DNA of 64,000 nucleotides from Marinobacter sp. (GTDB lineage Bacteria > Pseudomonadota > Gammaproteobacteria > Pseudomonadales > Oleiphilaceae): NCBI GenBank assembly GCA_014359475.1, contig JACIZI010000014.1:1-64000 (forward strand). The letters run 5' to 3'. Position numbers and translations under genes: made by a program. Positions 1 to 64,000 of the stretch are shown here, in pieces. The notes beneath the pieces were generated by a model. It did not search any database and was not told where the DNA came from. It saw nothing but the letters and a program-made list of their open reading frames with translations. How positions within the stretch are numbered: position 1 is the stretch's first letter; each line of letters starts with the position of its first letter.

Positions 1-83
1 GTAAGCGCCAATAAACCAGCACCTACAGCCAGGTCTTAAAATTGCCCACACTGATTCTCTCGTTACCACCAGGAGGAATCAGC

Positions 84-395
84 ATGACACCCGTCGAACG
101 CAAACGTCTCTGGCAGCAACATATCACGGACTGGCAGGCATCCGGCTTGTCCGGCATGGCTTACTGCCAACAGCAGTCACTGACCTATTGCCGTTTTGTT
201 TATTGGCGCAAGAAGCTGGCCGAACCGAATCAGGTTCCGGACCGGCCTGTGCGGTCCGGGTTTGCCAAAGTGGCGGCGGTGCCAGGCCCGGAAACGTCAG
301 AAGGGTTAACGGTGTCATTGCCAGGCGGTGTTTCAATCACCGGCCTGCACGCCGGCAATGTGGAGTTGCTGGGCGCCGTGCTGAGGCAACTGTGA
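84..395 (+). CDS. tnpA: IS66 accessory protein TnpA
   Basis: This is the small first gene of the IS66 element. The 103-residue protein has the helix-turn-helix-like N-terminus of the family (WQQHITDWQASGLSGMAYC, then a YWRKKL segment). TnpA is required for IS66 transposition together with TnpB and TnpC, although its biochemical role is not settled. I chose the ATG at 84 because an AGGAGG ribosome-binding site lies at 71-76. A longer frame opens at 42 but has no ribosome-binding site. The stop codon overlaps the tnpB start as TGATG, which suggests coupled translation. Confidence 0.88.
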   Translation: MTPVERKRLWQQHITDWQASGLSGMAYCQQQSLTYCRFVYWRKKLAEPNQVPDRPVRSGFAKVAAVPGPETSEGLTVSLPGGVSITGLHAGNVELLGAVLRQL

Positions 396-763
396 TGCGC
401 CACCGGTATCTTCGTCCGTCCCGGGATCTGCCGGAGATTTACCTGTATCGACACCCCATCGACTTCCGCAAGCAGGCCAACGGCCTGGCACTGCTGGTGG
501 AGCAGGAGCTCGGGCACAGCCCCTTCTCTGGTGCGCTTTACGCCTTCACCAACCGGCAGCGCAACAAGATCAAATGTCTGATGTGGGAAGACAACGGCTT
601 CGTGCTCTACTACAAGGCGCTGGCCGAAGAAAAGTTCAAGTGGCCGGGCCCGGCGGATGAGCTGTTACCGCTGACTGGCGAGCAGATCAACTGGCTGCTG
701 GATGGGTACGATATTACCCTGCTGCGGGGCCATAAAAAACTGCATTATGAGAGCGTTGGATAG
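395..763 (+). CDS. tnpB: IS66 accessory protein TnpB
   Basis: The 122-residue second protein of the IS66 element. It has the conserved core of the IS66 Orf2 family: an IYLYRHPIDFRKQANGL segment, then FTNRQRNKIKCLMWEDNGF and a basic, tryptophan-rich C-terminal part. The ATG at 395 overlaps the tnpA stop by one base. The reading frame stays open upstream to 188, but that part only shadows tnpA. The length matches the usual 110-125 residues for the family, and the gene appears intact. Confidence 0.9.
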   Translation: MRHRYLRPSRDLPEIYLYRHPIDFRKQANGLALLVEQELGHSPFSGALYAFTNRQRNKIKCLMWEDNGFVLYYKALAEEKFKWPGPADELLPLTGEQINWLLDGYDITLLRGHKKLHYESVG

Positions 764-808
764 CATTCTTTGAGTGTGCCAGGGCGTTGTTTTTGCTATA
801 ATTTAGCT

Positions 809-2452
809 ATGAAAACAACGCCTGATAACGCCCATCCAATCCCCGATCTCAGCGGTCTTTCCACCGCTGAGATGAGGGCGGTTATCAGTGGTCTTCAGCA
901 ACAATTAGACTCGAAAGAGGAAGCGCTTCGGAACCACCAGGTTCAGTTGGAGCAACGTGACCGGGCCATTCGGAGCCGGGATACCCGCATTGAGATTCTC
1001 GAAGAATTGCTGCGTCACAAAAAGATCCAGCAGTTCGCGGCCAGCAGTGAAAAACGGCCCCATCAGATCATGCTGTTTGATGAAGCCGAGCTGGAAGTCG
1101 AGATAGATGAGCTGCGCGATCAACTGCCGGATGACGTGGAAGAGGAAGACGCGCCGCCACGCACCCGCAAACGCCGCCAACGCGGCTTCTCCGACAAGCT
1201 GCTGCGTGAGCGTATTGAGCTGACTCTCAGCGACGAAGAAAAAGCCGGGGCCACCAAGACCTTCTTCACCAAAGTAAAAGAAGAACTGGAGTTCATTCCC
1301 GCCCAACTGAAAGTGTTGGAGTACTGGCAGGAAAAGGCCGTGTTCGAGCAGAACGGTGAAGAACGACTCATCGCCGCTGCCCGGCCAACACACCCACTGG
1401 GTAAATGCACCGCCACGCCCTCACTGCTGGCGTATCTGATCACCTCCAAGTACGCCGACGGCCTGCCGCTGTACCGGCAGGAACAGATGCTCAAGCGTCT
1501 GGGGCACGAAATCAGTCGAACCAGCATGGCCGATTGGATCATCCGCCTGGATAATGTGTTCAAACCGCTGATGAACCTGATGCGGGAAACCCAGAACGGC
1601 AGCGATTACCTCCAGGCCGATGAATCCCGGATCCAGGTGCTCAAGGAAGACGGCAAAAGGGCGCAATCGGACAAATGGATGTGGGTGACCCGGGGCGGTC
1701 CGCCCGGTCAACCGTCAGTACTGTTCGAGTACGATCCGTCCCGTGGCGGCAAGGTGCCGGTGCGCCTGCTGGATGACTTTAGCGGCATCCTGCAAGCCGA
1801 TGGCTATTCCGGCTATGGCAAGGTGTGCCGTGACAACAACCTGACCCGGATTGGCTGCTGGGATCATGCGCGGCGCAAGTTCGTGGAGGCCTCCAAAGCC
1901 GCCGCTCCAACAAGCAAAAAAGGCCACCCCTTAAAAGCCGATGTGGCACTGAGCCACATCCGCAAACTGTATGCAGTGGAAAAGGCCGCCCGGGATCTGA
2001 GTGATGCGCAGCGCTACCGGGTGCGCCAGGAAAAGAGTCTGCCCCTGCTGGCGACCTTCAAAGCCTGGTTGGAGAAAAACGCAAGCAAGGTGCTGAAAGG
2101 CTCGCTCACCCGCAAGGCCATGGACTACACCCTGAACCAATGGGAGTACCTGATGGGCTACTGCGAACGTGGGGACCTGAAGATCAGTAATGCCGGGGCT
2201 GAAAACGCCATCCGGCCGTTCGCCTTGGGCCGAAAGGCCTGGCTGTTTGCCGACACCCCTCAAGGCGCAAACGCCAGCGCCACCTGCTACTCCCTGGTCG
2301 AAACGGCCAAGGCTAACGACCTGGAACCGTCCGCTTATATCCACCATGTGCTGGAGCGGATTGCCGAAGCCGATACGGTGGAGAAACTCGAAGCGTTATT
2401 GCCCTGGAACGTGGAACTGGCTGCTTCAAAAAAAGTGTCTCAATACGGTTAG
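809..2452 (+). CDS. tnpC: IS66 transposase TnpC
   Basis: A DDE transposase of 547 residues that catalyses movement of the element. The N-terminal part contains a leucine-rich coiled coil (about residues 20-90, heptads around RDRAIRSRDTRIEILEELL) followed by the FAASSEK motif, as in IS66 transposases. The catalytic domain contains the expected acidic residues in YLQADES, ILQADGYSGYG and AGAENAIRPF, the last two in the usual family positions. No stop or frameshift is seen, so the element may still be active. I chose ATG 809; the frame opens earlier at a TTG (770) that lies upstream of a TATAAT-like sequence. The protein ends 29 bases before the right terminal repeat. Confidence 0.93.
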   Translation: MKTTPDNAHPIPDLSGLSTAEMRAVISGLQQQLDSKEEALRNHQVQLEQRDRAIRSRDTRIEILEELLRHKKIQQFAASSEKRPHQIMLFDEAELEVEIDELRDQLPDDVEEEDAPPRTRKRRQRGFSDKLLRERIELTLSDEEKAGATKTFFTKVKEELEFIPAQLKVLEYWQEKAVFEQNGEERLIAAARPTHPLGKCTATPSLLAYLITSKYADGLPLYRQEQMLKRLGHEISRTSMADWIIRLDNVFKPLMNLMRETQNGSDYLQADESRIQVLKEDGKRAQSDKWMWVTRGGPPGQPSVLFEYDPSRGGKVPVRLLDDFSGILQADGYSGYGKVCRDNNLTRIGCWDHARRKFVEASKAAAPTSKKGHPLKADVALSHIRKLYAVEKAARDLSDAQRYRVRQEKSLPLLATFKAWLEKNASKVLKGSLTRKAMDYTLNQWEYLMGYCERGDLKISNAGAENAIRPFALGRKAWLFADTPQGANASATCYSLVETAKANDLEPSAYIHHVLERIAEADTVEKLEALLPWNVELAASKKVSQYG

Positions 2453-2481
2453 GGCAAGTGGGTCGATTTAGCGGCGCTTAC

Positions 2482-2622
2482 GATCTGTCTGCAACCTTGA
2501 TTGGTGTTGTCAGCTTTGTATTAGTGGTACTAGCCGCATGCGGCATCACGTACTATCACGCGGACCGACTGCAACTCTGGGCTGAGAAAACATTCAACAA
2601 AGGCTCAAACCAAAGCTCCTAA
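2482..2622 (+). pseudogene. 3' fragment of a small membrane-protein gene cut by IS66
   Basis: Immediately beyond the right IS66 end, an open frame runs for 46 codons to a TAA at 2620-2622. It encodes one strong transmembrane segment (LIGVVSFVLVVLAACGITYY) followed by a polar tail ending GSNQSS. It has no start codon of its own, and the 5' part presumably lies left of the insertion sequence, outside the window. I infer that IS66 jumped into this gene. The family cannot be identified from the fragment. It converges on the last gene of the BREX-associated operon with only 16 bases between stops. Confidence 0.55.
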
Positions 2623-2638
2623 AGGGGGCTTGAACTCA

Positions 2639-3379
2639 TCAGGCCTTCTCCAGCCATGCATCGTAGTTAGCTGAATGTCCAAAAATCAGTCCTAAAATAA
2701 CAAAGCCAATGATCAAAAATGGCACCTCTCCCCATGCGAACCACGATGCGACCATTACAGCAAACCAGACAGCATATTGTTTCAATTCACTAGCTTCGGT
2801 TTTCTTCACCAGCTGAGCCTTCAGGACTTCGGCTCGTTCGTTAACGCCCTTCAAGTCATCGGCCTGATACTTGCCTCGGGAATTGCGCTTCCCAAGCATT
2901 ACCGCGCGACCACGAAAATTATGGATGGTGAAATGGTGCGTGCCGCTGCCCGTTCCCGATTCAGACCCAGTGGTTTTGTAATACTCCACATCGACAATTC
3001 CATTCGCACCGATCTGCTCTGCACTGTCGACAAGATCCTTCTTTGCTTGCTCCGGTGAGTGCCTGGAAGACCCATGCACAACCCAATCACTGCGTTCCAT
3101 AATCTCCCACCCACGCACGTCGCTGGATTTGGAGGTCATAAACTCGTCAGGGGTCACGTAGGTAAACACCTCAGAGGGATCTACCAACGCACAGTTTCTT
3201 GCCTTATAGCCTTTCGGAGTGGCCTGTTGGTCGAAATCGACGATGGCTTCTTCACAGATATTTGGAATGTGTTCTTTGTTCTTGAACTCGTCCTGGTGAA
3301 AAAAGTAGTCCTTGCCATCATCACCTTTGATGAAACCGTACCGTTTCTCTGGCAGGTATGTTTTTACTATTCCTTTCAT
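2639..3379 (-). CDS. Cold-shock-domain / YbjQ-like / two-TM protein
   Basis: A 246-residue protein with an unusual composite layout. Residues 1-60 are a cold-shock (CSD) domain with the RNP1-like KRYGFIKGDDG and the following DYFFHQDEF. Residues about 95-170 resemble the YbjQ/heavy-metal-binding fold, seen in AEQIGANGIVDVEYYKTT and the later FRGRAVMLGK. Residues about 198-238 form two adjacent hydrophobic segments, so the protein is probably membrane-anchored by its C-terminus, with the nucleic-acid-binding domain in the cytoplasm. It is the last gene of the leftward operon that starts near 27.6 kb, 75 bases after the previous gene. A role in defence is only suggested by location. I do not know this exact architecture from a characterised protein. 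Confidence 0.7.
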   Translation of the reverse strand: MKGIVKTYLPEKRYGFIKGDDGKDYFFHQDEFKNKEHIPNICEEAIVDFDQQATPKGYKARNCALVDPSEVFTYVTPDEFMTSKSSDVRGWEIMERSDWVVHGSSRHSPEQAKKDLVDSAEQIGANGIVDVEYYKTTGSESGTGSGTHHFTIHNFRGRAVMLGKRNSRGKYQADDLKGVNERAEVLKAQLVKKTEASELKQYAVWFAVMVASWFAWGEVPFLIIGFVILGLIFGHSANYDAWLEKA

Positions 3380-3454
3380 TCCGGATCTTCCCTAGCTTCC
3401 AATTACCCGTTGCCCATCTGTTGCTCAAATGCCTGTCGAATAAGCCTCAAACAC

Positions 3455-3790
3455 TCATTCATCACATAACGCGGAAAATTTGCCCTCTGGCAGCCACTCG
3501 ATCGCCAAACGGTTGCCTTGAATCTGTACGACCCCTTGGCCAGCATTAGGCTTGCTATGCTCCGCTCGATACACCAGCAAGGTGTCCAGCAACTCCATCA
3601 AATCCATTTTGAAGCCGGAATCCTTTAATGCATCGTGATCCGCATCCTCAAGCTGCCAACGAGCGTGATCGAGTCGGTTATCATCAGAGTCACTCTGGAA
3701 AAATACTCTCCCTTCCGCAGTACTCTCTGTCAGATACTGTTTCGCCAGTTGGTCTAGCCGGATTTGATCAAAGTTGGCATCGTAGCTCAT
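3455..3790 (-). CDS. Small hypothetical protein in BREX tail
   Basis: A 111-residue acidic protein that I do not recognise. It has no membrane segment, signal peptide or obvious catalytic motif. It seems to have an N-terminal helical part and a short C-terminal beta-rich part (GVVQIQGNRLAIEWLPEGKF). Its ATG overlaps the stop of the upstream PD-(D/E)XK gene as ATGA (3787-3790), so the two are probably translated together. It could be a partner, regulator or immunity protein for that nuclease. This is inference from overlap only. Confidence 0.72.
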   Translation of the reverse strand: MSYDANFDQIRLDQLAKQYLTESTAEGRVFFQSDSDDNRLDHARWQLEDADHDALKDSGFKMDLMELLDTLLVYRAEHSKPNAGQGVVQIQGNRLAIEWLPEGKFSALCDE

Positions 3791-5139
3791 ATCGCGTTTC
3801 CTTTTGATACGGTCGTACTATCAGCACAACCCAAGGTTGTTAGTAGTTGGCCCAGAATTCTTTGCTGTGGGCTGTTGGAAAAGTCGGCCAGGTGAATAAT
3901 GCCCTTATACTCAAGGGGCTCAGCATATGTCACAACCAGCGGAAATATATTCTTTGCCAGTAGTGCCTTTGACTCTAAAAGCTTCAAATCTGGTATCGAC
4001 TCGTAAATAGAAGGATCAGCCTGCTCTGTCAGCAGGCAGCCCACATGGAGCATTTTAGATCCGTAAAACAGCATAAGAACCACCTTTTTGGCCCATGTGC
4101 CGGTCTCCAGTCGATAAAAAGCGCCCCTGTTACGCGTCCCATTACCCGGTCGGAAAAAATTGAACCTGCGCGCGTACAGGAGGCTGGAAGCATCATCCTT
4201 GAAGGTGTTATGGACGAAAGGGTTCAGCAACTCGGCATTTTCCACTCCGATCCTGGTCATATCACCATTACTGACAAACGGTTCGAACAGCTCCTCCAGA
4301 TTGGTTGTCATCGCCTGTTCAAGCCAGCTTGCGTGGATGGCCGGTAACTCGCTGGCCAGTTGGATTGCCTGCTCATGGTGTCGCTTGCCGTCGGCAATGC
4401 CCTCTTCGAGAACATCTTTTAGCGTTTTCACTTTGCTCACATACTCCTTTGTTGCCCGCTCCACCACTGCCTGGTAATCCCGCAACGCCCAAGCGATATG
4501 AGATTGTCGATCAACTGCGTTGGCACATGACTCAAGCCACGTATGAATACTGTCTTGTCCGATACTCTTTCGATAACTGAGATTTTGATAGTGAGCGACT
4601 GGCAGACCGCTGGTGTTGAGCAAACGCGATGTCCGGTGGCAAACGGTCAACCCACCCAAACCGAACGCTGAGGGGGCCTGTCGATTTTTAGTCAGGTAGA
4701 TAAACAGGGTGTCGTCTGCCTGTGCTGAATCCGTGGCTCCAACAGCCTCAAGGTAGCGTGCCACCTGTCTGCGCTGATCCTGCGCATTAAGCTTATTTTC
4801 GATGACGATCTGGCGTTTGCCATCGGTTATCCAGAGATCAATCTGATCCTCTTGGCCATCCGGGCAATGTTCTTTCAGCACGGTTACAGATGTCAGATCC
4901 AACCAATCCTGTCGTCCAACAACTTCCAGGAAAAGTTTGAGAAAACGCGTTCCCTGGTAATGCTTCCCCTTGGGATTCAGCAGTGAATAGATAAACCGGG
5001 TGTGAAGCCGAACTTCGTCATTTACCGCCAGAACCGAGCTGAGCAGATTGAAATCGTTCAATCCTCGTTGTTTTTGTTGGACTTGTTCGTCCTCGAATGC
5101 GTCCAGTGCAGCGAAGAGCTCTTCCCATGCCGAATCCAT
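3787..5139 (-). CDS. PD-(D/E)XK nuclease family protein (PDDEXK_4-like)
   Basis: A 450-residue protein whose N-terminal third matches the PDDEXK_4 type of nuclease fold. After an opening helix (NDEVRLHTRFIYSLLNP) comes EDQIDLWITDGKRQIVIENK, giving the D-...-E-x-K catalytic signature at about residues 97-112, followed by AQDQRRQVARYL, typical of the family. The C-terminal 250 residues have no motif I can name. Members occur often near phage-defence loci but the substrate is usually unknown; DNA cleavage is likely. It is part of the tail after brxL, 78 bases downstream of the 251-residue unknown gene, and is coupled by ATGA to a small unknown gene. It may supply an extra nuclease to the BREX island. 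Confidence 0.8.
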   Translation of the reverse strand: MDSAWEELFAALDAFEDEQVQQKQRGLNDFNLLSSVLAVNDEVRLHTRFIYSLLNPKGKHYQGTRFLKLFLEVVGRQDWLDLTSVTVLKEHCPDGQEDQIDLWITDGKRQIVIENKLNAQDQRRQVARYLEAVGATDSAQADDTLFIYLTKNRQAPSAFGLGGLTVCHRTSRLLNTSGLPVAHYQNLSYRKSIGQDSIHTWLESCANAVDRQSHIAWALRDYQAVVERATKEYVSKVKTLKDVLEEGIADGKRHHEQAIQLASELPAIHASWLEQAMTTNLEELFEPFVSNGDMTRIGVENAELLNPFVHNTFKDDASSLLYARRFNFFRPGNGTRNRGAFYRLETGTWAKKVVLMLFYGSKMLHVGCLLTEQADPSIYESIPDLKLLESKALLAKNIFPLVVTYAEPLEYKGIIHLADFSNSPQQRILGQLLTTLGCADSTTVSKGNAI

Positions 5140-5217
5140 CTTATTTGCCTTGTTCCGTTTCCACCTGATCTTGAGCCGCGCAGCTTTAACAAAGGTGGAG
5201 TGTAGCGAACTGCTAAC

Positions 5218-5973
5218 TCAAACAGACGAATCAAGAGCTTCCAGAAGCGCTGCCCGAGTCCCCTTCAAATCTGGAAGGACATCCTTCTCCGCAAGTAAAG
5301 TTTTGACATCCGATTGAAACCGCCCCAGAAGGGCCGATAGGCCAAATGATTCGGATTCATCATCGATCTGTTCCAGAAAACCTTCAGCCAGAGCGTTAGC
5401 CACCCCTGAAAGGTCGCTGGCAGGATCAATGATGTCTTCAAAGTGTTCTGCCAATACAGCGGAGAGCTCCGATTCTGAGAGCTCAGAAAAGACAACCCCG
5501 TCAGTGACCAGGTGAAATCCCAGTTCATCAGCTCGGTGGGGACCAATTATGCTTATGTCAGGTCCCTGAGCCGCCTCCTGGATCCGCTGGTAGGCAGCAA
5601 GATTAATGTCGTCAATACAGATAGCCCCAACTCCCAGCTCACCATCCTGATCTATTTCACCAAGCTCATCCCGGCTGCAGGCGGTCAGGCAAACCAGAGT
5701 GCGGTCGTCTAACTTGTCCAGCACACCAGTAATTTTACTTCGGATGACGGACTCCATATTGTCCATGAACGGACCTTCTTGCTGACACCAACAAAATTCA
5801 TCCCAAACATGGCGAGCAAAAACATCTTCAAAGACATCGTATGGAGCCACGCTGCGCAGCTCAGCAATAACGGTTTTGACCAGCTTATCCATCTCGGATT
5901 CGCCAGCGGAGGCTGCCGCTGCTTTTAGTCGTTCAAGACCGCCAAAATTCACTTCAACCACATTCTTTGTCAC
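5218..5973 (-). CDS. Hypothetical protein following brxL
   Basis: A 251-residue soluble acidic protein that I do not recognise. The N-terminal half is predicted helical (residues 20-90); the middle contains short hydrophobic strands (RTLVCLTACS, GVGAICIDDI, PDISIIGP); the C-terminal half is again helical and rich in Glu and Leu. No nuclease, ATPase or zinc motif is visible. It begins 25 bases after the brxL stop and so is almost certainly in the same transcript. Its base composition, judged by eye, is a little lower in GC than brxL, like the rest of the tail, which suggests that the tail was added separately. Confidence 0.7.
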   Translation of the reverse strand: MTKNVVEVNFGGLERLKAAAASAGESEMDKLVKTVIAELRSVAPYDVFEDVFARHVWDEFCWCQQEGPFMDNMESVIRSKITGVLDKLDDRTLVCLTACSRDELGEIDQDGELGVGAICIDDINLAAYQRIQEAAQGPDISIIGPHRADELGFHLVTDGVVFSELSESELSAVLAEHFEDIIDPASDLSGVANALAEGFLEQIDDESESFGLSALLGRFQSDVKTLLAEKDVLPDLKGTRAALLEALDSSV

Positions 5974-5998
5974 AGAAATCCCTCCCTGAAAATCACCC

Positions 5999-8044
5999 CT
6001 ACTCCACCATCGCCTTAATCAACGCATCCCGGGCATCAGAGTAAAACTGAATATCAATCTTGGTTGCCATCTCGTCCGACAAATCAAACAGCTGCCTACG
6101 GCAGGCAACGGGCATCAGCAAGGCCGTTGCGCCCTTCTCTACCGCGATCTCGGCAACGGTCACCGGGTTATGCACAGGCTCTACAGAACCGCCCAGGTTG
6201 ATCTCACCCACAATAATCAGGCCGCCTCGAACGCTTTTCTTGAGCAAAGCGGTGCTGAGGGCAATCAATGAGGCCATACCGAGCTTGGCGCCGGATTTGG
6301 AAGCGTCGAAGGCTCGCAGCTGCACGGTGAATTCGTGTTGGCGAGGATCTTTGTCGCCGACCAGTTGGGCCGATCGGGCGTACAGGTTCTGCTCTGCGTA
6401 GCCAATGCTTTCCTTGAAGGCCGGTGGCACGGGTTTATTCAGCACCTTCACACCGGAACCCGGGCCTTCGTTCACCTCGATACGGTAAAGGCCGGGGTGT
6501 TCTTCTCCGGTGCCCGGGGAGATAGACCAGACCTGGCCAGGTTCCAGCGGGTCGTCACCGATACTGTTTTCACTGTGCAGCTCCGGAGTGGAAACGAATT
6601 TTTCCACTCCATCTTCACCCATCACATAACTGAAATGGGTATTCCGGAACTCTGCCGCGCCAATACGTTTCTGCTGCTCTTTTACTCGGCGCCGGGCTTC
6701 CATGGCGATGCGTACCGCCCATTCAATGTCTTCGTCCGGAATCTGGGCCTCTCCCGGGTACAGCAGCTTCAGCAAGCCACTGATGGTCTTGTTCACCGCA
6801 TTGGTGTCCCTCCCGGACAAAGCACCACCGAAGAACACGCGATTTTGAATCACACTGAGCCGGCTCTGGTTGCGAAGCTGGCTCCAGCACTCGGAAAGGA
6901 AGTCACTCACCAGACCAAAATGATTGGTCAGCAGCTCCTTGCTGACTTTGGGCACATCCCAACCTGGCAAGAAAGCATGGATACGGTCCATGAAGGCGGT
7001 ATCGTCCTTCATCTCCGGTGGCATAGGGCCAAACAAGTGGCCAATGCGCTGCTGGTGCTCCACATCCACATCGAAGTTGCCCACCAGCACAATACTGCCG
7101 TCCGCACGGATGTTCTCCTTGCCACGACTGAACTCCCCGGACTCCATATAGCCCTTCATGATGTTCACGCCGTCTTTCTGGTCGAAAGAGATACCGGAGA
7201 CTTCATCGAAGCAGACAACATCGTACTGACAGACCAAACCACGCTGACCGTTCGAGTTATTCACAAACATCTTGGCGACGGTCGCCTTGCCACCTGAAAT
7301 CAGATGGGCGTAGGGAGACACCTGCTGGAACAGGTGACTCTTGCCGGTTCCTCGGGGACCAAGCTCCACCAGGTTATAGTTGCGCTCAACGAACGGCACC
7401 ATGCGCAGCAGCATGGCATCGACCTGCCGCTCAGACAGGCCTTCAATCTCGATACCGGTAGAACGCAGCAGGAAGGCTTTCCATTCATCCGTGGTAAAGG
7501 CTTTCCGAGCCTCGGCCAGGCTATCCAGCACATCCCGCTTGGAGAGCTGAATCTCCCGCAAAGACTCCACTCCAAATGGCCGGCCTTTGTTTTCCTGGGC
7601 AATGGCTGCATCGTAGTTCAGGGTGATCTCGGCGTAGAAGCCACCGGTAAGCATTCGCTCATGCTCATTCACCAACTCTGATGAGATACGAACATCCGTC
7701 AGGCGAAGGCTGGGCAGTGTTGCGATGTAACTATCGGTCTTTGCATCCAGGCGAGCGGTAATCAGATCAATGATTTTGACCTCACCGTTCTCCCTGGCCC
7801 GGGCCTTGAACAACTCCTCTTCACCCGCCTTTACCGTGCGGGATTTGAGCTGCCGCTGAACAATCTCCAGCCCTTCATCAATTTCTTCCTGGTCGGTGCT
7901 TGCGCAGTAGCGCCCCAGCAGAAACTCCACCACGTAGGTAGGCACCGGAAACTGGCGGCTGAAAGTTCGCACCAGATCTTTACGTACCAGGTAACCATCC
8001 AGTGCGGCTACCGCTTTGTTATCAATCTCATCCAATACCATCAC
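5999..8044 (-). CDS. brxL: BREX Lon protease-like protein BrxL
   Basis: The sixth core BREX protein, 681 residues. An N-terminal domain leads into an AAA+ module with Walker A GPRGTGKSH (about residue 238) and Walker B region YDVVCFDEVSG (about 282), then a C-terminal Lon-protease-like domain (about 575-680) with GMASLIALSTALLKK and GEINLGGSVEPV. In the family BrxL forms DNA-binding ring assemblies and is needed for phage restriction; it is diagnostic of type I BREX. Whether the Lon Ser-Lys dyad is intact cannot be decided by eye: the lysine usually found after the GG turn is not obvious. Its start overlaps the pglZ stop as ATGA (8041-8044). Confidence 0.94.
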   Translation of the reverse strand: MMVLDEIDNKAVAALDGYLVRKDLVRTFSRQFPVPTYVVEFLLGRYCASTDQEEIDEGLEIVQRQLKSRTVKAGEEELFKARARENGEVKIIDLITARLDAKTDSYIATLPSLRLTDVRISSELVNEHERMLTGGFYAEITLNYDAAIAQENKGRPFGVESLREIQLSKRDVLDSLAEARKAFTTDEWKAFLLRSTGIEIEGLSERQVDAMLLRMVPFVERNYNLVELGPRGTGKSHLFQQVSPYAHLISGGKATVAKMFVNNSNGQRGLVCQYDVVCFDEVSGISFDQKDGVNIMKGYMESGEFSRGKENIRADGSIVLVGNFDVDVEHQQRIGHLFGPMPPEMKDDTAFMDRIHAFLPGWDVPKVSKELLTNHFGLVSDFLSECWSQLRNQSRLSVIQNRVFFGGALSGRDTNAVNKTISGLLKLLYPGEAQIPDEDIEWAVRIAMEARRRVKEQQKRIGAAEFRNTHFSYVMGEDGVEKFVSTPELHSENSIGDDPLEPGQVWSISPGTGEEHPGLYRIEVNEGPGSGVKVLNKPVPPAFKESIGYAEQNLYARSAQLVGDKDPRQHEFTVQLRAFDASKSGAKLGMASLIALSTALLKKSVRGGLIIVGEINLGGSVEPVHNPVTVAEIAVEKGATALLMPVACRRQLFDLSDEMATKIDIQFYSDARDALIKAMVE

Positions 8045-10383
8045 ACATCTCCCCCACCAATCCTTGTGTCGGTCTGGGCTACCAGAGCCCCGTTATCATC
8101 CAGCAACACCACCACGGCGTTCTGGCCTTCCATGTCTTCGTCTTCCACCACTACCGATGCTCTGCCGTCTTCCTTCAACGGCTTGGTGCCGAGCACGACA
8201 CTGCTGGACGCTTCCCCGGCACGGGTTCGGATATCCAGAGTCAGGCATTTGTACTGACCTTCCACGGCTACCGTGCAGCGAAGCCCCTTCCAGACCAGAT
8301 CGGTGAACTCAATCGTAGCCTGAGCGCCTGCCCCCCCTGTTACGACCAACTGCAAGGTCAGGCACTCCTGCAGGCTCAGGCCGCCGTGGGCATACTCCTC
8401 ACCGTTCTTGTAACAGCTGACACCATCGGCCAACGCGAAATAGTGGCTCGGGTTCCAATACCAGGGAAACACCCGCTCCTGGGTGTCTGCACCAGGCTTG
8501 AGCGCAGCACAGCGGCCCCATTTGCTGTCGGCGAGTACGCTTGGCAACTGGGTTTTGGGCAAGCCTCCGGGCAACAACAGCCAACCATGGTCGGTAACCA
8601 CCCGAACCCGCTTCCAGCCGGCAGCCAGTAATTCGGTAATCCGGGTCTGAACCTCCTGCAGCAGGTTGTCCAGGTGTTTGGCCAGCTTCCAGCCCCGGTC
8701 GTGGCCTTCATGGTCGATATCGCCGAACTCGCACCAGGCAAAGCCCTGGCCATCACCATTGTCCGTGCGGTCCAGAACACGCCAACCGGCCTCTTTCAAC
8801 AGCTTCTTGTGATGATAGCCACCCTTCAGAGACTGGCCTGTCTCGGCCACAGCGGGTTCGAAGTCAGCGCTCGCGTCGTCACCTTTAATCTTGTCCCGTA
8901 CCGGAGATACAGCCACCTTGCCCGTTGCCGTAACACTGGGCAGCGCCGTCCACACCGGAGTTTCAGAGATCTCCAGACCTGCGGCTTCCAGGCGTTCAAC
9001 CAGACGTTTACCGGTATCAAAACGCAAACCATCCACAAACAGCACGCAATCGCCCTGCTCAGCCGGGAATTGTGGAGCATTCTCACAAGAGCCGCCGGGG
9101 TAACTGGCACCGTCCACATGCTTTTGCAGATAACGGGCCGAATCTTCCATCCAGGGCAGATAAATAGCCCTGATGGCTGTGGTGACGGCATTCAGGTCAT
9201 CGTTGCTGGTTACTTCAGCCAGCGCCCGCATCACGCTGTCATCCACCTTCCAGCCAGTACTGGCATAGCCATTGGCAAGATCGGTGACCGTGCCGGCCGC
9301 AAGAGCCGTTTTCGCGTGTTCTGCCATGGTCGCCAGGTGCTTCAGTGCCAACGCGAGGGATGCCTCGCCCAACTCCGCCCATACCAGTGAGCGGCGGCCA
9401 CCGTGGGCTTGCTCCAGGTCTTTAAGCTGCGCTATGGCCTTGTGAGCTGGCATATTACTCAGCGCTAACAGATCCCGGCGTAAATGTTCTTCCTGGCTCT
9501 GGTTCCACTGCGGCCAGCCACCGGCCACGGATTCATCCGCGAACAAGTCGAAAGACGGCGGCTGACACTTGCGGATCTGGTCCGGAATGTGTGGATAACG
9601 ATTAGGCGCTTCGCAAAACCGCTCCCACACCGCCTGCCAGGGGCCCTCATGATTGGCCAGTTTGTTACATCCGGCCAGAATACCGTCCTGCTGAGGATTG
9701 AACGCCAGCTGGGACTGACACACCGAAACAAAGGCCTGCCATTCGTTCTCGCCCCGGGCAGCCTGAAACGCCTCGCCCTGGTCCAGCCACAACAACAGGT
9801 CCCGGGTGGGGTCACCACCGGTCAACAGGGTATTGAAGTAGTCTTTATCCAGCCGTTTGCCTTTGAGCAGCTCAACTTCCTCACCCAGCAAACGGTACAG
9901 CGCTAACTGCATTGCGTGGCGGCTTTCGCTGTCCTGAGCAACATCCAGGCCCAGGCCGCCCTGGTCGGACTTCAGATAGGCCAGAATGGTCCAGTCCTTG
10001 GCATTCACCTGAGACCAGATCACGCCCCGGTACTGCAGCTCTGCCAGAGGCTTCAACTCATCCGGGCAGCTCTCCACCGCCCGCAAATCCTGGCGGCTGA
10101 CGCCGGGCAGATACAGAATCGGTGCTTTGCCTTCCGGTAACTCAACATCTTCCGCGAACCCGGCAATGGCATATCGAAGCCAGATTGCCGGGCCGGTGCG
10201 TTTCTCCGGGGCGTAATCACCCAGTACCATCAGCTCGGGCAGCTCAGCTTGCAGCACCGGAATTACGGCTTCCCACTGGCGATCACGGTCTGGCCACAGA
10301 ATGCAGGCGGGGGCCACCTGTATGTCCGGGTTGTAAATGCCGGCATCACGGATCGCCTTCAGGAGATAGTCCAGAACTCTCAT
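8041..10383 (-). CDS. pglZ: BREX phosphatase-fold protein PglZ (probably type B)
   Basis: A 780-residue alkaline-phosphatase-superfamily protein and BREX core component. The metal-binding core appears as LFVDGLRFDTGKRL (about residue 445) and VVTDHGWLLLPGG (about 595). The opening MRVLDYLLKAIRDAG and the long helical N-terminal half match what NCBI names BREX-1 PglZ type B; the assignment to type B is from memory. The C-terminus is beta-rich. In BREX systems PglZ is needed for both methylation and defence, although its substrate is unsettled. The ATG is coupled by ATGA to the upstream HNH gene (10380-10383) and the stop to brxL. It is separated from pglX by five inserted genes, which is unusual. 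Confidence 0.92.
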   Translation of the reverse strand: MRVLDYLLKAIRDAGIYNPDIQVAPACILWPDRDRQWEAVIPVLQAELPELMVLGDYAPEKRTGPAIWLRYAIAGFAEDVELPEGKAPILYLPGVSRQDLRAVESCPDELKPLAELQYRGVIWSQVNAKDWTILAYLKSDQGGLGLDVAQDSESRHAMQLALYRLLGEEVELLKGKRLDKDYFNTLLTGGDPTRDLLLWLDQGEAFQAARGENEWQAFVSVCQSQLAFNPQQDGILAGCNKLANHEGPWQAVWERFCEAPNRYPHIPDQIRKCQPPSFDLFADESVAGGWPQWNQSQEEHLRRDLLALSNMPAHKAIAQLKDLEQAHGGRRSLVWAELGEASLALALKHLATMAEHAKTALAAGTVTDLANGYASTGWKVDDSVMRALAEVTSNDDLNAVTTAIRAIYLPWMEDSARYLQKHVDGASYPGGSCENAPQFPAEQGDCVLFVDGLRFDTGKRLVERLEAAGLEISETPVWTALPSVTATGKVAVSPVRDKIKGDDASADFEPAVAETGQSLKGGYHHKKLLKEAGWRVLDRTDNGDGQGFAWCEFGDIDHEGHDRGWKLAKHLDNLLQEVQTRITELLAAGWKRVRVVTDHGWLLLPGGLPKTQLPSVLADSKWGRCAALKPGADTQERVFPWYWNPSHYFALADGVSCYKNGEEYAHGGLSLQECLTLQLVVTGGAGAQATIEFTDLVWKGLRCTVAVEGQYKCLTLDIRTRAGEASSSVVLGTKPLKEDGRASVVVEDEDMEGQNAVVVLLDDNGALVAQTDTRIGGGDV

Positions 10384-10979
10384 ATCACCCCCTGCCGCTT
10401 GGCTTCAAACCAAACAAAAGGCGAATAACTGCGGAGATAATCCTCCGGGTACCCCTTCTGCCAATAATTATCGAATAACCTGGCCCGAAGCTCCCGGTTC
10501 ACCGGGTCATCAAGCCCCAGGCGATCAATCGTTGCCTGAACCCTCGCTGAAACCTCCCCGGGCAGATCCTGAGACGGGTAAACCCTGCCACTGACCAGCT
10601 CCAGGCAGAACCAACCGGTTTCCACTTCAAAAGGGTCCAGAACATCCTCGTAATCCCTTTTCCGACTATTCATCGTGGAACACGCCAGGCGGTAATTACT
10701 CCATTCGTAGGCCAGGTCGGCCCGTTTAGACTTGGCAATAAAGTGATCAACGGAGCCACCACCTGTCGCCCGTTCGAAATGAACAGCAAGGTAGGCGCAG
10801 AATCCGCCATAACGCCCATAGAGATCGTCCAGACATTTGCGCCAGTATGGCGAAAGCTCCGTGTTTGAGGCCACGGGCTTATCCAGCGGGATCTGCTTTC
10901 TGTCCAGCCAGGCAAGGCCCTTCTGCCTTACCTGTTTGTCAAAAGAATCCGGTTCAGGCTGGGGTGACACATGAATCAT
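10380..10979 (-). CDS. HNH endonuclease-like protein (PtuB-like partner)
   Basis: A 199-residue protein with an HNH/ββα-metal core: a cysteine region (GFCAYLAVHFE), then GGGSVDHFIAKS, then EWSNYRLACSTMNSRKRD. The second Asp-His and the Asn of the motif are present, while the last position reads MNSRK, as in the TIGR02646-like group. The first knuckle has Cys-Ala-Tyr-Leu instead of the common C-x-x-C, so zinc binding may be reduced. It directly follows an ATPase gene with an ATGA overlap (start 10979, chosen for this reason over an upstream frame to 11015). An ATPase + HNH pair is the layout of Septu (PtuA-PtuB), so it probably acts as the effector nuclease of a two-gene system embedded in BREX. 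Confidence 0.78.
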   Translation of the reverse strand: MIHVSPQPEPDSFDKQVRQKGLAWLDRKQIPLDKPVASNTELSPYWRKCLDDLYGRYGGFCAYLAVHFERATGGGSVDHFIAKSKRADLAYEWSNYRLACSTMNSRKRDYEDVLDPFEVETGWFCLELVSGRVYPSQDLPGEVSARVQATIDRLGLDDPVNRELRARLFDNYWQKGYPEDYLRSYSPFVWFEAKRQGVI

Positions 10980-12259
10980 GAAATCCACCCTTTCTTCTCG
11001 GCGACAAAGCGCCACCGCATCCAGAACGGGTCCGTGTCTGACAGCACGGCTCTGAGCTGCTTATCCAACCGTTGCGCATCGGCCTGGTTGAAATTCTCAT
11101 CACTCAGTGCCTTTGCCGCGCGTTCCAGCACCTCTTCCGCTTCCACTGAGTAGCCACTGCGCAGATCAAAGGCATCGCTGGTCAGCCAGGCCCGCACATC
11201 CCCCTGACGAACGAAGGGGCGCTTGGTCAGAGCAACCTGGTTATCTACAAGGTCCAGATCAAACCAGGCATCTTTGTCCTCATCAAACAAAGGCTCCACC
11301 GATGCCATAATCAGCGGAGAATGGGTCGCCGCAATCAATTGCACATCCGGCGAGGTCATCAGCTGATCCATCACTTTCATCAGGGCCGGAATCACGGTTC
11401 TCTGCCACTTGGGGTGAAGGTGGGATTCCACCTCATCCACCAGAAACACCGATTTCGTCTCCGCGTCTTCACCCAGCAACTCTTTGGCTTTCAGGTGCTC
11501 TTCCCAACACCACACCAGAAAATAGGCCAGCGAGATAATCCGCCGCATACCGGAAGAGGCGTGAACAACCGCCACTTGTTGGCCATAGGGCATTTTCAGA
11601 GTCGGCATGTCCCGGGCGTCGTCCAGGCTGATGCGGGTTAATTCTCCCGGCGCGAGCTTTTCGTCTGCAGAGGGAGAGAGCACACCCAGGACAGCGGTTA
11701 GCAACTCGAAAGCACGGCCCTTTTCCTTCTGCCAACCGGCCCAATCGCGGATAAGGCCATTACAAAGCCAGGTACCGTCTTCTTCTCGACGGAGGCCATC
11801 CCAGACATCTTTGGGACCAAAAACATAAGCAGGAGGCCGCCCAGCGCCCTCTTCATTGTTTTTCTTCCAATAATTACGTGCCGGGTCCCAAACCGCAAAA
11901 CTACCGTCAGCAAGAGCGTAAAACACCATGCCCGGATTGGCAGGCCGACCCTTGCGCACTTGCCAGCTTTGCAGCTTTGGCTGAAAAGTGCTGGTGTACT
12001 CCATGGTTGTGGAAGCCGCCGAAAATGAGAAATCAATCTCCGCTTTCTGCTTCTTGTCTGTGGGCAGTGCAACCTTTCCGGATGTCAGCTTCGGATTCAC
12101 TTCTGCCGGCCATTTCCGGGTCATGGCCCACCAGGCGATATCCAGCAGAAAGCTTTTACCCAGGCCGTTATCGCCGGTTAGCAAGTTCAGCCGTTCACCA
12201 AAAACCAGATCCATCTCTGGCGCAGGGCCAACGTTGGTCATCTTCAGATGTTTAATCAT
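10976..12259 (-). CDS. RecF/SMC-like AAA ATPase (PtuA-like)
   Basis: A 427-residue ABC-type ATPase. Walker A is TGDNGLGKSF (about residues 29-38), the signature region is SSGMRRIISLAYFL, Walker B is SVFLVDEVESHLHP (about 285) and the switch histidine is in AATHSPL. The coiled-coil part between the two halves is short, as in PtuA and OLD-like proteins. It is preceded by a good ribosome-binding site (AGAGGGA) and its ATG overlaps the stop of a 24-codon mini-ORF. It is coupled to the downstream HNH gene. In Septu the ATPase complex senses phage and licenses the HNH nuclease; I infer the same division of labour here. Retron-type and other defence ATPases share this fold, so the exact family needs a profile search. 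Confidence 0.82.
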   Translation of the reverse strand: MIKHLKMTNVGPAPEMDLVFGERLNLLTGDNGLGKSFLLDIAWWAMTRKWPAEVNPKLTSGKVALPTDKKQKAEIDFSFSAASTTMEYTSTFQPKLQSWQVRKGRPANPGMVFYALADGSFAVWDPARNYWKKNNEEGAGRPPAYVFGPKDVWDGLRREEDGTWLCNGLIRDWAGWQKEKGRAFELLTAVLGVLSPSADEKLAPGELTRISLDDARDMPTLKMPYGQQVAVVHASSGMRRIISLAYFLVWCWEEHLKAKELLGEDAETKSVFLVDEVESHLHPKWQRTVIPALMKVMDQLMTSPDVQLIAATHSPLIMASVEPLFDEDKDAWFDLDLVDNQVALTKRPFVRQGDVRAWLTSDAFDLRSGYSVEAEEVLERAAKALSDENFNQADAQRLDKQLRAVLSDTDPFWMRWRFVAEKKGWIS

Positions 12260-12330
12260 GTTGATCCCTCTCTGGATTCTCTGATGGCCTGTTTCTGTAC
12301 CAAAGCCAGATGATAATCAAAAACCCTCAT
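12256..12330 (-). CDS. 24-codon mini-ORF linking two embedded defence modules
   Basis: A tiny frame that exactly fills the gap between the DUF4276 gene and the PtuA-like ATPase gene. Its ATG (12330-12328) overlaps the upstream TGA as ATGA, and its own TGA (12258-12256) overlaps the downstream ATG as ATGA. A purine-rich AGAGGTGG lies just upstream. The peptide starts MRVFDYHLALVQKQ and has no further feature. Its first residues resemble the start of PglZ in this operon (MRVLDYLLKAI), so it could be the remnant of a copied pglZ start left by recombination. Alternatively it is a translated linker that keeps ribosomes coupled, or a real small protein. The double overlap makes chance less likely, but expression is unproven. 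Confidence 0.45.
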   Translation of the reverse strand: MRVFDYHLALVQKQAIRESREGST

Positions 12331-12980
12331 GCACCACCTCTGGCACCCAATGCCTCTATCCGTTCTACCCAAGCATCAAAAAGAGGGCACTCCTGACGAA
12401 TAGCATCCAGGCCGATATCCAAAGCTATCAATGAACCATGAGCGACTTTGTCATAGGTATCGCATACCGCCAGAATGCGCTTTGAAGGTGCTGTCTCTCG
12501 ACCTTCGTTAATGTGCTCGGGGCTATCGAAACCGCGGCGGATCTGCGTCAGTTCGGCGACCACACCTGGCTCATCAAACCAGTCTGAGAAGGCATCCGGG
12601 GCACTAAACAAGAGACCTTCAAACTCATGCACAACCACGTTAGCCAAGAAATTAGGCTGGGCTATATCGTTCTGAAAGGCCTCTTCTACTGCTTTAGCCC
12701 TAGTGATGGAATCTCCTGGCGCCTTCATGGCCGGAAAATCAGTGGGTAACCCATAGAAGTCCAGCAATGTGGTCACCCAGGCGGAGGCATCCTCCTTGCA
12801 TTTATTCTCCACCTGCCATTTTATCTTCCCATAAGACGACACACCGCCTTTTCCTTGCGGACCGGTGCGAATAATGATGGGGTTCAGCCAGATGTTAAGG
12901 CGTTGAAAGTGCGGACCGAGAACCTCGCGCACAAACACATCTTCCGTTTGGCCTTCACAGAAAATATGTACCCGGATCAT
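12327..12980 (-). CDS. DUF4276 (Toprim-like) protein, partner of AAA ATPase
   Basis: A 217-residue protein of the DUF4276 family. It opens with MIRVHIFCEGQTEDVF, the conserved glutamate-containing Toprim-like start, and later has VVVHEFEGLLFSAPDAF and an acidic stretch (CDTYDKVAHG) typical of the family. Toprim-like proteins of this kind are nucleases or nuclease-like effectors paired with AAA ATPases. The ATG at 12980 gives an ATGA overlap with the upstream ATPase; a longer frame to 13016 lacks support. ATPase + DUF4276 pairs recall AbiL, and more loosely PARIS, which uses a different Toprim-like family. I infer a two-gene abortive-infection-type module. Assignment to a named system is not possible by eye. 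Confidence 0.82.
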   Translation of the reverse strand: MIRVHIFCEGQTEDVFVREVLGPHFQRLNIWLNPIIIRTGPQGKGGVSSYGKIKWQVENKCKEDASAWVTTLLDFYGLPTDFPAMKAPGDSITRAKAVEEAFQNDIAQPNFLANVVVHEFEGLLFSAPDAFSDWFDEPGVVAELTQIRRGFDSPEHINEGRETAPSKRILAVCDTYDKVAHGSLIALDIGLDAIRQECPLFDAWVERIEALGARGGA

Positions 12981-14062
12981 CGTGTTGGTCTCCCACCCAG
13001 GACATTTTTCTGCCACAACTCGCCGAGAGAGTATTCATTGAGCCAAGCGTCCAGCGCCTTGGGGTCGAGACGGTGTAGATGGGTATAACCCTCTGTCCGA
13101 TCCGCAACCACAACATCCTCTGAGGAAAATTCATTCAGAAGGTCGGTAGATTGAGTGGAAACGATGACCTGCTTATTCTTGGACGTTGACCGCAATAAAG
13201 ACGCAAGCAAATTGATCGCGAATGGATGTAAACCAAGTTCCGGTTCATCAATCAAGATTGTTTCAGGTTGAAGCTCCTCGGGCTGCATAAGAACTGTCGT
13301 CAGGCAAATAAATCGTAGGGTTCCATCAGACAGAAGATGGGCCTTAAAAGGCACATCTTCTCCCTTTTCTGTCCACTCAAGCTCTATCTGATCCTTGCTG
13401 TCTGGCTGTGGGCGCAGTAAAAAATCGCCAAAGAAGGGCGCGACCAGACGAACCGTCTTAACAATACGTTTGTAATGGGATGGATGCTGGCCTTGCAGGA
13501 AGTAGAGAAACGCAGCCAGATTTCGGGCATCTGGGCGCAAGTAAAGGTTGTCGTTAATGCCATGCCGTTGTTTGACTAAAGCACTGTCGCTGGTGTCATG
13601 GAAATGATAAAGGCGCCAGCTCTTCATGGGAGGGACTGTGTAATTGTAGATCCGCGTAAAACGCTTCTGTGACTCCACTTCCGTTTCGAAGTGACCAGAA
13701 CAGATCGTCCAGTCTCCCTTCACATTCCACCAAAAACTCTCTTCCGCAAACATCATGCGGTTATCCTGGGTTGGCTCTAACGTAAACTTATAGCCGTTGT
13801 TGCCGAAATAAAGCTCAGCATGGATCTGCTCTGTCTTTTTACGCCCAAAGTGCAGTAGGGCATCGGGACCACCCTGTTTGCTGACATAGCGCTGCAGGTT
13901 GCCTTCAAGCATCTGCTGAATTAGCCGAAAGAAGCCGATAAAGTTAGACTTACCGGCACCATTCGGACCGATAAGTACATTCAGCTCCTTTAGCTCCAGA
14001 TCACATTCGCGGATGGATTTGAACCCGCGCAAAACGATGCGAGATAGTTGATTTGGGTTCAT
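12977..14062 (-). CDS. AAA_21-type ATPase paired with DUF4276
   Basis: A 361-residue ABC-class ATPase with Walker A IGPNGAGKSN (about residues 32-41), an LLSDGTLRF signature, Walker B ETILIDEPELGLHP (about 275) and VSTQSTDLL. The N-terminus (RIVLRGFKSI) is typical of AAA_21 / RecF-like defence ATPases. Its start overlaps the stop of the 1081-residue gene (ATGA, 14059-14062) and its stop overlaps the DUF4276 start in the same way, so three genes form one translational unit. The base composition here is visibly more AT-rich than in pglX, in line with separate acquisition. It probably acts as the sensor or regulator of the DUF4276 effector. Confidence 0.85.
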   Translation of the reverse strand: MNPNQLSRIVLRGFKSIRECDLELKELNVLIGPNGAGKSNFIGFFRLIQQMLEGNLQRYVSKQGGPDALLHFGRKKTEQIHAELYFGNNGYKFTLEPTQDNRMMFAEESFWWNVKGDWTICSGHFETEVESQKRFTRIYNYTVPPMKSWRLYHFHDTSDSALVKQRHGINDNLYLRPDARNLAAFLYFLQGQHPSHYKRIVKTVRLVAPFFGDFLLRPQPDSKDQIELEWTEKGEDVPFKAHLLSDGTLRFICLTTVLMQPEELQPETILIDEPELGLHPFAINLLASLLRSTSKNKQVIVSTQSTDLLNEFSSEDVVVADRTEGYTHLHRLDPKALDAWLNEYSLGELWQKNVLGGRPTR

Positions 14063-17000
14063 GCTTCGTCACCCTTATGATGTTCAGATATGATGCGTTC
14101 GGCTTCCCTATCATAAATTTCAGACAGATCCCGTAGAGTGCGAGCTAACCTGTGAAAATTAGCATTCTCGACATCCTCTGCTTTTTGACGGTACTGCTCT
14201 GCAAGCTCCTTTTCAGGCTTTGCAGTTGGGTCAACCCAATGGACGCCACGGGAACTGAACGACGCTGAATGGAAACCTCTTCGCATTTTTTCAGAGTCCC
14301 GGCTATTCAGGACATCGGCAGCAGCACGGTGAATCCACAATCCATCCTCATCTTGAGGCACGTAAAGTAGCACTTTGCCAATATGGATAAGGGCAGGTTC
14401 TAGGTGCCCTGATTCTGCGCAGGAAATCTTCACCTTCTCAACCCAGCTTCTGAAATGCTCTGCGTCGAACGACTCATCATCCATTTGTCCTGGAGGACGA
14501 TTCCATTCACTGATCAGGCGATAAGCGTTGGTGGCTATTGCCTTTTGTTCTTCAGAAGGCTCTTCGGTTTTGTCTCCCTCTTTTTTCGAACGGTAAATCA
14601 GTCGAATCACTTCGCAGAAAAAATCAGGCTCATTAGCCAATTTTCGATGTAAGTAAACAGGTTTGTTCCCATCGAGTTGGTTAAGTAATGGCAAGTAGGC
14701 CCATTCAACTCTGAAAAGATCGTCATCACTAACGGCGCTATCCGACTGTAAGTGCTTTATTAGCTCAACCATGTGATAACTATCCATGGCGTGGTTTGGC
14801 TCGCTGGATTTTAGCGCTCCAAGAAGAGCGCGCACGCATCGCTTCGGATCAATCGCACTCTTCGAATGCAGCATTCTTTCCAGACAGGTTATGGCTGCGT
14901 GTGGCCGCCCGTACTCGAGGAGCTTTTCAATGGCAAACCCAAGATCTTCCTTGGTGTCATAGGGGAAAGCACTTGCCCGAATCCAATAATGCTCCTGATG
15001 CTGGTCGAGCCACTGAACCGCTCGCTCCCAAGCGTCTCGACAGAAAGGCAAGCAAGCGAGAAATTGTCCCGTTTGTTTGTGGCCCCATCCCACTCTATTT
15101 ACCTTGTCGCACCAATCCCAACCTTCATCATGACGGCGGCGCCATATAAACGCGCCCACCAGGTCCAGATGCTTTTCGTTCTCCGAATCCAAAAAGTCCG
15201 GTAGCAGCGTTTTTTCAATATCCGGCACAGATAGGTCAGCCAATGCGGCGCCAACATCACGAGGTGATGAGACGGTCTCGGCAAAACGAATTGCACCGTC
15301 TACACCATCTTTTGCAATAATCTCACTGATGGCTGATGCTCGCCGCTCATCAAGCTTTCTACGCTGCTCCTCCCAGTTTCCAGACTCCTCGTAGAGGTCA
15401 AAGTCTCGACCTGAAAAAAGCTCCTGGTATAAGAGAAAGGGATCAGTCGGGGCCAGCTTATCCATAACAGCCTCGAGCGGCTTTAACAGCTCGTCAGGTA
15501 GCGACCACTCTGCCTCTGGGAATCGCCGGTGTTTCTTGGTGAACTTGGAAAGTCGACGCCACAGGATTTGTCGTTGATCTTCAGGAAGCGACCGAACCTG
15601 ATCGGAAGACAGAGTTTCAATCACCTGATCGAATGCTGGCCGAGTCAGATTGTCAGAGTGGTCAATTAACTCAGAAAGCTTGGCAATATCCAGTCCGGCT
15701 GCACTGACCGCTAGCTCTGCGTATGACGATGTCTGTAACCAATACTCATGCTTTGTAACCCCTTTTTCCCAGTCATCCGGGATGATCTCTCTCCACTGCG
15801 GCTTATGGGTGCCAGAAGTCATCTGGTGTTGGTTGGGGAGCAGGCTTAATAAAAGGCTCCAGCCAATGTCTGGCCATTCTTTGATAACGGTTTGTACCGC
15901 TACCTTGCGCTTTTCGATGCTTGCAAGTGTATGCGGCATCCAGGGAAGCAAAATGTCTGTCAAGGAGTTGGCTGGGCGGTTTGCCCATTGGCCACCTGGG
16001 TCATGGCTGGCTAGTTCAGCCAGCAGATCACATACTCTAACAAGATACTGCTCATCCCAAGCTATACCTTCCAAAGCCCAGAGCAGCCCTGTCATATGGT
16101 TGCTACCGGTGATGCCTACGCCTTCCTGAGCAAAGAGCTCATCGAATGGGCAAGGGGACGATCGTAAAGCTGTTTCTACGGCATCAAGAAATTCTTTGGG
16201 CGCTGCTTCGGACAAGGTAGGCAGCAGACCGTTAAGGCTTCCCCATAACGTCCAATCCGCGCTGTCAAAGATATTCCGAATCGCCAAAACGGCTGTTATG
16301 TCGGCATTTCCAAGGGTGCAGTTGCTGCAAGCTTCCGGATAACAACCCAGAATGGCCAACCCTTCTGCAATCCCGCTGCGAATTGCGGGGGAATAGCTCG
16401 GTACTTTCCCGTGAATGCTGGCTGCATAACGCTCTTCTGGTGGCAGCTCAAAAGCGGGATCCTGTTCTTTCAAAACAATAGTGGTCAGCGATTTAAATAC
16501 CTCCAGGTTTGGATCAAGAATTCTCGAACCCAAAAGCTTAAATAACTCTTTCCGGTGGGTTACAACCCACACGCCATCTTTCAACGATAAGGGGCTATTT
16601 GGCAGGTGTAATATTTCACGAGCCACCTTAATCCAATCTTCGTATCTCATATCGAGAATACGAGATAGAGCCTCCTTATCAGCTTGCTTCTTTTCATTCC
16701 ATGATCCAACCAGACTTACCAGTGCTAACAGGGTCGCATCTGGATGATTCTTCCAGTCATCTGAAAGTTCATCTTTCTCAGGCCTCACGTTACTGGCCAG
16801 GTTATAGATTGCCGCCTTAACAGCGGTAAGGCTCATCTCAGCGGTGTACCTGTCCGGATCAAAGCCCTCTTTCATCTGCTGGTACGGATGGATGTAGTTA
16901 CGGAAATTTCTCAGATGTTGCCCGAAATTCTTTACATCGAGCCGAAGGATTCCAATGTTGTGAGCAACATCTATAAGCTGTGCGAGACTCCAGTCTTTAA

Positions 17001-17304
17001 ACGGTTTTGGCTTGCCGTTTTCATCTTTGGGGCTTTGCGGGGACCGGTTGAAGTCCGCAGGCTTTTTGTTCGCCAAGCCAAGTAGCAAACCTTCCAGTAA
17101 GGAGCCGCACAACATAATAGTGGCCATAGGGGAATGGGAGAGACAACGCTGCGCTTCGGTAAAACGGTTTTCCAGGATAGGTATAAGCCCCGGATCTACC
17201 AAAGCGGGAGACAGGGATAAGGTCTCTATAGCCTGGGTGGTTTCGGCCTCCATTGTTGTTATCTGAAGGCCGTCCAGAGCGCGTTGTCTATCATCGCCGC
17301 TCAT
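14059..17304 (-). CDS. 1081-residue HEPN-like protein with long helical C-terminus
   Basis: A large soluble protein without a named function. Residues about 50-170 look like a HEPN-type helical domain: a helix TIMLCGSLLEGLLLGLAN, then LRNFRNYIHPYQQM, which contains an R-x6-H pattern of the sort used by HEPN ribonucleases. The remaining 900 residues are rich in Trp and helices. No P-loop is seen anywhere. The region around residues 330-480 and the C-terminal SSRGVHWVDPTAKPEKEL recall the conserved C-terminal part of large STAND-like defence proteins I have seen, but that is from memory. The ATG overlaps the pglX stop (TAATG), and the stop overlaps the AAA gene (ATGA). It could be an RNA-cleaving sensor-effector embedded in BREX. 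Its GC content is lower than that of pglX. Confidence 0.75.
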   Translation of the reverse strand: MSGDDRQRALDGLQITTMEAETTQAIETLSLSPALVDPGLIPILENRFTEAQRCLSHSPMATIMLCGSLLEGLLLGLANKKPADFNRSPQSPKDENGKPKPFKDWSLAQLIDVAHNIGILRLDVKNFGQHLRNFRNYIHPYQQMKEGFDPDRYTAEMSLTAVKAAIYNLASNVRPEKDELSDDWKNHPDATLLALVSLVGSWNEKKQADKEALSRILDMRYEDWIKVAREILHLPNSPLSLKDGVWVVTHRKELFKLLGSRILDPNLEVFKSLTTIVLKEQDPAFELPPEERYAASIHGKVPSYSPAIRSGIAEGLAILGCYPEACSNCTLGNADITAVLAIRNIFDSADWTLWGSLNGLLPTLSEAAPKEFLDAVETALRSSPCPFDELFAQEGVGITGSNHMTGLLWALEGIAWDEQYLVRVCDLLAELASHDPGGQWANRPANSLTDILLPWMPHTLASIEKRKVAVQTVIKEWPDIGWSLLLSLLPNQHQMTSGTHKPQWREIIPDDWEKGVTKHEYWLQTSSYAELAVSAAGLDIAKLSELIDHSDNLTRPAFDQVIETLSSDQVRSLPEDQRQILWRRLSKFTKKHRRFPEAEWSLPDELLKPLEAVMDKLAPTDPFLLYQELFSGRDFDLYEESGNWEEQRRKLDERRASAISEIIAKDGVDGAIRFAETVSSPRDVGAALADLSVPDIEKTLLPDFLDSENEKHLDLVGAFIWRRRHDEGWDWCDKVNRVGWGHKQTGQFLACLPFCRDAWERAVQWLDQHQEHYWIRASAFPYDTKEDLGFAIEKLLEYGRPHAAITCLERMLHSKSAIDPKRCVRALLGALKSSEPNHAMDSYHMVELIKHLQSDSAVSDDDLFRVEWAYLPLLNQLDGNKPVYLHRKLANEPDFFCEVIRLIYRSKKEGDKTEEPSEEQKAIATNAYRLISEWNRPPGQMDDESFDAEHFRSWVEKVKISCAESGHLEPALIHIGKVLLYVPQDEDGLWIHRAAADVLNSRDSEKMRRGFHSASFSSRGVHWVDPTAKPEKELAEQYRQKAEDVENANFHRLARTLRDLSEIYDREAERIISEHHKGDEA

Positions 17305-20300
17305 TAGACTTTCTCCCGTGCGGCTCTTTTTTCAGCAAGCGTCAGGTGGTGGTCGTTAATCCGCTCACCCTTAAAGAGGTGGTACCAGGGTGCAGATTCC
17401 ACATCCTTGCCACGGTCTTTGGTCCATTTGATGTTGGGTTTGTCGCGCAGGATGCCGGCGCTTTTCTTTTTGACGTCGCTTACGGTCATGAAGGGACGGA
17501 TGTTGAGGCGCACGCCGTCGTTGAGGTCCGGGTCCCAGCCGATAGGTTGTTGTTCAATGGGCTTCCAACGCACGAAGATATCGTAGGGGGCTTCACCTTC
17601 CAGGATCTGCTCCAGCTTTTTCTTCAGCGCTTCCGCAGCGGCGAGGCGTTCTTCGGCACCGTCAATGCCGTTGTTGATACTCTCTCTCTGGCGACCGATC
17701 CAATCCTGCCCAAGATAGTTGTAAACAAGCGTTTCCAAGTTCTTACGATTCAACTTGTGGTAATTGACCAGAACGGAGAAGCCATCCGGCAAGCCGTCCC
17801 AGATGTGCCAGATAAAGGGGCGGTTCTGGAAGAGTTTGCAGTGCTGAGTGAAGAACTTGTCGCGCAGCCAGGTTTCCAGTGTTTTGCCGGCGTGGTCGGC
17901 ACTCTTGAGAAGTTCTGCCAGAACATCGGTGGACCAGGCATCGCCATAGGCAGCGGCCAGCAGATTCAGCAGGCGGTCGGCAGCTGAGGCTTCACCACGT
18001 ACCGGGGGAATACAGACAATGCCGTCTTCATCGGCGAAGGGCAGCAATGCCTCGCAGCGCTTAACCCATTCACGCTGCTCATCGGCCAGCTCCATATCGG
18101 TATCTAATTCAGCGGGCCAGCGGTAGCCGAGCAGACGGGCAACGGCGACTTGCAGGACTGTGTCGTCCGTGCGGAGCGGGCCTACGATTGTCCACTTTTG
18201 TTCTTCATCCCATACAACCGAACCGCAGGGATGACCATGGAAGATCCACTGTGTAGCGTCGTCGGTGTAGGGGCTGGGCAGGCCGTTGGGGTATTTTTCT
18301 TCGGCAACTTTGGTCCAATGGTCAAGATCGAATTCAAATTTCTCGAAGTATCCGTTATCAATACTCAGCGATTGATTCGAGCTGCGTGCCGAGTTTCTCA
18401 TTTCCTCAGAAGTAGCAAATGCGGCAATTGCTGGAAGGTGGCTTTCGGTTTTGGGAACAAGTACTGGAATGAGACTGTGAAAATAATCTCCGCAGTAAAT
18501 AGCTGGTGATAACGAGCGTACCCGGTCTATAGCTATGCCATTGTTACCCCATGCTTCACGCCCTCGTAAAGCTCCCATTCGCAGTTCTCCGCTAATAATG
18601 CGGGAGTCGACCAAACTATCGCGGCCTGCGAATACGCCCTTGTTTTGGCTCGGCCCCTGTAGTTTCTTCCAATGCGGTGAGTGCTCGCGTTGATAAGAGT
18701 ATTCCCAAAATTGCCGCTTTAGCCTTGGATCATCACCAGTTGTGAGGCCCTGAAAGCAACCAGCATAATCGCGTACGTAGTTTGCAACAGAAGATTCTTC
18801 AAGTTTGATTGTTGAATCCGGATTCTCCAACTGCTTCGCCTGCTCCACGGCCTTAACTTCCGTCGCCAGCAATTGCGTGGCTTTCTCAGCCGCAGTCCGC
18901 GGCTCTGAAACATCCACGCCCCGAATCAGGTTGGTATGTTCTGCATCACCGAACAGCCCGCCGGATTCCTGAGCTTTATTCCCACGACTAAGGTTTATCA
19001 TTGCAACAAATGCCCCAGCCGCTGCCGACGAATCGAATCCACCCTCGCCCAAACGAGCAATTAAATGCCAGGTATCGTTCTTGAGCAGCTTTTCGCGGAA
19101 TTTCTTGTAGCTGGTGAGAAACAGCCAGTTCTGCGGCAGAACAATGCTTGAAGTACCGCCCTCGACACATAGCTCCAGGCAGCGATCAAGAAAGACGGTG
19201 GCCAGGTCATTTTTTGCCGCCGGATAGTGCCGCTCACAGAAGTCCCGCAACCGGTCGCTTTGCTTGCCCCGGGCCAGGTAGGGCACGTTGGTGATCACCC
19301 ATTGGTATTGATCGGCCAGAAGGGTCGCGGCCTTGGCCAGCCCCTGAGCGACTACGGCAGCCTCGTGTTGAGCTTCGCCTTGCTGCTCGGTTTCCAGGGC
19401 TTGTTTCAGGGTGGTGGACAGCTCCTCCCACTTCACCAGCTTGGCGGCGTCGGCTTTTGCGGGGTTGAGCAGGCTGCCCAGTACCGGCGCATCCCTGAAG
19501 GTGTCGTGCATCCAGTCCAGCGCAATGGTGAGATTGTGCTTGCCCAGGCCGAGTTGCTTCCACTCTTCCTTAGCGACGCTGACGGACAGGCCGGTACAGG
19601 CCAGGTGCAGCTCCGGTAATGGCCGGTAGCCCTCGGCACCTGGGTATTTCCAGGCGGTCAGGGCCAACGCGAAAGCGGCCAGCTCCACACAGCGCTGATC
19701 CAGCTCCAGGCCATGAATGTTCTCTCGTAACACCGCATCCACAGCGTCCTGAGCGGACAAATCGTCGCGCTCCATGCGCATGGGCACCAGCATCAGGAAG
19801 GCGGCCACCAGAAAGTGGCCGGAGCCGCAGCAGGGGTCCAGGGTTTTCAGGTCGGCCAGTTGTTCCGGCCAGGCATCGAAGGTGCCGGCAGCCGGTGTCC
19901 ATCTTGTGTTATCAGCCCCATCTTCCTGTTTTACAAAGCGTAGGTATTCCAACGGCACGCCGGGGATGGAAGCCTTCTCCCGTAGTTCTTCTTCGCTTTC
20001 GGCGTTCTTCAGGTCTTCCTCACTCAACTGCCGGGCCGCCCACCAGGCACCGAGGGAGTTGTCGAGCAGGAAGCTCACCATGTATGGCTCGGTGAAGAGC
20101 TGGGTTACGGCGGGGAGCTCCCGGGCGCCGATTTTGACCTCGGACTGGTTGACCTGTTCCTTCTTTTTGGCCTGCCAGAACTGGTAAACCCAGCCCAGGC
20201 TGTCGGAGGCGGTGAACACCTCCAGCGGCAGGCCGGCGACCTGGCGTTCCAGGGCCTGTTGGTGTTCCGGTGGCAGCGTGAGCTGGAAGACCGGGGAGTC

Positions 20301-20744
20301 CAGCCGGAAAATCTGCGGCAGCATACGGGCCGCATAGCGGGCGGCCAGTTCCCAGCCGTTGGCGGCGCCTTCGTCGGCGGCCAGGTCTTCGCACTCTTCC
20401 AGGGTGATGGCCACCGGTTCGTCCGGGTCCGGGTACATCAGCAGGTCGTTTTCCGCCAGGAAGCGGGCAAAGAGCATGCGGTGCCAGTGCTCGTAGGCGA
20501 CTTCTTCCACCAAGCGGTCCATGCTCTGGACCTTGCCGCCGTTCAGGGAGTCACCCAACTGTCGACCATGGGCGCGCAAGCGGCGGCGCAGCTCCCGCTC
20601 GGTCTCGCTCAGATGCGCGGCCGGTGTGGGGTCTGCCACACCCAGCTGGTCCAACGCGGCGCGGGCACCGGTTTCGGCCGTGTCGCGGGCGTTTTTAACG
20701 GCGCGTTCCAGTTGGTTTCTGAGTGTCTTGTCGAGTGGCTGCAT
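17304..20744 (-). CDS. pglX: BREX adenine-specific DNA methyltransferase PglX
   Basis: The modification enzyme of the BREX system, 1146 residues, within the usual 1100-1250. Motif I of N6-adenine methyltransferases is LDPCCGSGHFLVAAF (about residue 304), followed by the acidic HGLELDQRCVELAAFAL. Motif IV is TNVPYLARGK (about 487), with NVPY in place of the common NPPY. A target-recognition region follows. PglX methylates the host at an asymmetric site and thereby marks self DNA. The ATG is preceded by GGGGAAG at a good distance. There are 150 bases of intergenic DNA with inverted repeats upstream, so pglX may have its own promoter and could be expressed apart from brxABC. Confidence 0.95.
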   Translation of the reverse strand: MQPLDKTLRNQLERAVKNARDTAETGARAALDQLGVADPTPAAHLSETERELRRRLRAHGRQLGDSLNGGKVQSMDRLVEEVAYEHWHRMLFARFLAENDLLMYPDPDEPVAITLEECEDLAADEGAANGWELAARYAARMLPQIFRLDSPVFQLTLPPEHQQALERQVAGLPLEVFTASDSLGWVYQFWQAKKKEQVNQSEVKIGARELPAVTQLFTEPYMVSFLLDNSLGAWWAARQLSEEDLKNAESEEELREKASIPGVPLEYLRFVKQEDGADNTRWTPAAGTFDAWPEQLADLKTLDPCCGSGHFLVAAFLMLVPMRMERDDLSAQDAVDAVLRENIHGLELDQRCVELAAFALALTAWKYPGAEGYRPLPELHLACTGLSVSVAKEEWKQLGLGKHNLTIALDWMHDTFRDAPVLGSLLNPAKADAAKLVKWEELSTTLKQALETEQQGEAQHEAAVVAQGLAKAATLLADQYQWVITNVPYLARGKQSDRLRDFCERHYPAAKNDLATVFLDRCLELCVEGGTSSIVLPQNWLFLTSYKKFREKLLKNDTWHLIARLGEGGFDSSAAAGAFVAMINLSRGNKAQESGGLFGDAEHTNLIRGVDVSEPRTAAEKATQLLATEVKAVEQAKQLENPDSTIKLEESSVANYVRDYAGCFQGLTTGDDPRLKRQFWEYSYQREHSPHWKKLQGPSQNKGVFAGRDSLVDSRIISGELRMGALRGREAWGNNGIAIDRVRSLSPAIYCGDYFHSLIPVLVPKTESHLPAIAAFATSEEMRNSARSSNQSLSIDNGYFEKFEFDLDHWTKVAEEKYPNGLPSPYTDDATQWIFHGHPCGSVVWDEEQKWTIVGPLRTDDTVLQVAVARLLGYRWPAELDTDMELADEQREWVKRCEALLPFADEDGIVCIPPVRGEASAADRLLNLLAAAYGDAWSTDVLAELLKSADHAGKTLETWLRDKFFTQHCKLFQNRPFIWHIWDGLPDGFSVLVNYHKLNRKNLETLVYNYLGQDWIGRQRESINNGIDGAEERLAAAEALKKKLEQILEGEAPYDIFVRWKPIEQQPIGWDPDLNDGVRLNIRPFMTVSDVKKKSAGILRDKPNIKWTKDRGKDVESAPWYHLFKGERINDHHLTLAEKRAAREKV

Positions 20745-20820
20745 GTTCTTTTACTTCCCCAATCCTTAAAGTGATGCCACGGCTCCGGCTTTGGTGCCGT
20801 TAAAGCGCTTTTCCTGGCAC

Positions 20821-20890
20821 ATCGGTACGCACCGATATGCGCACTTTATCCATTAAACGCATAGTATGCGCATAGACATTTATCTATGCG
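20821..20890 (-). promoter_or_regulatory. Cluster of inverted repeats upstream of pglX
   Basis: The 150-base gap between the AlbA-type gene and pglX contains three inverted repeats in 70 bases. They are ATCGGT-ACGC-ACCGAT at 20821-20836; CGCATA-G-TATGCG at 20858-20870; and CGCATAGA with TCTATGCG at 20869-20876 and 20883-20890. The last two share the CGCATA half-site and touch each other. This looks like an operator for a DNA-binding regulator controlling the pglX part of the operon. I could not place a convincing promoter. Confidence 0.5.
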
Positions 20891-20894
20891 ACTT

Positions 20895-22616
20895 TCAATG
20901 CTCACGCGCATTGCTGTATTCATAGCGCGCCCAGCGCCGCTCCCCCACCTTCTGGAGGCCGGCGTTCTCCTGCATCAGCTCCTGCATCAGGCGCCGGGCC
21001 TGATTGCGGTCAAAGCGGGTAATTTGCCGGATGTCCTTGTTGCTCAGGCCCGGCTCGTTACGACGGGCACGCTCCATCAGAATGCTGAGTACGCGGGTTT
21101 TGGCGGCTTCCCAGTCAATGCGGCGTCGGGCTTCGCCCTGGCCGTCCTCGGCCAACCGATTGTAGAGCTCGGGCTGCATGCACCAGTAAGCGCCCCGCCC
21201 GGTGCCACCGTGTTCGATGTAACCGGCCGATTCCATTGTGGATAACTTTTCGCGCATCTCCGCTTCGCCACGCTGGCACAGGGTGGCTGCGGTGTTGGTG
21301 TCTATTTCCGGATGCTGGAGCAGGTATTGCAACAGCATCAGTTCATCCACGCCCAGGTTACGCCCGTGCTCGCTTTCCTCCGCCACAAACAGGCGGAAGG
21401 TGGCGTTCAGCTCCCGCTTGGGAAAGCTGACTTGCACCGAGTCACCAATCTCCCGGATCTGAGGCGGTTCTTTACCTTCCATCAGCAGGGCAGAGAACAT
21501 GCGGTTAATGCCCAGGTTGCTGCGGTTTACCAGGCGCAGCCGGGTAAGGGCTTCCACCAGTAAAGGGTTTCGGGCAGCGGGCTGGTGGTGAAGGATGTTG
21601 TTGGGGGTAATGCCGGCGATAAAGCCCCCGTTATTGCTGATTTCCAGCCGGTCAGCATACAGCTTGACCATCACCGGCCCGGCTATGCGCAAGTCCGCAT
21701 GGCAGAAGGCGTTCATCAGGGCTTCACGCACCGCAATTTCCGGCCAGGTGCAGTATTCGTAATGGAACATGCCCTGTTTGTAGGTGGTGATGGGGTTAAA
21801 GGGCACCAGCAGTTCTTCTATGCGCTGAACGGACAAAGGCAAAGCGCTGACCCGATCCTCCCGGATGCCGTAGTCGATATCCGAGGTCATTTGCAGGAAA
21901 GTCCAGTTGTGGCCGGGCAAGTGTTCCCGGATGGCCGCCTCGGTGCCGGCCAGCAGAATAGCGGCCCTGGTGAGTTTGCCCTGTTTGATCAGCCCGAGAG
22001 TGGACAGAAGTTCAGTGTTCGATAGCCTCAGCAAGTCTTCCGGCGCACGTTCCTTGCTGGCCTGGTTGCGCAGTGCTTCCAACGCTGTGGCGGACAGCAG
22101 TGAGTTATCCACAGGAGCGACGGCTTCTGCGGTGTAGTCCGTTTCGCCGGTTTCGACACTGATCTTCCGGCGCAGTGTGCCGGTCAGCGGAACGCAGTCT
22201 TTACTGACGCGGATAGTCCCTCGCCCTGCGGTGTCGGTGTACGGCGGCATACCGGGGTGAATCTGCATCAACAGCAACCGGCCGGTGCCTTCCGGTACGG
22301 CAAGCTCTTCGAATACCGGCATGATCTTCGGGTCGGTCTGGTCGTAGACGGCCTTTTTCAGCAGGTTTGAGTCGATTTCCGGTGGCACACCCAGAATGGC
22401 GCTACTTCGGCCCTGTATTCGGTCGGCCACGCCAAATACCACGGTACCGCCACCACCATTGGCCATGCACACGGCCATCTGAACCACGGTTTTTACCGCG
22501 TTGTCCCGACTTTTCAGATCCCACTGTTTGAAATCGAGGTCCTGGTCTTCCAGTTCGTCGGCTATGCAGTGGTCCAGCTCTGGCAACAGAGCCTCGATGT
22601 TGGCGGCGGTTCGCAT
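20895..22616 (-). CDS. AlbA_2/Schlafen-type ATP-binding protein within BREX
   Basis: A 573-residue protein with an N-terminal AlbA_2 (Schlafen-fold) nucleic-acid-binding domain at about residues 20-140: DLDFKQW, then MAVCMANGGGGTVVFGVAD. A HATPase_c_4-like region follows near residues 300-400 (LMNAFCHADLR, LEISNNGGF, RNPLLVEALTRL, NRSNLGINRMF) and a winged-helix C-terminus (KDIRQITRFDRNQARRLM). Proteins of this type are annotated as ATP-dependent transcription regulators or RecG-like. The start is 17 bases after the brxC stop, so it belongs to the brxABC unit. It may regulate the operon or act as an additional nucleic-acid sensor; the neighbouring inverted repeats are possible targets. Confidence 0.82.
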   Translation of the reverse strand: MRTAANIEALLPELDHCIADELEDQDLDFKQWDLKSRDNAVKTVVQMAVCMANGGGGTVVFGVADRIQGRSSAILGVPPEIDSNLLKKAVYDQTDPKIMPVFEELAVPEGTGRLLLMQIHPGMPPYTDTAGRGTIRVSKDCVPLTGTLRRKISVETGETDYTAEAVAPVDNSLLSATALEALRNQASKERAPEDLLRLSNTELLSTLGLIKQGKLTRAAILLAGTEAAIREHLPGHNWTFLQMTSDIDYGIREDRVSALPLSVQRIEELLVPFNPITTYKQGMFHYEYCTWPEIAVREALMNAFCHADLRIAGPVMVKLYADRLEISNNGGFIAGITPNNILHHQPAARNPLLVEALTRLRLVNRSNLGINRMFSALLMEGKEPPQIREIGDSVQVSFPKRELNATFRLFVAEESEHGRNLGVDELMLLQYLLQHPEIDTNTAATLCQRGEAEMREKLSTMESAGYIEHGGTGRGAYWCMQPELYNRLAEDGQGEARRRIDWEAAKTRVLSILMERARRNEPGLSNKDIRQITRFDRNQARRLMQELMQENAGLQKVGERRWARYEYSNAREH

Positions 22617-22633
22617 GATGTCTGTCGCGCTCT

Positions 22634-25600
22634 TTATTTGACGGAAATCGGACCTTTTTCCAGGGCCGTTTTAAGCTGATCTTTCACTTCTTCCGCCCAG
22701 GCATCAACGTCTGCCTCGGTTTTCAGCGTGCGGCGTGGTACCGATACAAACTGGATTTCCGGCTCGCACAACTCCGCTGCCGCGACTGCTACGTTGTCAA
22801 AACGGCTGGGTAGCGCGGCTACCCTGTCTGCGAACATGCCCAGTGAGCATTGGTCCAGGGTGTTCAGTACTTCATCGGTAGACTGAACGGCCACTTTCGG
22901 CTGATCAGCCAGGGTCAGCTTCTGTTCGGACAGTAACTGGTTACGCTGCTCTGGCTCCAGCTGCTTCCAGTTTGCGTCTGCCTCCAGGCGTTTCATGCCC
23001 TGTTCGTGCCGGGCCTGGTAGTCCTGATTCAGGGTGTTCAAGGCTTCGCGCAGGCTTTGGGTCAGGCTGGTGATCAACGGGTTGATCGGGTCCGGCTCTT
23101 CCAGCAGTTGGCGCTGTTGTTCGATGGTGTCTACCTGGGCACGGTACACCTCGGCATCGGCCAGAGCGGATGCGTGGTTTACCAGGCGTTTGAGAACCAT
23201 CCAGCTAGGCCAGCGCTGCTGGATTTGTTCTGCCAGTTTCTCCCAATGCTCAATGCTTTGAACGAGTTGTTCCCGGCAGTTATAAAGGGCCAGCAGTTGC
23301 TCGTTACCCGTTGTCAGGCGGATATCGTCAAGGAAGCGGGTGTCCGGGCGTTCGGGTTTGGGTGCTTCGCCACCGGCTTTATTGGCCAGGTCACTGACTT
23401 TCTGCAGGAACGATGGCACGTGCGCCAGTTCTTCGCCCTGCTTGGCGGATACACCCACTTTCTGGAGCACTTTGCGGATCTGGATACGCTGCGGTGTGGA
23501 GACATTGGCGGACTCCACTTTGAACATGGTTTTACCAATGCTCTTGCGCTCCAGTGCGGAAGGCTCGATGGGTTGCCCACGGTCGTCCTGGGCCCGGATG
23601 ATTCCGGCCACCAGCAGTACCTGAAGGCCGCCATCCACCGCATCCCGGGACCAGCCGAAATCTTTCCCTTCAAAGTGAGCGCGTATGTCTCCACCTTTTT
23701 TGCCACCGGCAATGAATCCCAGAACGGCTTTACAGACCGGATTCTTGCCAGGCTCACCATCGTCACCGACGGCTTTGAGAGCATCCGGTGCGCCTGTCTT
23801 CGCTTTTTCGTAGGCTTTTTGCCAACCGCTGTGGTCAGCAATATGGAAGTTGGGGTACAGGCGTTGCAGCGAGTTGTTTGCCGCTTCCAGCACCATTTCC
23901 TGCAAATTGTTACCGAGGATTTCATTGCCACCACCCTGGAAGACCCGGGCGCCGGAGAAGGCTTCGCTGAGCAATTCCCGGATTTTGCCTTCGGCGGTCT
24001 GTTTGGTGGTTTCCATGGCCGCTTTGGCTTCGGTGCCTTCCGGCGTGTTGGGGGAGCCACGCTTATCCAGAGTGGCGCTGGCCGCTTTGTAATCGATCAG
24101 GTGATGGCGCAGGTCATCCGCTGAACGCTTGGGGATAAACACAAAAACGGTAGGCGACTGGTTCCCGGCTTGCCGTGCATCGGCCCGAACGGAGTTTTCA
24201 TCACTGCTCCAGCCATCACGTACCCACACACAGATACGCTCGTTGGCATCCGCCGGTAGCTGGGCATCAAACACCGGGTAGATATCCCGGGTAACCTTCG
24301 CGTCGCCCTGCATCAGCGACAGTTTGCGCGCGACCTCACCGAACATGCGGCGGATGCGGTCGTCCCGTTCTGCGTGAATGCGATGGGCTTCATTGGAGAG
24401 CGCGGAACGCTGGCTGAGGAATTCGTCGGTCCAGGCGGAGCTCTCTTCAGTCTGGATGCGGTATTCCTCGCCCACTTTCATCAGCAATTCGCAATGATCC
24501 AGCAGGCCAGGCAGCTTGCTGCGCAGGCTGCTGCTACCACTGGACAGATCTTCTACCAGCAGATCTGCCAGTGAATCGACGTTCGCGCGAATGCCGATCT
24601 CATTGTTCTGGCCGCCCAGCTTGTTGATCAGAAACACCAGGCCGCAGGCGCGGGCCATCAGGCGCTGGTCTTCCGTGCCTTTTATCCAGCTCATGGTTTT
24701 TTCATGAACCTTGCGGGGCAGAATTCGGGCCTGCAGCAGTTTGTCTGCGGAATCGAAGTAAAGGTAATCCGCCGGTACCACATGGCCGAGTGGATCATCC
24801 AGATTGGTCTGGATGACTTTGTGAATCATGCTGAGCTGGTTACGCAGCTGACTGTCGGTGCCGGTCTGGTCCAGTATTCTCAGGGTGTTTTCCCAAAAGC
24901 GACGACGCACCGGCAAGATCGGGTAGTCCTGGGGGAAGTAAGGTAGGTCATCCTGCCGGTGGCCAATGGTTGTGCCCGCCAGGTGCCGGGAAATTTCGCC
25001 CAGGTTGGTTTGAAGAACCTGATCAATCGGCCCTTTGGCTTCGGGCTTTTTGGCGAGAATGACTTGCCGGATAACAGCATCGACATCGGCATCAGACAGC
25101 TCAACACGGATAGTGAAGCGCCCTTCGAGTTTCTTCAGATTGCTCGTGCCGGTTACCGCTGTCTGGCCAGTGCCAATGAAGAGCAGCTTGCCACCGAAGT
25201 TTTTACAGCAGGCCTCGACCGCTTCCTGCACTGCAATAGAGCGTTGGCTGTCTTCACCAATGAACTGCTGAACTTCGTCCAGTACGATCAGGGTAAGCGG
25301 GAATTTGCCATCTGTGGTCAATGCCTGGCGAATGGCCTTGAGCATGTCGTCGCTGGAAATGTCCTGAACGAATGGATACAGGTTGTTCAGGGTTTCCACG
25401 CAGGACGCCGGTGATGTAAACAGTGCCGGCTTTGCCTGTACCAGGGCTTCGTGCAGGCCTTCGGCCACGTAGAAGTTATCCAACTCTTCCTGCCAGTCGT
25501 AGCCGTTGGATTCGACACTCTGGCGTACCTGGTCGTAAATGCCTTCGTGCTTCAACCACATCACAAACCGGGCGACCGGGTACTGTTCCGGCAGCCCTGC

Positions 25601-26071
25601 CGATTTGAACAGAATACGCAGTAGCGCAAGCCGTACACTACCGTTCGCGCCGGAGCCCAGGGTTCCGGATGCCGCATGCAAGCCACCGTGGCGCTTGGCT
25701 TGTACGCTCAGCTCTTTGAGGTGTTCACTCACGCCTTGTGGCAGTTTGGCGATGCCCCGGGCAGTAGCGCCGTCTTCAAACTCTGCATCTACCCAAAGCG
25801 CCCTCAGCATCTTGACCAGATGGGATTTACCAGAACCGTAGAACCCGCTGACCCACACCGCCGGCTGTTGAGCCTGTTCGATGTTCTTCAGGTAGGTTTC
25901 CAGAATGTGGGACATGCCTTTTTCGTACTGGCCGTCACACACGAAAGTCTCCAGCTCGTAACGGAGTACCGCCAGGGCATGGCTTGTGGTTTCGTCGTTA
26001 ACACTGGCCACACCTTCGTTGACCAGTTTGCGGGTGGTCGGATCTTTCTGATAAATCTCACGATTCTTCAT
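22634..26071 (-). CDS. brxC: BREX ATPase BrxC
   Basis: A P-loop protein of 1145 residues and a core component of all BREX types (also called PglY in some). The opening MKNREIYQKDPTTRKLVNEG is typical, Walker A is SGFYGSGKSHLVKML (about residue 80), and Walker B is TLIVLDEVQQFIG (about 265). The C-terminal half is largely helical, with coiled-coil stretches near residues 920-1060. BrxC is thought to use ATP to assemble the BREX complex on DNA. I chose ATG 26071, which follows AAGAGG at 6 bases, over a TTG two codons upstream. The gap to brxB is 15 bases. Confidence 0.95.
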   Translation of the reverse strand: MKNREIYQKDPTTRKLVNEGVASVNDETTSHALAVLRYELETFVCDGQYEKGMSHILETYLKNIEQAQQPAVWVSGFYGSGKSHLVKMLRALWVDAEFEDGATARGIAKLPQGVSEHLKELSVQAKRHGGLHAASGTLGSGANGSVRLALLRILFKSAGLPEQYPVARFVMWLKHEGIYDQVRQSVESNGYDWQEELDNFYVAEGLHEALVQAKPALFTSPASCVETLNNLYPFVQDISSDDMLKAIRQALTTDGKFPLTLIVLDEVQQFIGEDSQRSIAVQEAVEACCKNFGGKLLFIGTGQTAVTGTSNLKKLEGRFTIRVELSDADVDAVIRQVILAKKPEAKGPIDQVLQTNLGEISRHLAGTTIGHRQDDLPYFPQDYPILPVRRRFWENTLRILDQTGTDSQLRNQLSMIHKVIQTNLDDPLGHVVPADYLYFDSADKLLQARILPRKVHEKTMSWIKGTEDQRLMARACGLVFLINKLGGQNNEIGIRANVDSLADLLVEDLSSGSSSLRSKLPGLLDHCELLMKVGEEYRIQTEESSAWTDEFLSQRSALSNEAHRIHAERDDRIRRMFGEVARKLSLMQGDAKVTRDIYPVFDAQLPADANERICVWVRDGWSSDENSVRADARQAGNQSPTVFVFIPKRSADDLRHHLIDYKAASATLDKRGSPNTPEGTEAKAAMETTKQTAEGKIRELLSEAFSGARVFQGGGNEILGNNLQEMVLEAANNSLQRLYPNFHIADHSGWQKAYEKAKTGAPDALKAVGDDGEPGKNPVCKAVLGFIAGGKKGGDIRAHFEGKDFGWSRDAVDGGLQVLLVAGIIRAQDDRGQPIEPSALERKSIGKTMFKVESANVSTPQRIQIRKVLQKVGVSAKQGEELAHVPSFLQKVSDLANKAGGEAPKPERPDTRFLDDIRLTTGNEQLLALYNCREQLVQSIEHWEKLAEQIQQRWPSWMVLKRLVNHASALADAEVYRAQVDTIEQQRQLLEEPDPINPLITSLTQSLREALNTLNQDYQARHEQGMKRLEADANWKQLEPEQRNQLLSEQKLTLADQPKVAVQSTDEVLNTLDQCSLGMFADRVAALPSRFDNVAVAAAELCEPEIQFVSVPRRTLKTEADVDAWAEEVKDQLKTALEKGPISVK

Positions 26072-26086
26072 GAACAACCTCTTTCC

Positions 26087-26635
26087 TTAATCCTTGTCTG
26101 CGGTTATCGGTACTGCGAGATAGTTCCACCCGTCGTAACCGTCCAATAACCGGTAATTGTTGTTTTCATAGCTGCCGGGAAACAGGACCAACAGCCGCCC
26201 CTCAACCAGGGGAGCCAACTTATCCACAACGTCTTTGACCTTGAGAAAACCGAAAAGCGAGCCAACACCCTGGACAGCCACTACGGTGTTGTCGTTTGCA
26301 TTTGTTTCTTTGAGAACCCGCTCGAACTCGCTCACGATATAGTCCAGATACTTGGGCAAGACCGTGGCCAGCAGGTGCGGCTTCTGGAAATAGCTCTTTG
26401 CGTACCGCTGGGTAGCCAGCCAGCCTGCAAAGGTGTTGGTCAAATCAAACAGAACCCATTCGTGACCCGCCTGCCGGGTAACAATTTCGAATTCGTCTGC
26501 CCGGGCTCTGAGCCAGCGCTCTTCGTTTTCGTTGTAAACGCAGAAAACCACCCGCTGGGCTGCGGCGGCATCATCCCTCCAGGGGATAGCAATGTGCCGT
26601 CCGTACGATTGAATCAGGCGCTTAACCCTGCTCAC
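26087..26635 (-). CDS. brxB: BREX protein BrxB (DUF1788)
   Basis: A 182-residue protein of the DUF1788 family, of typical length. The conserved C-terminal segment LVLFPGSYENNNYRLLDGYD is present, preceded by VQGVGSLFGFLKV and LTNTFAGWLA. BrxB is an essential type I BREX component without known catalytic activity. The start is GTG at 26635, with AGGAGT seven bases upstream, and overlaps the 3' end of brxA by 14 bases. Confidence 0.94.
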   Translation of the reverse strand: MSRVKRLIQSYGRHIAIPWRDDAAAAQRVVFCVYNENEERWLRARADEFEIVTRQAGHEWVLFDLTNTFAGWLATQRYAKSYFQKPHLLATVLPKYLDYIVSEFERVLKETNANDNTVVAVQGVGSLFGFLKVKDVVDKLAPLVEGRLLVLFPGSYENNNYRLLDGYDGWNYLAVPITADKD

Positions 26636-27410
26636 GCAACCACTCCTGTTCCTGCTGATTGATCAGGTTGGGGAAAAGCACTTCGATCACATCCCCCACC
26701 CGCTTGTAGGTTATCCAGCCCCTGCGTGACGCCTGCTCGGCCAATTCGATGGTCTTTTCCCGAGAGCAGTCCAGCAGCTTGGTGTATTCCGTTCTGAACA
26801 GGCCTTGTCCGCGCGCACCGGCCAGGTAGCCCAGCAGCAGTGCGTAGGCCGCGCTACCTGCCGTGGGTGCCGCTTGGTTGCGAACTTTCTTGTTTCGCCC
26901 GGTGAGATGCCCGGATTTGGTCCAGCTGGAGTTGATGTTCTGCGCTGTGGATTTCAAAGTAGCTTTGCTGAACCGACCCGGCTCCAGGCTATCGATCAGT
27001 TCCTCTAGCGACTCACGGGTAATGACTGAGCCTTCGGGAGCCTTGAGAATCATTGGTGCGCTGGCACGGAAAATAGAGTCCCTGGCGTAGGTAGCCAGCA
27101 GCGCCAGCATCGGGCGACCTGCTTCATCTCGCTGCCAGAAATAAAGCAGAGCACGGAATAGCACATGGGCTGTGTCCAGAGAATAAAGCTCAGCCAGGTG
27201 CTTGTAGGTCAGGAGTCGGGTTCTACCAGAGCGTTTGCCCAGACAGTTGTCTTCCTCAATCGCACGTAGGTAATCAGCCTTTGTAGCGTCCGCACGGTTT
27301 ACGTAATCGAGCAGAGCTGTGAGCTCGTCCAGCATCATGGTGCGGGAGCTGTGAGTGCCGCCACGCTCAAACCGGAACCCGAAGCGGGCAAGTTGTTTCT
27401 CGTCAGGCAT
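26622..27410 (-). CDS. brxA: BREX protein BrxA (DUF1819)
   Basis: A 262-residue protein of the DUF1819 family. The conserved block NCLGKRSGRTRLLTYKHLAE followed by LYSLD is present, as is the long helical middle region (RALLYFWQRDEAGRPMLALL). BrxA is a DNA-binding component of type I BREX. The ATG at 27410 overlaps the end of the upstream helix-turn-helix gene by eight bases; an upstream ATG frame to 27455 only shadows that gene. It is the first of the six BREX core genes. Confidence 0.92.
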   Translation of the reverse strand: MPDEKQLARFGFRFERGGTHSSRTMMLDELTALLDYVNRADATKADYLRAIEEDNCLGKRSGRTRLLTYKHLAELYSLDTAHVLFRALLYFWQRDEAGRPMLALLATYARDSIFRASAPMILKAPEGSVITRESLEELIDSLEPGRFSKATLKSTAQNINSSWTKSGHLTGRNKKVRNQAAPTAGSAAYALLLGYLAGARGQGLFRTEYTKLLDCSREKTIELAEQASRRGWITYKRVGDVIEVLFPNLINQQEQEWLREQG

Positions 27411-27606
27411 TGGCGTTATTCCCGTCGCTGGCACCGCCGCTGCGTACCCAGGCATCTACTTCATCCTTTTTGAACTTCCAGGCTCTGCCGACACGGTGGG
27501 CGGGCATTGCTTGCCTATCAATCCACCGGTAAATCGTATCGCCACTTACGCCAAGGTATTTCGCGATTTCACTCACTGACAACCATCGGTCGTCCAGTTC
27601 CGTCAT
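27403..27606 (-). CDS. Small excisionase-type helix-turn-helix protein leading the BREX operon
   Basis: A 67-residue DNA-binding protein of the HTH_17 / excisionase (MerR-like) type: WLSVSEIAKYLGVSGDTIYRWI, then MPAHRVGRAWKFKKDEVDAWV. It is the first gene after the promoter at 27682-27710, has a good ribosome-binding site (GGGGAG), and overlaps brxA by eight bases. It lacks the WYL domain of the BrxR regulators known from other BREX loci, so if it is the local regulator it is a different kind. It could also help excise the island. Its binding site is unknown; the palindromes upstream are candidates. Confidence 0.85.
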   Translation of the reverse strand: MTELDDRWLSVSEIAKYLGVSGDTIYRWIDRQAMPAHRVGRAWKFKKDEVDAWVRSGGASDGNNANA

Positions 27607-27681
27607 TTGCTCACTCCCCGCTTTTAGTTTGAGCTTTCACACGCTATGGCCTCCCTGGCGGTGCCCATATGGGTAGGAACC

Positions 27682-27710
27682 AATATATAGCCTGTGATTA
27701 CACCTAACAA
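27682..27710 (-). promoter_or_regulatory. Sigma70-type promoter for the BREX operon
   Basis: On the minus strand a TTGTTA -35 box (27710-27705) and a TATATT -10 box (27687-27682) are separated by exactly 17 bases. Transcription would begin near 27675, giving a leader of about 70 bases before the helix-turn-helix gene. The leader contains a half-operator CTTTCACA at 27634-27641, read on the plus strand, that matches the palindromes at 27832-27895. This is prediction by eye. Confidence 0.6.
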
Positions 27711-27831
27711 CCGTATTGTCAGGCATAGAGCGGAAGTGGCGGGAAAAAAGAGGTTTCTTGAGGGTACTCTCATGGTACGACAGCGAGTGTCGCCTAACAG
27801 GCTGGCGTGAAATTTTATGTGGCGCTGAGGG

Positions 27832-27851
27832 TTCTTTCACATGTGAAAGAA
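27832..27851. promoter_or_regulatory. Perfect 20-bp palindrome, operator 1
   Basis: TTCTTTCACATGTGAAAGAA is its own reverse complement over all 20 bases. It shares the 16-bp core CTTTCACATGTGAAAG with the second palindrome. The centres of the two are 41 bases apart, close to four turns of DNA, so proteins bound to both would lie on the same face. It lies about 120 bases upstream of the predicted BREX promoter. Confidence 0.7.
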
Positions 27852-27869
27852 ATTTCGCTGGGCGGGTTT

Positions 27870-27895
27870 CAAAACTTTCACATGTGAAAGTTTTG
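27870..27895. promoter_or_regulatory. Perfect 26-bp palindrome, operator 2
   Basis: A perfect palindrome of 26 bases centred between 27882 and 27883, with the core CTTTCACATGTGAAAG extended by complementary flanks (CAAAA on the left, TTTTG on the right). Two such perfect sites so close together are very unlikely by chance. They presumably bind a dimeric regulator of the BREX operon, of the replication module to the right, or of both. The rest of 27896-28028 is AT-rich and has no gene I can support. Confidence 0.72.
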
Positions 27896-28096
27896 GGCTG
27901 ACAGCTGTTGACGGTAGTTATCAGAGGTTGACCAGAAAATTATCAAAATATTGATTTTAAAGGAATTTAAATTTTTATACGGAACGGGCTCTTTCCGCCC
28001 TTTTTGGGCAATTCCAGAGGCAAGGGTTTGAAGTGGACCCCGAAATTTGGACAGGTACCTAAGCTCTGATTCATCATCTCCACAAGGAGGAGAATC

Positions 28097-28381
28097 ATGA
28101 GCAAGAAACGCAAGCAATACAGCGCATCATTCAAGTCCAAAGTCGCCCTGGCCGCCCTCAAGGGCGACCAGACCACATCCGAAATCGCCGCTCGTTTCCA
28201 AATCCACCCTACCATGGTCAGCACTTGGAAGCGCGAGCTGCTGGAGAATGCTTCGGACCTCTTCGAAGGCAAGAAAAAGTTCGGCAAGCAGTCCAACGAA
28301 CCCAGTTCTGACGAGCTTTACCGTGAGATCGGTCGACTGACGGTGGAACGCGATTTTTTGTCGCGCAAGCTCGATCAGTAA
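28097..28381 (+). CDS. IS3-family OrfA (helix-turn-helix protein)
   Basis: A 94-residue DNA-binding protein. It has the HTH_Tnp_1 signature YSASFKSKVALAALKGDQT followed by SEIAARFQIHPTMVSTWK, and a C-terminal leucine-zipper-like region. In this family OrfA binds the element ends and its C-terminus is fused to OrfB by a -1 ribosomal frameshift to make the active transposase. ATG 28097 follows AGGAGGAG at 28085-28092. The slippery sequence lies near its 3' end at 28354-28360. Confidence 0.93.
   Translation: MSKKRKQYSASFKSKVALAALKGDQTTSEIAARFQIHPTMVSTWKRELLENASDLFEGKKKFGKQSNEPSSDELYREIGRLTVERDFLSRKLDQ
28354..28360 (+). other. -1 programmed frameshift heptamer in IS3 orfA
   Basis: The heptamer TTTTTTG is phased as T TTT TTG relative to orfA (codons GAT TTT TTG), the classic X XXY YYZ form. 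A -1 slip here continues in the orfB frame without a stop (reading through SRQQRLAMIERG), giving the OrfAB transposase. Confidence 0.8.
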
Positions 28382-28395
28382 GCCGTCAACAGCGG

Positions 28396-29229
28396 TTGGC
28401 GATGATCGAGCGTGGTCATCCCCAAGTCAGCATTTCGCGCCAGTGTGAGCTGCTCAAACTGAGCCGCTCATCGGTGTATTACGTCCCTCGTGAACAGTGT
28501 CAGGAGGATCTGGATCTGATGTATCTGATTGACCAGCAGCACCTGGAAACGCCGTATTACGGCTCTCGCAAGATGCGTGTTTATTTGCAGCGCAAGGGCC
28601 ATCAAATAAATCGCAAGCGGGTGCAGCGGCTGATGCGCACCATGGGCATTCAGGCTGTATATCCACGCCCCAGAACCAGCATTCCGGGCGACGGGCACAA
28701 GATCTACCCGTACCTGCTCAAGGGGTTGAAGATCGACCGCCCCAACCAGGTGTGGGCAACTGACATTTCGTATGTGCCGCTGGCTCGGGGCTTCATGTAT
28801 CTGGTCGCCATCATCGACTGGTACAGCCGCAAAGTGTTGTCCTGGCGGGTCTCCAATACCATGGACACAGACTTCTGCATTGATGCCCTGGAGGAGGCCC
28901 TACAGCGCCATGGAACGCCGGAGATCTTCAACACCGACCAGGGTGTCCAGTTCACCAGTGAGGCCTTCACAAACGTTCTCAAAGATCATGGCATCCGGAT
29001 CAGCATGGACGGCAAAGGCTGCTACCATGACAACATCTTCGTGGAACGGCTCTGGCGCAGCGTCAAACACGAGTGCGTCTACCTCACAGCCTTCGAGGAT
29101 GGACAGCACTTAAAGCAGGCGCTCCACCGGTACTTCCGGCATTACAATCAGACCCGGTACCACCAAACCCTTGATTACCAAACGCCCGATGAGGTGTACT
29201 ACGGGCAACCCATAGCCTTGGCAGCCTGA
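28396..29229 (+). CDS. IS3-family OrfB transposase (DDE integrase core)
   Basis: The catalytic part of the IS3 transposase, 277 residues from the first possible start (TTG 28396, ATG 28402). In practice it is probably made only as an OrfAB fusion by the upstream frameshift. After an HTH_21 region (TPYYGSRKMRVYLQRKGHQI) comes the rve domain with the three catalytic acids: WATDISYVPL, FNTDQGVQFTS and IFVERLWRSVKHE. The C-terminal YNQTRYHQTLDYQTPDEVYY is typical. No defect is visible, so the element may be mobile. Confidence 0.93.
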   Translation: MAMIERGHPQVSISRQCELLKLSRSSVYYVPREQCQEDLDLMYLIDQQHLETPYYGSRKMRVYLQRKGHQINRKRVQRLMRTMGIQAVYPRPRTSIPGDGHKIYPYLLKGLKIDRPNQVWATDISYVPLARGFMYLVAIIDWYSRKVLSWRVSNTMDTDFCIDALEEALQRHGTPEIFNTDQGVQFTSEAFTNVLKDHGIRISMDGKGCYHDNIFVERLWRSVKHECVYLTAFEDGQHLKQALHRYFRHYNQTRYHQTLDYQTPDEVYYGQPIALAA

Positions 29230-29354
29230 GCCAGGGAAACACTGGGTCATAGCTTAGGGACACCATCAGGTTGTCCAACTGATTGGGTCCACCTCAGTTT
29301 TCAAGGCTCTGGTTTATCTTATTTCTCGTTGTTTCACACACGAGGATCAAAAGA

Positions 29355-29690
29355 ATGAAAGAGCAGCTAGTACCAACGAAAGCTAGTGATACCACCAACA
29401 GCATGATCTTGCAGGAACTACATCAACTGAGGACGTTGGTTGAACGGCAAGGACAGTTGAACAAACCAGTTCTTAGCGTTGAAGAATGCGCGGAACTTCT
29501 GGGGCTTTCAACCAGCTACCTCTACCGCCTGACTTCGGAAAAGCGCATCCCATTCTATAAACCGAATGGTAAAAGAATTTTTTTTCATAGAGACGAAATT
29601 CTCGGCTGGGCTTTATCTGAGCGGATAACACCAGATGGAGAGCTACGGGACACAATTCGCTCTCATGCACACAAAGCCCGGCGCAGATAA
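29355..29690 (+). CDS. AlpA/excisionase-like helix-turn-helix protein
   Basis: A 111-residue protein with an N-terminal helical segment (SMILQELHQLRTLVERQ) and a central HTH_17 domain: LSVEECAELLGLSTSYLYRL, then RIPFYKPNGKRIFFHRDEIL. Proteins of this type act as excisionases or as activators of integrase and replication genes in islands. It lies just upstream of repA and repC in the same direction. The ATG is preceded by AGGAT. Together with the BREX-side HTH gene it once formed a divergent pair, now separated by the IS3 element. Confidence 0.82.
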   Translation: MKEQLVPTKASDTTNSMILQELHQLRTLVERQGQLNKPVLSVEECAELLGLSTSYLYRLTSEKRIPFYKPNGKRIFFHRDEILGWALSERITPDGELRDTIRSHAHKARRR

Positions 29691-29702
29691 GCGGTGGCAG
29701 GC

Positions 29703-30617
29703 ATGATCGCGGGAAAAGATTTTATTCAATTTATAAACCGGCTAGACCCTAATCTAAGAGAAGGGGCTTTTGCTCACTGGCCAATGAGTATTCATGGGTC
29801 CTTTGATGAGAAACCGCCTGCGCTAAAGTTTCTCCTGCCAGGGATGATATCTGGCTCAGTAGGGGCTCTTGTAGCCCCTGGTGGGGCTGGAAAGTCGATG
29901 CTGGCATTGCAGATGGCCACCTGGCTCGTTACTGGCGCAGATACCTTAGGGCTTGGACCAGCCACAGTGACTAATGCTGCTGTCGCCTATTTGACTGCCG
30001 AAGATCCACTGCTCGTACTAGCGCATCGATTACATGCTCTCGGTCAGCAGTTATCCACAAGGCAACAGGAGTTATTAGCCGAAAACCTCTTTTTGATGCC
30101 ACTGGAGGGATTTCGCCCAAATATTGGTTGTAATAGCTGGCTCAGTGCGCTGGAAAGTCTGGCCGGGGAATCTGACTTGTTAATTTTAGATACCCTGCGT
30201 CGTTTTCATGATGCTGATGAAAATTCCAGCTCGGAAATGTCGGAAATCATCTCAAGATTGGAAGCCATAACTGCTCGAACGGGCTGCTCTGTACTGTTTA
30301 TACACCATGTAAATAAAGGATCCACTCAAACTTTCGGAACCGATCAACAACAGGCAATACGGGGGTCTTCAGTTCTGTCAGATAACGTGAGGTGGCAGGC
30401 GTACTTGGCCCCAATGACTGGAAAGGAAGCGGAAAGCTTTCGAATCAACGAGCAAAACCGGACCAAATACGTTCGGTTCGGTTTGAGCAAGTGTAATTAT
30501 TCTGCAGGCCTTCCAAGCGAGAACTGGCTAATTCGATCAGAAGGAGGTGTTCTTCTACCAACTGCGTTACACCGAAACACAGTGCCAATGAGGAGGCCAC
30601 GCCGTGCCTCAATTTGA
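29703..30617 (+). CDS. repA: IncQ-type replicative helicase RepA
   Basis: A 304-residue hexameric-helicase-type ATPase (AAA_25 / RecA-like). Walker A is GALVAPGGAGKSMLALQMA, nearly the same as I recall for RepA of RSF1010; Walker B is SDLLILDTLRRF; a later VLFIHHVNKGS matches motif H3. In IncQ plasmids RepA unwinds the origin after RepC binds the iterons. It follows the AlpA-like gene by 12 bases and overlaps repC by 14 bases, as in RSF1010. ATG 29703 is chosen; GTG 29694 is possible. No RepB primase gene is seen, so priming must come from elsewhere if the module still works. Confidence 0.88.
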   Translation: MIAGKDFIQFINRLDPNLREGAFAHWPMSIHGSFDEKPPALKFLLPGMISGSVGALVAPGGAGKSMLALQMATWLVTGADTLGLGPATVTNAAVAYLTAEDPLLVLAHRLHALGQQLSTRQQELLAENLFLMPLEGFRPNIGCNSWLSALESLAGESDLLILDTLRRFHDADENSSSEMSEIISRLEAITARTGCSVLFIHHVNKGSTQTFGTDQQQAIRGSSVLSDNVRWQAYLAPMTGKEAESFRINEQNRTKYVRFGLSKCNYSAGLPSENWLIRSEGGVLLPTALHRNTVPMRRPRRASI

Positions 30618-31431
30618 CCTCACTCATGTGCGCCATGATCATTATCACTGTCTGGCCCCCGGGCTTTTTAGCACAGCTCGTAACGAGGCGCGAAAGTCAG
30701 GAAAACTGGATGTGGTATATGAATTCAGCGGTGGTAATCGCATTGAATTCTCTGGTCCTGAGTCCTTGGGGGTTACCGAGCTTCGGGTACTCCAAGGATT
30801 GGTTGCAATGGCTGGTCCCGCAGAAACGTCACTTGAACTGCCGGTAGAATCTCCATCACCACTGGGTATGTCGCTTCGATCGATGTTGGAGTTAAAAGGG
30901 TATGCTTCTAACCAATCGGCGATTGCTGTCAAAAGCAGTCTACGTAAACTTGCCTATGAAATCGGGCTATCAAATACGAGAGATACGAATACAATCCGAG
31001 CTGCCATCGAACGCCTGTGGAAAGTGTCCGTTATCGCTCAGATAAATGGCCGACGAGCAGGTTTTCGACTACTGGCAAATTATTCAAGCAATAGCCGAGA
31101 TGGAAGCCTGTTTGTCGCTTTAAACCCCTTTCTAACAAACGCGGTACTCGGTAACGGTCGACACGTTCGGATCCCGATGGGAGAAATCCGGAAAATTAGA
31201 GACGACCGAACCCGCTTAGTCCATCAATGGCTATGTGCTTGGGTTGATAGCGGTAAATGCCGCCAAGTCTCGTTAGCGAGGGTAAGCAGTGTTCTCTATC
31301 CAGATCCCTGTGGCCCTGAAACACACCGAAAAAGACTCACACGATCACGAAAAGCGTTATTGGAACTCAACGAAATCGGCTGGCAGGCAAGAGAGTACGC
31401 CAAGCAGAAGTTCGCCGTAATGCGCCCCTAA
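30604..31431 (+). CDS. repC: IncQ-type iteron-binding replication initiator RepC
   Basis: A 275-residue protein that clearly resembles RSF1010 RepC. Diagnostic blocks are LTHVRHDHYHCLAPGLF at the N-terminus, then RIEFSGPESLG, LRVLQGLVAMAGP, IERLWKVSVIAQINGRRAGF, LFVALNPFL and HVRIPMGEIR. RepC of IncQ plasmids binds the iterons of oriV and opens the origin for RepA. Here the iterons begin five bases after the stop codon. The gene overlaps repA by 14 bases. Finding this plasmid protein next to a chromosomal integrase suggests that the island can replicate after excision. Confidence 0.9.
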   Translation: MPQFDLTHVRHDHYHCLAPGLFSTARNEARKSGKLDVVYEFSGGNRIEFSGPESLGVTELRVLQGLVAMAGPAETSLELPVESPSPLGMSLRSMLELKGYASNQSAIAVKSSLRKLAYEIGLSNTRDTNTIRAAIERLWKVSVIAQINGRRAGFRLLANYSSNSRDGSLFVALNPFLTNAVLGNGRHVRIPMGEIRKIRDDRTRLVHQWLCAWVDSGKCRQVSLARVSSVLYPDPCGPETHRKRLTRSRKALLELNEIGWQAREYAKQKFAVMRP

Positions 31432-31435
31432 TCAC

Positions 31436-31498
31436 TATCACGATATTGGTCCCAAACTATCATGATATCTGTCCCGCGATATCACGATATTGGTCCCA
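31436..31498 (+). repeat. Three RepC-type iterons with 22-bp period
   Basis: Three copies of a 19-bp unit TATCACGATATTGGTCCCA lie at 31436-31454, 31458-31476 (four differences) and 31480-31498 (no difference). The period is exactly 22 bases. RSF1010 oriV also has 20-bp iterons spaced at 22 bases, and they bind RepC. The position directly behind repC supports an origin of the IncQ kind. Confidence 0.85.
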
Positions 31499-31558
31499 CC
31501 CAGGTTTAATGAACGCCTTTCATACCAAGGGCTCCAGAGTATTTCAGATTTCGATCTA

Positions 31559-31576
31559 AGATTATCTAAATAATCT
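31559..31576. repeat. AT-rich inverted repeat beside the iterons
   Basis: AGATTAT-CTAA-ATAATCT forms an inverted repeat with 7-bp arms about 60 bases after the last iteron, in an AT-rich stretch. IncQ origins carry an AT-rich opening region next to the iterons, so this may be part of oriV. It is followed at 31586-31605 by a GC-rich hairpin-like segment (GGCTC/GAGCC) before the integrase stop. Confidence 0.4.
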
Positions 31577-31618
31577 ACATGCGTGGGCTCGCTCCTCCCG
31601 GAGCCAGCCCTTGCCATT

Positions 31619-32782
31619 TCAATATCCACTGGAAGGTAGCGGTTCTGATAATACGTCAGGGAACTGGATCATCGCCTCGCGCTGCTTAGTTTCGATGATA
31701 TCTGCATATATTTCGGTAGTCCGAAGCTCTGAATGGCCTAGAAGACGTGATACAGAGTAGATATCCACACCCCTGGAAAGCTGTATAACGGCGAATGTAT
31801 GCCTGGCACTGTGGAAAGTGATTTTTTTCGTGATCCCGGCCTTCATAGCCCATCTCATCAGCTCCAGGTTGTGCCAGCTGCTATATTTCAGGCCTTTAAA
31901 CACCCGGTCCTGTGGATCCGAGGGTGGGCCCATTAGAGACACTGCCGTTTTATTCAGATCCAAGTATTGCAGTCCTTTGGTTTTTTTTTGTCTGAACACC
32001 AATCGATAGCCATCATAAAACCGCTCGACTTCTCTCCAGGTTAGCTTTTGTACATCGGACCAGCGTAAGCCGGTACATGCTGAGAACAGAAACGCTTTCT
32101 TCAATACCTCATACCGGCATTCGGCTTTCGCCAAAGCTCGTAGCTCGTCTTCCGTGAGGTACACCCGTCGATTATTCTCTGGCTTGATAGTTTTTACTCG
32201 ACGGACCGGGTTGTCACGAATGAGACCTTGTTGTTCCGCCTGATTTAAGGCTGCACGAACTTTATTGAAATAAGCGCTTTGAGTATTGGAACTCAGAGGT
32301 GAGGAGCTTTTGGTTCTAGCCGTGTGGATAAGATAATGGCGAAATGCTTCGAGAAAGGTTTGATCGACCTCCTCAAACGTCAGGTCTGGCAGCTTGTGGA
32401 AAACTTTCAGGTGCTTGAGTGTGGATACCCAAACTGAATGGTTACTTTGGCTTCCTTCTGCCTTCTCATCCGTGATGGACTGGAAATAATCGAAGAAGCT
32501 GGCCTTCAGCTGACTTGTGCCGGACAAACCGTGCTTGCCGGTTTCATATTCATAAAGGCGTTTTGCGCGAATTGCTTCAGCTGCGCGCTCGGCTTCCTTG
32601 TTGTGATGACGCTGCGCAGGCGTTCTGGGTTTGTCATATAGGAACAAATCCAAGGGTTCCCGAGATCGCTTATGCCGGCGCTTGCCAGTCTCCGGATCTG
32701 TGTAGGAACCGCCGTAGTAAACCAGGCGAATCGCCCTTTTCCCATCGCTGTCTGCTTCTCGAACTTCAATGCTGATTTTCAT
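31619..32782 (-). CDS. int: Tyrosine recombinase (island integrase)
   Basis: A 387-residue site-specific recombinase. The catalytic set is visible: Arg in SACTGLRWSDVQKL, His-x-x-Arg in FHSARHTFA, the second His in LLGHSELRTTEIY and Tyr in TEIYADI. An N-terminal arm-binding domain and a SAM-like domain (FEEVDQTFLEAFRHYL) precede it. The style of the N-terminus and of RWSDVQKLTW recalls integrases common in Bacteroidota elements. ATG 32782 is preferred because GGAG lies six bases upstream; ATG 32794 is an alternative. It stands next to the 3' end of mnmE, so mnmE is the likely target. It converges on repC across the iterons. Confidence 0.92.
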   Translation of the reverse strand: MKISIEVREADSDGKRAIRLVYYGGSYTDPETGKRRHKRSREPLDLFLYDKPRTPAQRHHNKEAERAAEAIRAKRLYEYETGKHGLSGTSQLKASFFDYFQSITDEKAEGSQSNHSVWVSTLKHLKVFHKLPDLTFEEVDQTFLEAFRHYLIHTARTKSSSPLSSNTQSAYFNKVRAALNQAEQQGLIRDNPVRRVKTIKPENNRRVYLTEDELRALAKAECRYEVLKKAFLFSACTGLRWSDVQKLTWREVERFYDGYRLVFRQKKTKGLQYLDLNKTAVSLMGPPSDPQDRVFKGLKYSSWHNLELMRWAMKAGITKKITFHSARHTFAVIQLSRGVDIYSVSRLLGHSELRTTEIYADIIETKQREAMIQFPDVLSEPLPSSGY

Positions 32783-32797
32783 CTTTTTCTCCATGTG

Positions 32798-32844
32798 TAC
32801 CCCGAGAGTCCCCCAAGACCATACTTCGGGGTACTCTCGGGGTA
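32798..32844. promoter_or_regulatory. 12-bp inverted repeat just upstream of int
   Basis: TACCCCGAGAGT (32798-32809) is repeated perfectly as ACTCTCGGGGTA at 32833-32844, with a further partial copy TTCGGGGTA at 32825-32833. The left arm touches the upstream int start. These could be integrase arm sites or an operator that limits int expression. Confidence 0.55.
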
Positions 32845-32953
32845 AATCATCGAGAAAAATGGAAAGACAAAAACAGCGAGAAAGAACAAAACCCTTTATA
32901 AACAGTTACTTGATTTACTTTTAGTTGCTGTAGATAACCCTTTTTTTACCACT

Positions 32954-32971
32954 TCACTTCCCAATGCAAAA
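32954..32971 (-). other. Probable attachment site at the mnmE 3' end
   Basis: The last 18 bases of mnmE read TTTTGCATTGGGAAGTGA. From memory, the SGI1 core at the trmE 3' end is very similar (TTCTGTATTGGGAAGTAA). An integrase gene lies about 170 bases away. I searched by eye for a second copy of the sequence to the left and found none, so the other attachment site is probably left of base 1 or was lost. Confidence 0.55.
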
Positions 32972-34324
32972 ACTGCTGAAAATCTTGCCCAGAAGTTCGT
33001 CCGGCGTCAGATGACCGGTGATTTCCCCCAGGGCATCCTGGGCTGCGCGAAGGTCTTCAGCCAGCAACTCTCCGGCCCCGTAACCCTCAAGCTGGCTCTG
33101 CCCCTGAACCAGAAGATCCCTGGCGCGCTGCAGTGCGTCCAGATGCCGGCGGCGGGCAAGAAAGCCGCCTTCGGTGGTGGTGACAAAGCCCATGCATTGC
33201 TTGAGATGATCCCGAAGCAGGTCGATACCTTCCGCACCTTTTGCGGCAATGCGCAGTACCGGCACCTCTGATCCCCCTGGCTGGTCCAGGCCGACCTCTT
33301 CTCCGGTCAGGTCCACCTTGTTGCGGATCACTGTGAGGGGCGCATTGGCCGGGAGCCGGTCGATGAAGTCGGGCCAGATATCGTGTGGCTCGGTCTTGTT
33401 GGTGGTGGTGGCATCCACCATCAGCAGAATGCGGTCTGCATGGCGGATTTCATCCCAGGCCCGGGCGATACCGATCTGCTCCACTTCGTCCGGACTGTCC
33501 CGCAGGCCGGCGGTGTCAATAATGTGCAGGGGCATGCCATCGATATGAATATGCTCCCTCAGTACGTCCCGCGTGGTGCCTTCAATGGCGGTCACAATGG
33601 CGGCTTCCCGGCCGGCAAGTGCATTGAGGAGACTGGATTTTCCCGCATTGGGCCTACCGGCAATAACCACTTTCATGCCATCCCGCAGAATGCTGCCTTG
33701 CTGGGCCTCTGCCAGAATGGTCTCCACCTGTTCCAGCAGACCCTCCAGGTCCCCGGCGACCTTGCCATCAGCCAGAAAGTCGATTTCCTCCTCCGGAAAA
33801 TCAATGGCGGCTTCCACATAAATTCGCAGATGGGTAACGGCGTCCACCAATGCGTCAATCCGCTGGGAAAATACCCCTTGCATGGAGCGTACAGCGCACC
33901 GGGCCGCCTGTTCGGAGCTGCTTTCAATCAGATCCGCAATGGCTTCGGCCTGGGCCAGGTCCAGCTTGTCGTTCAGGAAGGCTCTTTCAGAAAACTCGCC
34001 GGGCCGGGCCAGGCGGGCGCCCAGTGTGCAGACCTCCCGCAGCAAAAGATCCAGGATCACGGTACCGCCGTGACCCTGGAGTTCCAGTACGTCTTCGCCG
34101 GTGAAGGAGTGGGGATTGGGAAAAAACAGGGCAATGCCTTCATCGATCAGACCAGCTTGGTTATCGAGAAAAGGTCCGTAATGGGCATAGCGTGGTCGGG
34201 GCTCAAACCCGAGCATGCGCCGGGCAATGGCGCCGGCGTCAGGGCCGGATACCCGTACAATACCGACTCCGGCCTGTCCCGGTGCGGTGGCGATGGCGGC
34301 GATGGTATCAGTACTGTGCATCAT
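32954..34324 (-). CDS. mnmE: tRNA-modifying GTPase MnmE (TrmE)
   Basis: A 456-residue protein that, with MnmG, makes the 5-carboxymethylaminomethyl modification of wobble uridine in tRNA. Domains in order: N-terminal tetrahydrofolate-binding domain ([20 protein letters not shown]), a helical domain, a GTPase domain with G1 [10 protein letters not shown]3 DTAGLRDS and G4 NKVD, and the C-terminal FCIGK in which Cys is required for activity. ATG 34324 or the next ATG at 34321 is the start; GGGGA lies upstream. The gene remains intact although the island is integrated at its end, because the attachment core restores the C-terminus. Confidence 0.96.
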
Positions 34325-34346
34325 GATGTTTCCCCGGAGCACAAAC

Positions 34347-34375
34347 AATAAAGGCTCCACCGGGGAGCCTTTATT
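34347..34375 (-). terminator. Hairpin between yidC and mnmE
   Basis: AATAAAGGCTCC (34347-34358) pairs with GGAGCCTTTATT (34364-34375), a 12-bp stem with a 5-base loop. On the minus strand it is followed by a T-rich stretch, so it probably ends or attenuates yidC transcription just before mnmE. Confidence 0.65.
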
Positions 34376-34397
34376 GAGAGTCAGGCCTTCAGGCCGG

Positions 34398-36101
34398 TCA
34401 GTATTTCTTTTTGGCAGTTTCCGCTTCAATCTTGCGGGTAATGTACCACTGCTGGGTAATCGACAGAATATTGTTGGTCAGCCAGTAGAGTACCAGACCT
34501 GCCGGGAACCACAGGAAGAACACGGTGAAGACCACCGGCATCAGTTTCATGATCTTGGCCTGCATGGGATCCGGGGGAGTCGGGTTGAGACTCATCTGGA
34601 TCATCATGCTGGCACCCATGAGGATTGGCAGTATGAAATAAGGATCCATGACAGACAGATCGTGTATCCACAGGATAAAGGGCGCATGACGGAGTTGTAC
34701 ACTCTCGAACAGGACCCAGTACAGGGAGATGAACACCGGCATCTGGACCAGAATTGGCAGGCAACCGCCCAGGGGATTGATCTTCTCACGCTTGTACAGG
34801 GCCATCATTTCCTGGGACATGCGTTGACGGTCATCCCCGTACAGTTCCTTGAGCCGGGTCAGCTGCGGAGCCACCGCCCGCATCTTCGCCATGGAACGGT
34901 AACTGGTGGCGGACAGGTGGAAAAACACCGCCTTGACCAGAACCGTCAGCAGAATGATAGCGACACCCCAGTTGCCCACCAGGCCGTGGAACCATTCCAG
35001 AATGATAAACAGCGGCAAGGCTATAAAGAACAGGAAACCAAAATCCACCGTGCGGTCAAGGTTGGGGGCTACCGCTTCCAAACGATCGATGATCTTGGGT
35101 CCGACATAGGCCCGGGCACCGACTTCGGCAGTCTCACCCGGGGCTACGGAGGTTGTCGGATAAACAAAGCCCATCACATAGAGGTTGCCACGGCGGGTGG
35201 TCTGAAACTGGGCCGGAGTGTCCTGGTCCGGGATCCAGGCAGTCAGGAAATAGTGTTGCAGGAATGCCAGCCAGCCGCTGGTGACCGTACGGTTGACGGG
35301 ATTCTCGCTCAGGTCGGAAAAATCGTACTTTTCGTAGGGATCTTCCGGTGTACTGACCACCAGACCGAGAAATGCCTGAATACCAAACGAATTATTGGTC
35401 GTCGGATCGCCCGACTGGTCGCGCACAATCTTGCCTGTCATGTTGGCCTGGAATGGCTGATCTGAGTTGTTATCGATCAGATAACGGACATCCACTTCAT
35501 AACTGTTGCGTTGTAAAGTAAAACGCTTGGTAATGGTGACACCAGTGTCGGTGGTGTAGGCCAGGTCGATGGTTAATTCGTCCTGGCCTGGCTGCAACTG
35601 ATAAGCGGTCTGACTGGCTTTGAATACCGGAGAAGCACCGTTACGGCGGCTGTCGATGCCGTCCCTGCCGATCAAGCCGCTTTCCAGGATGTACGTTCGG
35701 CTGGGGCCGGTGGTCAGCAGCTTCAGCGGTTCTTTGCTGTTCAGCGATTTGTCGTAGTTGAGCAACGAACTCTCGACCAGATTACCGCCCACCGGATTAA
35801 TTTTCAGCTGCAGGACATCCGTAGTCACAGTAATCAGGTTGGCAACGGATGCAGCCGGGTTGCTGCTGGCCTCAGTGGCCGTTTGCGGAGTGGTGAACTC
35901 ACCTTCATTGCTTTGTGAACCGCTGGCCGGAATTGAAAATTCGCCCTGTGCTGCTTCCGCTGCGGTGGATTCCGCCGGGGCTGCCTGTTGAGAAGTTTGT
36001 GTGGTAGCCACTGGCTGGTTGTAATCTTCGTTCCAGGCAAGAACCATCAGATAACTGACAATCGCCAGCCCGGCAAATAAAACAATGCGTGGAATATCCA
36101 T
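34398..36101 (-). CDS. yidC: Membrane protein insertase YidC
   Basis: A 567-residue inner-membrane insertase. An N-terminal transmembrane segment ([19 protein letters not shown]) is followed by a large periplasmic domain (about 60-340) and five C-terminal transmembrane helices of the 60KD_IMP/Oxa1 core (from about 350), including [20 protein letters not shown] and [16 protein letters not shown]. The length fits the gammaproteobacterial form. It lies five bases after yidD in the usual rpmH-rnpA-yidD-yidC-mnmE order. Confidence 0.97.
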
Positions 36102-36105
36102 AGGG

Positions 36106-36399
36106 CTACTGTACTTTTTGGTTCAGATTTTGTGTTTGGTCCGCGTTTTCGTGGTGGTGACAAGAACCACAACAGGACCGGTTTGCTGTACCCGGTACCG
36201 GATCATACCCGTGTTTACCCCAGGGATGACACCGTAAAATACGCCGTAGTCCAAGGCTGGAACCCTTCAGGGTACCGTGGGTTTGGATGGCTTCGATGGT
36301 ATATTGGGAACAGGTCGGGGTATAGCGGCAATGACTGACCATCATCGGACTGATGGCGTACTGGTAGAAACGGATAAGCAGTAGCAGCAACTGGCGCAT
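36106..36399 (-). CDS. yidD: Membrane protein insertion efficiency factor YidD
   Basis: A 97-residue protein of the YidD family, with the core [11 protein letters not shown], then [15 protein letters not shown] and [11 protein letters not shown]. It is thought to assist YidC-dependent membrane insertion. The ATG overlaps the rnpA stop by one base (TGATG). The C-terminal extension ([16 protein letters not shown]) is specific to this organism. Confidence 0.95.
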
Positions 36400-36803
36400 C
36401 AGGCTTGCCCTTTTCCGGATTTCCCCGAGGAGTCCGGATTGCCGGAGATGGCCCGGGATTTTCTTTTCAGCCTGCCCCAGAGATCGTCGAGCAACTCACG
36501 GACTTGCGGGTTGCCAAGTTGGGCCAGACCCTGACGGCCAAGCACAATAATATCCAGAGCCGGAATGTCGGTACGGAGCCTGAAGGTCTCCCGGACCTGT
36601 CGTTTGATCCGGTTACGCTGCACTGCGTGCTTCAGGTTGCGTTTCGCAAAAACCAGACCGACCCTGGCATGGCCCAGTGAATTGGGTGTTGCCAGGATCA
36701 GGAAATTGCGGTGCGGAACCCGTATCTGCACATCGTCAAAAACCCTGCCGTAGTCACCTGGAGTCAGCAGGCGGGCCGACTTGGGAAACGCCAGAGGTTT
36801 CAT
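36399..36803 (-). CDS. rnpA: Ribonuclease P protein component
   Basis: A 134-residue basic protein that helps the RNase P RNA mature tRNA 5' ends. The family signature is [19 protein letters not shown], and [17 protein letters not shown] stands at the N-terminus. The C-terminal tail ([15 protein letters not shown]) is longer than in E. coli. It starts 11 bases after rpmH, as usual. Confidence 0.96.
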
Positions 36804-36814
36804 CCGGGAATGTC

Positions 36815-36949
36815 TTATGCGGACAGACGGGCACGGCCTTTGGCGCGGCGACGGGAAATCACCTTACGACCGTTGGCAGTGGCCATACGGGCACGGAAAC
36901 CGTGAACGCGCTTACGCTTCAGGACGCTGGGTTGAAACGTTCTTTTCAT
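36815..36949 (-). CDS. rpmH: Ribosomal protein bL34
   Basis: A 44-residue, very basic ribosomal protein. The reading frame starts [20 protein letters not shown] and ends KGRARLSA, the canonical bL34 sequence. It is shorter than usual ORF cut-offs. It heads the rpmH-rnpA-yidD-yidC operon and reads away from oriC. Confidence 0.97.
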
Positions 36950-37094
36950 GGGAATGCTCTCACATTGCGAGTGTTGAATTCGGTACTGGCCGGAAAATAT
37001 ACAGCCGAAACAGGAGCGGCATTCTATGCAACTTCCGGGTGAATATCAACGGTCCTGTGGCCTGTTTGCGAGATGTGCGGAGCAGGGACAGGCA

Positions 37095-37449
37095 GTAATT
37101 AATTCAGTAAGAAGGTTTTTAATCTTTTAAGGATTATATATTACTGTTATTACGCACGGGTTTTTCTGTGGATAAGCATTTTTTAGTCCTTAATTTCAGT
37201 ACATTGCCTTTGTGATGAGATTGTTGGTAAGGCGCACTGAGCCCTGTTGATAAGGCGATGACCGATTGTGAACAAGAAGGATCAGCAGGAAAGGGCAAGT
37301 TATGCCACGATGGACACACAGGTTGCCAACAAGGCTGAGGGCGGGTAATGCACATCCGGCTGTGGATAAGTCTTTGCGGGAAATTTTCTGTACACAAGGC
37401 TGTAGGTAAGTTGGTAGTAATCTGATTTGGTTTATAAAAGATATCCACA
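37095..37449. other. Chromosomal origin oriC with DnaA boxes
   Basis: The 628-base gap between rpmH and dnaA has the composition of an origin. An AT-rich stretch lies at 37095-37145 (probable unwinding element). DnaA boxes are TGTGGATAA at 37167-37175 and 37361-37369 (exact on the minus strand). One-mismatch boxes are at 37245-37253 (TGTTGATAA), 37267-37275 (TGTGAACAA) and 37441-37449 (ATATCCACA). The location between rpmH and dnaA is the standard pseudomonad-type origin. Confidence 0.82.
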
Positions 37450-37577
37450 GCCTGTTCATGACCCTGTTTCTGTGCTTTCAACCTGAGGCTGGCTCGGGTT
37501 AGAATCCGGTGTTCAGCCCGGTTCCCGATGGAGTTGTCGGGAACACTCAGATGTGTGGCCTTGGAGGCGAGCAAGTC

Positions 37578-39032
37578 GTGCCGAATACAGTCTGGCATCA
37601 GTGCCTGGAAGTGCTCCGGGAAGAGTTTCCTGCTCAACAGTTCAATACCTGGCTCAGACCGCTCCAGTCGGATCAGCGGGAGGGGCAGCTGGTGTTGTTT
37701 GCGCCTAACCGGTTTGTGATGGATTGGGTCAATGAGAAATACCTGCGACGCATAGAAGAAGTATTAAAGGACCTGCTGGGTGGCCAGGCGCCTTCGGTGG
37801 GCATGAAAGTGGGCTCGGCACCGAAAGTGGAAGAGCCGGTAAGGCGTTCGTCGGATCCTGCACCGGGCCGCGTTACCGAGGAAGAAAGAAACAGCCGGGT
37901 CACGGAAGAAGAGCGAGGGGTGGCCGCAGCGGTCCCCAAGTCGTCCGGCGCCGCGCCGACAGGCAGCAGGGAGCCATCCCGGAGGGTGCAGGTAGAGGGC
38001 GATATAAAGCATCAGAGTTTCCTGAATGACGGCTTCACCTTCGACACCTTCGTTGAGGGTAAGTCCAACCAGCTTGCCCGGGCTGCATCCATGCAGGTGG
38101 CCGAGAATCCGGGGGGTGCCTATAATCCGCTCTTTCTGTATGGCGGCGTGGGTCTTGGTAAAACCCACCTGATGCATGCTATCGGCAATGAGATTGTCCG
38201 CCGGAATTCCAGGGCCAAGGTGGCATACCTGCGTTCAGAGCGTTTTGTGGCGGATATGGTCAAGGCGCTGCAACTCAACGCCATTAATGAATTCAAACGC
38301 TATTATCGGTCGGTGGATGCGCTGCTGATTGATGACATCCAGTTCTTCGCCCGCAAGGAACGGTCTCAGGAGGAATTCTTTCACACGTTCAATGCCTTGC
38401 TGGAAGGCGGCCAGCAGGTAATCGTCACCTGTGACCGGTTCCCGAAAGAAATTGTGGATATGGAGGAGCGGCTCAAATCCCGTTTCGGCTGGGGTCTGAC
38501 GGTCATGGTCGAGCCACCGGAGTTGGAGACACGGGTGGCGATCCTGATGAAAAAAGCCGAGCAGGTTAATGTGCGGCTCAGCAGTGAAGCGGCTTTTTTT
38601 ATTGCCCAGAAAATCCGGTCAAATGTACGTGAGCTTGAAGGCGCGCTGCGTCTGGTGATAGCGAATGCTCACTTCACCGGGTCTGAAATTACTCCGCCGT
38701 TTATCCGTGAGAGCCTTAAGGATCTGCTGGCTCTGCATGAAAAGCAGGTGAGCATCGACAATATCCAGCGTACTGTGGCGGAGTACTACAAGATCAAGGT
38801 GGCGGATCTGTTGTCCAAGCGCCGCACCCGCACCGTTACCCGTCCGCGGCAGATGGCCATGGCCATGGCCAAGGAACTGACCAACCACAGCCTGCCGGAA
38901 ATCGGCGATGCCTTCGGTGGGCGTGACCATACAACGGTGTTGCATGCCTGCAAGAAGATTGTCGAACTGCAGGAGACGGATCCGGGAATCCGTGAAGATT
39001 ATCAGAACTTTATGCGACTGCTGACGAGCTGA
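37578..39032 (+). CDS. dnaA: Chromosomal replication initiator DnaA
   Basis: A 484-residue AAA+ initiator. Domain I ([20 protein letters not shown]) is followed by a variable linker (about 85-145), the ATPase with Walker [10 protein letters not shown] and Walker [10 protein letters not shown], and a C-terminal DNA-binding domain with [16 protein letters not shown] chose GTG 37578, because the protein then begins like other DnaA proteins and GGAGG lies upstream at 37563; the frame is open to 37509. It binds the boxes in the adjacent oriC and probably represses itself through them. Confidence 0.96.
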
Positions 39033-39072
39033 TGATAGGTAACTTTTAACTCATTAAAGAACCCTGAGTGCC

Positions 39073-40176
39073 ATGAAACTGACGATAAGCCGTGAATCCC
39101 TGCTGACACCGCTCCAGTCCATTTCCGGGGTGGTGGAACGTAAACAGACCATGCCGGTGCTTTCCAATGTGCTGCTGGAAGCCGAGGAGAATACCCTTAC
39201 CCTGACCGGCACCAATATGGAAGTGGAACTGGTGGCCCGGGTCACGCCGGTGCACGTGGATCAGCCGGGACGCATTACAGTCCCCGCCCGTAAATTGTCG
39301 GATATCTGCCGTGCTCTGGGGGATGAGGCGCCGATCGAGCTTTCCCTGGAAGGGGACCGGTTGCATCTGCGTTGCGGAGCCAGTCACTTTACGCTTTCTA
39401 CCCTTCCGGCGGAGCATTTCCCGAATGTGGAGGATGATGCGGAAAGTTTCCGCCTGGAGTTGCCCCAGAAGGAGCTGGAACGAATGCTGGATGCCACTGC
39501 GTTCGCCATGGCACAGCAGGATGTTCGTTATTACCTGAACGGGTTGCTGCTGGAAGTGGACAGCGGACATGTGCGCACGGTCGCCACGGACGGTCATCGC
39601 CTGGCCATGGCCCGTTTGGCGATGGACACCGGCTGTGCCAATCCCCTGCAGGTGATTGTGCCCCGCAAGGGCGTACTCGAACTGGCGCGGCTGCTGGAAG
39701 ATGTGGAAACAACCGTTACACTGGTGATTGGCGACAATCATCTGAGGGCGACGATCGGTGCTTATACCTTCACGTCCAAACTCATCGAAGGCAAGTTCCC
39801 GGATTACAACCGGGTGATTCCGCGCGGCGGCGACAAGGTGGTGGTGGCGGACCGCACCACGTTGAAAAATACTCTGCAGCGTGCGGGCATCCTGTCCCAC
39901 GAGAATATCCGCGGGGTGAGGCTCAGTCTGTCGCCCAACCAGCTGGAAATTTTCGCCAACAACCCGGATCAGGAGCAGGCTGAAGATGCGCTTCCGGTGG
40001 AGTATCAGGGCGAATCACTGCAGATCGGTTTCAATGTAGGCTATCTGGTGGACGTAATGAGTGCGCTGGATGACGACCAGGTGAAAATCACCCTGTCCAA
40101 TCCGAATGCCAGTGCGCTGATAGAAGGGCCCGGGGATGATCGGTGTCTTTACGTGGTTATGCCCATGCGGCTCTGA
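39073..40176 (+). CDS. dnaN: DNA polymerase III beta clamp
   Basis: A 367-residue sliding clamp, close to the 366 of E. coli. The N-terminus MKLTISRESLLTPLQSISGV, the middle RYYLNGLLLEV and ATDGHRLA, and the C-terminal YVVMPMRL are all diagnostic. Forty bases separate it from dnaA, so it is probably in the dnaA operon. Confidence 0.97.
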   Translation: MKLTISRESLLTPLQSISGVVERKQTMPVLSNVLLEAEENTLTLTGTNMEVELVARVTPVHVDQPGRITVPARKLSDICRALGDEAPIELSLEGDRLHLRCGASHFTLSTLPAEHFPNVEDDAESFRLELPQKELERMLDATAFAMAQQDVRYYLNGLLLEVDSGHVRTVATDGHRLAMARLAMDTGCANPLQVIVPRKGVLELARLLEDVETTVTLVIGDNHLRATIGAYTFTSKLIEGKFPDYNRVIPRGGDKVVVADRTTLKNTLQRAGILSHENIRGVRLSLSPNQLEIFANNPDQEQAEDALPVEYQGESLQIGFNVGYLVDVMSALDDDQVKITLSNPNASALIEGPGDDRCLYVVMPMRL

Positions 40177-40258
40177 GCCGGGCCAGTTGGCAGGCAGATG
40201 CAGAAACAGGTGACTTAAAGGATACGCAGAATCCATGGTCTGGAGCAGGAAGGCAATC

Positions 40259-41530
40259 ATGTCGACAGTGAGTAACAGCATTAAAGGTGCCCTGCGGATT
40301 GGTCAGACGCTGACCGTGCTGGGCCGCACCGGGGTAAACTGGTTGCGCGGCGAACGCCCGCCGGTTCCGCGGCTACTGCGCGAGACGTTTGAATCCCTGG
40401 GCGCGACTTACATCAAGCTCGGGCAGTTTATTGCGAGTTCCCCGACATTTTTCCCTAAAGAATATGTGGAAGAGTTCCAGTACTGTCTGGATCGCACCCC
40501 CAGTCTGCCGTTCCCTGTTATCCGCAATATTATTCTTGAGGAGCTGGGCCGGCCCCTCGACGAAGTGTTCTCCGAAATTGATCCGGTCGCCCTGGCTTCC
40601 GCCTCCATCGCCCAGGTGCATGCGGCAAGGCTGGTCACCGGCGAGGAAGTGGTGATCAAGGTGCAAAAGCCGGGGGTTGAAAATATCCTGCTGACGGACC
40701 TGAACTTTCTCTATCTTTCAGCGAAGATTATCGAGACGCTGGCACCAAAACTTTCCTGGACATCCATGTCCGGCATCGTTGAGGAGATTCAGCGCACCAT
40801 GATGGAAGAATGCGATTTCATCAAGGAGGCCAACAACCTCAAGGTGTTCCGCCGTTTCCTTCACGACACCCATAACGAAGAAGCCACGGCACCGCTGGTT
40901 TATGAACAGGCCAGTACCCGTCGTATTCTTACCATGGAGCGTTTCCATGGCGTGCCGCTCACGGACCTGGAAAGCATTCGCGGTTATGCGAGGGATCCGG
41001 AGCATACACTGATTACGGCCATGAATACGTGGTTTGCCAGTCTTACCCAGTGTGAGTTCTTTCATGCGGACGTTCACGCGGGCAATCTGATGGTACTGGA
41101 GGATGGGCGCGTAGGGTTTATTGATTTCGGTATTGTCGGGCGCATTAAGCCGGACACCTGGCAGGCAGTCAGTGATTTTATCTCAGCCATCATGGTGGGT
41201 AATTTCGAAGGCATGGCGGATGCCATGGTACGTATCGGAATTACCAGTGGAAACATTAACGTGGACAGGCTTGCGGATGACCTGCGCCGTTTGTACACGC
41301 AGATGGACAGCATGGTGCCGAACGACATGTCTTACCAGGCGGACCAGGCGGACGACGATGTGAACCACATTCTGATGGATATGGTGAAGATCGGTGAAAG
41401 CCATGGCCTGCATTTCCCCAGGGAATTTGCATTGTTAGTGAAGCAATTTCTCTATTTTGACCGGTATGTGCATATCCTTGCCCCGGAGATGGATGTGTTC
41501 ATGGACGAGCGACTGCACATGTTGCACTGA
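40259..41530 (+). CDS. ABC1/UbiB-family atypical kinase
   Basis: A 423-residue protein of the AarF/ABC1/UbiB family. It has the KxGQ motif (TYIKLGQFIASSP), the alanine-rich loop replacing the P-loop (ALASASIAQVHAAR), the lysine in VVIKVQKPG, the catalytic-loop FFHADVHAGNLMV and the metal-binding IDFG. Members act in ubiquinone biosynthesis or lipid homeostasis by an atypical ATPase activity. I see no clear C-terminal membrane anchor, unlike E. coli UbiB, so it is likely a paralogue and not UbiB itself. It sits between dnaN and recF, where most gammaproteobacteria have nothing. ATG 40259 follows AGGAAGG. Confidence 0.9.
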   Translation: MSTVSNSIKGALRIGQTLTVLGRTGVNWLRGERPPVPRLLRETFESLGATYIKLGQFIASSPTFFPKEYVEEFQYCLDRTPSLPFPVIRNIILEELGRPLDEVFSEIDPVALASASIAQVHAARLVTGEEVVIKVQKPGVENILLTDLNFLYLSAKIIETLAPKLSWTSMSGIVEEIQRTMMEECDFIKEANNLKVFRRFLHDTHNEEATAPLVYEQASTRRILTMERFHGVPLTDLESIRGYARDPEHTLITAMNTWFASLTQCEFFHADVHAGNLMVLEDGRVGFIDFGIVGRIKPDTWQAVSDFISAIMVGNFEGMADAMVRIGITSGNINVDRLADDLRRLYTQMDSMVPNDMSYQADQADDDVNHILMDMVKIGESHGLHFPREFALLVKQFLYFDRYVHILAPEMDVFMDERLHMLH

Positions 41531-41813
41531 TCGCTAATTTTCGCAGGGTTTTGTACACTGGGAAAAACCCCGGGCCGGGTCAGACGAAAGAGTGAGCCAC
41601 TGCGTTAGTACGAAAACGGCGCATATTTGCCCGGCCCATTGGTTATATGGAACCATCATGCGCCTCAGGATTGAAAAAATCCTGGCGTGCTTTCCCACCT
41701 TGCCCGGGACGATTTTGCTTGAGTTCCGCGGGCAGCCGGGGAAGCACCAGAGCACCCAGCCAGTGTATATTGGCTTTTTGTGACCCTTGCATTTCCGTTG
41801 GTTCAGATCCCTT

Positions 41814-45415
<3,602 letters not shown>

Positions 45416-45443
45416 TCCCGGGCACACTGCCCTGCAGTCAAAA

Positions 45444-45485
45444 GCCCAATAAAAAAGGCACCCGGAGGTGCCTTTTTTATTGGGC
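45444..45485. terminator. Strong bidirectional terminator after gyrB
   Basis: A 19-bp perfect stem (45444-45462 with 45467-45485) closes a 4-base loop. The stem has A6 on one side and T6 on the other, so it works in both directions between the convergent gyrB and the following membrane-protein gene. Confidence 0.93.
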
Positions 45486-45508
45486 GCTGTGCCTGGTGTA
45501 CCTGACGT

Positions 45509-46264
45509 TCAGCGGTCTTTGGTCGTGGACTTTCCGGACCCTTGTTCTTCGTGGAGGTGGGGAGCCATCGCCTCTTCCAGGGTGAAGCCGGTAAGCTTTC
45601 GGATTGACCGCCAAAGGTAATAGAAAATGCCGATCATCATTACCATGGATGGAATGGCAATCATCGGATAACTGACCAGGGTCATCTGCCCCAGCTCTTC
45701 ATTGAACGCCTGGGTACCGGAGGGGCTGGTAACAATCCATTTGGCCAGAACATAGTTCATTATCGCAGAAAACAGAAACGTCCCGGCCAGAAAATAGGTG
45801 GCTTTCATTAAGCGCGCTTCAAATTCAGCGACCCTTCCGTTCTCTTTCAGCACCGTGTGAATCTTGTCCACATCCAATACCTTGGGGTTATACAGCAAAG
45901 TACGCACCAGGGGGTATTTGGTACGGGTGGAAACCAGCACCGCCAGACCGATGATACTGGGGATCGCGGCTTCCTTGATCGCCAGCCACTGTGGGCTCAG
46001 CTCCATCAGGCCGATACCGCCGGTAAGAGCGACACTGATCAGCCCCAGCAGCGCGATAAAGTTCTTCTTGTGGTAGCGAACCAACTCGAACAGCCCCCAG
46101 CCCAGCGGGAAGGCGAGCCCGATCACCAGGGCATTGACCCGGCCGAGATCCTCATCACCGCTGAATTTCATCAGAATGACCGAGGGAATAATGATACTGA
46201 CCAGCAGATCCACCCAGGGTCTGGGTTTATGGTCCGGAGTACGGGATTCGGGAGATGAGGTCAT
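45509..46264 (-). CDS. VC0807-like integral membrane protein
   Basis: A 251-residue polytopic membrane protein, with about six hydrophobic segments, among them WVDLLVSIIIPSVILMKF, LVIGLAFPLGWGLFELV, FIALLGLISVALTGGIGL and MIAIPSMVMMIGIFYYLW. It resembles the VC0807 family, whose function is unknown. I chose ATG 46264; the frame extends to a TTG at 46285. It converges on gyrB. Confidence 0.78.
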   Translation of the reverse strand: MTSSPESRTPDHKPRPWVDLLVSIIIPSVILMKFSGDEDLGRVNALVIGLAFPLGWGLFELVRYHKKNFIALLGLISVALTGGIGLMELSPQWLAIKEAAIPSIIGLAVLVSTRTKYPLVRTLLYNPKVLDVDKIHTVLKENGRVAEFEARLMKATYFLAGTFLFSAIMNYVLAKWIVTSPSGTQAFNEELGQMTLVSYPMIAIPSMVMMIGIFYYLWRSIRKLTGFTLEEAMAPHLHEEQGSGKSTTKDR

Positions 46265-46408
46265 GGCTTTGCCTGTGGTTACCAACGAACGACTGAGAAC
46301 GCATGTTCAGCCGGGAAGCTTCTCAGGCAGTATACGATGAAACGGGGGGCTGTCGAAACGCTCCGGAACCCCTGTTTGAAGAGGTTCCGGACCCAGTAAC
46401 GGGGCTGA

Positions 46409-47686
46409 TCAGGCCCCGGCTTGTTTCAGGCTTTCCTCCAGGATGGAGAGGCCCTCTTCCAGCACCTCATCCTCGATGGTGACAGGCATCAGGAACCGCA
46501 GGGTATTGCCGTACATGCCGCAGCTCAGCAGAATCAACCCCTTTTCCTTGGCCTTGGCGGTTACCGCAGCAGCCAGTTCCGGCTTGGGTATGTGGTTGTC
46601 CTTGCTGTCCACCAGTTCGAACGCGGCCATGGGGCCCAGGTTACGTACATTGTCCACGTGGGCGAACTGCTCCTGCCACTGATCAAAACAGACTCGCAGT
46701 TTCTTACCCAGCCGCTGACTCTTGCCCAGAATGTCCTCTTCCTCGAACACATCAAAGACCGCCAGGGCTGCGGCACAGGCAGTGGGGCTGCCGGTATAGG
46801 TGCCGCCCAGGGAGTTGGGTCCCGAAGCATCCATATGCTTGTCGGTGCCCACAATGGCGGAAATCGGCATGCCGTCGGCCATACTCTTGGCCATGGTGAT
46901 CATGTCCGGCTCAACGCCGCTGTGCTCGATAGCAAATAGCTTGCCGGTGCGTCCGAAGCCGCTTTGCACTTCGTCGACGATCATCAGCATGCCATGCTCA
47001 TCGCAAATCTCGCGGATTTTCTTCAGGAAGCTGGCCGGGGCAGGATAAAAGCCCCCCTCACCCAGCACCGGTTCGATGACGATGGCCGCAGTGTCTTTAG
47101 GGTTGGCATCGGTCTTGAGCACCATTTTCAGCCCCCGGATGGCTTCATCCTCGCTGACGCCATGATAAGGAACCGGATAGGGCGCGCGGAACACCGTGCC
47201 CGGCATGGGACCGAAATCCGTGGCGTAGGGGTTCACCTTGCCGTTCATGGCCATGGTCATGAAGGTACGGCCGTGGTAACCGCCGTCAAAGCAGATCACG
47301 TTGGTTTTTCCGGTCGCGGCCCGGGCGATCTTGAGCGCGTTTTCCAGCGCTTCTGCCCCCGAATTCGCCAGCATCACTTTCGCGTGCCCGCGCACCGGAG
47401 CCACATTACTCAGCTTCTCCGCCAGTTTCACATAGCCCTCATAGGGCATGACCGTCTGGCAGGTATGCATGAGCTTGTCCAGCTGCGCCTTGACCGCTTC
47501 CACCACTTTCGGGTGACGGTGGCCGATGTTCAGTACACCAATACCGCCAGCAAAGTCGATCATCCGTTTGCCGTCGGCATCCCAGAGTTCGGCGTTACGC
47601 GCGTGGTCGGCGAACTGCGTGTTCGGGCTGGCTGCGCCCGCTGCCACGTACTTTTCCTTGAGTGCCTGCAATTCTTTGTTGCTCAC
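46409..47686 (-). CDS. gabT: 4-aminobutyrate aminotransferase
   Basis: A class III PLP-dependent aminotransferase of 425 residues that converts 4-aminobutyrate to succinic semialdehyde. Conserved blocks are IDFAGGIGVLNIGHRHPKVV, ANSGAEALENALKIAR, DGGYHGRTFMTMAMNGK, IVDEVQSGFGRTGKLFA and the PLP lysine in MAKSMADGMPISAIVG. I chose GTG 47686 because the protein then starts SNKEL, as E. coli GabT does, and GGGGAA lies seven bases upstream. An ATG at 47728 would add 14 residues. No gabD is nearby. Confidence 0.9.
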   Translation of the reverse strand: MSNKELQALKEKYVAAGAASPNTQFADHARNAELWDADGKRMIDFAGGIGVLNIGHRHPKVVEAVKAQLDKLMHTCQTVMPYEGYVKLAEKLSNVAPVRGHAKVMLANSGAEALENALKIARAATGKTNVICFDGGYHGRTFMTMAMNGKVNPYATDFGPMPGTVFRAPYPVPYHGVSEDEAIRGLKMVLKTDANPKDTAAIVIEPVLGEGGFYPAPASFLKKIREICDEHGMLMIVDEVQSGFGRTGKLFAIEHSGVEPDMITMAKSMADGMPISAIVGTDKHMDASGPNSLGGTYTGSPTACAAALAVFDVFEEEDILGKSQRLGKKLRVCFDQWQEQFAHVDNVRNLGPMAAFELVDSKDNHIPKPELAAAVTAKAKEKGLILLSCGMYGNTLRFLMPVTIEDEVLEEGLSILEESLKQAGA

Positions 47687-47849
47687 CTTGGCGTTCCCCC
47701 TGGCATCTGTTTTTGAGAAGAATGTCATGCTCAGTGTAAGTGCTACCGGTCAGGGACACAAACCGCCTGGGCCATTACCTGACACTTGAGCTGCGGGAAG
47801 GCTCGTCGTAGAGTAACCCGTTTGTTCCACCCCTTCGGCGACTGCCCCC

Positions 47850-49553
47850 ATGGACCACGATGCACCTGCACAGCCACCCCGGGCTGCAAGTCTGGATAAT
47901 CCGCTCTATTACCTTGATAACATGGAAGTGGTGGTGCGCTGGGTGCATGACCACCACCGGGATCTGTTGACCGATGAGGAAGCCGGGCAAGTGGCGCATT
48001 TTCTGCAACTCCCCGTGGCTTCCAGGGCCTTGTTGACCCGCATGATCATGCGCACCGGCGAGTTCTTCCGCCCCGACCGGCTGCATTATCCGGAATTACC
48101 GGAAAGGGAAGCAACGGCGCTCGCGCCCCTGAGGAATCAGCCATGGCTGGAGGTCGACCCCGTCCTGGATCCGGGCACCCTGTTCCGCCTGTTTACCCTT
48201 GCGGAACTCCGCCCTTCGCTTGAACCCCTGCTTGAGAAAGCCGGTCTGACCGGCCAGCCGACCAAGGCGGCCATGCTCGATGTCCTGAAGACCACCAGCC
48301 AGGAGCCCAGGCCAGTCCACGAATGGCTGGGCAAAACGGCTCCCCCGGTGATCCGGCTGACCTGCATGGCCCTCTTTGACCGACTGCGTCTGATGTTCTT
48401 TGGTAATCTGCGCCAGAGCTGGTCTGATTTTGTGCTGGTGGAGCTGGGCCTGCAGGTCTACGAGCCGGTGACCTTCGGGCCGGAATCCAGAGCTTTCCAG
48501 ACCCGGGAGGAAGTCGACACCTATCTGCTGATGCACCGCTGCCGGGAGCGTCTGGACGAAGGTGAAGAGCCGGCACGGATCTGGCAGGATATTCCCCCGG
48601 CTCCCGTCAATCCATGGCTGGCTGCCCGGCGTGACCGGTTGTTGCTGGAACTGGGCCGGTTGGCAGAACGTCAGGGAGACCGGGCTTTGGCTCTGGAAGC
48701 CCTGGCTACCAGCCACCACCGGGATGCCCGGCTCCGGCATTTACGACTGCTGGAACGCATGAAACGCCATGAGGAAGCCTGGCAGATCCTCCAACCCGCC
48801 CTGCGGGAGCTGCGTTCAGACCGGGAGCATGTGGGGTTGGCCAGAATACAAAAACGACTGGCCCGGAAGCTGTCGCTCGAGGTTTTGGAACAGACGGAAA
48901 CCGTAATACCCGAGTCGCGCCTGGTGCTCGCCAATCCGGGCCAGCTACCGGTTGAACATGTGGTGGCGGAGCATGTCAGGCAGGATCACCAGCCGGTGTT
49001 CTATGTGGAGAATATCCTGTTCAACGCCCTGTTTGGTCTGCTGTTCTGGGAGGCCATCTTCCATCCGGTGGCGGGTGCTTTCTTTCATCCGTTCCACACC
49101 GGTCCGACCGATCTCACGCAAGGGGACTTTTACGAGCGCCGAAGAACGCGCTTCGATAAACTTTTTGCCACCCTGGGCAGCGACGAATACCGGCGAATCA
49201 TCCGCGGCAACTGGCGCATGAAACAGGGCATCAGTAATCCCTTTGTGATCTGGCCGGTGGTCACCGAATCCCTGCTGGAACTGGCCATGGATTGTATACC
49301 CCCGACACACCTGGATGCGGTATTCCGGCGATTGCTGGTGGATGTGAAGGAGCACCGCTCCGGCTTCCCCGACCTGATCGGCTTCCGGCCCAAGGCAGAC
49401 GACCCGGCTCGCCAATACCACCTGATTGAGGTGAAGGGCCCGGGAGACCGGTTGCAGGATCACCAGCAAGGCTGGCTGACGTTTTTTCTGGACCTGGGGG
49501 TCGATGCGCAAGTATGCCATGTCAGCTGGGATCCAGGATTGGTCAGCCCATGA
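47850..49553 (+). CDS. FAN1-type structure-specific nuclease (VRR-NUC)
   Basis: A 567-residue protein with a C-terminal VRR-NUC domain: GFPDLIGFRPK, then QYHLIEVKGPGDRLQDHQQ, which is the PD-x(n)-ExK active site of the FAN1 family. The N-terminal and middle helical parts resemble Pseudomonas FAN1. The protein cuts flap and crosslink-containing DNA. Its stop overlaps the start of a helicase gene as ATGA, so the two probably act in one repair pathway. No clear ribosome-binding site precedes ATG 47850. Confidence 0.88.
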   Translation: MDHDAPAQPPRAASLDNPLYYLDNMEVVVRWVHDHHRDLLTDEEAGQVAHFLQLPVASRALLTRMIMRTGEFFRPDRLHYPELPEREATALAPLRNQPWLEVDPVLDPGTLFRLFTLAELRPSLEPLLEKAGLTGQPTKAAMLDVLKTTSQEPRPVHEWLGKTAPPVIRLTCMALFDRLRLMFFGNLRQSWSDFVLVELGLQVYEPVTFGPESRAFQTREEVDTYLLMHRCRERLDEGEEPARIWQDIPPAPVNPWLAARRDRLLLELGRLAERQGDRALALEALATSHHRDARLRHLRLLERMKRHEEAWQILQPALRELRSDREHVGLARIQKRLARKLSLEVLEQTETVIPESRLVLANPGQLPVEHVVAEHVRQDHQPVFYVENILFNALFGLLFWEAIFHPVAGAFFHPFHTGPTDLTQGDFYERRRTRFDKLFATLGSDEYRRIIRGNWRMKQGISNPFVIWPVVTESLLELAMDCIPPTHLDAVFRRLLVDVKEHRSGFPDLIGFRPKADDPARQYHLIEVKGPGDRLQDHQQGWLTFFLDLGVDAQVCHVSWDPGLVSP

Positions 49554-51814
49554 AAGTCGCCGTACGCACTCTGTGTGAATTTGCCGCCCGGACGGGTGAT
49601 CTGGATTTCCGCTATACCCCGGCGCCGGCAGCCGGGGAAGGCGTACGGGGCCATCAGGCGGTCGTCGCCAATCGGCCTTCCAGCTATAAAAGTGAGTACT
49701 CGCTTACCGGTAACTGCTTGGGAATAGAAGTTTCCGGAAGAGCGGACGGCTATTGCCCACAGCAAACACGGCTGGAGGAGATCAAGACCCACCGCGGCGA
49801 TGTGTCCCGCATCCGGGCGCATCAGCGGGCTCTGCACCGGGCGCAACTGCGTGCCTATGGGGCACTGCTTTGTCGGCAGGAACAGCTCGACCGGCTGGAG
49901 CTGGTACTGGTCTATTACGACATTGGCCGCGGGAAGGAAACCCCGGTGCGGGAAACCGCCACAGCCGCCCAGCTATGGCGGGAACTTGAACAACTGTGCC
50001 GCCGCTACAGGCTTTGGGCAGAGCAGGAGGATCGACACCGGGAACAACGGAATACCTGGTTGGATAACCTGGCTTTCCCTTTTGACGATTTCCGCGCCGG
50101 ACAGCGCGCCCTGGCGGAAACCTGCTACCGCAATGCCCTGCAAGGCCAGGCGCTGCTGCTGGAAGCACCCACCGGGCTGGGCAAGACCCTGGGCACATTG
50201 TTCCCCTCCCTGCGAGCCATGCCCCGGGCCGGACAGGACCGGCTGTTCTACCTGACTTGCCGCAACACCGCCCGTCAACTCGCCCTGGACGCGCTGCGCC
50301 AGTTGCGTATTGAGCGGGACAGGCCGCCCCTGAGGGTGCTGGAACTGGTGGCCAGGGACCATGCCTGCGAACATCCGGACAAGGCCTGCCACGGGGACTC
50401 CTGCCCCCTGGCAAAGGGCTTCTTTGACCGCCTGCCGGACGCCCGTGCTGAGGCAGTGCAGACCGGTGGCCTGTTGGATCATGAGACCCTCGCCCGCATT
50501 GCGGGAGGTCATGGCATCTGCCCCTATTTCCTGGCTCAGGAGATGGCCCGCTGGTGCGATCTGGTGATTGCCGACGTGAACCGGATGTTCGACCAGAGCG
50601 CCCTGCTCCATGCCCTGATTCGCCAGAACGGATGGCGGTCTGCCTTGCTGGTGGATGAAGCCCACAACCTGGTGGACCGGGCGCGAGGCATGTATTCCGT
50701 ATCCCTGCACCAGCAGCGCCTGCTTAAGCTGCGCAAGACCGCGCCAAAGCCACTGCAGCCAGCCCTCGGTGGGGTCGGGAAGGCCTGGCAGACCCTGGGC
50801 CGGGAACAATCCGAGGCAGGCAGTACGCCGGTCTTTCTGGAAGGGCTGCCTCCGGCGATATTGCCGGCTCTGCAACGCTTGGTATCGGCTGTGACGGATT
50901 ATTTCGCGGATAATCCACCGGATCTGGCCCTGCAGGAGCTGCTGTTCGAATCCATCGCCTTCATGAAACTGGCGGACAGCTTTGGTGAGCACTCCCTGTG
51001 TGAATTCCACAAACCCGCCCGTGGCCGGGCCAGACTCACTATCCAGAACCTGGTGCCGGCGGACTTTCTGGCACCGCGATTCGAGTCCGCTGATTCTGCG
51101 GTATTGTTCTCAGCTACCCTGAGCCCGGGAGTCTATTACCGGGATCTGCTCGGCATGCCGGAGGACAGTCGCTTTCGTTCCCTGCCGGGGCCTTTCCGGG
51201 CCGAGCAGTTACAGGTGCAGTTCACTCCCCGGATCAGCACCCGCAAAACCGAGCGGTCACAGTCTCTGGAACCGATAGCGGATCTGATTGCGGATCAGTA
51301 TCGCAGAAGGCCAGGCCATTACCTGGCCTTTTTCAGCAGTTTTGATTACCTGCAGGCGGTCAGTGAGACTCTGGGTCACCGCCATCCGGATATTCCCCGG
51401 CGGGACCAGCAGCGCTTCATGTCTGCAGAGCAGCGCCAGGCTTTTCTGGCGGGCTTCCGGCACGATGGTGGCGCTGTGGCTTTCGCCGTGCTTGGTGGTG
51501 TGTTCAGCGAGGGCATTGATTTGCCGGGGGACCAGCTCATCGGGGCTTTCGTAGCGACCCTGGGGCTACCCCCTTTTGATCCCTGGCACGAAGTTCTCAG
51601 GCACCGCCTGGAGCGGCGTTTCGGCCAGGGATATGATTATACCTACCGGATTCCCGGTCTGCAGAAGGTGGCCCAGGCGGCAGGTCGGGTGATTCGCACC
51701 CCGGAAGACCGGGGGGTGATATGGCTGATCGATGATCGTTTCATGCAGCCGATGGTACGCAGGATGCTCCCTGCCTGGTGGTTTCCGGAGACCCCGGACG
51801 CATCAGCAGATTGA
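49550..51814 (+). CDS. Nuclease-helicase of the Rad3/DinG type
   Basis: A 754-residue superfamily 2 helicase with an N-terminal nuclease-like domain. Residues about 40-120 have GRADGY and LEEIKTHRGD, the D-...-E-x-K pattern of RecB/Cas4-like nucleases. The helicase part has Walker A LLEAPTGLGKTLG, an iron-sulphur cysteine set (CEHPDKACHGDSCPL and GICPYF), DEAH in LLVDEAHNL, and motif VI QAAGRVIRTPEDRG. It is translationally coupled to the FAN1-type gene. It probably unwinds damaged DNA during crosslink or replication-fork repair. It ends 14 bases from the convergent beta-helix gene. Confidence 0.87.
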   Translation: MKVAVRTLCEFAARTGDLDFRYTPAPAAGEGVRGHQAVVANRPSSYKSEYSLTGNCLGIEVSGRADGYCPQQTRLEEIKTHRGDVSRIRAHQRALHRAQLRAYGALLCRQEQLDRLELVLVYYDIGRGKETPVRETATAAQLWRELEQLCRRYRLWAEQEDRHREQRNTWLDNLAFPFDDFRAGQRALAETCYRNALQGQALLLEAPTGLGKTLGTLFPSLRAMPRAGQDRLFYLTCRNTARQLALDALRQLRIERDRPPLRVLELVARDHACEHPDKACHGDSCPLAKGFFDRLPDARAEAVQTGGLLDHETLARIAGGHGICPYFLAQEMARWCDLVIADVNRMFDQSALLHALIRQNGWRSALLVDEAHNLVDRARGMYSVSLHQQRLLKLRKTAPKPLQPALGGVGKAWQTLGREQSEAGSTPVFLEGLPPAILPALQRLVSAVTDYFADNPPDLALQELLFESIAFMKLADSFGEHSLCEFHKPARGRARLTIQNLVPADFLAPRFESADSAVLFSATLSPGVYYRDLLGMPEDSRFRSLPGPFRAEQLQVQFTPRISTRKTERSQSLEPIADLIADQYRRRPGHYLAFFSSFDYLQAVSETLGHRHPDIPRRDQQRFMSAEQRQAFLAGFRHDGGAVAFAVLGGVFSEGIDLPGDQLIGAFVATLGLPPFDPWHEVLRHRLERRFGQGYDYTYRIPGLQKVAQAAGRVIRTPEDRGVIWLIDDRFMQPMVRRMLPAWWFPETPDASAD

Positions 51815-51828
51815 CCCTTCTGCTGTTC

Positions 51829-53403
51829 TCAGGCATCAGGGAACGCGGTCCACTCCTCGACCCATGTGCGGCTGGTTCGAGGATTGATCGCACCCGGGTA
51901 ATCTGCCGACTCGTCGAAAAACTCGGACTGGGGCGGGCGTTTGGCCGGCTTGTTGCCAGCCAGTCCCCTTGCCCGAAAGTGTGGCGCTGTTTCATGGCTG
52001 GCAGAGGAATGCAATGCGCTTTCCATCAGAGTGCTATTCCATTCACCCGCCTGAAGCAACCATTCACCCTCCCGGAAGCCGTAATCGTCGTCTTCGGACT
52101 CCTGTTTACCCGGTTCCTTTGCCAGACTGCCGGTGTTGGCTAACAGGTTGTGGGAGAAACTCAGCTTGTCCATGGCCACCAGGGATCTGACCTCGTCCCG
52201 GGTATCCAGCGCTTCAAGAGCAAAGCTGTCGATAATCATGTTGTGGAAATGTCCCCCGGAACCCTCGCGGAGCAGGATGGCGCGGTGTTGCTTTGCAGAG
52301 CGACCGCCGCCGTGCAGAGTGACGTTAAAGAAGGTGGGTTCAGAACGGGGCACGGCATTGTGATCCGAGCCATTGTTGTCGCCTTCAAAGCCGTTATCGC
52401 CGACATCACCGTGTTGCTGAATAATGGCGAACTGGACCTTGCCATTCCATCCCCAGTCCCAGTCTACGCTGTCATCGGCGGCACCCGTCACCAGAACATG
52501 TTGCAGGTTTACTGTACCACCGAATATTTCGATCCCGTCATCCAGTGCCCGGTGCACCTGTACATGATCAATGAGGGTATTGGAACCGCAGCCTCCCAGG
52601 GTGAGGCCGTTCAGCTCGTTGTTCCGATAGACCTCAAAGCCGGCAAACTCAATGCGGGTATACTGCAGCACCCCGCAGCTGTGTTCGGGATCCGATCCTC
52701 CAAACCGGCCCCGCAGCTCATCACCGGGTAGGCCCTCGATAGCCGCATCCATCTGATTGACCGGGGCTTTGCCCAGTAATACGACACCGCCCCAGTCGCC
52801 TCTCTGCCGCGTGCCTTCGGCTCGGTGGCTGGTGAAGACGACCGGTTGTTCGCGGGTTCCCCGGGAAAGCAGCTGACTGTCCCGGGTGACCACCAGGGCG
52901 GATCCCCTTTGACCCTCAATGATGGCCCCCGGCTGGATTGTCAGGTGGGCATTATCCACATAAATCACGCCGTCCAGAATATAGCGCCGCCCCGTTTCCC
53001 ATACGGTGTCTGAAACAATGTCCTGGGTGATACGGACAACCCGGTTTTCAAATGCTGTGAAACCAACCACGGCCGCAACAGCGACTCCCAGAATGGGAAT
53101 CAGCGCCAGCCGGTAGCGTGCCTTCGAACTCGAGGGGCGGCTTTCCGGGGTGTTACGAGGGCTTTCATGGGATGTCCTGGCGACAAAGGATTGGCCGTTG
53201 TCATTTTCCATTATCTCCCGGGCCAGCGCCTGGAGCTCGGGGGTACCCTTGTCTTTGACCCGTCGCAGCACATCCGCCCGGTAAGCCGGTTCCCTGAGAA
53301 GTGCGTTGAGGTGTACGAAATCGATGCCGTGACAGTGTCCTTTGTCCACGCTCCGCTTGAGTTTCCAGAGTTTTTCTACCAGCAGGGAGGATTGATCGGA
53401 CAT
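51829..53403 (-). CDS. Membrane-anchored beta-helix-type protein
   Basis: A 524-residue protein of unknown function. Residues 1-95 are polar and probably cytoplasmic; 97-117 (YRLALIPILGVAVAAVVGF) form one transmembrane segment; the rest is external and shows repeating short strands (VIYVDNAHLTIQPGAIIEG, ALVVTRDSQLLSRGT, GLTLGGCGSNTLIDHVQVHR, GGTVNLQHVLVTGAADDSVDW), as in right-handed beta-helices. Such proteins often bind or cut polysaccharides, but no active site is recognised. The AT-rich 200-base region upstream (53404-53601) probably holds its promoter. Confidence 0.75.
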   Translation of the reverse strand: MSDQSSLLVEKLWKLKRSVDKGHCHGIDFVHLNALLREPAYRADVLRRVKDKGTPELQALAREIMENDNGQSFVARTSHESPRNTPESRPSSSKARYRLALIPILGVAVAAVVGFTAFENRVVRITQDIVSDTVWETGRRYILDGVIYVDNAHLTIQPGAIIEGQRGSALVVTRDSQLLSRGTREQPVVFTSHRAEGTRQRGDWGGVVLLGKAPVNQMDAAIEGLPGDELRGRFGGSDPEHSCGVLQYTRIEFAGFEVYRNNELNGLTLGGCGSNTLIDHVQVHRALDDGIEIFGGTVNLQHVLVTGAADDSVDWDWGWNGKVQFAIIQQHGDVGDNGFEGDNNGSDHNAVPRSEPTFFNVTLHGGGRSAKQHRAILLREGSGGHFHNMIIDSFALEALDTRDEVRSLVAMDKLSFSHNLLANTGSLAKEPGKQESEDDDYGFREGEWLLQAGEWNSTLMESALHSSASHETAPHFRARGLAGNKPAKRPPQSEFFDESADYPGAINPRTSRTWVEEWTAFPDA

Positions 53404-53588
53404 TACTTCTGCTCCGTTGGTATGAGAGCCTCTTTTTACACCTTTAATGTTAAGGAATTATGTCAGTATGGGGCGTAATGGCCCTGCCCGGATGCTCCCG
53501 GAGCAGCAAAGTGGGGGTGGGGGACGGCATGGGGAGTTTGATCGGTCATCCTCACAGGCATCCGGTAGCAAGTAAGCCATGGTCCTTC

Positions 53589-53594
53589 TATAAT
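53589..53594 (+). promoter_or_regulatory. TATAAT -10 box directly before the 53602 gene
   Basis: A perfect TATAAT ends only seven bases before the ATG at 53602. Transcription would start at or next to the ATG, suggesting a leaderless message. The -35 candidate (TAGCAA, 53566-53571) is weak, and no ribosome-binding site is present. Confidence 0.5.
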
Positions 53595-53601
53595 CTTTTT
53601 T

Positions 53602-54315
53602 ATGAAAAAGCTGATCCTGAAGTTAAATGACCGAAGCCCTGAGACGCTCTCTATGAAGCGCCTCGGGCAGTACATTGCCCATCTCTCTGACATGCTCGGA
53701 GAAGTGGAGCATGTGCATTTTGGCTCGGTCAGCAAGGGCAGCGCCATGCTGAATGTGGATATTGAAGACCTCCACTATCACAAGGTTCTTACCCATGTGC
53801 GGGAAGTGCCAAATGGCATGGGCACAAAAAAACAGCTATTGGCACATCGTAGCCTGAAGCAGCTTATGGATGAGGATGGCACAGGAGGTGCGATTTTGAA
53901 CGATGCGGATACTCCAATACTGTCGTTCAGGAAGCGGCCGGACGATGAAAAGCCCCTGATGGTCAACAAGTCGGGTTCCGTACAGGGACGTTTGTACCGT
54001 GTTGGCGGCAAAGACGACACAATAGCAGTGAGCCTGGAAGGCGCTAACGGCGAAACGCTGCGTTGTGAGGCATCCATCGATATCGCCCGAGGGCTGTCAT
54101 CATTGCTGTTCAAGCAGGTTCGGGTCAGTGGCCAGGGAACCTGGGAGCGCTTGCCGGAAGGTGGCTGGAGGCTCAAAAAGTTAAAGATTGAATCCTACCA
54201 GGAGCTGGATATGGCCAGGGTGGGTGATGTGGTCGGCCAACTTCAGTCGATTGGTGGTTTGAAGTGGGCGGATATGGAAGACCCGCACGGAATAGCCAGG
54301 GATCTGAGAGGCTGA
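53602..54315 (+). CDS. Hypothetical protein upstream of XRE-ImmA
   Basis: A 237-residue soluble protein that I do not recognise. The N-terminal part (MKKLILKLNDRSPETLSMKR) seems to form a mixed alpha/beta domain. The C-terminal part has strands (SVQGRLYRVGGKDDTIAVSL, RLKKLKIESYQEL). Similar proteins occur next to regulator/toxin genes in other proteobacteria, as far as I remember. It reads in the same direction as the XRE-ImmA and PIN genes, 262 bases before them. Translation may be leaderless; an in-frame ATG at codon 18 is an alternative start. Confidence 0.68.
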   Translation: MKKLILKLNDRSPETLSMKRLGQYIAHLSDMLGEVEHVHFGSVSKGSAMLNVDIEDLHYHKVLTHVREVPNGMGTKKQLLAHRSLKQLMDEDGTGGAILNDADTPILSFRKRPDDEKPLMVNKSGSVQGRLYRVGGKDDTIAVSLEGANGETLRCEASIDIARGLSSLLFKQVRVSGQGTWERLPEGGWRLKKLKIESYQELDMARVGDVVGQLQSIGGLKWADMEDPHGIARDLRG

Positions 54316-54512
54316 TTTGAGATTATTAGTCGACAATAACATCCTGATCCAGGTCCTTGCCCCGAATAAAACGGGTCCCGGTTCGGGCCCCCACCCGAGC
54401 CGGGAATCCTTCCCAAGAAAGCCTTTTCGACTCTCCTGATTCACCTTCTATGCATGCTTTGCTCGAAAAGCACTACATATTGTGTGTTCATGTAACAAAT
54501 CTACATATCAGG

Positions 54513-54562
54513 TTGACAATCGTCAAGCATAAACTAGAATCGTCAACCAACAGTTGTCAACG
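54513..54562 (+). promoter_or_regulatory. Promoter with direct-repeat operators for the XRE-ImmA gene
   Basis: A perfect -35 TTGACA (54513-54518) and TAGAAT (54535-54540) are 16 bases apart. The promoter is overlaid by repeats of AATCGTCAA at 54518-54526 and 54538-54546 (20-base period) and a related AGTTGTCAA at 54552-54560. TTGAC-AATC-GTCAA also forms an inverted repeat. This looks like an autoregulatory operator for the XRE protein that follows. Confidence 0.68.
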
Positions 54563-54577
54563 TTAAGGAAGAAAGCC

Positions 54578-55669
54578 ATGTTGCATGATCGGTTGCGTCG
54601 TGCACGAGTCCTGAAAAATATGTCCCTACAGCAGGTTGCTGACCAACTCGGAGACATCACCAAACAGGCTCTGTCGAAATATGAGCAGGGTAAGGATGCG
54701 CCCAATTCAACTCGCTTGATTCAGCTGGCGGATGCGTTTGGCGTGAATCCGGAGTACTTCTTCCGTTCAGATTCCGTAGAACTGGGCGAAGTGGATTTTC
54801 GAAAGCACTCTGCGTTCGGCAAGAAGCAGCAGGAGGCGGTAAAAGAACAGGTACGTGAACATTTGGAACGCTACCTGGCCGCTGAGCGCTTGTTCGATAA
54901 CGAGAACGACGGCAAAGGCTTTGCCAAATGGCGAGAGCACTTCCGAGTATCGAATACCGACGATATCGAAAAAGCTGCGGAGAGCCTTCGGGAGGAATGG
55001 CACCTTGGCACTAATCCCATCGCCAATCTCACCGAAACTCTGGAAGAGAACGGGATCAAAGTGGTTGGTCTTGCTGCTCACGAAAAGTTCGATGGGTTGT
55101 GCGCGGTAGTCAATGATGGCGCGGATGCTGTTATCGTCAGCAACACTTCTCGGCCGGGAGAACGTCAACGGTTCAATTTAGCCCACGAACTCGGTCATCT
55201 GGTAATGGACATCCCTAGCGACATCCATGGTACTCGTGATGAAGAGAGCTGGTGCCACCGATTCGCAGGTGCCTTTTTGTTCCCGGCCAGCCAGGTTCGG
55301 GCCACCTTTGGCAGTCATAGGAGCCGGGTGCTTTTAAAAGAGTTCCTGTTGGCCAAGGAAGAGTGGGGAGTGTCCATCCAAGCACTACTGCGACGCCTTT
55401 ACGATTTAGGAATTGTTCAGCAGGGTTTTTACCAGAATACTTTCCGAATCTGGTCTTCCCGTGGTTATCGTAAAGTCGAACCCGACAAACTACCAACCGA
55501 AAAATCTTTCCGCTTGAGCCAACTCGTATATCGCGCATTGGCCGAAGGATTGATTACTCCCTCCAGGGCGTCGGAATTGCTGGATATAGATCTTGGAGAG
55601 ATCGAAGAAGACATGGCTAATGGACAAGCAGGTGATGGCGCCGATGCCTTCGAAGATTCTCGTCTCTGA
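54578..55669 (+). CDS. XRE regulator fused to ImmA/IrrE metallopeptidase
   Basis: A 363-residue two-domain protein. Residues 1-70 are an XRE helix-turn-helix (LQQVADQLGDITKQALSKYE). Residues about 150-280 are an ImmA/IrrE peptidase with the zinc motif HELGH inside RFNLAHELGHLVMD, and a third ligand region ESWCHRFAGAFLFP. Such proteins act as repressors that cleave themselves or a partner upon a stress signal. ATG 54578 follows AAGGAAG. The 3' end overlaps a PIN-domain gene, so the pair resembles a toxin-antitoxin-like unit. Confidence 0.88.
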   Translation: MLHDRLRRARVLKNMSLQQVADQLGDITKQALSKYEQGKDAPNSTRLIQLADAFGVNPEYFFRSDSVELGEVDFRKHSAFGKKQQEAVKEQVREHLERYLAAERLFDNENDGKGFAKWREHFRVSNTDDIEKAAESLREEWHLGTNPIANLTETLEENGIKVVGLAAHEKFDGLCAVVNDGADAVIVSNTSRPGERQRFNLAHELGHLVMDIPSDIHGTRDEESWCHRFAGAFLFPASQVRATFGSHRSRVLLKEFLLAKEEWGVSIQALLRRLYDLGIVQQGFYQNTFRIWSSRGYRKVEPDKLPTEKSFRLSQLVYRALAEGLITPSRASELLDIDLGEIEEDMANGQAGDGADAFEDSRL

Positions 55670-56138
55670 CACCAACATCTGGATCGACCTGCATCACAGT
55701 AACCTGCTGGAAAAAGTATTTCAGTTGCCTTACCAATTCGTTACAACGGATTTCGTCTGGCAGGAGCTTCGGAAACCGCCTGGCCAGCACTTAGAAGATC
55801 TCGGGCTCACGATTGAGATACTGAACGGTGATGAAACTCAGGAATTGTTTGCTCTCAGACAGTCTCTGAACAACTCCTCCCTGGCCGATGTTTCCTGTTA
55901 CTTCGTCGCCAGTGAGCGAGGTTGGACGCTGCTGACCAATGATCGCGCCTTGCGCAAGTCCGGACGGCAGGCATCGCTCGATGTGAGGGGCATACTCTGG
56001 ATACTGGATGAGTTAGAGCAGCACGAGGTTCTATCAACCACCGACCTATTCCTGGCATTGACGGCAATGCTCGACGCCGGCGCCCGGTTGCCAGAGGATG
56101 AATGCAGGATGCGGTTGGCGAAGTGGCGGGAGGACTGA
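55620..56138 (+). CDS. PIN-domain protein, likely toxin partner of XRE-ImmA
   Basis: A protein of about 172 residues with a PIN-like fold: LVSDTNIWIDLHHS carries the first catalytic aspartate, LADVSCYFVA and LLTNDRALRK carry further acidic residues typical of PIN ribonucleases. The frame overlaps the end of the XRE-ImmA gene by about 50 bases. Start choice is uncertain: ATG 55620, 55635 and 55644 are all possible, the last with AGGTG upstream. It could cut RNA under the control of its upstream partner. Confidence 0.78.
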   Translation: MDKQVMAPMPSKILVSDTNIWIDLHHSNLLEKVFQLPYQFVTTDFVWQELRKPPGQHLEDLGLTIEILNGDETQELFALRQSLNNSSLADVSCYFVASERGWTLLTNDRALRKSGRQASLDVRGILWILDELEQHEVLSTTDLFLALTAMLDAGARLPEDECRMRLAKWRED

Positions 56139-56210
56139 TATACGAATTTCCCGCCAGCGCTGTTAACTGAAATGGGATCTCTGGACAGATCCAGCGGTGG
56201 TATCCTTTAC

Positions 56211-56671
56211 CTAACCCGCTGCGGCATCTGCAGATGCGGGCTTCGTCCGATCCAGTGCGTCGAAAATCCCCTCAACCACCTTGTCTTTTCCCGCAAACAA
56301 AGCCTCCGGCCCGCCCGCATGAATCGAGGTGAACGGCGGCTTGTAAAGCGCAGAGGGCTCGATCACACCGCGAGACGCCAGCTGTTCAATGACGGTCTCA
56401 ACGAACCGAATCTGAGAGCCCGTCAGGCTGCTAGGCTGCGAACAAAATAAGGTAGCGAAGGCGCGCCGGTTCTCTCCAGCAATCCGGACAGAAGGGTTTT
56501 GCCATCGTCTTCCCCCAGTCGAATCAGCATTGCTTCGAGCGCTTCCAGATCCTGCTTGGTTATAGGCTTGTTAGTTCTGAGACGATGGATAACTAGGTTG
56601 TCCAGGTGGCTCATCAAGTATTCGCGCACCTTCTTTTCATACTGGACGCTGGTCATCCTCGGCATGGGCAC
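56211..56671 (-). pseudogene. Decayed 3' end of hsdR (type I restriction subunit)
   Basis: On the minus strand, 56671-56423 encodes HLDNLVIHRLRTNKPITKQD to YFVRSLAA and then meets a stop. In another frame, 56210-56420 continues LTGSQIRFVETVIEQLASRG, ALYKPPFTSIHAGGPEALF and ends at TAG. Together these match the C-terminal (EcoEI_R_C-like) domain of HsdR, with about 20 residues missing and a frameshift between the two parts. The motor and nuclease domains are absent, and no hsdM or hsdS is near. It is a remnant of a lost type I restriction-modification system beside tRNA-Pro. Confidence 0.8.
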
Positions 56672-56755
56672 TTAGGTGGGTTTATGTACCCAACCTGTAC
56701 CCAGCCGGAAACGAAAAAGGGCCCACCCGAAGATGCGCCCTAAGTCGTTGAAATC

Positions 56756-56832
<77 letters not shown>

Positions 56833-56929
56833 ATCAACGGCCGGTATTATACGGATCGGCGGCTATTTTGCTACCCCCGTCAGGGAAAAAGCATCCGTAT
56901 CATCCGCAGACCGGCCGGTGGTTGCCCTG

Positions 56930-59011
56930 TTACCCGGCGGTGGGCAGCAGGGAGATGTCGGCAACCCGCAGGAACAGGTTGCGCAGGCGGTTGAGCAGGG
57001 CCAGGCGGTTGTTGCGCACGGCTTCGTCGTCTGCCATGACCATGACTTCGTCGAAGAAGCGGTCGACCGGCTCACGCAGCTGCGCCAGGGAACGCAGTGC
57101 GCTGCTGTAGTCCCCCTGTTCGAACAGCGGCAGAACGGCCTGTGCCTGCTGTTCCACCTGCTCGGCCAGGGTTTTCTCCCCGGCCTCCTGCAACAGGCTG
57201 GTATCCACGGCTTCGCCGATGTTGTCCCCGCCCTGCTTGGTGAGGATGTTGGATACCCGCTTGTTGGCACCGGCCAGGGCCTGGGCTTCGGGCAGCTGGC
57301 GGAAGGCCTCCACGGCCTTCACCCGGCGATCGAAGTCCAGCGGCCTGGTGGGACGGCGGGCATGTACCGCCAGGTAGACCTCGGCACCGATACCCTGCTC
57401 GTCGTAATGGGCGCGGAAGCGCTCCAGCATGTAGTCCACCACGGTGCTGGCGGTGTTCTGTTCGGTCAGTACCGTGAAGTTTTCCGTGGCCCATTCGCAC
57501 AGGGTCTGCAGGTCCAGCGGCAGTTCCCGCTCGATGATGATCCGCAGCACACCCAGGGAGGCGCGGCGCAGGCCGAACGGATCACGGGTGCCGGAGGGCG
57601 GCTGGTTGATGCCGAACAGGCCCACCAGGGAGTCGATCCGGTCGGCGATGGCCACGGCACAGCCGGTCAGGGTGCCAGGCAGGTCGTCGCCGGCAAAGCG
57701 GGGCATGTACTGCTCGTTCAGGGCTTTGGCGACCTCTTCCGGTTCGCTGTCGTGGCGGGCGTAGTATTCGCCCATGACGCCCTGCAGGTCGGTGAACTCC
57801 AGTACCATCTCGGTGACCAGGTCGGTTTTCGCCAGCATGGCAGCCCGTTCGGCCAGGGCCGGGTCGCTGTCGATGGCTTCGGCAATCTTCTTCGCCAGCG
57901 CCGCCACCCGCACGGATTTGTCGTGGATGCTGCCCAGCTTTTCCTGGAACACGATCGGCTTGAGGGCCTCAATGCGGTCTTCCAGGCGGGTCTTGCGGTC
58001 GGTTTCATAGAAGAAGGCCGCATCCGACAGGCGCGGACGGATTACCTTTTCATTACCGGAAATCACCTGCGCCGGGTCCTTGCTTTCCAGGTTAGCGACG
58101 GTGATGAAGTGCGGCAGCATGCGGCCGTTGTTGTCCACCACGTGGAAGTATTTCTGGTGCTCCTTCATGGAGGAGATCAGCGCCTCGGCGGGGACTTCCA
58201 GAAAACGTTCCTCGAAGTTACCCAGCAGTGGCACCGGCCACTCGTTGAGTGCCGTTACTTCGTCCAGCAGGTCGTCGTCGATCACCGCCTGGCCATTGCT
58301 CTGCTGGCCGGCAATGGTCGTCACGCCGGCGCGGATCTTCTCCCGGCGCTCGGCGAAGTCCGCCAGTACCTTGCCCTCTTCCCTGAGCACCAGCTCGTAG
58401 TCGTTGGGGGTTGGAACAATCAGTTCCTTGGGGCAGTGGAAACGATGTCCACGGGTGGTATTACCCGGAATGAGGCCCATAATCGGGGCATTCAGCACCT
58501 TGTTTCCGTACATCAGGATGATCCAGTGTACCGGGCGGACAAATTCGGTGCGGTGGGCACCCCAGCGCATACGTTTGGGAATCGGCAGGGCGGCCAGGGA
58601 CTGGTCCACCAGCTCCGGCATCAGTTCCACCGTGGGTTTGCCCTTTTCCACGGTGCGGTAAACCACCCAGGCACCCTTGTCGGTTTCCAGGGTGTCCAGC
58701 TGGTCCGGCGTTATGCCCAGTGAGGTGGCGAAACCGGTGAGCGCCCGGGTCGGGTTGCCGGCATCGTCAAAAGCAGCCTTGACCGCCGGGCCGCGTTTTT
58801 CCACCGGCTTGTCCGGCTGGGCATCGGCCAGATCCCGCACCCGCACCGCCAGACGGCGGGGAGCGGCGAAGGTTTCCAGCTTGCCGAAAGCCACGCCGGC
58901 CGCTTCCAGTCCCTGGGCGATGCCCCGGGTGAAGGCATCGGAGAGGGGCTTCAGGGCCTTGGGTGGCAGCTCTTCGGTGCCGATTTCAACGAGAAAATCC
59001 TGTGTTGCCAT
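56930..59011 (-). CDS. glyS: Glycyl-tRNA synthetase beta subunit
   Basis: A 693-residue subunit, close to 689 in E. coli. The start [20 protein letters not shown] and the region [15 protein letters not shown] with [13 protein letters not shown] are diagnostic. With GlyQ it forms the alpha2beta2 enzyme. The start lies two bases after the glyQ stop. Confidence 0.98.
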
Positions 59012-59013
59012 GA

Positions 59014-60039
59014 TTATGCGTTCCCTTGTGCCTTCTGCGCCTTGTTACTCTTTTTCCTGCCTTTGCCGGTGTTCTTTTCCGCCTCTTGTCGGGCGGCGGC
59101 AATGACTTCCTGGCGCAAGGCTTCCGGTGCCAGCGGGAAGCCCAGCTCCAGGCGGCTGTTGAAATAAGCCTGGGCGACGGCCCGGGCCAGCGTACGCACG
59201 CGCAGAATAAAGCGTTGACGCTCGGTGACCGAGATAGCGTGACGGGCATCCAGCAGGTTAAATGTATGGGAGGCCTTAAGAACCTGCTCATAGGCGGGTA
59301 AAGCCAGGCCGGCTTCGATCAGGCGCTGGCTCTCGCGCTCGTAAACATCAAAGCTGTGGAACAGGAATCCGGTGTCCGCGTACTCGAAGTTGTAGGTGGA
59401 CATCTCCACTTCGTTCTGGTGGAACACGTCCCCGTAGGTGACCACGCCGTCCGGCCCTTCGGTCCATACCAGATCGTAGACACTGTCCACCCCCTGCAGG
59501 TACATGGCGATGCGCTCCAGACCGTAGGTCAGCTCGCCGGTGACCGGGAAGCATTCCAGACCACCCACCTGCTGGAAGTAGGTGAACTGGGTGACTTCCA
59601 TACCGTTCAGCCAGATTTCCCAGCCCAGGCCCCAGGCCCCGAGGGTGGGGGATTCCCAGTTGTCCTCCACAAAGCGGATGTCGTGCACCAGCGGGTCCAG
59701 CCCCAGGGCGCGCAGGGAGTCCAGGTAGAGTTCCTGGATATTGTCCGGTGACGGCTTCAGTACCACCTGGAACTGATAGTAATGCTGCAGCCGGTTGGGG
59801 TTCTCGCCGTAACGGCCATCGGTGGGTCGGCGGCTGGGCTGGACATAGGCGGCATTCCAGGTTTCCGGCCCGATGGAGCGCAGGAAAGTGGCGGTGTGGA
59901 AGGTGCCCGCGCCCACTTCCATGTCGATCGGCTGCAGAACCACGCAGCCGTGATCGGCCCAGAATTTCTGCAGGGCCAGAATCAGGCCCTGGAAGGTTTT
60001 GATATCCCCGATGCTGTTGTTCGTTGCCTTGTCTGTCAC
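59014..60039 (-). CDS. glyQ: Glycyl-tRNA synthetase alpha subunit
   Basis: A 341-residue class II synthetase subunit. [40 protein letters not shown] and [20 protein letters not shown] are canonical. It is about 38 residues longer than in E. coli; the extra is a basic C-terminal tail ([17 protein letters not shown]). It heads the glyQ-glyS operon; 60040-60177 is the promoter region shared with the preceding gene's 3' side. Confidence 0.98.
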
Positions 60040-60177
60040 GACGATTGCCTGTTGCTCGATCTGTGAGTGGCACCCGGCCGAGAGCTCCGGGCACTGGGAA
60101 AGCGCGCATTATACGCTGCTGTAAGCGGTATTTCTAAACGGCCTTTACATCCTTGTTTCCGGGGCCTGAACGGACGA

Positions 60178-61551
60178 TCAGAAGAAAGTCAGCCCCACCT
60201 GGAACAGCTTTTCCACATCCCGCACCCGGGATTTGTCCACCAGGAACAGAATGACGTGGTCGTCGGGCTGGATACGCAGGTGGTCGTGGGCGATCAGTAC
60301 CTCGTTGTGGCGCACGATGGCCCCGATGGTGGTGCCCTTCGGCAGGGGGATTTCATCCAGCCGGCGACCCACTACCCGGGACGACTTGTGATCCCCGTGG
60401 GCAATGGCCTCGATGGCTTCTGCCGCGCCCCTGCGAAGTGAGTGAACATTTACTACGTCTCCTCGCCGCACGTGCGTGAGCAGGCTGCCGATGGTGGTCT
60501 GCTGTGGCGAGATGGCGACATCGATATCGCCGCCCTGGATCAGGTCTACGTAATCCGGGTTGTTGATCAGGGTCAGTACCTTGCGGGCACCCAACCGCTT
60601 TGCCAGCAGCGAGGCCATGATGTTGGCCTCGTCATCGTTGGTGACCGCACAGAACACGTCGCTGTTCTCGATGTTCTCTTCCAGCAGTATGTCCTTGTTG
60701 GCGGCATCCCCTTCCAGCACTACGGTCTTGCGCAGGCTTTCCGAGAGTATCACGCAGCGCTCATGGTCCCTTTCCAGCAATTTGACCTGATAATGGTTCT
60801 CAAGGCTGTGGGCCAGCCGGTAACCGATGTTGCCGCCGCCGCAGATAAAGATCCGTTTGTAGGGCTTCTCCAGGGGCTGCAGCTCGCTCATTACTGAGCG
60901 GATATTGTTGCTGTCGGCGATAAAGAAGACTTCGTCACCCTCCTCGATGACCGTATCCCCCTGGGGAGTGATGGCCCGGTCCTTGCGGAAAATGGCGGCT
61001 ACCCGGGTATCGATGCGGGGCATGTGAGTACGCAGATAGGACAGTTCGTGGCCCACCAATGGTCCGCCTTTGGTGGCCTGAATCGCCACCAGCCGCGCCA
61101 GGCCCTTGGAAAATTCCAGCACCTGCAGGGCACCGGGGTACTGAATCAGCCGGGTGATGTGCTTGGTGACCAGATGTTCCGGGCTGATCAGCACGTCGAT
61201 GGGAAAACCGTTCTCGCCAAACAGCTCCTTGCGGGCCAGGTAGGCGCCGGCCCTTACCCGGCTGATCTTGGTGGGGGTCTTGAACAGCACGTTGGCAACC
61301 TGGCAGGCCACCATGTTGGTCTCGTCACTGTTGGTGACGGCAATCAGCATGTCCGCATCGGCTCCGCCGGCCTGGCGCAGTACGGAAGGATAGGAGCCGT
61401 GACCCTGCACGGTGCGGATATCCAGCCGGTCCTGCAGCTCCCGCAGGCGGGCACCGTTGTTGTCGATCACAGTGATGTCGTTGGCTTCGTTGGCCAGATT
61501 TTCCGCCAGTGTGCCGCCGACCTGACCGGCGCCCAGGATGATGATCTTCAT
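60178..61551 (-). CDS. trkA: Trk potassium uptake regulatory protein TrkA
   Basis: A 457-residue cytoplasmic regulator of the TrkH/TrkG potassium channel. It has two RCK units, each with an NAD-binding half ([16 protein letters not shown] at the start and [17 protein letters not shown] at about residue 233) and a TrkA-C half. The ATG overlaps the rsmB stop (ATGA), placing it in the fmt-rsmB-trkA operon. Confidence 0.97.
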
Positions 61552-62849
61552 GGTTTGGCTCGCTCCAGTACCGCGTAGAAGAAACCGTCATGGCTGGCGG
61601 CATCAGGCAACAGCTGCCGCCCTGCGCCGGTATTCACGCCCCAGGGTGCGTCCGGCTCGACCAGTTGGGCATCTTTTTGTGTCTTGAGGAATCTCCGGAT
61701 TATACGGTGATTTTCCTGGGGGAACACCGAACAGGTGGCATAAACCAGCCGGCCCCCGGGTTTCAGGATCTGCCAGCACTGTTTCAGCAGGCTCAGCTGG
61801 ATATCCGCCAGCGGGGTAATATCGGTCTCCCGGCGCAACAACTTGATATCCGGGTGGCGACGGATCACGCCGGTGGCGCTGCAGGGCACATCCAGCAGAA
61901 TCCGGTCGAATGGCTGTCCGTCCCACCACTGGTCGATGGCTCCTGCATCGGCCTGCAGCACAGTGGCATGCAAATCCAGTCGATCCAGATTTTCCCGGAT
62001 GCGTGGCAGCCGCCCGGCGGATTCATCTATGGCTACTACCTCCGCCAGTTGCGCTTCGCTTTCCAGAATGGCGCAGGTTTTCCCCCCCGGGGCGGCGCAG
62101 GCATCCAGCACCCGTTGTTCCGGGGCCAGGTCCAGCAGTGTGATGCAGAGTTGCGCGGCCTCATCCTGCACGCTCACCACACCATCGGCAAACCAGGGCA
62201 GCTGATCCACCGGTACCGGTGTGGCTAACTGGATGCCGTGGGGGGCAAAGCGGGTGGGATTGCCCTGCAGGCCCGCCTTTACCAGTTCGCCCTGGTAGGC
62301 TTCCCGGCTCATGCGCCGGGCATTGACCCGCAGGGTCATGGGAGCCTGGGCATTATTGGCTTCCAGTATCGCCTGCCAGTGTTGCGGCCAGTTATGGCAC
62401 AGCTTTTCAATCATCCAGTCCGGATGGCTGTAGCGGGCGGAGGGGGTGTCATTTTCCGGTTCCCCTTCCCTTTCGGCGGCGCGCAATATGCCGTTGACCA
62501 GCCCGCTCAGTTGCGGCTTGCCGAGGGCCTTGCAGGCTTCCACCGACTCGTTGATCACCGCATAGGCGGGATGTTGGCTGAAGCGCAGCTGGAACAGCCC
62601 CGCGAGAGTCAGCAGATGAACGTCGCGGTCGTTCCTGCGCAGGGGCTTGTTGAGGCGTTGGCGGATCTCCGCATCCAGCCGGTGAAACCAGCGGCAGCAG
62701 CCATAGCACAGGGCCTGCAGTGCCGGTCGCTCACTGATCCCGAGCTGTGCCTGGGCTTCCGGTAACGCCTGGGAGAGGGACTGGCCCTGCTCCACCGCCA
62801 GCAGGGTCTGAGCTGCCAGGGCGCGCAGTGGCAGGCGGGCCTGTCCCAT
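61548..62849 (-). CDS. rsmB: 16S rRNA (cytosine967-C5)-methyltransferase
   Basis: A 433-residue enzyme (Sun/Fmu). An N-terminal NusB-like helical domain precedes the SAM-dependent domain with [15 protein letters not shown], the motif IV cysteine in [17 protein letters not shown] and the catalytic cysteine in [12 protein letters not shown]. It methylates C967 of 16S rRNA. The ATG overlaps the fmt stop by one base. Confidence 0.97.
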
Positions 62850-63787
62850 CAGTGCAGCTCCTGGCCGGGCAGCAGTAGCTCGCGGCCGCCATTGATCAGG
62901 TCATTGACCGATTGGGCGCGGCTGCCGGGCAGTTGCAGGCGCAGGATGCGCAGGGTCTGCTCGCCGCAGCGTACATCTACCCCCTCCCGGCTGCGCCGCA
63001 GGATGGTGCCCGGTGCTTCGGCCGAGCCATCTTCCTGCAGCACTTCGGTCTGGTGGATGCGTATTCGCTGATTGTCCAGGTCGGTGTAGGTGCCGGGCCA
63101 GGGATTGAAGGCCCGTACCAGATTGTGGATATCCCGGGCCGGGGCCTGCCAGTTGATATGCCCGTCCTGCTTGCTGAGTTTGTGGGCATAGCAGGCCTGG
63201 CTGTTGTCCTGGGGTTGCGCTTTGAGCTCTCCAGCCTGCAAGGACTTCAGTGCCGCCACGATGGCCTCGCCCCCGAGCTCCGCCAGCCGGTCATGGAGGC
63301 TGCCCCCGGTGTCTTCATCGGTAATCGGAGTGGTTCGTGTCAGCAGCATATCGCCGGTATCCAGCCCTTTGTCCATCTGCATGATGGTGATGCCGGTTTG
63401 CCGGTCACCGGCGGCAATGGCCCGCTGGATGGGTGCGGCACCACGCCAGCGTGGCAGCAGAGAGGCGTGTATATTCAGGCAGCCCCGGGTGGGAATCGCG
63501 AGTACTTCCGGTGGCAGAATCAGCCCATAGGCCGCCACAACCATCACGTCCGGGGCCAGTGCCCGAAGTTCTTCCTGTGCCTCGGTGGTTTTCAGGGATT
63601 CCGGCTGGAACACCGGCAGCCGGTGAGCCAGCGCCACCTGTTTGACCGGGCCCGGCACCAATTGGCGGCCGCGACCGGCGGGCCGGTCCGGCTGGGTATA
63701 GACCGCGGTGACCGGGTAATCATTATCCAGCAGGGCCTGCAAGGCGGTGGCGGCAAAATCCGGAGTTCCGGCAAAGACTATTCTCAC
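62849..63787 (-). CDS. fmt: Methionyl-tRNA formyltransferase
   Basis: A 312-residue enzyme, close to 315 in E. coli. It starts VRIVFAGTPDFAATALQALL and has NIHASLLPRWRGAAPIQRAI with the formyl-transfer residues, and ITIMQMDKGLDTGDML. It formylates initiator Met-tRNA. GTG 63787 gives the standard N-terminus; a longer frame to 63862 has no support. Ribosome-binding signal is weak. It follows def, as usual. Confidence 0.95.
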   Translation of the reverse strand: MRIVFAGTPDFAATALQALLDNDYPVTAVYTQPDRPAGRGRQLVPGPVKQVALAHRLPVFQPESLKTTEAQEELRALAPDVMVVAAYGLILPPEVLAIPTRGCLNIHASLLPRWRGAAPIQRAIAAGDRQTGITIMQMDKGLDTGDMLLTRTTPITDEDTGGSLHDRLAELGGEAIVAALKSLQAGELKAQPQDNSQACYAHKLSKQDGHINWQAPARDIHNLVRAFNPWPGTYTDLDNQRIRIHQTEVLQEDGSAEAPGTILRRSREGVDVRCGEQTLRILRLQLPGSRAQSVNDLINGGRELLLPGQELH

Positions 63788-63888
63788 GGAGGACGCTCTC
63801 TCGGACACCACTTGGGTGTGCAGTGAATATGAAAAAACCGGGCCTGTGACCCGGTCTGTCAAAATATCAGTCAGTGATCGCTGGCAGC

Positions 63889-64000
63889 TCAGGCACTTTT
63901 CTTGTGCAGCTTCTCCAGCTTTTTGCGAATCCGGGTGCGCTTCAGGCTGCTCAGGTAGTCCACAAACAGCTTGCCGTTGAGGTGGTCCATTTCATGCTGG
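63889..64000 (-). CDS. def: Peptide deformylase, C-terminal part (cut by window end)
   Basis: The last 36 codons of a deformylase. [17 protein letters not shown] carries the HExxDH metal motif, followed by the basic tail [17 protein letters not shown]. The rest lies beyond base 64000. It is the first gene of the def-fmt-rsmB-trkA order seen in many gammaproteobacteria. Confidence 0.95.

Follow-up and report, generated by a model that had tools for sequence, protein, structure and literature searches.

Tandem defence cassettes between pglX and pglZ in a Type I BREX operon, and a short hybrid joint between them suggestive of recombination

How do additional defence genes come to stand inside a BREX operon, and do they work with BREX or alongside it? 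That defence systems nest within one another is known, and defence genes embedded in BREX have already been published, while their arrival and retention in an operon are left unexplained in such text of the literature as we covered. The window (the whole 64,000-nt stretch of Marinobacter sp. DNA analysed here) contains a Type I BREX operon that carries stacked defence cargo between pglX and pglZ, and the new element is a view of how this stack formed.

The entire gene block lies on the minus strand, running from 27606 to 2639. As the initial annotation had claimed, all six BREX-1 core genes are present; their frames are open, they follow the BREX order on one strand, and the best PADLOC match of each protein covers nearly the full length of its model. 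The first gene of the operon (27403..27606), read from the sequence as encoding an excisionase-like HTH protein, has tblastn matches upstream of brxA in three related loci (L155, L161 and L162). It is followed by brxA (26622..27410, start read at 27410; PADLOC BrxA, E 3e-112), brxB (26087..26635; Pfam and PADLOC BrxB) and brxC (22634..26077; NCBIfam BREX_BrxC, 981 bits against a cut-off of 400). The predicted adenine methyltransferase gene pglX (brxX; 17304..20744) matches PADLOC PglX almost end to end with 1758 bits, and scores 360 bits in NCBIfam, under the 500-bit cut-off; the middle part of the protein differs among close relatives in an identity profile, and its motif IV is NVPY, the reading found in 43 of 44 scored loci. 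The last two core genes are pglZ of type 1B (8041..10383; BREX_PglZ_1_B, NF033450, 970 bits against a cut-off of 400) and brxL (5999..8044; Pfam BrxL_ATPase and BrxL_N, with TIGR02653 above cut-off). Related pglZ genes were found at E 1e-80 on 7 plasmids, all below 60% identity, and a search for a second end of the island, in the form of a copy of the mnmE end, found none.

The five genes reported as inserted between pglX and pglZ were recovered, and they fall into two putative cassettes. Cassette A begins with g6 (14059..17304), which encodes 1081 amino acids with a HEPN-like N-terminus, recognised from relatives and from a DUF4145 match below the Pfam cut-off, and a long C-terminus of helical repeats. 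The RNase motif of HEPN proteins is Rx4-6H, and RNFRNYIH in g6 can be read by eye as R-x6-H, in an N-terminus that is poorly modelled. The AlphaFold model is mostly helical and of low confidence (mean pLDDT 62), and its only Foldseek matches were large proteins of helical repeats, at TM-scores of about 0.2 at most; given such weak matches to such a model, no function can be assigned from the fold. Neither g6 nor its alignment matched the sequences of solved structures, and a plasmid relative gave one meaningless match (E 0.82). The g6 family comprises 6 loci; one relative (L133) lies on a viral contig.

The remainder of cassette A is a HEC-01 pair. HEC-01A (g7, 12977..14062; PADLOC E 3e-157) is an ATPase of the AAA_21/OLD type, and it is paired, as HEC-01 is defined, with the DUF4276 protein HEC-01B (g8, 12327..12980; Pfam, 193 bits), whose start was chosen by script at the ATG at 12980, overlapping g7 by 4 nt, in an open reading frame that extends at its longest from 13016. 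Cassette B is a Septu pair, consisting of the ATPase PtuA (g9, 10976..12259; PADLOC E 3e-185) and the HNH nuclease PtuB (10380..10979; E 2e-71; start likewise chosen by script, longest frame from 11015). The order PtuA then PtuB with overlapping genes identifies type I Septu. Type II (retron Ec78) was rejected: a Pfam scan of 17 proteins showed no reverse transcriptase, and the retron PtuA and PtuB models score far under cut-off on these proteins. Both pairs are complete and lie between pglX and pglZ, and so represent genetically embedded defence.

Extra genes had also been reported after brxC and brxL, and they are there: one Schlafen-like gene after brxC, and four genes after brxL. The former, g4 (20895..22616), combines Schlafen/AlbA_2 with HATPase_c_4 (Pfam), and matches of its type above 100 bits occur between brxC and pglX in 15 of the 46 loci with both ends visible. 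The latter are g13 (5218..5973, 251 aa, no function assigned), which also follows brxL in the related locus L084 at 95% amino acid identity; g14 (3787..5139), a PDDEXK_4 protein and PDC-S26 candidate by Pfam and PADLOC; g15 (3455..3790, 111 aa, no function assigned); and g16 (2639..3379), with a Pfam cold-shock domain. Most of the extra genes match defence or candidate defence families, in agreement with their initial description as defence genes.

The inserted genes are translationally fitted into the operon, as had been proposed, and this is borne out by the overlaps at their junctions. The description of the junctions as mostly ATGA overlaps holds from pglX to brxL, where 5 of 7 are 4-nt overlaps, and fails for the whole block, with 6 of 16. 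The pglX-g6 junction is a 1-nt overlap (TAATG), and HEC-01B and PtuA are separated by a 67-nt gap. Wider gaps lie before pglX (150 nt) and after brxL (78 and 75 nt). Promoter-like and terminator-like sites, counted with both strands pooled, showed no excess over chance except in one region; between 2400 and 15000 there are 21 terminator-like sites against 12.3 expected (sd 3.4). The coding-strand terminator-like sites listed all lie within genes and none in gaps. The gap between g4 and pglX (20745..20894) contains repeated CGCATAG/CTATGCG, seen in the sequence and in an alignment of 11 loci; a strict form of this pattern is present in 5 of the 15 loci that carry g4 and in 0 of the 31 that lack it, which is only suggestive of a mark of g4.

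We compared the pglX-pglZ interval across related BREX loci, where it is a slot for interchangeable, predicted defence modules. The first sample comprised the window and 66 of 79 fetched loci, the other 13 being dropped since the pglX end and pglZ start could not both be defined (the pglZ start of L086 was adjusted by hand). The slot was loaded in 64 of these 67 loci and empty in 3. It was also loaded in 12 of 15 loci of a second sample, drawn from 20 places after dropping 3 repeats of first-sample loci and 2 without pglX. Cargo was called by a custom script that omitted frames below 70 aa, and clusters were built by single linkage, each named from one representative. Schlafen-like cargo occurs in 9 slots. 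The comparison suggested by the initial annotation, whether the inserts come and go as units, gave a positive answer: PtuA and PtuB occurred together in one slot in 14 of 14 loci, and HEC-01B was accompanied by its ATPase in 8 of 8. The cargo does not track the backbone, since HEC-01A is 84% identical to that of the window in L057 and 44% in L056, both with 66% pglZ identity.

Two of these relatives carry the window's putative cassettes separately. In L066 the slot reads pglX-[g6, HEC-01A, HEC-01B]-pglZ, without Septu, and its DNA is 92% identical to the window over 6 kb (cassette A and the final kb of pglX) and 76% over pglZ-brxL. In L084 it reads pglX-[PtuA, PtuB]-pglZ, without g6-HEC-01, and the identity is 95% from the joint through g13. 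Cassettes A and B, apart in these loci, are in tandem in the window. Across the sample, pglX ends track the first cassette when the pglX body is allowed for, the observed value being reached in 3 of 2000 label permutations; in the control against the last cassette it was reached in 588 of 2000, and the pglZ start tracks the last cassette weakly (165 of 2000). These tests left out 8 of the 67 loci, in which the slot was empty or the pglX reading short, and after that 2 that were nearly identical to others.

The gap where the two cassettes meet is a hybrid joint (12256..12330, minus strand), identified by sequence comparison, in which a pglZ 5' remnant is followed by a pglX 3' remnant within an open frame of 24 aa that has ATGA overlaps at both ends. 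Its pglX-type half matches the pglX end of L084 with a score of 63, against 26 for the best of 20 shuffles and 25 for a mid-pglX control. Among 67 pglX ends L084 is the best match, the next scoring 29 and the window's own ranking 59th; the latter end is identical to L066 at 60 of 62 nt and to L084 at 33 of 51. The pglZ-type half shares 17 of 20 nt with the pglZ of L066, and when the 471 ATGA sites of the window are compared, pglZ itself is the only one to match that gene better; this half is short, and alone it failed an alignment test (28 against a shuffle maximum of 24). As read from these matches, the short hybrid scar indicates that the cassettes were joined by recombination.

Counting the window, 10 of the 64 loaded slots hold remnants of core-gene ends, at 11 joints in all. 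In the window, L043 (twice) and L081 both halves could be recognised; every other joint showed just one. Among 25 automatically collected cargo-cargo gaps of at least 30 nt, to which stretches from L043 (twice), L081 and L087 were added by hand, remnants scored 57 to 142. The remnant is absent in 17 of the 25, and many modules adjoin without any gap, so that stacking must often be traceless or follow another route. The second sample had one pglZ remnant (L165; 1 of 12 loaded slots), and pglX-end queries gave no match in its slots. When pglX ends were matched for 6 of the 9 joints that contain one, the best match was the locus whose first cassette follows the joint in only 3 of the 6.

We propose that cassettes were probably swapped and stacked through recombination within the core genes on either side, and that they act as separate, co-expressed defences. 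Exchange would occur by homologous recombination within the flanking pglX and pglZ. In stacking, one side would be homologous, and the other would fuse a slot's pglZ start with the pglX end from a different slot through a few matching bases. Because the pglX end and pglZ start overlap the cassette genes, such an event would keep its own start and stop and the coupling of the row. Each cassette would then be an independent putative defence expressed with BREX: Septu as a nuclease driven by its ATPase, HEC-01 as a putative ATPase-effector pair of a candidate family, and g6, from its weak family match, perhaps as an RNase-like effector joined to a helical sensor. Together they would cover phages that escape or inhibit BREX.

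A different route to the same arrangement, for which we see an appreciable though lesser chance, is that the slot was duplicated in tandem and one copy then replaced, or that a circle bearing a pglX end, a cassette and a pglZ start was inserted again. In L043 the two joints agree at every one of 379 consecutive nt and diverge only toward both ends, as if one joint had been copied and reused, and the joint of L064 has its best match in its own pglX end. The window's joint instead carries an L084-type pglX end and not its own, and import of a foreign cassette therefore fits better than plain duplication.

The initial annotation had proposed a composite defence machine whose parts may share phage signals or back each other up. 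A single machine, with inserted proteins working physically or functionally with BREX and kept for that, would agree with the common orientation and coupling of the cargo genes, with their likely co-expression, and with the presence of the same modules in the pglX-pglZ interval of distant BREX loci. Against this, the modules are found alone as well as in many different combinations, and are missing altogether from the empty slots; for that reason each is most simply viewed as self-contained. In Salmonella StySA/BREX, a two-gene PARIS insert (ATPase-DUF4435) lies at the same place, and its deletion is described as leaving methylation about unchanged (PMC9009780, PMC11341690). We therefore regard one integrated machine as unlikely, and the proposal is not supported in this form. 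The general notion of backup effectors inside BREX is in print (PMC12839542, in its available text).

A general defence island open to any insertion, with the joint a chance likeness, is very unlikely. Extra genes do occur between brxC and pglX and downstream of brxL, but 167 of 168 called cargo genes point in the BREX direction (by a caller that weighted minus-strand frames 0.7), and the remnants exceed shuffles (at most 35) and mid-gene controls (at most 27) in the 25 gaps. Reversed and mid-pglZ queries found no remnants in the slots, and the single match to a mid-pglX query was marginal (E 8e-4) and fell in the slot of the window itself. That the 24-aa frame is a genuine small gene (a leader peptide or Septu partner) is also very unlikely: it does form an open frame with ATGA at both ends, and open frames likewise span the joints of L043 (both of 169 aa), L044 and L064, but its counterpart before ptuA in L084 (47 of 59 nt) is a true pglX end, Septu follows other cargo without such a leader in L041, L055 and L099, and the remnants of L081 and L070 have broken frames.

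Several known systems come close to the present locus. The Salmonella insert resembles the present cargo as a two-gene defence insert in the same Type I BREX interval; it differs in being one module of another family, with internal transcription starts and, in the text available, no joint or stacking described. Those starts were mapped in PMC9009780, which places brxA-B-C-pglX and insert-pglZ-(brxL) on separate transcripts and portrays a locus that was first acquired and later embellished, whereas a promoter upstream of brxA is said to drive the whole island in PMC11341690. The BREX of pEFER also holds an additional defence gene, BrxU (GmrSD), that gives complementary protection, though located between brxC and pglX (PMC8565348). 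BREX loci with OLD-ATPase dyads (with HNH or Toprim nucleases), Schlafen-kinase-wHTH proteins, HEPN and PD-(D/E)XK nucleases are listed in PMC12839542; these are the cargo classes seen here, except DUF4276, which its available text does not name. That paper treats BREX auxiliaries as retained effectors, and its main text, as available, contains neither "recombination" nor "scar". Guest modules between the genes of another system are likewise known from genetically embedded and Hma-embedded defences (Payne et al. 2024, a preprint, as cited in PMC12255303, PMC12988326 and PMC12137116), with Septu within Hma as an example (PMC12255303); the host there is Hma, not BREX. In the available text of the BREX literature covered, preprints aside, pglZ/pglX joints or slot scars are not described.

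Integron gene cassettes are stacked, exchangeable and in one orientation. The slot cargo shares these traits, but its examined borders are core-gene pieces or short overlaps, and the one tyrosine recombinase of the window scores 57 bits against an integron integrase cut-off of 265 and is thus not classed as one. We tentatively suggest, as a conceivable extension, that the slot could be a recombinase-free cassette array, in which pglZ'-'pglX joints are often kept as in-frame linkers and then offer homology for further cassettes.

The window's joint, together with the cassettes standing apart in two relatives, gives a readable record of one stacking event, and makes the mechanism of stacking experimentally testable. 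It also suggests a rule for searching, since cassette borders are marked by remnants of core-gene ends, which may flag new defence modules. If the array reading is true, defence operons would expand and be rearranged through ordinary recombination, with their own core genes as guides.

A complete Type I BREX operon lies on the minus strand of the window (27606-2639), with brxA, brxB, brxC, pglX, a type 1B pglZ and brxL all found alongside extra genes, which bears out the BREX-1 core described in the initial annotation. The five genes reported there between pglX and pglZ are also present on this strand: g6 (1081 aa), HEC-01A and HEC-01B (an AAA_21/OLD-type ATPase and a DUF4276 protein, previously listed as an ATPase-DUF4276 pair), and the Septu genes PtuA and PtuB (the former ATPase-HNH pair). 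A gene for a Schlafen/AlbA_2 protein carrying a HATPase_c_4 domain (g4) separates brxC from pglX, and brxL is followed by genes for a 251-aa unknown protein (g13), a PDDEXK_4 protein (PADLOC candidate PDC-S26), a 111-aa unknown protein and a cold-shock-domain protein. No coding-strand terminator-like site was found inside any intergenic gap of the block. The nearest loci to this BREX are from Marinobacter; a search of 24 other genomes from the same genus found no pglZ of its kind, and one BrxC above the family cut-off was found in the window's own genome.

The comparison of pglX-pglZ intervals across related loci that the initial annotation had proposed recovered the inserted genes as two separate cassettes. 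Locus L066 (Methylonatrum kenyense) reads pglX-g6-HEC-01A-HEC-01B-pglZ without Septu, and matches the window at 92% DNA identity over 6 kb (the last kb of pglX plus the cassette) and at 76% in pglZ-brxL. Locus L084 (a Marinobacter assembly) reads pglX-PtuA-PtuB-pglZ without g6 and HEC-01, and is 95% identical to the window from the joint between the cassettes through g13. The window is a tandem of the L066-type and L084-type cassettes.

The joint consists of 67 nt between HEC-01B and PtuA that are pglZ-like at their beginning and pglX-like at their end. Its pglX half aligns to the L084 pglX end with a score of 63 (20 block shuffles reached at most 26, and mid-pglX sequences 25); among 67 pglX ends L084 ranked first, the next scored 29, and the window's own end came 59th. 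The pglZ half is short, sharing 17/20 nt with the L066 pglZ start; alone it fails the alignment test (28 vs 24 for shuffles), and among 471 ATGA sites of the window it is outdone by pglZ itself only. The joint can be read as a 24-codon open frame (MRVFDYHLALVQKQAIRESREGST), running from an ATG that overlaps the HEC-01B stop to a stop that overlaps the PtuA start. The true pglX end of the window, before g6, matches L066 at 60/62 nt and L084 at 33/51; each cassette therefore retains the pglX end of the locus type that holds it alone.

To place this stack among relatives, 79 loci with a related pglZ were fetched, and the interval was definable in 66 of them, or 67 with the window. This sample was picked by likeness to the window's pglZ and includes many metagenome assemblies, and cargo exceeding the 10-kb flank would escape detection. 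The slot was loaded in 64 of the 67 loci and empty in three (L038, L089, L097). Of 168 cargo genes called, 167 run in the BREX direction, the single exception being a doubtful call in L065. By our pairing rule, a single module occupies 25 of the 64 loaded slots, two occupy 27 and three or more occupy 12; 4-nt overlaps occur at the first slot junction in 34 and at the last in 24. Counted in loci from gene clusters, and named after cluster representatives, the modules were GmrSD/BrxU-like (24), Septu (14), Ppl-like ATPase (11), HEC-01-type ATPase (10, eight with HEC-01B), Schlafen-like (9), AbiU/AIPR (8), the g6 family (6) and DUF3644 (6), the rarer ones including HEC-02 and a TIR protein. A second sample, from a PglZ family search of whole genomes, gave 20 places above the cut-off, of which three duplicated the first set and two were without pglX; of the remaining 15, 12 were loaded and three empty. 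Several of the loaded slots share first-sample modules (Septu, GmrSD-like, Ppl-like, HEC-01); identity of their pglZ to the nearest among ten pglZ from the first sample is 38-58%.

Remnants of core-gene ends were found in other slots as well. When pglZ starts and pglX ends were used as protein queries against the 64 loaded slots (threshold E 1e-3), nine loci matched (the window, L043, L044, L070, L077, L081, L086, L087 and L100). Reversed and mid-pglZ queries gave no matches in these slots, and mid-pglX queries gave one marginal match (E 8e-4), in the window's slot. DNA alignment added L064. In an automatic list of cargo-cargo gaps of at least 30 nt, 8 of 25 held remnants (scores 57-142; shuffles at most 35, mid-gene sequences at most 27), and four further stretches, picked manually in L043 (two), L081 and L087, had best scores of 99-312 against a control maximum of 32. 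The total is 11 joints in 10 loci, window included and leaving out a weak pglZ-like match in L087 (35% identity). All 11 are ordered as the stacking model predicts, any pglZ remnant coming after a cassette and any pglX remnant before one; the picture is less clean in L077 and L100, where the remnant runs into the end of the preceding called cassette. The window's joint, the two in L043 and the one in L081 each have both halves recognisable. L044 and L064 have open joint frames, ATGA-coupled at both ends, with the pglX half alone recognised; those of L081 and L070 are broken, which shows that joints do not always keep an open frame. At L070:6960-7200, a pglZ start remnant adjoining HEC-01B contains in-frame stops and is a decaying scar. 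The 12 loaded second-sample slots gave one pglZ remnant (L165, scored without a shuffle control) and no matches to pglX-end queries.

The last 18 PglX residues (57 loci) were more similar among loci sharing the first cassette, after correction for the preceding PglX body, a value attained by 3 of 2000 label permutations. The controls, pglX end against last cassette and pglZ start against first cassette, gave 588 and 450 of 2000; the model also predicts that the pglZ start goes with the last cassette, for which the result was weak (165/2000). Nine joints have a pglX end, and for six of these the best match was sought: it had the expected first cassette in three (the window, the second L043 joint, L044) and lacked it in three (the first L043 joint, L064, L087). 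Within pglX, the middle (window 18800-18400) is 55-61% identical to L084 DNA, flanked by stretches at 92-98% (before) and 82-92% (after), in an operon region mostly above 90%. This is as expected if a target-recognition part had been swapped, and such divergence between similar flanks suggests that specificity and cargo may change together, in a single exchanged tract. In L108, pglX is covered about twice by tblastn (2286 residues), and this locus may carry two copies.

We propose that cassettes are probably swapped or added by recombination. The long and similar pglX and pglZ genes would serve as the sites of homologous recombination through which a cassette enters; if one side were homologous and the other joined through a few matching bases, the cassette would be added, not swapped, and the joint would stay behind. 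Since the pglX stop and pglZ start overlap neighbouring cassette genes, the joint would supply a start and a stop and could keep the row of genes translated. An identical scar would be left if the slot were duplicated in tandem and one copy later replaced, or if a circular intermediate were inserted, and L043 and L064 may suit these routes better. L043 has a 169-aa open frame at each of two cassette borders, in which foreign sequence lies between PglZ residues 1-67 and the PglX end; the two are identical across 379 consecutive nt, with their differences (35/510 nt) toward both ends.

Septu and HEC-01 are recognised families, and each cassette would be a self-contained defence under shared expression. 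For g6 (window 14059-17304) we can only guess at a role, from an N-terminus that is weakly DUF4145/HEPN-like and a helical body that follows it. Its C-terminal body (~880 aa) recurs on plasmids with different N-termini, an HTH in two plasmid proteins (Rhizobium and Shewanella), and relatives in L016 and L017 have another N-terminal sequence, as judged by eye. This resembles sensor-plus-swappable-effector proteins, and the body may be a sensor whose partner domains can be exchanged.

The g4-pglX gap (window 20745-20894) is conserved in close relatives, with repeated CGCATAG/CTATGCG; regulation may well act at this gap, which perhaps contains an internal promoter or an operator that controls g4. 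Upstream of the operon (window 27835-27889) are two perfect TTTCACATGTGAAA palindromes with starts 41 nt apart (chance expectation 0.03, one mismatch tolerated), likely the operator of some regulator. An IS66-type transposase gene (window 770-2452) lies just past the operon 3' end, and AAA_25, RepC and tyrosine recombinase genes (window 29694-32954) adjoin the 3' end of mnmE, with yidC, dnaA, dnaN and gyrB close by. The BREX block seems to lie in an island located at mnmE; a second end of this island was looked for and not found.

In published work, PARIS sits between pglX and pglZ in Salmonella BREX (PMC9009780, PMC11341690), BrxU is inserted between brxC and pglX (PMC8565348), auxiliary nucleases in BREX have been catalogued (PMC12839542), and the concept of genetically embedded defences has been put forward (Payne et al. 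2024, as cited elsewhere). The literature searched did not yield an account of stacked cassettes separated by hybrid joints made from core genes. The arrangement is therefore of a known kind and the record of its building is new, the joint of the window being a testable trace of how such an arrangement gets built.
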